NCBI GenBank assembly: GCA_021846845.1
Contig: JAJZWB010000007.1
Coordinates: 1 to 45,332 of the forward strand
DNA length: 45,332 nucleotides
Reading direction: 5' to 3'
DNA from: Actinomycetes bacterium
Lineage (GTDB): Bacteria > Actinomycetota > Thermoleophilia > Solirubrobacterales > Solirubrobacteraceae
Below are positions 1 through 45,332 of this stretch, in pieces. The notes under the pieces are model-generated. The model worked only from the letters and a program-made list of their open reading frames with translations. It did not search any database and was not told where the DNA came from. The translations under genes and the position numbers were made by a program. Numbering within the stretch: position 1 is the first letter of the stretch; each line of letters starts with the position of its first letter.

Positions 1-190
1 CGACTACCGGCACCACCGCGGCGGCGAGGACAACGGCGACGCGCACCTCAAGAACCTGCTCGTCCACCATCAGGTGATCGTGCCGGTCACCGGTGGCCGG
101 TTGGACCTCGGGCCCTGGCAGCAGGTGTTCTACTGCGAGTTCGACGGCGGCCGCCCCAAGCGGCTCGTCATCAAGGTGCTGGGGGAGTAG
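1..190 (+). CDS. YjbQ/UPF0047 family protein, 3' end only
   Basis: The window opens inside this gene; reading frame 2 runs from base 2 to TAG at 188-190, giving the last 62 residues. The stretch NGDAHLKN, followed by [23 protein letters not shown] and a VIKVLGE end, is the typical C-terminus of the YjbQ (UPF0047) family. These are small single-domain proteins of about 130-140 residues, some of which have thiamin-phosphate synthase activity in vitro; the physiological role is not settled. The usual G-T-W-Q is G-P-W-Q here. The next gene starts four bases after the stop, and the GGGGGAG at the end of this gene is its likely ribosome site, so the two are probably co-transcribed. Confidence 0.85.
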
Positions 191-193
191 ACG

Positions 194-1045
194 CTGGGGC
201 CATCGGAGATCTTCGCGCCCGGCCTGCTCACGGGGCGCATCGCGCTGGTCACCGGAGGGGGCACCAACCTCGGCCGGGCCGCGGCGGAGGAGCTGCTGCG
301 CTGCGGCGCCGAGGTCGTGATCGCGGGACGGCGGCATGAGGTGCTCGAGGAGGCGGCGGCCGACCTCGGCGACGGCTGCACCTGGGTGGCGGGCGACATC
401 CGCGGCGGCGAGGGAGCGCGCGCGATCATCTCAGCCGCGCTCGAGCGCCACGGCCGGCTGGATCTGCTGGTCAACAACGCCGGCGGCCAGTACCTGGCGC
501 CGGCGGAGGGGATCACGGCCAAGGGCTGGGCGGCGGTCCAGCGCCTGAACGTCGGCGGCACGCTGGCCATGTGCGAGGCCGCGCACGAGCTCGCGATGGG
601 CCGCGATGGCGGCACGATCGTCAACGTCACCGTGTCCCCACACCACGGGATGCCGGCGATGGCCCACACGGGCGCGGCTCGCGCCGCGGTTGAGGCGATC
701 GGCAGCGAGCTCGCGGTCCGCTGGGCCGCGGACGGGGTCTCGGTGGTGTCGCTGGCGCTCGGCCGCTTCGCGACCGAGTCGCTGCGCAAGTACCCGGAGG
801 AGATCTGGCGCCGCGCGGCCGAGACGGTCCCGCTGCAGCGTCTCGGCGACGTGCGTGAGTACGGGTGGCTGGTGGCCCTGCTCGCGACCGGCCTCGGGCG
901 TTCCTTCTCCGGCTCGACCGTGACGCTCGACGGGGCGCTGGACAACTGGTACGGCGTCTGGCCGCCGGTGGACCTGGTCAGCGACGGCAGGGTGCCCACG
1001 GAGGCGCGCGTGCGGTCCGAGGCTGACTCTCCCCGGACCGCCTAG
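194..1045 (+). CDS. SDR-family oxidoreductase, PECR/DECR-like, CTG start
   Basis: NAD(P)-dependent short-chain dehydrogenase/reductase of 283 residues. The Rossmann glycine motif TGGGTNLG lies at residues 20-27 and NNAG at 94-97. The GGQYLAPAEGITAKGW stretch and the HTGAARAAVE stretch resemble peroxisomal trans-2-enoyl-CoA reductase and related enoyl/dienoyl-CoA reductases, so a role in fatty acyl-CoA metabolism is likely but not proven. The first in-frame ATG (317) would cut off the whole nucleotide-binding motif, so the start must lie upstream. CTG at 194 is the best choice: it follows GGGGGAG (181-187) by six bases and directly follows the upstream stop. A classical YxxxK is not visible: where PECR has Y-N-L-T-K this protein has E167-A-I-G-S171. 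The substrate cannot be told from sequence. Confidence 0.85.
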   Translation: MGPSEIFAPGLLTGRIALVTGGGTNLGRAAAEELLRCGAEVVIAGRRHEVLEEAAADLGDGCTWVAGDIRGGEGARAIISAALERHGRLDLLVNNAGGQYLAPAEGITAKGWAAVQRLNVGGTLAMCEAAHELAMGRDGGTIVNVTVSPHHGMPAMAHTGAARAAVEAIGSELAVRWAADGVSVVSLALGRFATESLRKYPEEIWRRAAETVPLQRLGDVREYGWLVALLATGLGRSFSGSTVTLDGALDNWYGVWPPVDLVSDGRVPTEARVRSEADSPRTA

Positions 1046-1156
1046 ATCCTCGCCGGACCCCAGGTCCTCGCCGGAACCCAGGTCCTCGCCGGACCCCAGG
1101 TCCTCGCCGGACCGCCCAGACCGTCGCCGGACCGACCAGACCGTCGCCGGCCGGCC
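1044..1156 (+). repeat. Six-unit tandem repeat of 18-20 bp
   Basis: Six head-to-tail units with consensus AGRYCSTCGCCGGACC plus 2-4 variable C/G bases begin at 1044, 1062, 1080, 1098, 1118 and 1138. The first three are 18 bp and nearly identical; the next two are 20 bp with CCTCGCC changed to CGTCGCC; the last, 19 bp, fades into GC-rich sequence. The first unit overlaps the SDR stop codon and the array ends 33 bp before tRNA-Gly. No reading frame of its own is evident. Confidence 0.85.
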
Positions 1157-1189
1157 GCGGAGCCGTCGGGCGGTACCATCAGGGTGCTC

Positions 1190-1260
1190 GCGGGCGAAGT
1201 GTTGTGGTTGCACAAAAGCCTTCCAAGCTTTTAGGGCGGGTTCGATTCCCGTCGCCCGCT
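1190..1260 (+). tRNA. tRNA-Gly (anticodon TCC)
   Basis: A 71-nt cloverleaf. Acceptor GCGGGCG (1190-1196) pairs with CGCCCGC (1253-1259), discriminator T. The D arm is GTG/CAC; the anticodon stem AAAGC/GCTTT encloses loop CTTCCAA, anticodon TCC; the T arm is GCGGG-TTCGATT-CCCGT. CCA is not encoded. Bases 8-9 are AA rather than the usual TA, a minor oddity. Confidence 0.93.
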
Positions 1261-1314
1261 TGACGCCCCTCGGCGCCGGGAGATCGGGGCGCGGGTATGA
1301 TCGGGCGAACGTCA

Positions 1315-1388
1315 CGGGGAGTGGCGCAGTCTGGTAGCGCACCCGGCTGGGGGCCGGGCGGTCGCAGGTTCAAATCCTGTCTCCCCGA
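1315..1388 (+). tRNA. tRNA-Pro (anticodon GGG)
   Basis: A 74-nt cloverleaf. Acceptor CGGGGAG (1315-1321) pairs with CTCCCCG (1381-1387), discriminator A. The D arm is GCGC/GCGC around AGTCTGGTA; the anticodon stem CCCGG/CCGGG encloses CTGGGGG, anticodon GGG; the T arm is GCAGG-TTCAAAT-CCTGT. It lies 54 bp after tRNA-Gly and just upstream of an integrase relic, the usual layout of an element integrated at a tRNA 3' end. Confidence 0.95.
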
Positions 1389-1441
1389 CTAGTCAAAGCA
1401 GCACGACAGGACCCGCCGCCCGGCGACAAACCCCCTGCTGA

Positions 1442-1459
1442 GGGGCGCAATTGCGCCCC
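1442..1459. terminator. Perfect palindrome after tRNA-Pro, possible terminator
   Basis: GGGGCGCAATTGCGCCCC folds as a 7-bp stem with an AATT tetraloop, 53 bp after the tRNA-Pro 3' end. There is no T-tract, so termination is a guess; an operator in the integrase upstream region is the alternative. Confidence 0.45.
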
Positions 1460-1471
1460 GACAGGGCGTGA

Positions 1472-2242
1472 CGGGTCCCGACCCTCCCAGACCCCCCTAT
1501 CGGGGCTGAAACGGAGCAGATCCGGAGCAGGCGCCGCCCGTGCTCCGGAGCAGACCGGCGGGCGCTCGCCCGCCGCCGCGACGCCCGCGGATCCAGCGCC
1601 ACCCGGGATCTGCCCGGCCATCCCAACGCCCGGCGCATCTGGACGGGCCCGCCGTACTGCCGCTCCAAGGGCCGCTGGTCGGGCGCTGTCGATTTCGACG
1701 GCCAAAAGCACCACATCGGGACCTTCGACACCCCGCGCGCGTGGGGCCAGGCCCGCGACCGCAGGCTCGCCGAGCTGGCCGCCGAGCGCTCGCTCGTTCG
1801 CGTCCCGGCGACGGCGCTTGCGCAGATCACGCTCGCGCAGTTCGTCGGTGAGCCCGGCGAGCGCTGGCCGTGGGACTTCAACCCCAGCGGCAAACGCCGC
1901 CGGCCGCAGACGATGCGCCACCACGAGCAGTGCATCAGGGCGCTTCTGGAGCGCTTCGGCGACCGCGAGCTCAGGGGCGGCGTCAGCTATGAGGACGCCG
2001 CGCTGTGGGCAAACGACGCGACCGAGAACCAGCTGACCAGCGCGATCGCGATGTTCAACGACGCGCGCACGCGCGACCGCAGCATCCAGAGCCCGTTCGA
2101 GGGCCTCACCCGCAGACGCACCCGCGGCCGGCGCGACCTGCCAGACGTGCTCACCGTCTGCGAGTTCGAGCTGCTCAAGGAGATCGCCGCGCGGGTGCAA
2201 GCCGCGGCGCGCTGCGGACGCGCGTCGGGGCGCCGGCAATGA
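1472..2242 (+). pseudogene. Tyrosine integrase relic (arm and core-binding domains only)
   Basis: The frame is open from 1472 (after TGA at 1469) to TGA at 2240-2242. From about 1640 it reads like an integrase N-terminal arm/AP2-like DNA-binding domain (GRWSGAVDFDGQKHHIGTFD, then an Arg-rich helix). A core-binding SAM-like domain follows from about 1913, with FNDAR, a SPFEGL segment (NPF-like) and RRDLPDVLT. Two things are broken. No ATG, GTG or TTG lies between 1472 and 1913, so the arm domain has no normal start. The frame also ends 14 residues past LLKEIAAR, so the catalytic R...HxxR...Y domain is absent. Placement beside tRNA-Pro suggests the remnant of an integrated element. A 109-residue product from ATG 1913 is possible but could not recombine DNA. 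Confidence 0.65.
1512..1553 (+). repeat. Three direct CGGAGCAG repeats
   Basis: CGGAGCAG occurs at 1512-1519, 1523-1530 and 1546-1553, spaced 11 and 23 bp, between tRNA-Pro and the recognisable part of the integrase. Iterated short sites here could be arm-type binding sites of the former integrase; no functional evidence. Confidence 0.4.
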
Positions 2243-2255
2243 GGGCCGGCGCCCC
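2227..2255. terminator. Perfect 11-bp hairpin between converging genes
   Basis: GGGGCGCCGGC (2227-2237) and GCCGGCGCCCC (2245-2255) are exact inverted repeats around the 7-nt loop AATGAGG, which holds the integrase relic's stop codon. It lies 27 bp beyond the end of the minus-strand collagen-like gene, so it could terminate both converging transcripts. No T-tract. Confidence 0.55.
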
Positions 2256-2281
2256 GTGGAACTGGCGGATCTCGGGGCTCG

Positions 2282-4057
2282 CTACTTCGACCGATGGCGC
2301 CGGCCGGCCGATGCATGCCGGGACCGCGATGAGGACTGCCGGCCGCGCCGGACGGTGAAGCGGCGCTCCAGCAGGTGCCGGCCGCGAGCTCCACGCCCGA
2401 TCGTCAGGATCAGCCGGTAGCGGCCGGGCCTCAGCGCGGCGAGGCGCACCGGGCGAAGGTCGCGGGCGTGCCGGTGGAGAACGACGGTCCCCTGCCGCAC
2501 GGTGTGGCTTCCGCGGCGGATCTGGAAATGGACTGGCTGGGACGCTCGCGCCACGGTGAAGCTGCCCGGTGCGAACTCCAACCAGCAGAGGGCGCGCGCT
2601 AGTGGGGCGTGGCGGCAGACGATCGTGGCCGCCGGGCCGGCCGGTCCCTGCGGACCGGTTGCACCCCGCGGCCCGGCCGGTCCCTTCGGCCCAGCTGGTC
2701 CCTGCAGACCGGTGGCACCCTGCGGCCCGGCCGGTCCCTTCGGGCCGGTGGCGCCCGCCGGTCCGGCTGGTCCCTGCGGTCCGGGGCCGCCCTGCAGGGC
2801 GGGTGCACCGGTCCCCGACAGCGTGACCGTCGCCGGGCTGTTCGGGTCGTTGCTCTGCACCTCAAGCGTGGCGCTGCTGGCGCCCAGCTGGTGGGGAGCG
2901 AAGTCAACCGTTGCCTGGCAGCTCGCCCCCGGGACGATCGCCGCACGGCAGTTGTCGGAGCCGACGAAGTAGTCGCCCGGGTTGGCTCCCGTGAAGAGAA
3001 AGCCGGTGATCGAGAGCGGCTGGCCGCCGCTGTTGGTGATCGTCACCGTCTGCGGGGTGCTGACCGTCGCCTGCGTCTGGGTCGGGAAGGTGAGCGCACC
3101 CGGCTGGACCTGCGCCGCCGGCGCCGTGTAGATCGCGAGAGCGAACGTCCCGCCGACGCCCGTGATCAGGCTCGGGTTGACGACGGTGCCATTGAGGTCC
3201 GCCTCCCCGATCGTGCCGCTGATGGAATTCGCCCAGTAGATGTGGGTGGCGTCGACCGCTAGTCCTGTCACGAAACCGACGCCGCTGATCAACGCCGGGT
3301 TGACGACGGTGCCGTCGAGGTCCGCCTCCCCGATCGTGCCGGAGTGGGTGTTGGCCCAGTAGATGTGGGAGCCGTCGACCGCGACCGCGACCGGGTGGTT
3401 GAGGCCGGTGATGAGGCTCTGGTTGACGCCGGTGCCATCGAGGTTGGCCACCCCGATCGTGCCGGCGTTGGCATTAGCCCAGTAGATCTGCGAGCCCTCG
3501 ACCGCGATGCCCGTGGGGTCGCTGGCTGCGGGGATCAGGCCCGGCTTGACGTTGCTGCCGTCGAGGTTGGCCTCCCCGATCGAGTTAGTGGTGGTGTCGG
3601 TCCAGTAGATGTGGGAGCCGTCCACCGCCACCCCGAACGGCGCGCTGAGGCCGGAGATCAAGCTGTGGGTGACATCGCTGCCGTCGAGGTTGGCCTCCCC
3701 GATCGAGTTGCCTTCCGTCCAGTAGATGTGGGAGCCATCGACCGCCACACCCGCGGTGCCGCTGGCGTTCAAGATGAAGCTCGCGCGCAGGTTCGCTCCG
3801 TCGAGCGCTGCCGCACCGATCGAGTTGCCTTTGTCGTTGGCCCAGAACAGCGTGGAGGAGGGCGCGGCGAGCGCCGCAGGCGCGGTGGCCAGTCCGGCGG
3901 CCAGAGCCGCGCCCGTGATCGCGGCCACCGTCCGGCTGCGGGTCAGCGAGCCGCACGCGTCTCGGATGGTGCGGGCGAGGCGTCCGGGCAAGGGCGCGCG
4001 GCCGTCACGCGCCGAGCGTCGGCGGAGGCTGAGATTGGTGGCGTCGGTGTGGTTCAT
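2282..4057 (-). CDS. Secreted collagen-like protein with six-bladed YWT propeller
   Basis: 591 residues, probably exported. ATG at 4057 is preferred over ATG 4123 because AGGGAGA sits just ahead of it and the extra 22 residues look non-coding. Residues 43-64 form a hydrophobic signal segment ending ALA, after an unusually long basic N-region. Residues about 68-330 hold six repeats of the form HIYW(T/A)N...SIGEA(N/D)LDG...GVAVDGS, i.e. a six-bladed YWTD/NHL-like propeller. About 335-435 is an ASPM/choice-of-anchor-D-like beta domain ([12 protein letters not shown], paired Cys). About 440-495 holds 17 GXY triplets. The last 90 residues form a beta domain with [10 protein letters not shown] and end in a basic tail ([12 protein letters not shown]...). 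No LPXTG motif. The propeller probably binds a ligand and the collagen stalk extends it from the surface. It is the divergent partner of the gene at 4595 and shares its upstream element. Confidence 0.9.
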
Positions 4058-4104
4058 CGGTCTCCCTGCGATTGGCGGGGTCGTCGTCGCGCCGGAGAAT
4101 CCAC

Positions 4105-4140
4105 CTAAGCCAGGTGCGGGCACATCGGGCAGCCGCCCAT
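4105..4140 (-). promoter_or_regulatory. Upstream element of the propeller/collagen gene (copy A)
   Basis: Read on the minus strand, GGGCGGCTGCCCGATGTGC (4138-4120) is followed after exactly 10 nt by CTTAG (4109-4105) and 47 nt later by the start codon. Upstream of the divergent gene the same element occurs with one mismatch and the same spacing. Within it, GGGC-N4-GCCC is a small palindrome. It may be a promoter, with CTGCCC as -35 and the CTTAG block as -10, or an activator site. Confidence 0.65.
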
Positions 4141-4456
4141 TCCGTCGGCCCGGCGGCGCGGCTTAACCGGCCTCGATCGTCTCTTAGCCCGGATTCGCCG
4201 CGCGCCCAGAGTTCGGAGCGGCCATAAATCGGGGGAATTCCACCCCGCGCTCTGCGAGCGCCGCCCACGGCGAGCGGCGTCACCGAAGACCAGACGCTGA
4301 GCACCCCGAGCGCCAGCCTGCCCGAACCCGCCCGACAACCGGGGACCGAGCCCTCTCCAGCCGAGCGGCCGACTCTCAATCGCCGCCGTCAAGCCCGCTC
4401 GCCGGACACTCGCCCATCCCGACATCGATTGCGGTCACCCTCAAGCGCCTATCGGC
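4141..4456. other. Gene-free centre of the divergent intergenic region
   Basis: About 316 bp between the two upstream elements. I see no credible gene or RNA. A single TCTTAGC at 4182-4188 matches the box found in the promoter-like element and hairpin nearer 4595; a weak GGGG...CCCC pair lies near 4234-4247. Long leader space suggests regulation, but nothing more can be supported. Confidence 0.4.
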
Positions 4457-4497
4457 GGATCCGTCTTAGCCGTCGCTTCGGCGGCTAAGACGGATCC
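4457..4497. promoter_or_regulatory. Long perfect inverted repeat in the divergent promoter region
   Basis: GGATCCGTCTTAGCCG (4457-4472) and CGGCTAAGACGGATCC (4482-4497) are exact reverse complements. With a C-G and a G-T pair added inside, the stem is 18 bp around GCTTC. It lies 13 bp upstream of element copy B and carries the TCTTAGC box on both strands. An operator is more likely than a terminator, since no gene ends nearby and no T-tract follows. Confidence 0.6.
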
Positions 4498-4510
4498 CGT
4501 GGGTGCAGGC

Positions 4511-4546
4511 ATGGGCGGTTGCCCGATGTGCGCGGCAGCGTCTTAG
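4511..4546 (+). promoter_or_regulatory. Upstream element of the Gly-rich/collagen gene (copy B)
   Basis: GGGCGGTTGCCCGATGTGC (4513-4531), then 10 nt, then CTTAG (4542-4546), then 48 nt to the GTG start at 4595. Over 21 bp it matches the divergent copy at 20 positions. TTGCCC (4519-4524) and TCTTAG (4541-4546) are 16 bp apart, a plausible -35/-10 spacing. Confidence 0.65.
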
Positions 4547-4594
4547 CGTCATCTTCCCTGCCGGAATGCGTGAAACGGCCCGGAGGGAGTTCCT

Positions 4595-6388
4595 GTGACC
4601 CATTGGAGGAGTCTGATCGGCAGTCGGGGGACCTTGCGGACCGCGCTCTTGGGCGCTGTCGGCGCCGCGGTGCTGGCGCTCGCGCCGGGGGCGCTTGGGG
4701 CCACGGTGGCGACGACCACTGCGTTCACCACTCCGGGGAGCTATTCGTTCACGGTGCCCGCGGGGGTGACGTTGGTCACGATCACCGCGATCGGCGGGTC
4801 CGGCGGGCTTGACACATGCAGCGGTGGCGGTGGGGTTGGTGGGGAGGGCGCGGCGGCGACCGCCAGGTTCCCGGTCTCGCCCGGTGAGCAGCTGTCGGTT
4901 GGCGTCGGTGGCGATGGCCTGAGCGGTGATTGCGCGAGCGGGGGGTTGGGAGGCTTGGGAGGCGGTGGCAACGGCGGGTCTGGAACCAGCACGGGATGTC
5001 CCGGTGCTGGTGGTGGCGGCGCATCCGCGGTGTCGCTCGCCGCGTGGATCGACTCGTATCTGATCGTCGGGGGAGGCGGCGGAGGAGCCGCCGGCTGCAC
5101 GGGCTCTTCTGGTGCCGGCGCGGGCCTTGCCGCCAGCAGCGCCAATTACTCCAACGGTGGTGGGGCGGGAACATCAACGGCCGGTGGCGCCGGCGGCGCC
5201 AGCGTCACCTTCCCCACCGATGGATACACCATCTCATCGGGCGATTCTGGTGCGTTCGGTATCGGCGGCACCGGAGGGAGCTGCACGTACACCAACTGCT
5301 TCGGTGGTGGTGGTGGCGGCGGCGGCTATTACGGCGGTGGCGGTGGAAACGCGTTTGGCGGCGGTGGCGGTGGCGGTTCGAGCTTCATCTCGCCGTATGC
5401 GCTGCCAACTGGGTCGGGCGCGGGTCTGACAACGGCGGCCCCGAGCGTCTACATCACATACGCCGCCCCGACCGCCGATCTGAGCTCCGGCTCGCTCGGG
5501 TTCGGCACCGAGCCTCAGGGCGTGGCCGGTGGCGCTCAGGTGCTGACCGTGACCAACAACGGCTCCGCGCCGCTGAACGTCTCGGGAGTGGTCCTGAATG
5601 GCGCAAATCCCGATGACTACCTGGTCGATAACCGCTGCCAGCAGCCGGTGGCGGCCGGGTCGAGCTGTCAGGTCTCGGTCAGGTTCGACCCGCAGGCCCA
5701 GGGTCCAAGCACGGCGACGCTGACGCTGGTGACAAATGCACCCGCAGAACCGGCCGCGGTCACCCTGTCAGGGACGGGGGGGACGCTGCCACAGGGCCCC
5801 GCCGGCCCGACCGGTGCGCAGGGCCCCGCCGGCCCGACCGGCGCGACAGGCGGACAGGGCCCCGCCGGCCCGACCGGCGCACAGGGCCCAGCCGGTCCTC
5901 AGGGCGCGACCGGCGACACCGGTCCAGCGGGCCCCGCGGGACCCCAGGGACCCTCAGGCCCGCAGGGCAAGACCGGCGCGCCCGGTCCCGCTGGGCCGCA
6001 GGGCCAAAGGGGGGCCACCGGTCCGGCGGGTGCGACAGGACCGGCTGGCCCAGCAGGACCCCAGGGCCGCGCCGGCGGGATCGAACTGGTCACCTGCAAG
6101 GCTGTCACCAGAACAAGCCACGGCCGCGAGCACCGGGTGCAGGTGTGCAGCACCAGGCTCGTGTCAGGGACCGTCAAGTTCACCAGGCTGGGCATGGAGG
6201 TCCGCGCCAGGCTGACCCGCAGAGGCGTCCTCTACGCGACCGGCGCGAGCCTGCGGATCGCCGGTCGCAGACAGGACATCCTTCTGCGCAACCACCGCCG
6301 GCTACCCCGCGGACGCTACATCCTGACCCTACGCACCCGCGATCACGGCCGCTGGCAGACACACGCCGTGCCGGTCACGGTCCGCTGA
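4595..6388 (+). CDS. Secreted glycine-rich, collagen-like protein
   Basis: 597 residues with a GTG start five bases after GGAGGGAG. Residues 1-36 are a signal peptide ending GALGA. Residues about 40-65 are a short beta segment ([13 protein letters not shown]), then about 66-285 form a glycine-rich domain of GG/GGGG runs with scattered Cys, of the kind seen in Gly-rich receptor and adhesin ectodomains. About 300-400 is an ASPM/choice-of-anchor-D-like domain with a Cys pair ([13 protein letters not shown]). About 401-496 holds 31 GXY triplets. The last 100 residues form a beta domain with VTCK...VQVC, SGTVKFT and [10 protein letters not shown]. From the ASPM-like domain onward it is built like the divergent propeller protein, and only the N-terminal recognition domain differs. 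Probably an extracellular or surface protein; ligand unknown. No wall-sorting motif is visible. Confidence 0.9.
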
Positions 6389-6448
6389 CGCGCGGCCGGC
6401 TCGCTGGCCCGGGTCCGAACAGCCCCACCGGGCCCGGGTCAGCGGACC
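6379..6448 (+). terminator. Nested inverted repeats at the end of the Gly-rich gene
   Basis: GGTCCGCTGAC (6379-6389, spanning the stop codon) is the exact reverse complement of GTCAGCGGACC (6438-6448). Inside, GGCCCGGGT (6406-6414) pairs with ACCGGGCC (6427-6434) with one bulge. Together they form a strong branched structure suitable for termination, without a T-tract. The remaining bases to 6625 hold nothing recognisable. Confidence 0.45.
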
Positions 6449-6625
6449 AAGCCGACATCTGCATGCAGCGGCCGCAGGTGGAGGCCACCGCCTCAAGCTG
6501 CGAGCCGCGCCGGAGCGAGCCCGCCCCGCCCGTGGGATCCGCCGGCGGCGAGGTCAGGGTCCGCGTCGGCGCAGCGACCTCTGAGCACGGATCCGTCCGC
6601 GACGAGAGCTTCACTGCCAAGGCCG

Positions 6626-7867
6626 ATGAAACTCCTGCACGCAGCCGATATCCATCTGGATTCGCCGCTTGTCGGGCTGGCGATGTACGACGAGGCCCCG
6701 GTTGATGAGCTGCGCTCCGCGACCCGCCGGGCGTTCGACGCTCTCGTCGACCTGGCGATCGAGGAGCGTGTCGGTCTGCTGCTGCTCGCCGGCGACATCT
6801 TCGATGGCGACTGGCCGCATTGGGGTACCGGCCGGCATTTCATGCTCGGGATGCTCCGGCTGCAGGATGCGGGAATCCCGGTCGTGGCGGTCGCCGGCAA
6901 CCACGACGCCGAGTCCAAGCTCACCAAGAGCCTGAGCGCCCCGGGCAACTTCACGATGCTCAGCTCCCGGCGCCCGGATACGTGGATCAGCGAGGAGCTG
7001 GGGATCGCGGTGCATGGGCAGAGCTACGCGACCCCGGCGGTCGTCGAGGATCTGGCCGCCGGCTATCCGGCGCCGCTGCCGGGGATGGTGAACGTCGGGT
7101 TGTTGCACACCAGCGCCGATGGCCGGCCCGGGCATGAGCGCTACGCGCCCTGCACGGTGCGGACGCTGATCGACCGCGGATATGGCTACTTCGCGCTCGG
7201 GCACGTCCACACCCGAGAGGTTCTCTCGCAGGCCCCGCCGATCGTGTTCTGCGGGGTGCTGCAGGGACGCGGGCTGCGCGAGGCGGGCGCGAAGGGCGCC
7301 ACTCTGATCGACATCGAGGAGGGTGTGCTGCACCACGAGCACCGCGTCCTGGACGTGGTGCGCTGGGCGGTGGTCACCGTCGATGCGGCTGGAGCGGAGG
7401 ATCTCGGCGAGGTGTGCAGCCGCGCGAGCGTCGCGATCCGTGACGCTGCCCGCGACGCCGACGACCGGCTGCTCGCCGCCCAGCTCCGGATCGTCGGCGC
7501 CTCGGCGGCGCACGGCGCGCTGGTCCTTGACCCGCAGCGGACGCGGCAGGAGATGATCCTCGCCGCGGCCGAGGGCGCCGGCGATCAGGTTTGGCTGCAG
7601 GGCACGGCCATCGATACGGTCCCCGAGAGCGCGGTTGCCGGCGGCGGCAATGACGCCGTGGGGGAGCTGATGTCAGAGCTGGAGGAGATCCTCGCCAGCG
7701 ACGGAGCCATTGAAGACTTCGGCCGGATGCTGGCTCCGTTGGCCGGGACGTTGACGCCTGCGGCGCTTGAGCAGTTCAACCCGACCGATCCGGCTGTCAT
7801 CCGCGACGTGTTGGGCGAGGTGCGTCGCACGCTTCCCTCGGCGCTGACCCAGACGGTGAACCGATGA
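6626..7867 (+). CDS. SbcD/Mre11-like exonuclease subunit, YhaO type
   Basis: A 413-residue calcineurin-like metallophosphoesterase of the SbcD/Mre11/YhaO group, the nuclease half of a DNA double-strand-end processing complex in the cytoplasm. All metal-ligand motifs are visible: D8-x-H10, GDIFD at 56-60 (D57), GNHD at 91-94, H161 in LLHTS, and GHVH at 192-195. The C-terminal third is the helical part that contacts the ATPase partner. A short AAGG lies just before the ATG. The stop overlaps the ATPase start as ATGA, so the pair is translationally coupled and almost certainly works as one complex. The YhaO assignment rests on the partner's type; a divergent sbcD is the alternative name. Confidence 0.9.
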   Translation: MKLLHAADIHLDSPLVGLAMYDEAPVDELRSATRRAFDALVDLAIEERVGLLLLAGDIFDGDWPHWGTGRHFMLGMLRLQDAGIPVVAVAGNHDAESKLTKSLSAPGNFTMLSSRRPDTWISEELGIAVHGQSYATPAVVEDLAAGYPAPLPGMVNVGLLHTSADGRPGHERYAPCTVRTLIDRGYGYFALGHVHTREVLSQAPPIVFCGVLQGRGLREAGAKGATLIDIEEGVLHHEHRVLDVVRWAVVTVDAAGAEDLGEVCSRASVAIRDAARDADDRLLAAQLRIVGASAAHGALVLDPQRTRQEMILAAAEGAGDQVWLQGTAIDTVPESAVAGGGNDAVGELMSELEEILASDGAIEDFGRMLAPLAGTLTPAALEQFNPTDPAVIRDVLGEVRRTLPSALTQTVNR

Positions 7868-10800
7868 GCCTGGCCATCGGCCGGCTGGATCTCGTCCGGT
7901 GGGGCAACTTCACGGATCGCTCGTTGCGCTTCGACGGGGGACCGGGCGCGGTCGAGCTGATCTACGGACCCAATGCCGCCGGCAAGTCCACGATCGCTCG
8001 GGCGCAGATCGCGCTGCTGTACGGCATCCCGGCGCGGACGGCTGACAACCACACCCATCCCTACCAGGATCTCGCGATCGGCGCCGAGCTGCTGCTCGAC
8101 GGGGCGTCCGTCGAGCTGACCCGCCGCAAGGCCAACGTCGGCAGTCTCCGCGCCGCCGACGGCACGACGCTGCGCGACGATCCGATCCCGTCGGCGCTGG
8201 GTGGGATGGGCCATGAGATCTACGCAAGCCTGTTTCACGTCGATAACGACACGCTGGTGCGCGGCGGGGAGGATCTGCTGCAGGGAAAGGGGGAGATCGG
8301 CGCGAGCCTGTTCGCGGCGGCCGCCGGCATCTCCGCCCTTCACCAGCACGTCGCCGCCTTTGAGCAGCAGGCCGGCGACATCTTCCGCCCGCGGGCGTCC
8401 AGCACCCTGCTGCTGCAGGAGCTCGCCCGCCTGCGCGATCGTGAGAGGCAGCTCCACAGCACGCTGGTCCGGCCCGCCGCCCACAAGCGGCTGGTGGCAG
8501 AGCTGAAGGACCTGCAGCAGCAAGCCGACGAGGTCGCGAAGCGGATCGCTGCGCTGTTCCGTGAGCGGGGCGATCTGGAACGTCTCGTCGAGGTCATCCC
8601 GCTGATTGCCCGGCGTCGACGTCTGATCGCCCAGCGCGCGGAGCTTGGTGACGTCCCCGAGTTGGCCGCGGATGCCCGCGAGCGCCGTGCCGCCGCCCAG
8701 GCGACCATCGCCAGCGAACGCGCTCAGCGGGACCGGCACCTCGCCGAGAATGACCGCCTGGCCGCGCAGCGCGACGCGCTCGACCTCGATCCCGCGCTGC
8801 TCGCGCGGGCTGCGGACATCCGCTTGATCGTCGAGCAGATCCCGGTCGTGCAGAAGGCCGACAGCGACCGGCGCCGGCTGGTCGTCGAGCTCGGCCAGGC
8901 CCGCGAGGATCTTGACGTGGCAGCCGAGGCGATCGGGGTGCCCGCCGAGACCCTGGGCGGGCTGCGCCGGCCCGAGGCCGCCCGCCGGCAGCTGGACCAG
9001 GTCCTGGAGGAGCGCGGTCGGCTCTGTGAGCGCGTCGATGCCGCCGTCGAGCGTCACCGCGCCGCGGCCGCCCGGCATGCCGAGATCAGCCACGAGCCTG
9101 CTTCGAGCACCGCGCCAGTGGACCTCAGCGCGCTCGACGCCGCGGTGCGCGCCGCCCGGCCGCGAATCGGCCTGGACGATCAGCTCGCCGAGGCCCGCCG
9201 GCTGCACGCCCGCCGCACGCAGGACGCCGAGCGGTCGCTGGCGGCGCTGACCCCGGCGCCCGGCACCATCGCCGAGCTGCTCGCCCTCCCGCCCCTGCCG
9301 CAGGACACGGTTTCCGGGCTCCAGGCGCGCGCCGCGCAGCAGCGCGAGGAGGAGATCCAGCTCGACGCCGACCAGCGCCAGCTTGACGAGCAGCGCGCCG
9401 ACCATGCCGGGCTGGCCGAAGAGCTGCGCCAGCTTGGCCGGGTCGTCACGCCCGTGCTCGTTCACGAAGCCCGCCAACGGCGCGACGAGCGCTGGCGCGG
9501 GCTGCGCGAGACGATGCGGGCCGGGGAGGCGCCCACCGCCGGGGTCCTGGATAGCTACGAGACGTCGGTCGCCTCGGCCGACGAGAACGCCGATGAGCTG
9601 GCCCGCGGCGCCACGGCCGCCGAGACGGCCAGACGCGAGGCCGCCGACGCCCGACGGCTGGCCACCCGCGAAGCGCAGCTCGACGAGAGACGACAGGCGA
9701 TCGAGAAGCGCAGCGCCGAACTCGCTGCCGAGTGGGCCGGCGTCTGGGCCGCGACTGGGCTTGCGCCGGTCGATCTGGACCGGGCTCGCGACTGGCAGCG
9801 GGCCTGCCAGGACGCCCAGGCGGCCGCTCGCGCGGCGGTTGACGCCGAAGATCAGGCGGGAGTGCTGGCAGAGCAGCTCGCCCGTGCCCGCGCGGCCCTG
9901 CGCGGGCATCTGGCCGTTCACCTGACCGACATCCCAGAGCACGCGCCGGTCGCCGACCTCGTCGCGCTCGCGGAGGGTCTGATCGAACGCAACGCCAAGG
10001 TGGTCTCCGCGGCCGACGAGCGACGCCGCGAGCTTGCGCTTGCCGGCAAGGAGCTCGAACGGGCCAAGAGCGCCGTCGATGAGGCCAAGCGCAGCTGGGG
10101 GCAGTGGACTTCCGCCTGGCCGGACCGGTGCCGCGCCGCCGGCCTGCCGGAGAACACCCAGCCCGAGCAGGCCCACGAGCTCGCGCGGATCGTCACCGAC
10201 GGCCTGGCCGCTCAGCGTCAGATCGACCAGCTCCAAGCCCGCGTCGACGGGATCGACCGCGACCGTGAACAGCTGCAGTACCAGCTGCGCCAGCTCCTTG
10301 ATGAGCTCGCGCCGGACCTGAACGGACGCGAGGCCTGGCAGGCCGCCGCCGTGCTCACCGAGCGGCTGACCGAGCAGGAGAGCCGCCACTCAAAGCACGC
10401 CGAGCTGACAGAGCGCCTGCGCGAGACCAACGCCGCCGCGGCCAGCGCCCAGCAGGCGTGCAGCAAAGCTCAGGACGAGATCGACGAGCTGTGCCGCGAC
10501 GCGGGCTGCGAGACAGCCGACGAGCTGCCCGCGATCGAGGACCGCTGCAAGGCCGCCGCCGACCTGGACCGCCAGATCCAGGACCTCGAAGACCGGATCG
10601 TCGAGCGTGGCCGCGACAGCCTCGCGAACCTCACCGAGAGGACCGCCGACGTCGACCCCGACGAGACAGTGCTGAAGATCGGTCACCTGAGCGAGGAACG
10701 CGAGGGTCTGGAGGAGCAGCGCGCCGGGCTGCTTGAGCAGGTCGGCCAGGCCAGGCTGCGCCTCACCGACGCTGAGGGCGATGACCGGGCCGTCGAGGCG

Positions 10801-11358
10801 GCGCAGGAGATCGAATTCAGCCAGGCCCGGCTCGTGGACTTGGCCCGGAAGTACGCCGTCGCTCGCCTTTCAGGCGCTGTGATCCGCCGCGCGATCGACC
10901 GCTACCGCGACCACAATCAGCACCCGATGGTGCTCCGCGCCAACGTGCTGTTCGGCCGGTTCACCGAGGGGACCTACGCCGAGCTGTTCGTCGACGCCGA
11001 CGAGAGGGGCCGCGGCTACCTGGTCGCCCGCTCCAACAACGGGGCGATCCACACCATGGAGCAGATGAGCAAAGGGACCCGCGAGCAGCTGTTCCTCGCG
11101 CTGCGGATCGCCGCGATCGAGCGCTACGTGCAGCAGTCCGGTCCGGTCCCGGTCATGTTCGATGACGTGTTCGTCGAGTCCGACGAGGACCGCTCCGCCC
11201 AGATCTTCGCGGCCCTGGGCGAGCTCGCGAAGCAGACCCAGGTGATCGTGCTCACCCACCATCGGCACCTGATCGCCATCGCGCAGAAGGCGCTTGGCCC
11301 ACAGCTGAGAGCTCAGGAGCTGCCCGCCGCCCGGGCCGGCCTTCGAGCAGCCGCGTGA
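7864..11358 (+). CDS. SbcC/Rad50-like ATPase, YhaN type
   Basis: A 1,164-residue SMC-like ATPase, partner of the upstream nuclease. The N-terminal half-domain has Walker A GPNAAGKST at residues 35-43 and the segment MGHEIYASLFHVDNDTLVRGG typical of YhaN. Residues about 190-1000 are long Glu/Arg/Ala/Gln-rich coiled coils, without an obvious CxxC zinc hook at the tip. The C-terminal half-domain has the ABC signature region (MSKGTREQLFLALRIA, about 1060-1076), Walker B (PVMFDDVF, about 1095-1102) and an H-loop His in VLTHHRHL. The expected role is ATP-driven gating of the nuclease at DNA ends. Gene order nuclease-ATPase with a 4-bp overlap is typical. Nothing in the sequence links it to the surface-protein genes around it. 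Confidence 0.9.
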   Translation: MSLAIGRLDLVRWGNFTDRSLRFDGGPGAVELIYGPNAAGKSTIARAQIALLYGIPARTADNHTHPYQDLAIGAELLLDGASVELTRRKANVGSLRAADGTTLRDDPIPSALGGMGHEIYASLFHVDNDTLVRGGEDLLQGKGEIGASLFAAAAGISALHQHVAAFEQQAGDIFRPRASSTLLLQELARLRDRERQLHSTLVRPAAHKRLVAELKDLQQQADEVAKRIAALFRERGDLERLVEVIPLIARRRRLIAQRAELGDVPELAADARERRAAAQATIASERAQRDRHLAENDRLAAQRDALDLDPALLARAADIRLIVEQIPVVQKADSDRRRLVVELGQAREDLDVAAEAIGVPAETLGGLRRPEAARRQLDQVLEERGRLCERVDAAVERHRAAAARHAEISHEPASSTAPVDLSALDAAVRAARPRIGLDDQLAEARRLHARRTQDAERSLAALTPAPGTIAELLALPPLPQDTVSGLQARAAQQREEEIQLDADQRQLDEQRADHAGLAEELRQLGRVVTPVLVHEARQRRDERWRGLRETMRAGEAPTAGVLDSYETSVASADENADELARGATAAETARREAADARRLATREAQLDERRQAIEKRSAELAAEWAGVWAATGLAPVDLDRARDWQRACQDAQAAARAAVDAEDQAGVLAEQLARARAALRGHLAVHLTDIPEHAPVADLVALAEGLIERNAKVVSAADERRRELALAGKELERAKSAVDEAKRSWGQWTSAWPDRCRAAGLPENTQPEQAHELARIVTDGLAAQRQIDQLQARVDGIDRDREQLQYQLRQLLDELAPDLNGREAWQAAAVLTERLTEQESRHSKHAELTERLRETNAAAASAQQACSKAQDEIDELCRDAGCETADELPAIEDRCKAAADLDRQIQDLEDRIVERGRDSLANLTERTADVDPDETVLKIGHLSEEREGLEEQRAGLLEQVGQARLRLTDAEGDDRAVEAAQEIEFSQARLVDLARKYAVARLSGAVIRRAIDRYRDHNQHPMVLRANVLFGRFTEGTYAELFVDADERGRGYLVARSNNGAIHTMEQMSKGTREQLFLALRIAAIERYVQQSGPVPVMFDDVFVESDEDRSAQIFAALGELAKQTQVIVLTHHRHLIAIAQKALGPQLRAQELPAARAGLRAAA

Positions 11359-11372
11359 CACTGCGTCACGCG
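11352..11372 (+). terminator. Hairpin over the YhaN-type gene stop codon
   Basis: CGCGTGAC (11352-11359) and GTCACGCG (11365-11372) are exact inverted repeats with loop ACTGC; the TGA stop lies in the left arm. Probably ends the yhaO-yhaN type operon. No T-tract. Confidence 0.5.
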
Positions 11373-11453
11373 TCGGGGCTGCGAGCGGATCGCGAAGGGG
11401 CGGGCACGCCGTGGGTGCCATCGGCGGCCGTCGGGCGAGCGTGCGTGCCGGCC

Positions 11454-11502
11454 GATTGCTATATGCTCAAAATCCGCTCGGCTTTTATGAGAAAGGCATT
11501 TT
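11454..11502 (+). promoter_or_regulatory. AT-rich promoter/operator region of the sulfide:quinone oxidoreductase gene
   Basis: A sudden AT-rich island in otherwise GC-rich DNA, directly before the gene. It contains an imperfect palindrome with arms GATT (11454) and AATC (11471-11474) around TATATGC, and a GAGAAAGGC ribosome site seven bases before the ATG. TATATG could serve as a -10 hexamer. Sulfide-oxidation genes are often controlled by ArsR-type sensors that bind AT-rich palindromes; no regulator gene is in the window. Confidence 0.4.
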
Positions 11503-12780
11503 ATGCAGCTGCGCCGTACATCAGCACTGGAGTCGACCAGCGCGCCCCAGACCAGTGCATCGCCCGGCGATCGACCGACGGCCCAGATCACCCGCCACCA
11601 TCAGGTCGTGATCGTCGGCGGCGGCAGCGCCGGAATCAGCGTGGCCGCGCGTCTGTGCCGCGCGCTGAAGGAGCCTGACGTCGCGATCGTCGAGCCCTCG
11701 GATACGCACTACTACCAGCCGCTGTGGACGCTGGTCGGCGCGGGCGTCCTGCCCAAGGAGAGAACCGCCCGCCCGCAGGCCGATCTGATCCCGGACGGCG
11801 CCACGTGGATACGTGCCGCCGCCAGCCGCCTCGAGCCGCAGAGAAATCAGGTGGTCACCGATCAGGGTGAGCGCATCGAGTACGAGCTCCTCGTCGTCGC
11901 CTGCGGCATCGAGCTGCACTGGGAGGCGATCGCGGGCCTGCGGGGCAATCTCGGGACCAACGGGATCTGCAGCAATTACGCCTACGATCAGTGCGAGGGC
12001 ACCTGGGAGACGATCCGCTCCTTCCGGGGCGGAACCGCGCTGTTCACGATGCCGCCGCAGCCGATCAAGTGCGCCGGAGCTCCCCAGAAGATCTGCTACC
12101 TCGCAGAGGACGCGTTCCGCAGGCAGCGCGTCCGCGAGCGGACCCGGATCGTCTACGCGGCCGCCACCCCGTCGATCTTCGCCGTCGAGGCATACGCCCG
12201 ATCGCTGGAACGCGTCGTGGCTCGCAAGGGCATCGACACCCGCTACCAGCACGAGCTCGTGGAGCTCGACGCAGGCGCCGGGCGGGCGACCTTCGTCGAC
12301 CACGCGCTGGAGGAGCAGGTCGCGATCGACTACGACATGATCCACGTAACGCCGCCCCAGCGCGCCCCGGCGGTCGTGCGCGAGAGCCCGCTCGCGGACG
12401 AGGGCGGGTGGCTCGCGGTAGACAGGGCCACGCTGCGAAGCCCCACCCACCCCAACGTGTTCGCTATCGGCGACGCCAGCAGCCTGCCCACCTCCAAGAC
12501 CGGGGCCGCGATCCGCAAGCAGGCGCCGGTGCTGGTCGCCAACGCGCTGGCCCAGCTCGCCGGCGAACAGCCCCAGGACCGCGCCGCCTACGACGGCTAC
12601 ACCGCCTGCCCCCTGGTGACCGGCTACGGCAAGCTGATCCTCGCCGAGTTCGACTACCGCAAGCGCCCGGCGCCAAGCTTCCCAGTCGACCAGACGAAGG
12701 AGCGCTGGAGCATGTACCAGCTCAAGCGGCACGGCCTGCCGGCCTTCTACTGGAACGGGATGCTCAGAGGCCGCGCCTAG
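11503..12780 (+). CDS. sqr: Sulfide:quinone oxidoreductase, type II (mitochondrial-like)
   Basis: A 425-residue FAD-dependent enzyme, probably membrane-associated, that oxidises sulfide and passes electrons to the quinone pool. The FAD-binding motif VVIVGGGSAG is at 35-44 and the second FAD motif FAIGDA at 320-325. The redox cysteines expected for type II SQR are present: C190 in IKCAGAPQK and C369 in YTACPLVTGY, matching the two catalytic Cys of human SQOR by context. The C-terminus (LILAEFDY, SMYQLKRHGLPAFYW, MLRG) also follows the mitochondrial enzyme closely. The first 34 residues are a Ser/Thr/Arg-rich extension not needed for the fold, but the ATG has a good ribosome site and no later start fits. 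No persulfide dioxygenase or rhodanese gene lies beside it; the next gene is an MFS transporter. Confidence 0.92.
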   Translation: MQLRRTSALESTSAPQTSASPGDRPTAQITRHHQVVIVGGGSAGISVAARLCRALKEPDVAIVEPSDTHYYQPLWTLVGAGVLPKERTARPQADLIPDGATWIRAAASRLEPQRNQVVTDQGERIEYELLVVACGIELHWEAIAGLRGNLGTNGICSNYAYDQCEGTWETIRSFRGGTALFTMPPQPIKCAGAPQKICYLAEDAFRRQRVRERTRIVYAAATPSIFAVEAYARSLERVVARKGIDTRYQHELVELDAGAGRATFVDHALEEQVAIDYDMIHVTPPQRAPAVVRESPLADEGGWLAVDRATLRSPTHPNVFAIGDASSLPTSKTGAAIRKQAPVLVANALAQLAGEQPQDRAAYDGYTACPLVTGYGKLILAEFDYRKRPAPSFPVDQTKERWSMYQLKRHGLPAFYWNGMLRGRA

Positions 12781-12788
12781 CGCGCGGC
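12770..12788 (+). terminator. Hairpin with the sqr stop codon in its loop
   Basis: GCCGCGC (12770-12776) and GCGCGGC (12782-12788) are exact inverted repeats; the TAG stop lies in loop CTAGC. It is GC-rich with no T-tract, so termination is only possible, not shown. Confidence 0.4.
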
Positions 12789-12894
12789 TTCGGGGAGGCC
12801 GCTGGCGGCATCGCGCCCCTCGCGTCACGCGACGGAGACGCGGAGGCGCGGGTCGATCGGATCCGCGACGCGCCGGCTGTGCGACCCTGCCGCC

Positions 12895-14265
12895 GTGGCC
12901 GTTCGGTCGAGCATCAGGCCGCGGCTCGCTCTGCCGGGCGGCCGTGACTCCGCGCTGCTGCTGACGGCGCGGGTCCTGATGAGCGGCCAGCGCGCCCTGA
13001 TCGGCGTGGTCGTGCCGATCTACCTGGCGCGCCTCGGCTTCTCGGCCGTGGAGCTGGGGGCGATGTTCTCGATCGTGGCGCTCGCGTCCGCGGTGATGGG
13101 GGCAGGGATCGGGTTCGCCGCGGATCGAGTCGGCCGCAGGTTGTTCGTGGTGTGCGTGCCTCTGCTTAGCGCAGCGGCCGCGGTTACCTTCGCGCTCACG
13201 GACGCGACGTTGGCGCTGTTCCTCGCCGCAGCCGTCGGAAGCTTCGGCCGTGGGGGCGGGGCGGGGGGTGGGCAGATCGGGCCCTACCAGCCTGCCGAGC
13301 AGGCGCTGCTGGCCGAGAAGGCGAGCACCGAAACGCTTCGCAACAGGCTCTTTGGGCTGATCGCGTCGGCGAGCGCCGCCGGCGGGCTGCTCGGCTCGCT
13401 TCTGGCGGTCACGCCGCTCAGCTCCCAGACGGGGCGCGCAGTGGATGCCGCCACCTACCGCCCGGCGTTCGTGACCGCGGCGCTGCTGGCGGTGCTGGCG
13501 GCCGTCTGCGCCGTCCCGGTGCGCGAGGAGAGGGCCAACCGGCCGCCGCCGGACGACGTTCCACGGCGCCGGTGGCGCCCGCGCCAGCGGTCCGCTGCCA
13601 CCACGCGGCGGCTGTCGGCGGACTCGCGTCGCCTCATCCGGCGCCTGTGGGCGACCAACGGCGTCAACGGGCTCGCGGTGGGCCTCTTCGGACCGTTCAT
13701 CACCTACTGGCTCTACCGTCGCTACGGCGCCGGTCCGGCCGCGGTCGGAGCGCTCTACACGGTCGCCAACCTGATCACGATCGCCACCAGCCAGCTGGCC
13801 GCGCCGATCGCCGGGCGTCACGGGACGGTGCGGACGGTGGTGGTCGTACGCGCCTCCCAGGCGCTGCTGCTGCCCGTTCTCGCCCTGATGCCGGCGTTCG
13901 CGGCTGCCGGCGCGGTCTACACGTGCCGGCTCGTCATTCAGCGGATCGGGATGGCGCTGCGCCAGGCGTTCGTCATGGGGGAGGCGCCACCGGCTGAGCG
14001 CGCGCGTGTGGCGGCGTACTCGCAGCTGCCCACGCAGGGCATCTCGGCGCTGTCGCCCACGCTCAGCGGCCTTCTGTTCAGCGAGGTGAGCCTCGCTGCG
14101 CCGTTCGCACTCGCGGGCGTGCTGCAGCTGATCAACGCCCTGCTCTTCCACTACTTCTTCGGCGAAGCCGACAGGCGGCCGGCAGCGGCGCCGGTACCCG
14201 TGACCGCGGAGGTCGCGGCCCCGCCGGCGTCGGCGCGCCGGCAGCGGCCCGGGCCGCCTTCCTGA
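12895..14265 (+). CDS. MFS transporter, about 12 membrane segments
   Basis: A 456-residue major facilitator superfamily protein of the cytoplasmic membrane. Hydrophobic segments form two groups of about six, split by a basic cytoplasmic loop near residues 206-250 (RRRWRPRQR). The MFS motif A between segments 2 and 3 is seen as GFAADRVGRR. An unusual Gly-rich stretch (SFGRGGGAGGGQIGP) follows segment 4. A later RIGMALRQAFVMGEAPPAERARV is typical of drug/metabolite exporters. GTG at 12895 keeps the first segment intact but has no clear ribosome site; ATG 12979 would cut into it. The gene lies 114 bp after sqr on the same strand and may be co-expressed. The substrate cannot be inferred. Confidence 0.85.
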   Translation: MAVRSSIRPRLALPGGRDSALLLTARVLMSGQRALIGVVVPIYLARLGFSAVELGAMFSIVALASAVMGAGIGFAADRVGRRLFVVCVPLLSAAAAVTFALTDATLALFLAAAVGSFGRGGGAGGGQIGPYQPAEQALLAEKASTETLRNRLFGLIASASAAGGLLGSLLAVTPLSSQTGRAVDAATYRPAFVTAALLAVLAAVCAVPVREERANRPPPDDVPRRRWRPRQRSAATTRRLSADSRRLIRRLWATNGVNGLAVGLFGPFITYWLYRRYGAGPAAVGALYTVANLITIATSQLAAPIAGRHGTVRTVVVVRASQALLLPVLALMPAFAAAGAVYTCRLVIQRIGMALRQAFVMGEAPPAERARVAAYSQLPTQGISALSPTLSGLLFSEVSLAAPFALAGVLQLINALLFHYFFGEADRRPAAAPVPVTAEVAAPPASARRQRPGPPS

Positions 14266-14358
14266 CCGGCTGCCCTTCGGTGGTTGCCTCTTGCGGCGCT
14301 CGGGTGAGGCGGCCCTGACCGCCGCGGTCACGGGCACACGACGCGCGTTGCGCTGGAA

Positions 14359-14375
14359 TTGCACCCCTGGTGCAA
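14359..14375. promoter_or_regulatory. Operator-like palindrome upstream of the giant gene
   Basis: TTGCACC-CCT-GGTGCAA is a perfect 7-bp inverted repeat with a 3-bp spacer. It is followed at 14420-14450 by the only AT-rich patch near the gene (GGATTATTCAGTTC and neighbours). The pair looks like an operator plus promoter, which favours a start codon at or after 14459. Confidence 0.45.
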
Positions 14376-14458
14376 GAATGACCGCCGGGCGCAGCAAGGG
14401 GCTTCATCTGCGCGCAGCAGCCAATGGATTATTCAGTTCAAGAGCTATCGCGGCTCGG

Positions 14459-17400
14459 ATGCCGCCACTTCGACTCGGTGCCAGCATCGGCAGCGGAGCT
14501 GGCCGGCTTGAGCGCCTGGGAGCAGGTTTGCGCAGGGGTCTGACTCCCGCGTATGCCGGGACGGCTCCCGGACCGCTGGGCGCCGGCCTCGGACTCTCGG
14601 GCCTGGGCACGCGCCGGCAGCGCAGATTCATGGCGCTGCTTGCGCTGCTTGCGCTTGCGCTTCCGTATGCGGTCGGCTACGGCGGCCTGATGCGTCTGGA
14701 GCTCGGTGCGACCACCGCGCCGGCTCCGCTGCCCGTGTTCGATGTCCCCCTGGCGCAGTTCCCGGCGATGGGGATGCCACGCTTCCGGCCCGGATCCCCG
14801 GCTCGCAGCGCGCCCGCCGCCGTCTCTCGGCCGGCGATCGCCGGGCCTGCGGTGGCGTCGGTCCCGGTTGCCGCCAGGCGCGTGGTCCGGATCGTGCGAC
14901 GACGGGTCGTCCGCCGGATCGCGGCTATGGGCAACAGCTACTCGCTGGTTCCGGTACGGCGCAGGCCGAGTTCCGCGCCGGCGCCCGCATCCGCGGCCAG
15001 GGGCCTCGCGCGTGCTCTCTCGCAGGCTCCGGTGGTCGGCAACTCGACACCGGTCGCCCCGATGGCGTCGCCCTCGGCGGGTGGGTCCCCGGCGTCCTAC
15101 GCCGCCGCGCCGGTCGTGAGCTCGCAGGCGACCGCCGCGCCGGTCGTGAGCTCGCAGGCGACGAGCGCACAGCCGGTCACCGCGCCGGCAGCGCCGGTCG
15201 CCGCGTCCACGGCGAATGTCGTCGCCGCGGCTTCGAGCTCGCCGTCGTCGGCCGGCCCGTCATCGTCGACCGCATCGAGCGCGCCCGCCCCGGGCGCCTC
15301 GGCGTCGTCTCCCTCGCCCGGCCAGTCCGGCGCACCAGGTTCCGGCGCGCCTGGATCGCCGGCCTCCGGTGCCCCGGCCTCGGGCACCGTGGGCGCCCCG
15401 GGAGTGACGGGATCGTCGCCTGGCGCCGCGAGAGCGGCCTCACCGCCTGACCGCGCCACCTCTCCACGGGAGACGTCGGCGCCGACCCCGTCCTCGACCG
15501 GGTCGTCTTTGGGCACGAAGCCGACGTCCGGCGCCCAGCCGTCGGGCGCCACCGGGACTTCGTCCGGCGTCTCGTCGGGATCTGGCGGCACTTCGGCCGG
15601 TGCGTCCTCCAACGCGCCCTCCTCCGGTTCCTCGGTCTCGACGACCGCACCCTCATCGTCCGAGACGCCGCCGAGTGGCAGCGGCTCGGGCATCAGCACG
15701 GGCGGTGGTTCGGCCGCCGGTTCGGGCGGTGGTCCGGGCGGTGGTTCGGCCGCCGGTTCGGGCGGTGGATCGGCCGCCGGTTCGGGCGGTGGTTCGGCCG
15801 CCGGTTCGGGCGGTGGTTCGGCCGCCGGTTCGGGCGGTGGTTCGGCCGCCGGTTCGGGCGGTGGATCGGTCGTGGGCCAGCCCTCGACGCCCAGCGTCGC
15901 GGCGATGCCCGCGGCCATCAGCACCGTCTCGGTCGCGCCCGCCTCGCCGGCCGCGATCTCCTCCGGGCCGGTGGCGGTGACGACGACCCAGCCGGTGCCG
16001 GCAGCGGTGACCGTGCCTGCGGTCAACGTCCAGGCGGCGCCGGTCGCCACGACCCAGACGACGTTCCTCGTCGCCTCACCCGCGGCTGCGCCGGCAAGCG
16101 TCGGATCGACGTCGCTGAGCTCCTCAGGCGGAAGCGGCGTGCAGCTGCCGGTGGTCACCTCCTCGGCCGCGGCCGGCGGATCGACGTCGGCCGGGGCATC
16201 GTCGTCTCCATCGGCGGTAACGGGGCCGGCGGTGGCGCCGACCGCAGGGCCTTCGCAGAGCTCCTCGGGCGCGCCGGCGCCGGCGACGGCCGTGGCACCG
16301 CCCGCGGGCGCTGGGACGGTCTCGTCGCGCTACGCGGCGCCGGCGTCGGTTGCCGTCGCCCAGGCGGCCGCACGCGGCCCTCCGTCCATCACCTACGGCC
16401 CCGTGCTGATCGATGCCGCGACCGGAGGCTCGATCGACGCGGGCGCGGCCACGCTGTCCTTCGCGCCCGGTGCGCTGCCGGCCGACGCGTATGTGTCGGT
16501 GACCGTCGTGGCCGCGCCGAGCATCAACGGCCTGAGCGCCGCCTCGCAGGCATATGAGCTGAAGGCGATCGACGCCCAGACGGGCGCGCTCATCGAGCAC
16601 TTCGCCTCGCCGCCGCAGCTGATGGTCAACATCGGCGGTGGAGTCGCGCCGGACTCGCAGATCTACTACCTGCCGCCGAGCGGCTCGCCGGTGCCGATCG
16701 CCTCGATCGTCGACCCGTCGACGGGCACCGTGACGGCGGGACTGCCCCACTTCTCGACCTACGTGGTCGCCAGCGGGGTCTGGAACATCTCGGTGACGGG
16801 CACCGGCACGCAGACGCTGACGCTGCGGGTCGACAACAACCAGCTCGTCGCGCTTCAGAACGGGGCGATCACGCAGACGCCGCTGTCTGGCCTCACCGGC
16901 GTGAGCGTCTCGGGCGCGGCGGGCGTGGGCGTGAACCTGGTGCTCGACATCACCGGGGGCGCCATCACCGTCCCGGTCGCGTTCACGGGAGCCAGCGGCA
17001 CGACGAACTCCCTGTCGGTCCCCTACGCGAGCGGGCAGGCGAACTGGACCTGGGACGGGACCACGCTGCGTGGCACGAGCACCGTCGCGGACTTCGCGGG
17101 CGTCACCGCCGTCGGCGTCCAGGCGCTGAGCGTCGACCCGAGCTTCGTGCAGCAGCTCACAGGGCCCTCGAGCGCCTCGCAGACCTGGACGCTGGACGGG
17201 ACGCAGGCGGGCTTCATCGACGGGCTCTCGTTCAGCGGTGTGACCAGCATCGTCTCAGGCACCGGGACCGACGTGCTCCAGACGGCGCTCACCGGATTGG
17301 CGGCCTCGTCCAGCGGGACCGCGCTCGGCGTCTCCTACAGCGGAATGAGCTCGGTGAAGTCGGGCATCCAGGCCGCCTCGTTCGGCTACGTGGCCCCATC

Positions 17401-20400
17401 GGGCGACAACGCGATCACGCTGGGCGCCGGCCCGAGCTCCTCCCTGCTGACGGTCACCGACGTCAACACGACCCAGGATCCGACCACGGGCGCCAACCAG
17501 GTCACGACCACGACCACGACGTTCGCCGCGCCGAGCGCCCTGCTGTCGATCGTCGGCGACCCGAGCGCGACCACGTCGATCACCGTCGACCCCGGCCTCG
17601 GGCTCCTGGGACAGCTCTCGCTCCAGGCCGATGCGGCAACGGTGGTGCTCGGCGGCGGGACGGTGGGCGTGACGCTGGCAGAGCCGGCGTCGCTGCAGAA
17701 CATCAGCACCACCCACAACACGGTCGTCTCCGTCTCGGGCAGCGACCTCTCCATCGCCGAGAACTTCAGCAGCGTGCTGGTCCCGCTCACCGGGATCACG
17801 AGCCTGACGATCACGGGCGCCGGGCAGGGCAACGACAACGTCGCGCTCGATGTCGCCGGCGGCCCGATTCCGTTCCCGGTGTCGTTCACCGGCGGGGCCG
17901 GCCAGAACCTGCTCGCGCTTCAGGATCTGACCGGTGGGACGGCCTGGAGCTGGAACGGCACCAGCGGCAGCGTGACCTCGACCGCCGCCACGGCCGAGTT
18001 CGGGCCCGTCACGTTCGCCGGCCTCAGCTCGATCGAGATCCTGGCCGGAAGCGCCACGGCCACGAACACGCTCACCGATACGGCGGGCAACTCGACCTGG
18101 ACGCTCGATGGGACCGGCCAGGGCAACGTCAACGGGCTCGCGTTCAGCGGGTTCACCGCGATCGTGGGCGCGGGCACCGACACCCTGCTGGCGCCCGTCG
18201 CGCCCGTGGGCGGCCTGGTGCTGGGGCTGGCCTACTCGGGCATCAAGACGACCAAGATCGCGGCGGCGCAGACGTTCACCTTCGTCGCTCCCGCCGGCGG
18301 CAACACGATCACGGTCGCCGACGCCGGCAGCGGCATCGGCATCACCGACGTCAACGCGGTGTCGGGAACCACAACGCTCGACATCCCAACGCCGAGCTCG
18401 GGCCTCGTGATCGTCGCCTCCAGCGGCCAGAACTCGTTCAACGTCGGGCAGCTGGGCAACTTCTCCGGGCAGCTGACCTTCGTCGGAGCCGGCTCTGACA
18501 CGCTCAGCGGTCCACAGAACGCGATGTCGTGGACGATCACCCAGGCGGGCTCCGGCTCGGGAGCCCCGGCCTCCTCATCACCGCTGCAGTGGGCCACCAA
18601 CGGCCAGCAGCTGGCCTCGACGATCACCGCCCTGTCCTGCACGAGCGCCGGGATCTGCGTCGCGACCGACAACCAGGGCGGCGTCTACACGGCGAGCGAC
18701 CCGTCGAGCGCCTGGACCCGACAGCAGGGCGTGGACGGGAGCCGAGCGCTGACGGCGCTGTCATGCACATCCGCCGAGTGCGTCGCTGTCGACGGCGCCG
18801 GAAATGCGGTCGTGTCCTCGTCTCCCACGGTCGCGGGCAGCTGGTCGGTGGTAGCGATCGACGCCGGTCACTCCCTGACGGGCGTGTCGTGCGTCACATC
18901 GCCGGGCTCGGGCCAGAGCGGACCGCAGACCACGTGCGCGGCCACCGACAATGCCGGCAACGTCCTGACGGCGGTCGACCCGGGCGCGCAGACGGCCTGG
19001 ACGTCGGCCTCCGTGGACGGCACGACGGCCCTGACCGGCGTCTCGTGCGGCACGCCCACGCTGTGCGTGGCGGTGGACGCGAGCGGGAACGTGGTCGTCT
19101 CCAACCAGCCGGCGGGGGGCGCCTCAAGCTGGACCGCCACGCAGGTGGACCCCGGTACGAAGCTGGCGGCCGTGTCGTGCAACGACCAGTCCGTCTGCGT
19201 CGTGACCGACAGCGCCGGGCAGGCGTTCGTATCCCAGGATCCCGCCACCGGCGCGTGGACGCACACCTCCGTCGACGGCACATCCGCGGTGGGCAGCGTC
19301 TCCTGCGCGGATGGCCTGTGCGTCGCGGTGGACGCCTCGGGCACGCCCCTGATCTCCACCGATCCGGCGAGCGGCAGCTGGGGCTCCTATCTCGGGGCGG
19401 TGCCGCTCGGCGGCCAGCAGGGCTTCGTGTCGTGCGCCAGCGCGACCGCCTGCGTGGCATTGTCGGCCTCAGGACAGGTTTCGGTCGGCACGCCCGCCGA
19501 CCCCGCGGGCTTCAGCGGCACGATCTACTTCACCGGCATCGGAGTGCTGAACTCGCGCGGCGGGGCCGACTCGCTCGCGGGTCCGGTGGCCAACACCGCG
19601 ACGTGGACGATCACAGGGCAGACCGGCGCGGGGACGATCGCCGACACGAGCAGCGGCAGCCCCGTCCAGATGATCTCGTTCCAGGGGATCCAGACCCTGA
19701 TCGCGGGGAGCGGGATCCCGGGCAGCGACACGCTGGTCGGGCCGGGCAACGAGAAGTGGACGCTCACCGGCGCCGGCGCGGGAACGCTGGGGCTGAGCGG
19801 CGGTCCGACGCTTGCCTTCTACGGCTTCGATCAGCTCACCGGGACCGCGGGCGACCAGCTGACAGGCCCGAGCTCAGGGAAGACCGTCTACGCGCTTCAG
19901 CCCGGAGGCGGGTTCGCGGTCGACGGCGTGACCGTGACCGGGGTGTACGCCGTGACCGCCAGCGGGCTGACCGGGATCAACGGCGACACGGTCATGGGCG
20001 ACTCGACTCAGGCGACCTGGACGGTGAGTGGGGGCGCGTCGGTGTCGATCGCCGCCGGTGTCGGGCAGACCTACACGTTCGCCGGAGTGGCCAGCTTGGA
20101 GTCGGGCAGCGCGGGGGACACGCTTATCGGCCCGGCCGGCGGTTCCACGTGGTCCGTCGACGGAAACGGCTCCGGCCAGCTCGACCCGGCCGGCGCCACC
20201 GCCCCGCTGCAGTTCATCGCCTTCAAGTCGCTGGTCGGGAGTGGGTCCGACACCCTCAACGCGCCCGGGTACACATCCACGGGCCCGTCCTCGGGGACGG
20301 TCGCGGGAGCGAGCTTCAGCGGCATGCAGACGGTGAACAGCGTGACGGTGCCGGTGTTCACCTACTACGGAGCGGCCGCCGGGTCCGACACACCCGTGAT

Positions 20401-23400
20401 CGAGGCATACACCGGCCCGAGCGGGATCCAGATGGAGATCACGGGAGGCAGCTTCGGGACGGTGCTGTTCGCCGATCCGACCACGCAGCTGGTGATCGAC
20501 ATGGCCGGAAACTCCAACACGGTCACGCTGGCCTCGCTGGACCCCAACGTCGGCGGCCTTCAGATCAACGGTGGCGGCGGGACCGGGAACGAACTGGTCG
20601 CTCAGGGCGCGAGCTTCACGACGGATGGCGCCGGCTCCGGGACCGTCACGCCGCCCGGCGCGGCAGCCGGGTCCTACACCGGCTTCCAGGTCCTGGCCGG
20701 CGGGACGAGCCTCACGGGACCGAGCACCGGCGGCCCGACCGACTGGACGCTCACGGGCCAGCGGCAGGGCACGCTCGGCACCGTGTCCTTCAGCGGGATC
20801 GCGACGCTGATCGGAACCTCCGGCGCCGACTCCCTGACCGGCCCGTCCGGGGCGACCGTCTGGTCGGTCACGGGCAACAACTCCGGGTCGGTGGACGGCA
20901 CCGGCTTCCAGGGCTTCTACGATCTCAACGGCGGTGGTGGGGGAACGCAGACCCTCGACGGTCCGGCCGGCGGGGGCGGCTCGTTCGTCATCACCGGTCT
21001 CACCGATGTCTCTGTCGCCGGGATGACATTCACGGGGTTCGGGAACGTCGTCGGCCAGGGGACTGGCAACGTGATCAACTCGCCCTGCGCGGGCAGCGCG
21101 CCGAGCGATCAGTGCGGCGGGATCGCCTACAGCGGGATGCAGTCGGTCACGGTGGGGCCGCCGACGACCTACACCTACGACCCCTCGACCAGCGCTGACA
21201 CCATCACCGTCTCGGCCGACCCCGGTCACCCCGGCTACATCACGATCGCCGACAACTCCGGCGCGACGGCGATCGCGGATCCGAGCGGAGCGCTCGTGAT
21301 CCTGGCCAAGGGCTCCGGCGACACGGTCGTGCTCAGCTCCCTGGATGCGAGCTTCAACGCCTCGCTGGAGATCTACGGCGTTCGAGCGATCCCGCTGGGC
21401 CCGCGCACCACGACCGCGGTGCAGACCGGCTCGCAGTCGTCACTGGCGACCAACGCGCTGATCGCGGCCACGGAGAGCGTCTCGGTCGCCGGTCATCTGA
21501 GCCTCGGTGCGGGCGACCTGTTCGTCGTCGCCGATCGGTTCACCGTCGCGGCGGGCGCCGGCGTGACGACGAGCGGGGCGATCGACGTGCTCGCGCAGGC
21601 CACGACCAACCTCGGCAACGCCATCGCCGGCGGGACATCGCTGAGCGACGCGATCACGATCGGCGACAACGCCACCCTGACGGGCGGGTCGATCTCACTC
21701 ATCGCGATGGCGACCGACACGGCTGGGTTCGGGGATCAGCTCGCCTCCGGCTCGGGCGGGCTCGGCTCGGCGCTGGACATCGCCGGCACGGTCCTCAAGA
21801 CCCTCGGTCCGATCCTGCTCGGAACGCTGCCGCTGAGCGTGATCGTGAAGTCCGCGTCCAGTTCGATCACGATCGGGAGCGGCGACCAGCTCCAGGCCAC
21901 CAGCGGGTCGCTCCAGGTGCTTGCCTACTCGACGCTCACAAGTCAGGGCAAGACCAAGTCGGAGCTGTTCTCGATCGGCTACGCGCAGGCGGTGACGAGC
22001 GCGACGATCTCCGTCGCCGCCGGAGCCGCCCTGGACGCCACCGGCGCGGTCAGCGTGTTGGCCGACGCGTCCTCGATCGCCACCCTCACCGCCCAGACGC
22101 CTCAGTACCTGGGCGTGAACCCGCCCTATCCGGGTCGCGTCGCGCTCTCGCTCGCCGTGACCTATGCCGATGTGACGGCCACCGCGACGCTCGCCGCCGG
22201 AGCGACGGTGACGGCGGGTCAGACCGCGAACTTCAACGCGCTCGGCACGCTGACCTCCGAACCGAGCGCGGGCACCAGCCAGAACAACAACGGCCAGGTG
22301 GGGATGGCGATCTCGATCGGCCTCTCGAACTCCGACGTGGCGGCCACCGTCGACGGCTCCATCACCGCCGACATGGCGGCGGGATCGGTGACGACGCTGC
22401 TCTTCGATCCGACCGTGACCAATCCCACCAGCGTCGGGTACGTCGACACGACCGCGAACACGATCTTCGTAGGGCCCAACGTGCTGCAGACCGGCGACCC
22501 CGTCGTCTACCAGGACAGCGGCGGCGACCCCGTCGGAGGTCCGCTCCTGGGGCTCGTGCCGGGGAGCACGTACTACGTCATCAAGCTCGCGGGCGACCCG
22601 AACCGCATCCAGCTCGCCGACACCCTCCAGGGTGCTCTCACCGGGCAGGTGCAGAAGTTCGACAACCTCGGCGGCACGGCGACCACGATCGTCAAGACCT
22701 TCGACGCGAGCGCCATCCTCCCGGCCACCAACCAGATCGTCATCTCGCTTGACCGCGCCGGCGGCAACCAGTTCAACCTGTTCGGCACTCCGCTGATCAC
22801 GGGCGAGCCGGTGATCTACAGGCAGGGCGGCGCCAACCCGGCGATCCCAGGGCTCGTCGACGGCCAGGTGTATTACGTGATCGTCCCCCAGAGCCAGTAC
22901 GACGCGACCGGGAGCACGCCCGGGTTCGCCTTCACCAATCACGAGACGATCCAGCTCGCCGCCAGCCTGACCGCGGCGGAGGCGGGCCAGGCGCTCTCGC
23001 TCGGCTGTCCGGCGACGCCCACCGCCGGCGGTGCGTGCGACGGCAGCGGATACACGCTCGTCGCCCCCCATCAGCTGGTGTCGGCGCAGACCGCAGGCGT
23101 AGGCGTAACGGCGGCATTCACGGCCGCGGACCAGGCCCAGGCCACGGCTGTGATCGCCGACCCGACGCAGAAGATCCTCGGCAGCCGCAAGCTGGCCAAC
23201 CTGTCGTCGTTCATCCAGCTTGGTACGCAGGGCCTGAGCAACTACGTGATCAACATGCTCGCGTGGAAGCTCGCGGGCGAGGCCGGCTCGCAGCTGGACC
23301 AGAGCAAGATCCCGGCCAAGCCAAAGGTCGCGGTCGGCGGCGCCGTCTCGTTCATCTACGCCGACCACGCGGTGTCGGCGACGATCGGGGCGGGCGCCAC

Positions 23401-26400
23401 GATCGTCTCCGGCGGTGACCTGAACGTGCTCGCTACCGCCAGCGACTCCGCCCAGGCGTACGCGACCAGCGCCATCACCGGTCAGACCAACGATCCTAAG
23501 GCCAAGCTCGTCGGCGATTCGCAGTATCAGACCGCGGTGAGCCTGGCGCTGGGCATCGTCGACGTCAGCAACTCGGCGACCACCGCCGTCGGAAGCGGCG
23601 CGGCCCTGAACTCGCCGGCGGCCATGTGGATCGGCTCCGGGGTCACGTATCCGTGGCTGACGTCGCTGTCGAACCTCCCGGGCAACATCGCGCAGCTCGT
23701 CGGCTCGCTGAGCAGCGGCGGCGCCGTGACCGTGATCACGGACCTGCTCGGAGAGCTCCAGAACTCGCTTCCGGGCCTGTTCGCGAACGGCTTCGCGCAG
23801 GCCGGCGCGCAGGCGGCGAAGACGAGCATCGGCGGGCAGATCGTGTTCCTGTGGTTCGACGGCAGCGCGGTCACCAGCATCGGCGACGGGGCGTCGATCA
23901 ACCAGAACGTCGCCCATCCGGCAGCCGACCAGACCGTCGTCGTCAGCGCCGAGAACATCAACCAGCTGATCCTCGGGGCGGGCCTCACCCTGATCTCCAA
24001 CAACAACGGCCTGGCGCTCGGCCTGACGAACGGCAGCTCCGGCGCCGCGGTCGCGCCAACCAGCGAGGGCAACGGCTCAAGCGGGGTCGGCGGCGCGATC
24101 GTCGGCCTGGTCCTCACCGACACCACGACGGCGTACGTCGGGACCGGCGTGAAGATCACGACCGGCGCGCAGGGCGTCCTGGCGGTCACCGCGACCGAGT
24201 ACGACGCCGAGTTCGCGCTCTCCCAGGCCGGCGCCGCCGCGGACACGACGGCCGTGAGCGGCAGCGTGACGTTCTACGTGCAGAACAGCGACACGACCGC
24301 CCAGATCGACACGGGCGCCCAGATCACCGGCGGGCCCGTCATCGTCGCGGCCACCTCGCTTGAGACGGCGATCAACTCCGCCGGCGACATAGTGTCCGGT
24401 CACGGCACCGGGATCGGGATCAGCATCGCGCTCGCGATCGTCAACCGCACCACCCAGGCGATCATCGGCTCGAGCAACCTGAGCGCGCCGGGCAGCGGCG
24501 GCACGAAGATCTCGATCAGCGGCCCGCTGAGCGTCAGCGCCGTCAACGGCGGGTCGCTGTGGGGCTTCGCCATCGCCGGCTCCGTCGTCACGCCGCAGCC
24601 GCTGACCGCCGACAGCACGGACCCGCTCGATGGCGTCTCGCTGCCCGCCCTGTTCGGGGAGCAGCCGAGCGCCACGGACCACCCGGGCGTGAAGACCGGC
24701 GTCGCGATCGCCGGAGCCGCGACTGTCAACGAGGTGACCGACACCACGATCGCGGCCGTGAACGACCTGGGGACGATCAGCACCGGCACGGCGGCGGTCG
24801 CCGTTAGCGCGACCCAGAACACCGATGTGGCGACCGGCACCGGAGCGATCGCCGCCAACAACGGCGCCGGATCCCAGCGCAACGTCGCGCTGGCGGGCGC
24901 CTTCAGCCTCAACCAGGTCACCGATCTGACGGAGGCCCTGCTGGCCGGCACGCAGATCCCGGTCGCCGGATCGCTCACGGTCTCGGCGACACGCGGCGGC
25001 CGGATCGACACGGGGACCGTCGGCGCCGCGGGCGCCAAGCCGAGCGGCAGCTCCGACGGGCTGGCAGGGTCGGTGTCCTGGGACCAGGTCAACGCGACGA
25101 CCGAGGCGGTTCTCGCCGGAGTCGTGGCGACGGTCAGCGGCGATGCGAGCGTGAGCGCGCTCGACTCGGCTCAGCAGATCTCGATCGGCGGGGGGATCGG
25201 AGTCGGCGGCCAGGTCGGGGTCGGCGCGTCTCTGGCGCTCAACCAGGTCACCCAGACCACCGAGGCGCTCCTCGTGCCGCTCACCGTCGGCACCGGCACG
25301 AGCGCCGTGACCACGGACCCCAGTCTGACCATCGGCGGCGGCTACAGCCAGAGCGCGACCGACGCCTCGCAGATCATCGCCGTGGGGCTCTCGGCGGGCA
25401 TCGGGCAGAGCGCCGTGGCCGCGACGATGGCGATCAACCTCGGCACGACCTCTGCACAGGCGACGACGACCGATGCGTCGATCACCACCAACGGCGGGGA
25501 CATCTCGATCACCTCCACCGACAACAGCGCGATCGACTCCGGCGTCGGGTCGCTGGCGCTCGGCGCGATCCAGCCGTCCAAGGACCCCGAGAACGCCTCC
25601 AACAGCAGCGTGCGGCTGGCGATCGGGATCTCGATCGCGGTCAACTCGATCGATCAGAGCGCCCCGGTGACCCTGACCGGCACCACCTTGAGGTCCTCGG
25701 GCAGGATCGTGCTCGCGGGCGACGCGACAGGGTCCATCTACTCCGTGGCCGTCGCCGGTGGAGGCTCCTTCCTCGGGTCCGGGAACCAGTCAGGGTTCCA
25801 GTTCGCCGGCGCGGGCGTGGTCGTGATCAACGAGATCACGGGGACGCTGGGCGTCACGGTGAGCGGCGGCTCTCTGACCAGCGGTCCCGGCAGCGCGATC
25901 ACGCTCAGCGCGAGCGACTCGTCCCAGATCAACGCCGACGCCGGTGCCGGCGCGCTGCTGGTCAGCCTGTCGCCGGGGCAGCTCAACGTGGCGGCGGGTG
26001 CGGCGGCCGCGGTCAACAGCATCGCGCGGACCATCGAGGCCACCACGAATGGGACGGTCCTCACCGCCGGGACGGCTCAGGCCCCGGGCGCGATCTCCGT
26101 CACCGCCGGCTCGAGCTCCGGCATCGATACGTTCTCGCTGGGGATCGCGGGGGCGATCACGAGCGGCAGCGGCGGAGGGGCGTCGTTCGCGGGTGCCGGC
26201 AGCGGCGCCGGAAGCACGGTCGCCAACTCGCTGCTGGCCACGATCGACGGCGGCAGCGTGCTGGCTCCCGCGGGCCTGACGGTCAAGGCCACGGACTCGA
26301 GCCGGATCGACACGACCGCGGGCGCGGTGTCGATCACGGTCGCCCGCGGACCCCCCGTCGGCCTGGCGGTGGGTATCTCCGTGGCGGCCAACGACATCGG

Positions 26401-29400
26401 CAACACGATCGCAGCCCATGTCAACGGCGCCACCAGCGTCTCGGCGGACGGCATCGCCGTCGAGGCTCAGTCGTCCGCAACGATCGACGTGGTCACGTTC
26501 GCCGGCTCGGGAGCGGCCAACGTCCCGACCGGCAGCGGAGCGACGTTCACATTCGCCGGGGCGGGCGCCGGCTCAGGCAACTACATCCACGACACGATCA
26601 CCGCGGCGCTCGCGGGTGACGCGCAGATCACCTCCACGGCTCCGGCGGCGACGCAGGCCAATCCCAATCCGGTCAGCGGCGCGATCACCGTCTCCGCCAC
26701 AGATCAGGCCACGATCGACGCCAAGGCCGGCGCCGGCGCGCTCGGCCTGAGCATCTCCACCAACCAGAGCGGCGCGACCGTGACCATCGGAGCGGCCGCG
26801 GCGGTCAACACCGTCACCGACACCGTCACGGCGACGCTCGCCGGGCCGGGCCTCACGCCCGGCAGCCTCACGCAGCTGACCAGCTCCGGTCCGGTGAGCG
26901 TCACGGCGAGCTCGACGGCGACGATCAGCGTGCTTACGGTCGGAATCGCGGGGGCGCTGCAGGCTGGTCCGAGCGCTGCGTTCAGCGGCGCCTTCGCCGG
27001 CGCCGGGAGCGGTTCCGGAAACCAGCTCGGGGTCACCGTCTCCGCAACCGTCGGCGCCGTGGACATGAGCCTTCTCACGGGCGCCCTGACGGTATCGGCG
27101 ACCGACGCGAGCGCGATCACGGCCGACGCCGGAGGGGCGGCCCTCGCGATCGCGGCGGGCCAGAGCGCCGTCGCGCTGGCCGTCGGCATCTCGGTGGCCC
27201 AGAACTCGATCGCCGACGCGGTGACCGCGCGCCTGACCGGCGCGACTGTCGGGTCCTACGGGTCGCCGGCCGGCCCGGTCGACGTCAGCGCCTCCTCGCA
27301 GGCGAGCATCCAGAGCCTCACGGTGGCGGGCGCCGCCAGCGTCGCGGTCGCCAATGGCGGGCCCGTCGGCGGTGCGTTCGGCGGCGCCGGCTCGGCGACG
27401 GTCAACTCGGTCGCCGACGTGACCACCGCCAGCGTGGACGGCTCCAGCGTGATAGACGCGAGCTCGCTCACCGTCTCGGCGACGGACGCGGTCCGGGTCA
27501 AGGCCGACGCCGGCTCGGGCGCGCTGGCGATCGGAGCGGGCACGGACGCCGGCGCTTCGGGCGCGGCGGCGGCGGCGGTCTCGGTGAACTCCGTGACGGA
27601 CTCGGTGTCCGCGCAGCTGGCCGGCTCCAGCAGCGTGCTGCTGGGAAGCGGGGCCCTGGCGATCACGGCGACCGACAGCGCGAACGTGAGCTCGCTGGCG
27701 ATCGGGATCGGCGGGTCCGGTGGAGGCGGCACCGAGGTCGGCGTGGCGCTCAGCGGCGCGGGCTCCGAGTCCCACAACAACGTCGCCGAGACGGTCGCGG
27801 CGCAGATCGCCTCCAGCACTGTTCAGCAGGCCGGCGTCGTGCAGGTCCAGGCGATCGAGAGCGCCACGATCGACTCCGCCGCCGGCTCGGGCGCGATCAG
27901 CGCATCCGGCTCGGACGTGGGAGCGGGATCGATCGCGATCGGCGCATCGGTCGCCGGCAACGTCATCGCGCCGACCGTCAGCGCAACGCTCGACGCCGCC
28001 TCTGTGCAGTCCAGCCGGTCAGTCCTGGTCGCCGCGACCTCAGGCGACCAGATCAGCGCCAAGGCGATCGGCGGCGGGCTGGCGGTCGCCGGGTCGGGCC
28101 AGCTGGCCGCCGGGATCGCGTTCAGCGGCGCGTTCGCCACCAACCGGATCACGCCGCAGATAGCGGCGCAGATCACGGGCTCGACCGCCGGGACGCCGCT
28201 GAACGCCTACAGCACGCTGACGACCGGCTGCGGCGGGGTGCCCGTGAGCGGTCAGGTCGTGCTCTGCGCGACAGACGCGGGCGCCTCCATCAGCGCGCAG
28301 GCGGTCGGGGTGAGCCTCGATGCGAGCTTCGGAGGCGAGGTTGGCGGTTCGCTGAGCATCGGCGCCTCGGTCGCCGCCAACACGATCGGCGGATCGGTGC
28401 AGGCCTACATCGAAGGCTCGACAGTCTCGACGTCCAGCGGGATCACCGCGTACGCGATCTCGAGCGCGAGCATCCAGGCGCTGGCGGTCGCCGCCTCGCT
28501 GGCCGCGGGTGTTGGCGGCAGCGTGGGCGTCGGTCTCAGCGGCGCGGGCGCGCAGGCGACCAACGTGATCCTGACCGCGGTCGGGGCGTACGCATCGAAC
28601 TCGAGCGTGACCTCCGCCCAGCTCACGCTGACCGCCACCGACAGCTCGCAGATCAGCGCCCTGATCGTCGCCGCGTCGGCCTCCGTCGGGCTGGGGTCTA
28701 ACGGCTTCGGGGCCTCGATAGGCGTGTCCCTGGCGCAGAACTACATCGGCTACGACCCGGCGGCCAGTGCCGCGCCGGCGGGCAGCGTCTCCTCCGACAG
28801 CACGCTCACCTCCGGGCTGGCCGCGGGCACCGACGTCGTGATCGCCTCCGGCGTCGGCAAGGGCGACGTATACGAGTACATCGGACCGACGATCACCGCC
28901 CAGCAGAACCCGTCGATCAACCTCCAGTACGAGGACTACGCCGACACCAGCCGGTGGCTCCAGATCAACCTCACGCCCTCCGCGCAGCAGATCCGCGCCT
29001 ACACGCAGAGCAGCACGATCACGACCGGACAGCTCGCCCTGGACGCGACCTCCAGCGAGCAGATCTCGGCGACGGTCGCGGCAGTCAGCGTGGCCGTCGC
29101 GGGCGGCTCCAACGGACTGGGATTGAGCGGCGCCGGCGCAAGCGACGTCAACACGATCGACACGCAGGTCCTGGCCTTCATCTCCGGAGGCCCGATCAGC
29201 GCCTCGGGCGTGACGCTCAGTGCGGCCGACTCATCGAGCATCACGGCGGGCACCGGTGCGGGCTCCCTGGCGGCCGCGGGCGGGTCGATGGGCGGATCGC
29301 TGTCGATCGGCGTCGCGGTTGCCGACAACCAGATCACCGCCGACACCGAGGCGTACATCGCCGGCGCGCCGCAGCTGTCGGTCGGTTCTGGCGGTGTGAG

Positions 29401-32400
29401 CCTGACTGCGACGCACTCCGCGACGATCTCAGCCACAACCTCCGCGGCGTCGATCGCCGCCTCGTTCGGCGGCAACCTGGCGGCGAGTCTGACCGGCGCC
29501 GGCGCCGCGGCGACCAACACGATCACGCCGACCACGCTCACCCACATCGACAACAGCACCGTCGACAGCGGCGGCGGCGTTTCGCTGAGCTCGCATGACT
29601 CGTCGACGATCACCGCCACCGTCGTCGCCTCGTCGGCGGCGCTGGCGATCGGCGGCAGCGCCGGCGTCGGGCTCTCGATCGGCGCCTCGGTGGTGAACAA
29701 CACGATCGGCACCGCGCAGAACCGGGGCCAGGTGACCGCCACGATCGATGGGTCCCATGTCGTCAGCGGCGGCACGGTCAGCCAGGTCGCGACCGACACC
29801 GCGACGATCTCCGCCGTCGTGGCCGCGGGGTCGGCCGCGATCTCCGGCGGCTCCGACATCGGGGTCGGGCTCGCCGGCGCCGGCGCCGGGGCGACCAACT
29901 CGATCGCGCTCGACGTGCTGGCCACGATCGATTCCAACGCGACGGTCGACGCCGTCGCGGTGTCGGTCGGCGTCAGCGACTCCTCGCAGGTCTCCGCGAC
30001 CGCCGCCGGAGTCGCGCTGGGGGCGGCGTTCGGGACGGTCGGCGTCGGGGTCGCGGTCGGCGCGGGCGTGGCGACCAACCGGATCGACAACAACGTCAAC
30101 GCGACGATCGCTCAGGGGACCGTCAGCACCGCGCCGGTGTTCGCCAGCCCCACCGGCCAGAGCGTGCAGGTGGAGCCCGGCGACACCGTGGTAGCGCCGT
30201 CGACAGCGCCGCAGTACTACACGGGCCAGAGCGGTACGCAGATCAGCGGTTCGAACGGGGCCGTCGCCGTTACCACGGTGAACGTCTCGCCGGGCACGAT
30301 CGTGGGCGTCTCTCCGGGCTACCTCTCGCCCTCATACACGACCGCATCGGGCACGCAGAAGGTGTACACCGACACCACCGTCCAGGTCGCCCCCGGCTAT
30401 GCGGCGGGCGGGGTCGCCGGGCAGGTGTACGCCTACGTGGGTCCGAACGCCGTCTCGCTGGACCTCGGCACCCAGAACTACGCCGGCAGCGACTGGGTCG
30501 CCATCGGAGGCACCGCCGGCGCGTCCTATGCCTACGTCGGCCCGGCGGCGGCGCTCGACCTCAACGCCCAGAACTACGCGGACAGCTCGCTGTGGCGGCC
30601 CGTGGCCGGCAGCGCCGGCGCCGTCTACGCCTACCAGGGCGGGCCCGCGACGCTGAACCTGCTCGCGCAGGACTACAGCGCCGCGCCGTGGACGCCTGTC
30701 GCGCCCGCCGGCGTCACGCTCAGCTCCAGCGAGAGCGCGACGATCAACGCGACCGCCGCGGGCGCGTCGCTCGCCGCGTCGCTCAGCCCCGCGGCCGCGG
30801 TCAGCTTCGCGGGTGCCGGAGCGGAGGCGCAGAACGTGATCCTCGGCCAGTCCAACGCGTTCATCGACGGCGGCTCGGTCACCAGCGCGGGTGCCCTCTC
30901 CCTCACGGCGCACGACACATCCTCGATCACCGCTCACGTGATCTCGGTCGCCGCGTCGCTTGGCGGCGGCGTGGACTTCGGCGGCGCGGCCGCGATCGGA
31001 TCCTCCACCGCGCAGAACCTGATCGGCTGGAGCGACACCTCGACCAGGAGCCCCAACCAGGTCGAGGCCTACATCTCGGGCGCGGCCTTCACGGTCGGCG
31101 GCGCGCTCAGCGCGACGGCGACGTCCAGCGCCGCGATCAGCGCGCTCGTCGACAGCATCGCCGTCGCGCTTGGCGTAGGCGCCGTCGGCGGCGCCGTGAG
31201 CGGCGCCGGGGTGGCCGTCGTCAACATGGTCTCCAGCGACGTCGTGGCGAGCCTCACCGGCACCGGCGCGACCCAGGACAACACCGTCGGCGGCGCGCTC
31301 ACGCTCACCGCCGCCGACACGTCGAGGATCTCGGCCACCGGCCTCGCGGCCTCGGTCACCGCCTCCGCCGGGCTCGTCAGCGGCTCGATCTCGATCGGGG
31401 TCGCGCTCGGCTCCAACACGGTCGCCAACACCGTCCAGGCCTTCATCTCCGGCGTGGATCGCGTCAGCGCACCGTCGATCGGCCTGCAGGCGACGGAGGC
31501 CGCCGCGGTGACCACCAGCTCGCAGGCGGTGTCGGTCGCCACCTCCTTCTCGCTCGGCGCGAGCGCCGCCGGCGGCGGAGCCAACGACAGCGCCACCGTG
31601 CAGAACACCGTCGGCGCATACATCAGCGGCTCCACCGTCGACTCGGCCGGCACGCTGAGCCTCTCGGCTGCCGACAACTCGACCGCGAACGCTCAGGTCG
31701 CCGCGGTGGCGGTGAGCGCCGCCGTGGAGGCGTTCGCGGGTGCAGGCTCCACGGTCGCGACGAACGTCTCACCGAAGGTGAGCGCCGAGCTCGACAGCTC
31801 CAACGTCACCGCGGGCGGCCAGATCTCGCTGGCCGCGAGCGCCGATGGCGCGGCGGCGGCCACCGCCGCGGGCGCCGCCTACAGCACCGGCGCGAGCGTG
31901 GCTGCGTCGACCAGCAGCGCGACGATGGCCCCCTCGGTCAGCAGCTACATCGCGAGCGGCACGGTGACCAGCACAGGCGGCGGGATCTCGCTCACATCGC
32001 TCTACAACGCGAACCCCGACGGGACCGAGGCTGCCCCGGGCCCCGGCGGGCTCGGAGCGAGCGCGACCACCCAGGCGTCGACCGGCGGGCTGGTCTCAGG
32101 CAGCGGCGCGAGCGCCGCCGCGACGGACTCCGGAAACGTCCAGGCCGACATCACGGGCGGGACTCTCGTCGCGGCCGGCGCGATCGCGGTGAACGCGGCC
32201 TCTTGGGCGCTCCCCCGTGCCAAGACCGAGGGCTATGACGCCGGCATCGCCGGGGTCGGCTCCTCCACGGCGACCGCGACCTCGAACGGGACAACGCAGG
32301 CCTACGTCACCGGCAACATCGCCGGCGGCGGCTCGCTCAGCGTGACCTCCTACAGCACCGAGGCGCCGACCGCAGCGGCACAGGCCTTCTCAGGCGGGAT

Positions 32401-35400
32401 CATCGCCGGCGACGGCGCCAGCGCGCAGGCCTCCTCCACCCCCGACACCGGCGGCGATCCCGCGGCGACCGCCTACCTGGGCGCGGGCAGGATCGCCGTC
32501 ACCGGAGCCGCTGACGTGGCCGCCACCTATACGCCGGACGCGTCCAGCAGCGTCACCGGCGGCTCGTTCGGGGGCGTCACGGTCGGCGTGTCGCTGGCCG
32601 GCGCCGTGTCCAACGCCGATGTGACAGCGACCGTCGCTCCGGGCGCCGATCTGGCCACCGGCTCCCTGTCGCTGATCGCGACTCGCGCGGTGCCGTCGTC
32701 CGGCTACAGCGCCCAGGCGGGCGCTGACGGCAGCTCCGGCTCCGTCCTGATCGGCGTGGCCGCGACGACCGCGTCGGCCGACAGCGCCGGCCACGTGACC
32801 GCCTCGATCGGGTCGAACGTGACCCTGCCCGCGGGCGATGTCTCGATCGTCGCCAGCGACGTCAGCGGACAGAACGCCGACGCCTCCGCTCGCGCCTACA
32901 GCGCCCTGGCGGCCGGCGGCAGCACCGCCACGGCCGGATCGGACGTGATCACCGCGGCCACGCTCGGCGCCAACCCGCAGACCTCCCGGGGCCGCAGCGG
33001 CGGCCTCACCGTGCAGGCGCATGGCACCGACAGCAACAGCTCCTCAAGCTACGCCGGGTCCGGCGGCCTGATCTCCGGAAACGCGGCCGTATCGTCCACC
33101 AGCGACATCTCCAGCACGACGGCCGCGATCGACGCCCCCGCCATCATCTACGCCGGTGCGGTCAAGGTCGACGCCAGCCACACCAGCGGCTACTTCGCGC
33201 ACGCCGACTCGACCGAGGCATCCGTCGTCGGGGGCAGCGGAGCGAGCGCGACCGCCTCCGCCCAAACGCCGGTGAACACGATCGTCGGCGACGCGAGCGG
33301 GAACAGCGTGGCGATCTACGGCAGCTCGATCTCGATCACGGCCGAGAACCAGTACGTCTCCGACGGCGCCGGCCAGAACTCGGTCAGCGCCGGCGCGGGT
33401 GGCGGCATCACGGTCAACGCGGCGCTCTCCACGACCACGCTCGGAGCCTCCGGCGACACGAACGTGAACGTCGGCAACGGCGTCACGCTGAGCGCCACCG
33501 AGCCGAACCCGCTGTCGGGCTCCGGGGTGCTGATCGAGGCCACGAGCAAGGTCGGTGCCTACGACTCGGTCTCGCTCGACACGGGCGGCCTGATCACGGG
33601 GGCGGGCTCCAGCTCGAGCATGACCGCCAACCTCTATCCGACGGTGACGATCGGCTCGGGCGGGACGATCTTCAGCACCTCCGGCGTGGCGATCGGGACC
33701 ACCACGGGCCAGAGCACCGCGAGCACGTCGTCGTATGTCTCGACGGGGGGCCTGGCGGCCGTCGGCTCCACAGACGCGAGCACCACGGTCAACGCCGGTC
33801 AGCAGGTGACGATCGGATCCGGCGAGACGGTGACCGCGCTTGGCAATGTGACGCTGAGCGCCGGCGGCGATCCCACGGGCAGCGCGCCGACCGTCCTGAC
33901 CGCATACGCCGACGCGGAAGGCTACGTGCGCGGCTTCGTCGCGATCCCGACCGCCAGCTCGCACGTGACGATCGTCAGCAACTCGGCCCTGTCGATCGGC
34001 TCCGGAGACAGCCTCGCGGCCGGCGAGGACGTGCTGCTGCAGTCAACCCGCGGCACGCTCAGCCCCAACTCGACCGGCGCCGCCCACGGCTACGAGCTGG
34101 GCTTCATCCCGGTCACCAGCCACGACAGCCACCCGAGCACGAGCGGCGCCGGCCTGCTGTCGATGAGCCAGACCGCCACGGCCACGGCGGGGGCGTTCAG
34201 CCACCTGTCCATCACGATCCCCAACTGTGCCAACGACGGCCCGTTCTGCTCCAGCCCGCCGGCCCCGGGCGCCGGGGGGATGCCGTTCACTGCCTCCTAC
34301 TTCTCCAACGTCCCGATCCTCAATTACGCGTCCCAGCTGTTCGGCGCCAGCGAGCCAAAGGACATCCCCGCCAACGTGTCCAGCACGCCGGTCGGGCTCA
34401 TGGTGCTCGGCTCGCTGTTCGCGTCGGGCGGCGACGTCACCGTCAGCGCCGACCAGATCGCCGGCGGAGGCACCGTGGTCGCCAACGGCGGCGCGTCGGT
34501 GAGCGTCGTCAACAACAGTCCCGACTATCTCCAGATCGGCGACGTCACGATCCCGGACATCCCCGGTGGCAACGTGGTCTTCCTGGGCAACGCCAGCTCT
34601 GGGCTCAACGTGGTCCAGAACGGGCAGAACGCCCCGGGCGCGATCCTGATCGACAACGCCTACAGCTGCGCGCAGGGCGCGACCAACTGCGTGGGCAACT
34701 CGCCGGAGGGGCCGGCGATGTTCGTCACGGGCAGCATCGTCGACCTGGGCGGACCGCTCACCCTGGAGAGCCCCTCCGGGTCCTACTTCCAGTCGGGGGG
34801 AACGCAGGCGGGGTCGGTCACCGAGAACTTCCCCAACGGCGCGGCGGCGATCTCGCCGAGCGGGGGGTCCGGGGCGCCGTGGCTGGGCGGCAACCCGTAC
34901 TCGGAGTGGCAGGGCTTCATGATCTGGCCGGGCGGCAACCCCGCGACCAACCAGAGCGGCGCGGCAGGGTTCAACGGCAACGTGGCAGTCGCCTACGCGG
35001 CCACCGCGCTGTTCCCGGGCTACGGCAACACGCAGGCGCTCTCGGACGCGCTGATCGGGTACGCCGGCAGCTACACGGCCGGCATCATGGTCCCGGGCGA
35101 CACGAGCTTCGCCGGCGGGCAGTACAGCGACCCCGGCACATACGGCACCCTCTTCAACGGCGGCTACTTCGGCAGCATCGTCTTCTACGGCTCGTGCATG
35201 GCCTACGCCGACCTGCAGAACCTGCAGGCCGACTGCCCGCAGACGATCGCCAACGGGCTCAGCCCCGCCGGCGGCTCGGTGCTGCTCTCGGGCAGCGGCG
35301 GCGCGGCCTACTTCCCCGCCGTCCCGCTGGAGCCGCTCGGGACGTCGGCCGCCGGCTACTGCCCTCCCGGCGTCGCCTACGGCTCGGCGTCCTGCTACGC

Positions 35401-38400
35401 GAACCTCGGGCCCAGCCTCAGCAGCTCGGCGGTCTACGGGCGCGACGTCTCGATCAGCGGTGCGACGGTCGACATCAACACGCAGATCACCGCGGGGCAG
35501 CCGACGTCATGGACCGTCGTGCTGCCGTCGATCTACAAGGCCATATTCGCGGGGCTGGCCGCCACCGGTCAGACGATGACCTTCCCGGTGGCGAGGATCG
35601 GCCAGCGGGTGATCTACGGCACCTATGACGGGCTGGCCGGAACCCTGACGCTCTCGAACATATCCGCCTCCTCCGGCGACACCACGGTCACGATCGACGG
35701 CGGGATCATGAACACGGACCCGATCGGCCAGATCAGCGTGAACGGCGGTCTGGGCACGATCAACATCACCAATCAGACCGGTGCCACGCTCGTGCTCGGG
35801 AACCTCTATGCCGGGTCGCTGGCAGCCAGCGGCGCCAGCCAGAGCTCGATCGACATCAACGACACGAGCAAGGGCCTGCAGACCCTCTACGTCCACTCGG
35901 GCGGCGCGGTCACCGAGTACACCGGCGCGCTCAACGCGCCGCAGAGCCAGCTGACCCAGGTGTCCAGCACCGCGGACGTCAACGGCGCCAACACCGTCAC
36001 CTACCTGCCGCAGGGCGGTCAGCGCTGGCAGTGGATCGAGCAGGCGCTGCTGCAGCGCCAGGTACTGGCCGACCCAGCCAACTACTGGCCGACGTACGCG
36101 CTGGGCAACTGGCAGTACGTGATGCCCAACGGATCGCCCAACGACCCGTGGCAGTACTGCACCGACAGCTCCTGCTCGGGGCTGACCAACACGCCGACCG
36201 GCTGGCTGGTCACCGGATCCAACGACACGACCGCGTTCGACCAGTCGATCTCGACCAACGCGACGCAGGACTGGATCAACGGCGCGGGCACCGACTCCTT
36301 CCACTACCACGGCTGCGGCAACAACATCGGCTCGGGCTGCAACTTCGGCTTCCTGAAGACCAGCAACGTCAGCGACAACGGCGGCCAGAACAACGGCTAC
36401 GCCAACTGGCAGTACTGGGACCCGACCCAGATGTCGCTGGCGATGACGATGTCGGTCAATGCCAGCGAGCCGATCAGCCTGTCGTTCGCGGGCGAGACGA
36501 CGGGCACGATCACCGTCCTCTCGGACGGGTCGGTGGTGCTCGCCGGCCAGGTCACAAACCCCAATGGCTCGACGTCGATCACGGTCGCCCCCGATGCGAA
36601 CGGGCCCGGCGGATCGATCACGTGGGCTCGCAACGGCCAGGGCCAGCCGCAGATCACCAGCCAGAACCTGACGCTCATCGCCAGCGGAGGGATCGGCCAG
36701 ATCGGCTCGCCGATGCCGATCACGATCACCGGCGGGACGCTGACCGCCGAGGCCGGCCCCGCCGGAGTGTTCCTGAACCTCAACAGCGGCGCGACGCTGG
36801 GGACCGTCAGCTCCCAGGGCGCCGGCGGCTACGGCGACGTGGTGATAACCGCACAGGGGACCCTGGCACAGGCGTCGGCCTCGACCCAGGTGACGGGAGC
36901 CGACATCTCGATCACGACCGGGGTGGGGTCGATCGCATCGACGGCCTCGCCGCTGCTGCTGAGCGCCAACGCCGGCACCAACCCCGACGGCACGGCCGCG
37001 CAGGGCGTCGTCAACGCGAGCGCCCCCGGAGACATCGGGCTTCGCCAGGTGGGCGGCGACATGCTGGTGGGCGCGATCAGCTCATCCGGCGGAAACGTCG
37101 TCCTTCAGGCGCCCGGCGGCTCGATCCTCGATGCCAGCGGCCAGACCGCGGGCTCGGTGCTCACCCAGGCGCAGGTCAACACGATCCTGGCGCACCTGAA
37201 CCTTGAGGATCAGGGCGCCGCGGTGACCGCGTTCCAGAACACGGTCAACTCTGAGTACGCGCTCTACTGGCGGCTGCGCACGAACGGCACGATCGGCCAG
37301 GGTGGCGCCTACCAGCTGAGCGCCAACTCGGTCGCGGCGTTCACGCCGCAGACAGCCGTCGCGCTTGCGCTGGCCAACCCGACCGCGGCGGAGGTCCAGT
37401 CCTACGCGGCGTGGCTGTACGGGCAGACAGTGGCGTTCTTCGACAACCAGGCATACGTCTCGTACTCGGGGCCGAACGGCGTCACGCTCCCAGCGCCGGG
37501 CGCGCCGCTGCCCGGCGGCCCGCAGCCGCTGCTGGGCGACTGCCCGAACGGCTCCTCGCCGGGCTGCTGGCAGACTCAGGATCCGGCGTTCGCCTCCTTC
37601 AACCAGGCCTTCGCGTACACGGTGGCTCCGGGATCGGCCCAGGCGCTCGCGATCGCCGGCGACTTCGTCTGGACCACCAACGAGCTGCTGTACTCGATCA
37701 ACCGCACAAGCCTCGAGTCCAGCTCGGGGACCCCCGTCGGGGTCGGCATCCCCAACGTCAGCGGCCACGACGTGACCCTCACGGCCGGCGTCGGCATCGG
37801 CCAGCTCGCCGCGCCCGCGCAGATCACGCTCGCGGAGATGCGCGCGGGCAACGTCAGCAACGCCCAGGCGGGGGCGCTGGCGCTGGCCAACGCGCCCGGG
37901 GACGTGGTCCTTGCGGGAGTCGACAGCGGCTCCGGGATCGGAGCGGTGACGTTCGTTCTCAGCTCCCAGTTCGGGGCGACGGCGCTCACCGGCACCGACG
38001 CCGCGGGGAACGCGATCACCATCACCGTCACCGGAACCGACCAGAGCGGCAACCTGGTCGGCGTGGACTCCGGTGGCAACCAGGTCACGATCAGCACGAT
38101 CGACATCACCCAGTCGGCGCCGTTCTTCATCGCGGCGCTCGGAAGCCTGACCGCGACCTCCGCGAACGGTCCTTCCTACCTGCAGAGCACCACGCCGGAC
38201 ATCAACGTGCAGCAGATCTCGGCCACCGGGGACGTGAGCGTGACCGCGCCGGAGAGCATCCTCGCCGCGTCGGGCGCCGCGAGCCCCGCGATCGTCTCCG
38301 GCGGGAACATGCGGCTGCTGGCGGGCAGCGGCGACATCGCCGGGTCCGTCAGCGGGACCTCGATCGCCCCCCTCGTGATCCAGGTCGGGGGGACGCTCTC

Positions 38401-41400
38401 GTCCGCGTCCGCCGGAGGACGGCTCGCGATCGAGCAGTCGACCGGCGACCTCACGTTCGGACGCATCAGCGCCGGCCAGGACGCGACGATCGACGTGCCC
38501 GGTGGCAACCTGGTCTCGACCACGCCGCTCGCCGTCGCGATAAACGCCTCGTCCCTCTCGGTGCTCGTGAACAGCTCGTTCGGCAGCGCCACGGAGCCGA
38601 TCTACCTCGCGATCCCGGGCAGCGTGAGCGTGACCGCGCCGGCCGGCGTCTACATCGGCACGCTGGGCCCCAACAGTCCGCTCACGGTCGGGACGATCAG
38701 GGCGAGCGCAGGCGACGTGACCCTCCTGGTGCAGGGCGATGTGACGCTCGGAACGGTCACCTCATCAGGGACGGTCTCGATCTTTGCCGAAGGCTCGATC
38801 AGCGAGGTCGGCGACCCCGTGACTCCGCCGACAACCGACGCCGCCGCCAACCCCAACATCGTCGCTCGGTACGGGGTGCTGAAGTCCGGCGTCGGGATCG
38901 GCAGCTCGAACGCCCAGATCGAGACCAACTTCGGGACCCTCGCCGTGTCCTCGTTCGGGGCAATGTGGCTGATCAACTACGGCAACCTGGTCGTCGACCA
39001 GGTTCCCGGGGCGACGATCAAGGGTCTGACCACCGGCGGAACTCTGAACCTGACCCTGCACAGCGACCTCACGATCAACCAGCCCGTGAGCTCAGGCGGT
39101 GCGCCGATCACCGAGGTCGCGGACGGCAACATCACCGTCAATGCCGGAGTCAGCAGCGGTGGCGGCTCGATCTCGGTCTCCGCGGGCCAGGCCGTGACGC
39201 TGACGGCCGCGGGGTATCTCAGCGAGGGCTCCGCGGGCACCGCGCCGGTCCAGGTGGATTCGGGAACGATCGATCCCACGGCTGCGCTGACGATGAGCCC
39301 CGGCTCATACATCGCAGGCGCCGCGGGGCCCGTCGGCCTCACAGGCGGCGGCACGGTGACCCTGACCGACGTCTCGACCACCGGCTCCGCAACCGTCACG
39401 AGCACCCGCGGCTCGATCATCGATGGCAACACGGCGCCGGGCGCGGTCGACGTCACCGGCGGCCTGATCGCGCTCAGCGCGCTCACGGGCTCGATCGGGA
39501 CCTCCACAGCGCCGCTGCTCGTGGATCAGACGGGGACCGGCGACATCGGACCCCTGACCGCCGGCAGCGGCCTGTACGTCGATCTCACCGGTGGTCCGCT
39601 GCATATAGCGACGGCCACCACCAGCAGCGGCGACGTGGCGCTGACGGTGCTGCCGAGCGGCGCCTCCAGCCAGGACATCGTGCTCGACCAGCCCACGAGC
39701 GTGGTCTCGACCGGGAACGGCTCGGTCACCCTGACCACCCCCGGTTCGCTCTCCATCTCCCCCGGTGGCACGGTCAGTGCGACAAGCGGGCTGACCGCAA
39801 CGGCATCGGGCCCCGTGAGCCTCACGGGCGCATCCCTGGCGGCAGGAGGCGGAGAGCTCTCGCTGACGTCCACCGGCGGGGAGATCGCCTCGTCGGGCTC
39901 GGGTCTCAGCGGAGCCTCGGTGGTGCTGCAGGCGGCCGGCGCGATCCTGCTCACGTCCGGAACGACACTGAGCGCGGCGGCGGGCGACGCCACGATCACC
40001 GGTGATCCAGTGACGATCGACTCCGCGAGCGTGAACGCGGGGGCCGGCGCGATCGGCATCACCGCGCTGGGCGGGCAGCTGTCGGTTCAGCATGGGTCGG
40101 TCGTCAGCGCGAGCGCGGGGTCGGTCACGCTCGATGCCCAGTCAGGGGCGCTGTCGGTCGACGGCTCCTCCGTGACGGCCGGCACGCAGCTGACTGGGAC
40201 CGCAGCCACGATCGTCGCGTTGACGACCGCTTCGATCCACGTCGCTGGTGCCGTGTCGATCCAGGGGCAGTCACTCAGCGTTGATACGAGCGGGATCACC
40301 GCGGCAGGTGCCGTGCAGCTGACGAGCACGCTCGGTGCCGTCACCGTCGATGGATCGTCCGCGATCTTCGGCGCGGGCGGTGTGACCGTGAAGTCCGCCC
40401 AGGCCCTCGTCGTAACCGACAGCTCGCTGACAGCTGGCGCCGGCGACGTGACCCTCAGCTCGGCCGGGCCGATGACGCTCACCGGCTCTCCCGTTGCCGC
40501 GACGGCGGGCACCGTCAGCTTCGCAACCAGCGGTTCCGCGCTGCAGATCATCCAGGACCAGGGCGCCCAGGGCGCGGTCAGCGCCGCGACGGACATCATC
40601 GCTTCCAACGCCGGCTCGCTGGCGATCACCGGGCTGAAGCTGGCCGCCGGCCGCGACGTCACGCTCGGGGCGACCGGTCCTGCCACCCTCGGTGCGGCCA
40701 CGATTCAGGCTGGTGGGGGCCCTGGCGGCGGCAATGTCGCAATCACCTCGCAGCAGGGGCTGCAGGTGCAGGGCGCCACGGCGATCTCGGCGGCCTCCGG
40801 CGCGGTGTCGCTCATGGCACAGGACGTGTCGGTGACGGCCGGTTCGTCTGTGTCGGCGACCGGCGGGACCGTGGCAGTGACGGCATCCGCCGGAGACCTG
40901 TCCGTCACGGCCGGATCGTCTGTGTCGGCGATCGGGGGCACCGTGCAGCTCGGCTCGTACACCGGGGCGGTGTCGATCACCACGGGAGCATCGGTCGCCG
41001 GGCAGAACGGGACGACCTTGACGGCGACGGCGGGTGGGGTTTCGGTGGTGGATAGCTCGGTTTCGTCGTCGGGTGGGGATGTTGGGTTGTCGGCGGGTCT
41101 GGGGGTCTCGGTCACGGGTTCGCCGGTGACGGCGTCTGTCGGGAGTGTTTCGTTCACGGCGCGGGGTGGTGATGTGGCGCTCGTGCAGGATGGTGGTGGG
41201 CGGGGTCTTGTTCAGGCTGGGCTTGATGTGAGTGGCACGGCGTCGGGTGCGGTGACGGTTTCGTCGGTGCCGTTGACGGCTGGGCGGAACATCGCGTTGA
41301 GCGCGGGCGGGGCCGTGTCGTTGACGTCGGTTGTCGCGGGGGCGGGGACGGATGTGACGGTGACGGCGGGTGCGGCGTTGACGTTGTCGGGCTCGTCGGT

Positions 41401-44400
41401 GACGGCGAAGGCTGGGACGGCTGCGCTGACGTCGTCGGGTGGGGACGTGGCGGTCCAGTCCGGAGCCTCCGTGACGGCTGGCGCCGACACGACGCTGAGC
41501 GCCAGTGGCAACGTCCTTGTCGATGCAACGAGCTCGGTCGTCTCGGGGGCGACGCTGACCGTCAGCGGCGGGCTGGACAACACCGCGCACACCGTGCTGC
41601 TGGAGGGTACGTTCGCCGCGCCGCTGATAGAGGTGAATGTCGGCAACGGCGGGGATGCGATCACCTACGAGCCCGTGTCCGTGGCCGGCTACACGCAGAT
41701 CACGGGTGGAGCCGGCAACGACACGATCACGCTCCTGCTGCCGTCGATCGACGTCGCGGACATGCTTGCCCAGGGGCAGAGCGGACCCGACGCTCTGGTG
41801 AACGGGACCCCGGCGCAGGGCCGTCCGCGTACGGTCCAGGGGGTCAACCTTCCGCTTCGCAACATGGTCGACGTCAACGGTGGCGCGGGCAGCGACACCT
41901 ACAACATCCACCTCTCGGGGATCACGGCCGCCGCGCCGACCGGCACGAGCTACATCGTCAACGTGCACGACTCCGGTCCGCCGACGGATGTCAACGTGCT
42001 CAACGTCTACCTGCCGGCGTCGCAGCCCAACGACCTGCTGGTGCGGGCGAACTTCCTCGCGCTCGTGCATCCGGCGGCGAACGCGGCTCCGACCGGGCCC
42101 TTCACCGCCAACTACGAGCGGGTCAACTACGACTCGACCGCGTCGCTGAACATCTTCGGCGGGGGAAGCGGCGACCACTACTACCTCGTCGACACCGGGA
42201 CCGCGACGACGGTCAACGCCGGCAACGGGAACAACAGCTTCCAGATCGGCGGCCTGTTCGGCGAGCCGCAGGTCGCCCCGTCCGCCGTTGCCAACGGCGA
42301 CCAGATCTCGACAGTCCAGACGACGGAGGGCTATCTGAGCCGCGGGGTCAGCAACGCCACGGTGATCAACGGCGGATCCGGCGACAACACGTGGGTTGTG
42401 TACGCCTACCACGCGCCGCTGAAGCTGAACGCCCAGGGTGGGGACAACACCTTCCAGGTCAACGCGTTCCTGCAGATCGGGACCGGTGGCGCTCTGAGCT
42501 ACGTGCCCGAGTCCGCCCTGACGATCGACGGCGGCACCGGTCACAGCAGCCTTCTGGTGGTCGGCACTCCCTCTGCGGACCGCTTCGCCGTGACCTCCGC
42601 GCAGGTTCTGGGTGCCGGGTTGAACGTGTCCTATCGCAATCTCGTCGCGCTCCAGGTCAACGGCAACGGCGGCTCGGATACGTACAACGTCCTGTCGACC
42701 GCCGCCGGCGCCGTCACCGTGCTCGACGGTGGCTCCTCGGGCAGCGTGACGTTTGATGTCGGCGGCGATGTGGTCGGCCAGGTCGTCGCCTTCAACGCGG
42801 ACGGCTCTCCTGCGCTGACCAATCCCTACGCGGGTCCGCACCTCACCAGTCTGCTCGCCGGTCCGCTGCTGATCAACGGCGCGCCGGTCCCGGCTCCCGC
42901 CCTGGTGCCGGCGCCTCAGCTGCCGACCGAAGCGGACGCCCCGCTCCCGGTCGTGGCACCTGCGCAGGCGGACCCCAACCGGGTTGCCACGCTCAACGTG
43001 TTCGACGACCTGGCGCAGAGCGGGCAGATCGGGACGCTCGGGCAGGTGTCCGCGGGCCAGTATGCGGCGCTCGGCGCGCTGTATGCGGGCTCGGACGCGG
43101 CGTCGCTCGCACAGAGCGCCTTCGGGGTGATCGGCGGTCTGGGGGCCAGCGCGGCGCAGTCGATCTCGTTCGGGACCCTGATCAAGCCATCGACGCTGAG
43201 CTTCGATGGCGGGATCGTCTACGGATCCGTGGATGTGGTGAACGTGATGCTCGGCTCAGGCGCGTCGAGCGTCGCGACCGAGGGCGTGTTCACGGTCAGC
43301 GCGACGGTGCAGAACACGATCACCGTCGTGCAGGGCGGGGGCGGCTACAAGAAGCTGGTGGCGACGGGCGGTGGCGGCTACGACGCGCCGCTGATCCTGC
43401 TGGGGAACACCACCCAGGACGGAAGCTTCTACAACTCCACCCCGAGCGCGCTGACCGGCGGCGCGATGGTGTACTCGAACCCCGGTCAGAGCGTCATCGA
43501 CGCGTCGCTTGATCCCAACAGCGTGATCATCTACGGCGGGGTCGGCAACTCAGTGATCTACGGCGGCGGCGGCGGGGATCAGATCTTCGGCGGGTCCGGC
43601 AGCGATTCGATCTTCGCCGGTTCCGGGAACGATCTGATCCATGCCAACGATGGGATCAATCTGGATCTGTCGCACACGCTGGCCCAGGTGCTGGCCGGTG
43701 ACCTGCAGGCGATGATCGTGGTGAATCAGCCGGTCGGGCCCGCCGTGTCGCCCACGGCGGATCCGCTGAATGCGACGTCTGATCAGATCTACGCGGGTAT
43801 GGGCCACGACGTGATCTTCATGGATCACGGTGTGGTTGATCAGCTGAACAATCCGATCACCGGCACGGGCGGCGTGATCGATGCATACACCGTCGATCCG
43901 GTCACGTTCGGGCTGAGCTCGGTGTTCGGCGCGTATGGCGGGAGCGTGGTGGTCTTCGCCGGCTCGGGGCAGCAGACGATCGATCTGGCCAAGACCAGTC
44001 AGCCGAATGTGGTGCTGAAGAACGGCTATGTGGATTTCGCCGGGCCCGACAGCTGGATCCAGCGGCTGTCGAAGGTCGGGAGCACCGATCCCGGTGCCGG
44101 CGGCAATGACACGATCACGCTCTCGAACGGGAATGACATCGTGATCGCGGGGCCCGGCTCGGACCGGATAACCGGCGGAGGGGGCAACAAGATCGTGCTC
44201 GGCGACGATGGCGCGATCACGTGGCTCGCCGGTCAGCTGAGTCAGATCGTGAGTCTGGACCCGGGGGTGTCGCTGCACAGCCTGCGGGCGAACACGATCA
44301 CGCTGGGCAATGGCAACGACATCGTGTTCGGGGGCTCCGGCGCGAACACGATCACCCTGGGCACGGGGCACGATGTGGTCGTCGGGGCGCTTGGCGAGCT

Positions 44401-45031
44401 GACGTTCGACAAGGGCGTGCCGGTCACGCTGCAGAGCATCTATCCGACGTATGGCGGCCCCGACACGATCACGGTCGGCGGTGTCGGCGGGGTTGTGATC
44501 GGCGGTCCCGGTGGGTCGACCATCTCGGTCGCGCCCGGGGCGGTCGGTTCATCCGATGCGGTTGTGTCAGGGTCGGGCGTGGCGGGCTATGACGCGGCGA
44601 CCGGCACGTGGGTGGTCGTCTCGCCTGCGCCCACTGCGCCGCCTGGGGGCACCTCTCAGGGAGGGGCGACCGCGCCCGTGGCGGGTCCGGCGCCGACGCC
44701 TGTGTCGCCGGTGGCGGTCCAGCCGGCCGCGCCCATCTCCTCCCAGGGCAATGCGGGCAACCCTGAGAGCGGGAAGGGCACGGCAGGCAAGCCCAAGGGC
44801 GGGAAGCCCAAGCGCGGGAAGGGCAGGCGCGGCAAGCCCAAGCGCGGGAAGGGCAGGCGCGGGAAGGGCAGGCGCGGCAAGCCCAAGCGCGGGAAGGGCA
44901 GGCGCGGCAAGCCCAAGCGCGGGAAGGGCAGGCGCGGCAAGCCCAAGCGCGGGAAGGGCAAGCGCGGGAAGGGCAAGGCCAGGAGGGGCAAGCGGGGCTC
45001 AGGGGCCGGCGGCGGGCGGCGTAGGCGGTAA
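14459..45031 (+). CDS. Giant multidomain surface adhesin, about 10,190 residues
   Basis: One uninterrupted frame of 30.6 kb, about 1 MDa. A signal anchor (14630-14695) follows the basic RRQRRF. Then come an Arg-rich patch (14870-14930), a low-complexity Ala/Ser/Pro/Gly linker (to about 16380), a ZU5-like domain (about 16390-16790) and beta modules of type WT(L/I)DG...GADTLxGP, with a seven-bladed propeller inserted (18619-19510). A beta-solenoid with two TGDPVVY...YYVI modules (22410-23000) leads to alternating 62-residue repeats (24650-32000) and Cys/Trp-rich segments (34200-36480). The end is FHA-like solenoid (to 41600), RTX-like repeats (GGSGSDSIF, AGSGNDLIH; 41630-44560) and a Lys/Arg/Gly tail. 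The likely role is adhesion or matrix formation. The start is uncertain: TTG 14291, ATG 14378, 14459 and 14630 are all in frame. Bases 14378-14458 use rare codons (TTA, AGA, AGT), so 14459 or 14630 is preferred. No toxin or sortase motif at the C-terminus. Confidence 0.93.
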   Translation: MPPLRLGASIGSGAGRLERLGAGLRRGLTPAYAGTAPGPLGAGLGLSGLGTRRQRRFMALLALLALALPYAVGYGGLMRLELGATTAPAPLPVFDVPLAQFPAMGMPRFRPGSPARSAPAAVSRPAIAGPAVASVPVAARRVVRIVRRRVVRRIAAMGNSYSLVPVRRRPSSAPAPASAARGLARALSQAPVVGNSTPVAPMASPSAGGSPASYAAAPVVSSQATAAPVVSSQATSAQPVTAPAAPVAASTANVVAAASSSPSSAGPSSSTASSAPAPGASASSPSPGQSGAPGSGAPGSPASGAPASGTVGAPGVTGSSPGAARAASPPDRATSPRETSAPTPSSTGSSLGTKPTSGAQPSGATGTSSGVSSGSGGTSAGASSNAPSSGSSVSTTAPSSSETPPSGSGSGISTGGGSAAGSGGGPGGGSAAGSGGGSAAGSGGGSAAGSGGGSAAGSGGGSAAGSGGGSVVGQPSTPSVAAMPAAISTVSVAPASPAAISSGPVAVTTTQPVPAAVTVPAVNVQAAPVATTQTTFLVASPAAAPASVGSTSLSSSGGSGVQLPVVTSSAAAGGSTSAGASSSPSAVTGPAVAPTAGPSQSSSGAPAPATAVAPPAGAGTVSSRYAAPASVAVAQAAARGPPSITYGPVLIDAATGGSIDAGAATLSFAPGALPADAYVSVTVVAAPSINGLSAASQAYELKAIDAQTGALIEHFASPPQLMVNIGGGVAPDSQIYYLPPSGSPVPIASIVDPSTGTVTAGLPHFSTYVVASGVWNISVTGTGTQTLTLRVDNNQLVALQNGAITQTPLSGLTGVSVSGAAGVGVNLVLDITGGAITVPVAFTGASGTTNSLSVPYASGQANWTWDGTTLRGTSTVADFAGVTAVGVQALSVDPSFVQQLTGPSSASQTWTLDGTQAGFIDGLSFSGVTSIVSGTGTDVLQTALTGLAASSSGTALGVSYSGMSSVKSGIQAASFGYVAPSGDNAITLGAGPSSSLLTVTDVNTTQDPTTGANQVTTTTTTFAAPSALLSIVGDPSATTSITVDPGLGLLGQLSLQADAATVVLGGGTVGVTLAEPASLQNISTTHNTVVSVSGSDLSIAENFSSVLVPLTGITSLTITGAGQGNDNVALDVAGGPIPFPVSFTGGAGQNLLALQDLTGGTAWSWNGTSGSVTSTAATAEFGPVTFAGLSSIEILAGSATATNTLTDTAGNSTWTLDGTGQGNVNGLAFSGFTAIVGAGTDTLLAPVAPVGGLVLGLAYSGIKTTKIAAAQTFTFVAPAGGNTITVADAGSGIGITDVNAVSGTTTLDIPTPSSGLVIVASSGQNSFNVGQLGNFSGQLTFVGAGSDTLSGPQNAMSWTITQAGSGSGAPASSSPLQWATNGQQLASTITALSCTSAGICVATDNQGGVYTASDPSSAWTRQQGVDGSRALTALSCTSAECVAVDGAGNAVVSSSPTVAGSWSVVAIDAGHSLTGVSCVTSPGSGQSGPQTTCAATDNAGNVLTAVDPGAQTAWTSASVDGTTALTGVSCGTPTLCVAVDASGNVVVSNQPAGGASSWTATQVDPGTKLAAVSCNDQSVCVVTDSAGQAFVSQDPATGAWTHTSVDGTSAVGSVSCADGLCVAVDASGTPLISTDPASGSWGSYLGAVPLGGQQGFVSCASATACVALSASGQVSVGTPADPAGFSGTIYFTGIGVLNSRGGADSLAGPVANTATWTITGQTGAGTIADTSSGSPVQMISFQGIQTLIAGSGIPGSDTLVGPGNEKWTLTGAGAGTLGLSGGPTLAFYGFDQLTGTAGDQLTGPSSGKTVYALQPGGGFAVDGVTVTGVYAVTASGLTGINGDTVMGDSTQATWTVSGGASVSIAAGVGQTYTFAGVASLESGSAGDTLIGPAGGSTWSVDGNGSGQLDPAGATAPLQFIAFKSLVGSGSDTLNAPGYTSTGPSSGTVAGASFSGMQTVNSVTVPVFTYYGAAAGSDTPVIEAYTGPSGIQMEITGGSFGTVLFADPTTQLVIDMAGNSNTVTLASLDPNVGGLQINGGGGTGNELVAQGASFTTDGAGSGTVTPPGAAAGSYTGFQVLAGGTSLTGPSTGGPTDWTLTGQRQGTLGTVSFSGIATLIGTSGADSLTGPSGATVWSVTGNNSGSVDGTGFQGFYDLNGGGGGTQTLDGPAGGGGSFVITGLTDVSVAGMTFTGFGNVVGQGTGNVINSPCAGSAPSDQCGGIAYSGMQSVTVGPPTTYTYDPSTSADTITVSADPGHPGYITIADNSGATAIADPSGALVILAKGSGDTVVLSSLDASFNASLEIYGVRAIPLGPRTTTAVQTGSQSSLATNALIAATESVSVAGHLSLGAGDLFVVADRFTVAAGAGVTTSGAIDVLAQATTNLGNAIAGGTSLSDAITIGDNATLTGGSISLIAMATDTAGFGDQLASGSGGLGSALDIAGTVLKTLGPILLGTLPLSVIVKSASSSITIGSGDQLQATSGSLQVLAYSTLTSQGKTKSELFSIGYAQAVTSATISVAAGAALDATGAVSVLADASSIATLTAQTPQYLGVNPPYPGRVALSLAVTYADVTATATLAAGATVTAGQTANFNALGTLTSEPSAGTSQNNNGQVGMAISIGLSNSDVAATVDGSITADMAAGSVTTLLFDPTVTNPTSVGYVDTTANTIFVGPNVLQTGDPVVYQDSGGDPVGGPLLGLVPGSTYYVIKLAGDPNRIQLADTLQGALTGQVQKFDNLGGTATTIVKTFDASAILPATNQIVISLDRAGGNQFNLFGTPLITGEPVIYRQGGANPAIPGLVDGQVYYVIVPQSQYDATGSTPGFAFTNHETIQLAASLTAAEAGQALSLGCPATPTAGGACDGSGYTLVAPHQLVSAQTAGVGVTAAFTAADQAQATAVIADPTQKILGSRKLANLSSFIQLGTQGLSNYVINMLAWKLAGEAGSQLDQSKIPAKPKVAVGGAVSFIYADHAVSATIGAGATIVSGGDLNVLATASDSAQAYATSAITGQTNDPKAKLVGDSQYQTAVSLALGIVDVSNSATTAVGSGAALNSPAAMWIGSGVTYPWLTSLSNLPGNIAQLVGSLSSGGAVTVITDLLGELQNSLPGLFANGFAQAGAQAAKTSIGGQIVFLWFDGSAVTSIGDGASINQNVAHPAADQTVVVSAENINQLILGAGLTLISNNNGLALGLTNGSSGAAVAPTSEGNGSSGVGGAIVGLVLTDTTTAYVGTGVKITTGAQGVLAVTATEYDAEFALSQAGAAADTTAVSGSVTFYVQNSDTTAQIDTGAQITGGPVIVAATSLETAINSAGDIVSGHGTGIGISIALAIVNRTTQAIIGSSNLSAPGSGGTKISISGPLSVSAVNGGSLWGFAIAGSVVTPQPLTADSTDPLDGVSLPALFGEQPSATDHPGVKTGVAIAGAATVNEVTDTTIAAVNDLGTISTGTAAVAVSATQNTDVATGTGAIAANNGAGSQRNVALAGAFSLNQVTDLTEALLAGTQIPVAGSLTVSATRGGRIDTGTVGAAGAKPSGSSDGLAGSVSWDQVNATTEAVLAGVVATVSGDASVSALDSAQQISIGGGIGVGGQVGVGASLALNQVTQTTEALLVPLTVGTGTSAVTTDPSLTIGGGYSQSATDASQIIAVGLSAGIGQSAVAATMAINLGTTSAQATTTDASITTNGGDISITSTDNSAIDSGVGSLALGAIQPSKDPENASNSSVRLAIGISIAVNSIDQSAPVTLTGTTLRSSGRIVLAGDATGSIYSVAVAGGGSFLGSGNQSGFQFAGAGVVVINEITGTLGVTVSGGSLTSGPGSAITLSASDSSQINADAGAGALLVSLSPGQLNVAAGAAAAVNSIARTIEATTNGTVLTAGTAQAPGAISVTAGSSSGIDTFSLGIAGAITSGSGGGASFAGAGSGAGSTVANSLLATIDGGSVLAPAGLTVKATDSSRIDTTAGAVSITVARGPPVGLAVGISVAANDIGNTIAAHVNGATSVSADGIAVEAQSSATIDVVTFAGSGAANVPTGSGATFTFAGAGAGSGNYIHDTITAALAGDAQITSTAPAATQANPNPVSGAITVSATDQATIDAKAGAGALGLSISTNQSGATVTIGAAAAVNTVTDTVTATLAGPGLTPGSLTQLTSSGPVSVTASSTATISVLTVGIAGALQAGPSAAFSGAFAGAGSGSGNQLGVTVSATVGAVDMSLLTGALTVSATDASAITADAGGAALAIAAGQSAVALAVGISVAQNSIADAVTARLTGATVGSYGSPAGPVDVSASSQASIQSLTVAGAASVAVANGGPVGGAFGGAGSATVNSVADVTTASVDGSSVIDASSLTVSATDAVRVKADAGSGALAIGAGTDAGASGAAAAAVSVNSVTDSVSAQLAGSSSVLLGSGALAITATDSANVSSLAIGIGGSGGGGTEVGVALSGAGSESHNNVAETVAAQIASSTVQQAGVVQVQAIESATIDSAAGSGAISASGSDVGAGSIAIGASVAGNVIAPTVSATLDAASVQSSRSVLVAATSGDQISAKAIGGGLAVAGSGQLAAGIAFSGAFATNRITPQIAAQITGSTAGTPLNAYSTLTTGCGGVPVSGQVVLCATDAGASISAQAVGVSLDASFGGEVGGSLSIGASVAANTIGGSVQAYIEGSTVSTSSGITAYAISSASIQALAVAASLAAGVGGSVGVGLSGAGAQATNVILTAVGAYASNSSVTSAQLTLTATDSSQISALIVAASASVGLGSNGFGASIGVSLAQNYIGYDPAASAAPAGSVSSDSTLTSGLAAGTDVVIASGVGKGDVYEYIGPTITAQQNPSINLQYEDYADTSRWLQINLTPSAQQIRAYTQSSTITTGQLALDATSSEQISATVAAVSVAVAGGSNGLGLSGAGASDVNTIDTQVLAFISGGPISASGVTLSAADSSSITAGTGAGSLAAAGGSMGGSLSIGVAVADNQITADTEAYIAGAPQLSVGSGGVSLTATHSATISATTSAASIAASFGGNLAASLTGAGAAATNTITPTTLTHIDNSTVDSGGGVSLSSHDSSTITATVVASSAALAIGGSAGVGLSIGASVVNNTIGTAQNRGQVTATIDGSHVVSGGTVSQVATDTATISAVVAAGSAAISGGSDIGVGLAGAGAGATNSIALDVLATIDSNATVDAVAVSVGVSDSSQVSATAAGVALGAAFGTVGVGVAVGAGVATNRIDNNVNATIAQGTVSTAPVFASPTGQSVQVEPGDTVVAPSTAPQYYTGQSGTQISGSNGAVAVTTVNVSPGTIVGVSPGYLSPSYTTASGTQKVYTDTTVQVAPGYAAGGVAGQVYAYVGPNAVSLDLGTQNYAGSDWVAIGGTAGASYAYVGPAAALDLNAQNYADSSLWRPVAGSAGAVYAYQGGPATLNLLAQDYSAAPWTPVAPAGVTLSSSESATINATAAGASLAASLSPAAAVSFAGAGAEAQNVILGQSNAFIDGGSVTSAGALSLTAHDTSSITAHVISVAASLGGGVDFGGAAAIGSSTAQNLIGWSDTSTRSPNQVEAYISGAAFTVGGALSATATSSAAISALVDSIAVALGVGAVGGAVSGAGVAVVNMVSSDVVASLTGTGATQDNTVGGALTLTAADTSRISATGLAASVTASAGLVSGSISIGVALGSNTVANTVQAFISGVDRVSAPSIGLQATEAAAVTTSSQAVSVATSFSLGASAAGGGANDSATVQNTVGAYISGSTVDSAGTLSLSAADNSTANAQVAAVAVSAAVEAFAGAGSTVATNVSPKVSAELDSSNVTAGGQISLAASADGAAAATAAGAAYSTGASVAASTSSATMAPSVSSYIASGTVTSTGGGISLTSLYNANPDGTEAAPGPGGLGASATTQASTGGLVSGSGASAAATDSGNVQADITGGTLVAAGAIAVNAASWALPRAKTEGYDAGIAGVGSSTATATSNGTTQAYVTGNIAGGGSLSVTSYSTEAPTAAAQAFSGGIIAGDGASAQASSTPDTGGDPAATAYLGAGRIAVTGAADVAATYTPDASSSVTGGSFGGVTVGVSLAGAVSNADVTATVAPGADLATGSLSLIATRAVPSSGYSAQAGADGSSGSVLIGVAATTASADSAGHVTASIGSNVTLPAGDVSIVASDVSGQNADASARAYSALAAGGSTATAGSDVITAATLGANPQTSRGRSGGLTVQAHGTDSNSSSSYAGSGGLISGNAAVSSTSDISSTTAAIDAPAIIYAGAVKVDASHTSGYFAHADSTEASVVGGSGASATASAQTPVNTIVGDASGNSVAIYGSSISITAENQYVSDGAGQNSVSAGAGGGITVNAALSTTTLGASGDTNVNVGNGVTLSATEPNPLSGSGVLIEATSKVGAYDSVSLDTGGLITGAGSSSSMTANLYPTVTIGSGGTIFSTSGVAIGTTTGQSTASTSSYVSTGGLAAVGSTDASTTVNAGQQVTIGSGETVTALGNVTLSAGGDPTGSAPTVLTAYADAEGYVRGFVAIPTASSHVTIVSNSALSIGSGDSLAAGEDVLLQSTRGTLSPNSTGAAHGYELGFIPVTSHDSHPSTSGAGLLSMSQTATATAGAFSHLSITIPNCANDGPFCSSPPAPGAGGMPFTASYFSNVPILNYASQLFGASEPKDIPANVSSTPVGLMVLGSLFASGGDVTVSADQIAGGGTVVANGGASVSVVNNSPDYLQIGDVTIPDIPGGNVVFLGNASSGLNVVQNGQNAPGAILIDNAYSCAQGATNCVGNSPEGPAMFVTGSIVDLGGPLTLESPSGSYFQSGGTQAGSVTENFPNGAAAISPSGGSGAPWLGGNPYSEWQGFMIWPGGNPATNQSGAAGFNGNVAVAYAATALFPGYGNTQALSDALIGYAGSYTAGIMVPGDTSFAGGQYSDPGTYGTLFNGGYFGSIVFYGSCMAYADLQNLQADCPQTIANGLSPAGGSVLLSGSGGAAYFPAVPLEPLGTSAAGYCPPGVAYGSASCYANLGPSLSSSAVYGRDVSISGATVDINTQITAGQPTSWTVVLPSIYKAIFAGLAATGQTMTFPVARIGQRVIYGTYDGLAGTLTLSNISASSGDTTVTIDGGIMNTDPIGQISVNGGLGTINITNQTGATLVLGNLYAGSLAASGASQSSIDINDTSKGLQTLYVHSGGAVTEYTGALNAPQSQLTQVSSTADVNGANTVTYLPQGGQRWQWIEQALLQRQVLADPANYWPTYALGNWQYVMPNGSPNDPWQYCTDSSCSGLTNTPTGWLVTGSNDTTAFDQSISTNATQDWINGAGTDSFHYHGCGNNIGSGCNFGFLKTSNVSDNGGQNNGYANWQYWDPTQMSLAMTMSVNASEPISLSFAGETTGTITVLSDGSVVLAGQVTNPNGSTSITVAPDANGPGGSITWARNGQGQPQITSQNLTLIASGGIGQIGSPMPITITGGTLTAEAGPAGVFLNLNSGATLGTVSSQGAGGYGDVVITAQGTLAQASASTQVTGADISITTGVGSIASTASPLLLSANAGTNPDGTAAQGVVNASAPGDIGLRQVGGDMLVGAISSSGGNVVLQAPGGSILDASGQTAGSVLTQAQVNTILAHLNLEDQGAAVTAFQNTVNSEYALYWRLRTNGTIGQGGAYQLSANSVAAFTPQTAVALALANPTAAEVQSYAAWLYGQTVAFFDNQAYVSYSGPNGVTLPAPGAPLPGGPQPLLGDCPNGSSPGCWQTQDPAFASFNQAFAYTVAPGSAQALAIAGDFVWTTNELLYSINRTSLESSSGTPVGVGIPNVSGHDVTLTAGVGIGQLAAPAQITLAEMRAGNVSNAQAGALALANAPGDVVLAGVDSGSGIGAVTFVLSSQFGATALTGTDAAGNAITITVTGTDQSGNLVGVDSGGNQVTISTIDITQSAPFFIAALGSLTATSANGPSYLQSTTPDINVQQISATGDVSVTAPESILAASGAASPAIVSGGNMRLLAGSGDIAGSVSGTSIAPLVIQVGGTLSSASAGGRLAIEQSTGDLTFGRISAGQDATIDVPGGNLVSTTPLAVAINASSLSVLVNSSFGSATEPIYLAIPGSVSVTAPAGVYIGTLGPNSPLTVGTIRASAGDVTLLVQGDVTLGTVTSSGTVSIFAEGSISEVGDPVTPPTTDAAANPNIVARYGVLKSGVGIGSSNAQIETNFGTLAVSSFGAMWLINYGNLVVDQVPGATIKGLTTGGTLNLTLHSDLTINQPVSSGGAPITEVADGNITVNAGVSSGGGSISVSAGQAVTLTAAGYLSEGSAGTAPVQVDSGTIDPTAALTMSPGSYIAGAAGPVGLTGGGTVTLTDVSTTGSATVTSTRGSIIDGNTAPGAVDVTGGLIALSALTGSIGTSTAPLLVDQTGTGDIGPLTAGSGLYVDLTGGPLHIATATTSSGDVALTVLPSGASSQDIVLDQPTSVVSTGNGSVTLTTPGSLSISPGGTVSATSGLTATASGPVSLTGASLAAGGGELSLTSTGGEIASSGSGLSGASVVLQAAGAILLTSGTTLSAAAGDATITGDPVTIDSASVNAGAGAIGITALGGQLSVQHGSVVSASAGSVTLDAQSGALSVDGSSVTAGTQLTGTAATIVALTTASIHVAGAVSIQGQSLSVDTSGITAAGAVQLTSTLGAVTVDGSSAIFGAGGVTVKSAQALVVTDSSLTAGAGDVTLSSAGPMTLTGSPVAATAGTVSFATSGSALQIIQDQGAQGAVSAATDIIASNAGSLAITGLKLAAGRDVTLGATGPATLGAATIQAGGGPGGGNVAITSQQGLQVQGATAISAASGAVSLMAQDVSVTAGSSVSATGGTVAVTASAGDLSVTAGSSVSAIGGTVQLGSYTGAVSITTGASVAGQNGTTLTATAGGVSVVDSSVSSSGGDVGLSAGLGVSVTGSPVTASVGSVSFTARGGDVALVQDGGGRGLVQAGLDVSGTASGAVTVSSVPLTAGRNIALSAGGAVSLTSVVAGAGTDVTVTAGAALTLSGSSVTAKAGTAALTSSGGDVAVQSGASVTAGADTTLSASGNVLVDATSSVVSGATLTVSGGLDNTAHTVLLEGTFAAPLIEVNVGNGGDAITYEPVSVAGYTQITGGAGNDTITLLLPSIDVADMLAQGQSGPDALVNGTPAQGRPRTVQGVNLPLRNMVDVNGGAGSDTYNIHLSGITAAAPTGTSYIVNVHDSGPPTDVNVLNVYLPASQPNDLLVRANFLALVHPAANAAPTGPFTANYERVNYDSTASLNIFGGGSGDHYYLVDTGTATTVNAGNGNNSFQIGGLFGEPQVAPSAVANGDQISTVQTTEGYLSRGVSNATVINGGSGDNTWVVYAYHAPLKLNAQGGDNTFQVNAFLQIGTGGALSYVPESALTIDGGTGHSSLLVVGTPSADRFAVTSAQVLGAGLNVSYRNLVALQVNGNGGSDTYNVLSTAAGAVTVLDGGSSGSVTFDVGGDVVGQVVAFNADGSPALTNPYAGPHLTSLLAGPLLINGAPVPAPALVPAPQLPTEADAPLPVVAPAQADPNRVATLNVFDDLAQSGQIGTLGQVSAGQYAALGALYAGSDAASLAQSAFGVIGGLGASAAQSISFGTLIKPSTLSFDGGIVYGSVDVVNVMLGSGASSVATEGVFTVSATVQNTITVVQGGGGYKKLVATGGGGYDAPLILLGNTTQDGSFYNSTPSALTGGAMVYSNPGQSVIDASLDPNSVIIYGGVGNSVIYGGGGGDQIFGGSGSDSIFAGSGNDLIHANDGINLDLSHTLAQVLAGDLQAMIVVNQPVGPAVSPTADPLNATSDQIYAGMGHDVIFMDHGVVDQLNNPITGTGGVIDAYTVDPVTFGLSSVFGAYGGSVVVFAGSGQQTIDLAKTSQPNVVLKNGYVDFAGPDSWIQRLSKVGSTDPGAGGNDTITLSNGNDIVIAGPGSDRITGGGGNKIVLGDDGAITWLAGQLSQIVSLDPGVSLHSLRANTITLGNGNDIVFGGSGANTITLGTGHDVVVGALGELTFDKGVPVTLQSIYPTYGGPDTITVGGVGGVVIGGPGGSTISVAPGAVGSSDAVVSGSGVAGYDAATGTWVVVSPAPTAPPGGTSQGGATAPVAGPAPTPVSPVAVQPAAPISSQGNAGNPESGKGTAGKPKGGKPKRGKGRRGKPKRGKGRRGKGRRGKPKRGKGRRGKPKRGKGRRGKPKRGKGKRGKGKARRGKRGSGAGGGRRRR
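15701..15868 (+). repeat. GGGSAAGS coding repeats in the giant gene linker
   Basis: Six copies of a 24-bp unit encoding GGGSAAGS, the first followed by one degenerate GGGP, and ending in GGGSVVGQ. The near-identical DNA, differing mainly as GGTTCG versus GGATCG, indicates recent slippage. The product is a flexible linker between the membrane-proximal part and the first folded domain. Confidence 0.9.
18619..19510 (+). other. Seven-bladed Cys-paired propeller domain inside the giant protein
   Basis: Seven repeats of about 40-50 residues follow the pattern (A/V)SC-x4-14-C(V/A)A(V/T)D..G...S.DP....W....VD. Each blade has two cysteines, 14 in all. Seven blades is a standard closed propeller. Flanking beta-module sequence is split by it: SWTITQAGSGS lies before and GTIYFTGIGVL...GADSLAGP after. 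Confidence 0.85.
24650..32000 (+). repeat. About 36 alternating 62-residue solenoid repeats in the giant protein
   Basis: Repeats recur about every 180-190 bp. Each has a strand like (S/T)ATDSSxIxAxAG, a Gly/Ala run, an Asn-centred turn and a strand like VxAxIxGSxV. From about 25600 to 31800 the Asn turn alternates between type A (IGxSVAxNxI) and type B (GAGAxxxNxI). Confidence 0.85.
40380..41450 (+). repeat. Diverged internal duplication in the giant gene
   Basis: Two protein segments of about 145 residues align end to end: 40380-40810 (DSSLTAGAGDVTLSS..., LTGSPVAATAGTVSF..., LAAGRDVTL...) and 41020-41450 (DSSVSSSGGDVGLSA..., VTGSPVTASVGSVSF..., LTAGRNIAL...), about 640 bp apart. The second copy has markedly different codon use. 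A shorter pair (VTAGSSVSATGG / VTAGSSVSAIGG) lies between them near 40830-40950. Confidence 0.75.
41630..44560 (+). other. RTX-like calcium-binding repeat region of the giant protein
   Basis: Scattered nonapeptide-like motifs include GGAGNDTIT, GGAGSDTYN, GGSGSDSIF, AGSGNDLIH, AGMGHDVIF, AGPGSDRIT, LGNGNDIVF and LGTGHDVVV. They are densest at 43555-43650 and 44090-44390. Such motifs bind Ca2+ in hemolysin-type proteins and drive folding after export. A Pro/Ala linker near 42890-42965 separates two clusters. Confidence 0.75.
44786..45028 (+). repeat. Polycationic tail encoded by 30-bp tandem repeats
   Basis: The last 81 residues contain 45 Lys/Arg and no acidic residue. Five copies of a 30-bp unit encode GKPKRGKGRR (the last copy GKPKRGKGKR), with a partial GKGRR copy after the second, and the end is GGGRRRR. 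Near-identity at DNA level points to recent expansion by slippage. Confidence 0.93.
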
Positions 45032-45225
45032 GCGGTCGCCGGTGTCGTCGCGAGTGGCCTCAAGTGTCGGTGACTTGAATCCGAGGTGGGGTTTGCGGGG
45101 TGGGTCTCTGAGCTGTAGGCTGAGCGGTAGGCCGTGGACGCGAGGTCGCGGCTGCGGGGGCGGTGAAGCGGTTGCGGGTTTGTCTGGTAAGCGGGCGCCG
45201 AGCCCATTTCTGTGACGGAGGTTTG
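45032..45225 (+). other. Intergenic region after the giant gene
   Basis: 194 bp. TCAAGT (45060-45065) and ACTTGA (45073-45078) form a 6-bp hairpin that may end the giant transcript; a weaker CCGGCG/CGCCGG pair (45006-45042) brackets the giant gene's stop. No copy of the 4120/4513 promoter element is found. Codon-like composition is G/T-richer than upstream. Confidence 0.4.
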
Positions 45226-45332
45226 ATGAGTCTCAAGCGGGTTTGGCGTGTTGGGGCGGTTGGGGCCGTGTGTGCGACGGCGGGCGCGCTGGTCGGCCTG
45301 CCGTGGGCTGACGCGAGCTCTTCGTCGGTGGC
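45226..45332 (+). CDS. Secreted protein of unknown function, 5' end only
   Basis: ATG at 45226 follows GGAGG by four bases. The 35 visible residues begin MSLKRVWRVG and continue as a hydrophobic Ala/Gly/Val core ending near PWADASSSS, a classical Sec signal peptide. The mature part is cut by the window end, so function cannot be named. It lies 194 bp after the giant gene on the same strand, and codons ending in G or T (GTT, TGT, CGT, GGG) are more common than in most of the window. It could be a partner of the giant protein or another surface protein. Confidence 0.75.
   Translation, partial: MSLKRVWRVGAVGAVCATAGALVGLPWADASSSSV

Follow-up and report, generated by a model that had tools for sequence, protein, structure and literature searches.

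Giant exoproteins with RTX or LktA-type repeats are usually associated with the exporters of an outer membrane. Surface proteins are named among the main bacterial groups in a survey of huge proteins (PMC11573180), and giants are also described from bacteria that lack an outer membrane. The Giant1-5 proteins of Apilactobacillus kunkeei are extracellular, have 3,000-8,000 amino acids and are made by such a host; they are described as having a beta-solenoid and a positive C-terminal end thought to fix them to the cell wall, and in the published description its authors found no transport genes (PMC12863079). Our literature search, which had partial coverage, found no paper on the family of giants that we describe here.

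The window, that is, the whole stretch of DNA analysed (45,332 nucleotides), is contig C29 of a 3.68-Mb assembly (219 contigs, 95.3% complete) from a bacterium of the class Thermoleophilia. The giant gene at 14459-45031 (+) has 10,190 codons and a predicted product of 971.7 kDa. A first-pass annotation made from the sequence had claimed a single intact gene of 30.6 kb encoding a protein of roughly 1 MDa, and both points hold: the frame has one terminal stop, the window is free of any N, and GC3 ranges from 0.81 to 0.97 among 1.5-kb blocks and in every block exceeds the GC of the other two codon positions, while the other two forward frames contain 312 and 34 stops. The exact start is not fixed, because the same frame continues open upstream as far as a TTG at 14291. 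The contig ends 301 bp downstream of the gene, where a further ORF with a signal-peptide-like start (45226-45332) is cut by the window end, and the upstream side measures 14.4 kb. On that side, divergent genes at 2282-4123 (-) and 4595-6388 (+) encode secreted-looking products that combine collagen-type repeats with a Hydin-like Ig domain; LDL-receptor class B/Vgb repeats are added in one and an ALK/LTK-type Gly-rich domain in the other. The region 6626-11358 holds a metallophosphatase and an AAA_27/SMC-type protein, a pair resembling SbcD/SbcC.

The N-terminal part of the product is made up of several distinct pieces, all encoded on the forward strand. After the basic stretch GTRRQRR comes a hydrophobic segment (aa 57-75; 14627-14683), predicted to be a signal anchor or a signal peptide, with a moderate hydropathy peak of 1.88, and then a Pro-rich motif (aa 88-102, PAPLPVFDVPLAQFP; 14720-14764), whose loose pattern is present in 10 of 11 N-termini of giants. 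A Pro/Ala/Ser/Gly-rich linker of about 530 residues (about aa 110-640; 14786-16378) gave no Pfam match. The following domain (aa 641-790; 16379-16828) had been labelled ZU5-like in the first-pass annotation. It does recur in four other giant frames, with identities of 67% (C120), 48% (G032), 40% (G354) and 37% (G299), but the label itself drew no backing from Pfam, as neither PF00791 (ZU5) nor any other family matched at E 1. Similarly, the proposed propeller corresponds to a Cys-paired repeat domain (aa 1380-1700; 18596-19558) with seven Cys pairs, which is propeller-like by repeat count only; no Pfam family was above cut-off (best DUF6242, 17.4 bits against 29). Stretches similar to it lie on 8 other contigs of the same genome at 32-47% identity. 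Modules of the TGDPVVY...YYVI type (aa 2640-2900; 22376-23158) are similar to parts of the C120 and G290 frames.

The largest part of the body (aa 2957-6157; 23327-32929, +) consists of about 42 repeats of about 60 amino acids of the LktA_tand_53 type. The NCBIfam profile NF012206 (LktA_tand_53) matched aa 3141-5640 with E 6e-128 and 417 bits, a summed score, against a cut-off of 50 bits; in the genome search no single repeat exceeds 49.4 bits, and none of the 14 control genomes matched. A stretch of 269 amino acids was modelled as an all-beta, beta-solenoid-like fold (pLDDT 83, pTM 0.81; the five models ranged from 83 to 41), so that the alternating solenoid of the first-pass annotation is recovered in profile and model alike. 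Foldseek found no solved structure for this model at E 0.001 (best FapC, E 0.0048, TM 0.08), and VIA-align gave Z values of 5.1 for SufD (the best), 4.7 for CsgA and 3.4 for the HxuA secretion domain; we do not take these scores for kinship with SufD, CsgA, HxuA or FapC, as they are no more than a common arrangement yields. The FHA-like solenoid that had been proposed in addition gained no profile support, since neither Pfam nor NCBIfam scans of the window protein gave such a match. The stretch aa 5880-8160 (32096-38938, +) is collinear with a Chloroflexi homologue (L026) in three aligned parts of 845 columns (34% identity), 718 columns (31%) and 841 columns (34%), and aa 5880-9500 except about aa 8160-9040 align in order to that frame at 31-39%.

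Toward the C-terminus, a domain that we call R1 (aa 9040-9470; 41576-42868, +) is the hallmark common to the giants: all 13 other giant frames that were blasted and hold the region matched it, at 29.6-35.9% identity. Its structural model (pLDDT 60) was not used for fold claims; the best Foldseek match was an RTX domain at E 0.013, with none at E 0.001. RTX-type repeats follow (about aa 9690-10020; 43526-44518, +), and PF00353 nonapeptide repeats scored 46.6 bits in the window protein against a cut-off of 23, in agreement with the first-pass annotation. The basic tail was also correctly recognized there: the last 100 residues (44729-45028, +) contain 46 K+R and 1 D+E. The body is acidic, with a pI of 4.05 for aa 641-10080 and 59 Lys up to residue 10,080, and the whole protein has 530 D+E and 214 K+R. 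A PHROGs search with two stretches of the protein found nothing.

The distribution of cysteine is peculiar. All 34 Cys of the window protein fall into 17 pairs with a spacing of 5-15 residues, while 2,000 random placements gave a mean of 1.55 pairs and a maximum of 7 of 17. As a control, 70 ORFs from this genome with 295 Cys had 100 of them in pairs, where 78 were expected. Relatives rich in Cys follow this tendency less strictly, with 30/37 paired in C120, 26/30 in a G066 frame, 82/104 and 30/38 in G290, 38/47 in G299:C89 and 32/42 in G354, in counts whose frames take in some sequence upstream of the likely starts. This pattern fits local disulfides formed outside the cytoplasm, though it is not proof of them.

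The window giant is a member of a family and not a one-off. Its own genome carries a paralogue on contig C120, a frame of 7,715 residues with the same order of parts, truncated where the contig stops, and the C-terminal part of another copy on contig C2 (L018), with one in-frame stop and its own basic tail. The C2 copy is 66% identical over A1, the R1/RTX alignment, and 89.4% identical to the end of C120 across 2,353 bp. Downstream of this piece on C2 lie a Cys-repeat protein and a gene of the partner X described below. The first-pass annotation had proposed a search for homologues and their neighbourhoods in the class. Such a search found giants in 13 of 399 class genomes, matching an R1/RTX profile at E < 1e-49, with the next best genome at E 1.8e-9; the profile was built including the window itself, and two of the 13 (G000 and G066) are in it. 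Of the 217 class genomes that matched A1, about 204 did so by short matches only, which among the matches listed fell nearly always on the RTX repeats; these were not counted as giants. Open frames of class relatives reach about 12,200 residues. One giant lies in a genome of only 4 contigs (G039), and G290 (G290:C77, L073-L076) has two giants head to tail with near-identical N-termini. None of 27 congeners has a giant. A scan of named genomes with the same profile, strict enough to miss the class relatives, gave 67 pattern-matching stretches and three true relatives, one assembly each of Verrucomicrobia, Chloroflexi and Betaproteobacteria, in every case within a frame longer than 4,200 residues; LktA_tand_53 matches the Chloroflexi relative as well. 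Viral contigs gave 27 pattern matches and no relative of the giant. By eye, metzincin-type HExxHxxGxxH motifs occur in the giants of L027 (Betaproteobacteria) and G066, close to the C-terminal end of one and to the N-terminal end of the other. A basic tail is present in 6 of 13 readable C-termini (the window, C2 and four from one genus), so it is no general anchor.

A small secreted-looking protein, X, usually accompanies the giant family. It has about 450 residues and a signal-peptide-like start, its gene stands beside several giants, and it shares 41-74% identity among loci. A profile of six X proteins, with E 1e-20 as the limit, detected it in 18 of 399 class genomes, comprising 12 of the 13 giant-bearing genomes (the exception is G032) and 6 of the 386 others (Fisher p 8e-18, a statistic that ignores kinship). 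In one of the six X-only genomes (G323), a giant N-terminus adjoins X on a short contig, and its giant was missed by the profile for this reason; the X contigs of the remaining five are 4-10 kb long. X is near the giant in 12 of the 17 loci read (C120, C2, G066, G299:C89, G354, G323, G355, G039, G334, G271, G398, and 5.8 kb off in G235), and in G039, G334, G271 and G398 it starts at the giant's stop or at most about 20 bp away. The five loci where none was seen are the window, G290:C77, G394:C291, G299:C118 and G032; at the window's locus, the 14.4 kb upstream contain no X and the downstream side offers only the 301 bp to the contig end.

Other secreted-looking proteins recur in these neighbourhoods. 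They stand beside X in G334, G039, G271, G398 and G355, one of them with a weak DUF5122 propeller match, and in C2 and C187 the neighbour of X is a Cys-repeat protein like aa 1380-1700 of the window protein. X itself belongs to no evident family: one of the two scanned against Pfam had no match and the other a weak one to DUF3108_like (E 0.0029, 17.9 bits, cut-off 27), NCBIfam matched none of six, and the best PDB match was at E 0.48. Four further neighbours had no family or none above cut-off. A putative lipoprotein of about 270 amino acids lies near three giants (L082, L020-L021 and L090, in G032, G066 and G334), with a weaker relative in G299; two scanned gave no Pfam match.

With regard to the envelope, RpoB of the host genome scored highest against PDB chains, which we take to be those of Streptomyces and Mycobacterium, and this points to kinship of the host with Actinobacteria. 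WhiB was of no help as an actinobacterial marker (0 of 8 genomes, the sole control match being Corynebacterium). The Omp85 profile matched none of 8 relatives and none of the 13 giant-bearing class genomes (20 in all, as G000 is in both sets) against 7 of 14 controls, and the OEP (TolC-type) profile matched none of 8 class genomes including the window's own, again against 7 of 14 controls. Pfam detected no TPS/haemagglutination domain, either at E 1 in aa 1-640 or at E 0.01 in aa 641-10190. Export of the two-partner or TolC type is therefore improbable. No outer membrane is detectable, in agreement with the first-pass annotation, which expected neither two-partner nor type I secretion if the host is a monoderm, as it took the neighbouring genes to suggest. 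Nor did the flanks read show any exporter gene, let alone one always linked to the giants; the exporter profiles applied were those of Omp85 and OEP. On the other hand, the export of the chain, which the same annotation regarded as an open question, is less puzzling than it stated: 11 giant N-termini align in a basic stretch, a hydrophobic segment and the Pro-rich motif, and because they share the basic-plus-hydrophobic segment, export by Sec is expected. Signal peptides were judged by eye and hydropathy; in this way G039, G398, G032 and G066 show signal-peptidase-like ends, and no clear cleavage motif was seen in the window, C120, G354 and G299. An LPXTG sortase signal is absent by eye from the last 170 residues, and there is no hydrophobic window above 1.9 beyond aa 5558.

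From these sequence features, we consider it probable that the giant is a surface fibre that is exported by Sec, tethered by its N-terminus and served by a dedicated partner, in a host without outer membrane. The chain would enter the Sec channel via its N-terminal segment. In the window's lineage this segment is probably retained in the membrane as a signal anchor; in lineages with a signal-peptidase-like end, the N-terminus may be cut. The Pro/Ser/Gly linker would cross the wall, and the beta-solenoid body would fold outside while emerging, with the aid of local disulfides and, for the RTX part, of calcium. Where a basic tail is present, it could make a second, electrostatic contact with the wall, with extracellular DNA or with the acidic body of another chain. 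X, as a secreted and co-occurring neighbour, would help to tether, fold or assemble the fibre. The task of the fibre is probably adhesion or the building of a cell-surface matrix.

The giant could also be an exoprotein that is released or only loosely bound to the wall after cleavage of a signal peptide, held, if at all, by the basic tail or by calcium or sugar contacts, and serving as a matrix protein. The four signal-peptidase-like ends and the six basic tails would suit such a protein, and the Apilactobacillus giants are described as occurring in both cells and supernatant (PMC12863079). However, no clear cleavage motif is visible by eye in the window protein and the C120, G354 and G299 giants, and we regard release as rather unlikely. 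It is far harder to see the giant as a polymorphic toxin, or as a contact-inhibition protein that delivers an effector through its tip: the body is long and filamentous and the C-terminus changes among relatives, which would suit it, but no toxin domain exceeded the cut-off in Pfam or NCBIfam scans of the window protein, whose C-terminus is RTX repeats and a basic tail, and such a role seems highly improbable.

An error of assembly or binning, by which repeats were joined or a foreign contig was included, is nearly as improbable as an effector role, though slightly less so. The first-pass annotation had named misassembled repeats as grounds for withdrawing its claim; the giant gene contains zero exact repeats of at least 75 nt, so that collapse of repeats is unlikely, and collinear homologues exist, one in the 4-contig genome. 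Some features of the locus do look foreign, since the giant is missing in the 27 congeners, the SbcC-like neighbour, with its own copy and one weak match only among 28 genomes, is otherwise missing from them too, and the oxidoreductase neighbour is nearer to other families of the order (65-66%) than to congeners (58-60%). Yet one congener matches the MFS neighbour at 72%, GC and tetranucleotides of the window fall inside the range of the bin's sampled contigs, and the contig bearing rpoB of the same genome also has an X gene. Least probable of all, in our judgement, is a diderm adhesin that was acquired by the host and leaves the cell through a two-partner or type I system. It is from diderm exoproteins of this kind that RTX and LktA_tand_53 repeats are best known, and relatives do occur in Verrucomicrobia and Betaproteobacteria, whose records contain Omp85, but the missing TPS match, Omp85 and OEP in the class and the lack of an exporter in the flanks read speak against it.

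Returning to the tethered, Sec-exported fibre, the co-occurrence and adjacency of the giant family with the secreted-looking X is new here. If X proves needed, it would be a handle on the export, folding and holding of a chain of 10,000 residues without an outer membrane. At about 30 kb per gene and up to two giants in tandem (G290), the family should be costly and under selection. Moreover, the same body can be traced across two kinds of envelope, because collinear relatives exist in hosts without Omp85 (Actinobacteria, as judged by RpoB, and Chloroflexi, in whose record it was not found) and with it (Verrucomicrobia and Betaproteobacteria). As a tentative extension, the membrane-anchored protein of about 1 MDa and its dedicated secreted X for assembly or anchoring, often with a secreted propeller-like protein, may form a fibre system of the class's own, in which, in the lineages with basic tails, binding of tails to acidic bodies would knit a mesh around the cells.

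Compared with described systems, the giant shares its about 42 repeats (summed E 6e-128) with the filamentous LktA_tand_53 proteins (NF012206). The protein that gave the profile its name is presumably a Fusobacterium exoprotein of a two-partner system, whereas the giant has no TPS-domain match and the 20 genomes of its class that were scanned have no detectable Omp85. RTX adhesins such as SiiE have in common with it calcium-type repeats or sites and giant size, but are described as needing a type I system (PMC6272769), while OEP was found in none of 8 class genomes and the giant has an N-terminal signal segment. Among surface proteins of related or monoderm hosts, the 7,651-residue adhesin of Mobiluncus mulieris is also an actinobacterial giant, described with 51 cross-linked Ig-like domains in place of beta-solenoid repeats and RTX (PMC10619420), and the Embp/Ebh-type staphylococcal proteins likewise reach 1 MDa in a monoderm but, as described, consist of fibronectin-binding alpha-helical bundles with neither solenoid nor RTX (PMC7587433). 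The Apilactobacillus giants, which we could compare by description only, have a body of mostly alpha-helical repeats and a solenoid like that of serine-rich repeat proteins, and RTX, LktA-type repeats or an X partner are not mentioned in the published parts considered here (PMC12863079); even so, they appear the nearest to the window giant in way of life. Judged by its sequence, the window giant is a new variation on giant extracellular proteins, with no match to a TPS domain, no outer-membrane exit detected and, by eye, no sortase motif, but with the LktA_tand_53 and RTX repeats together in one chain.
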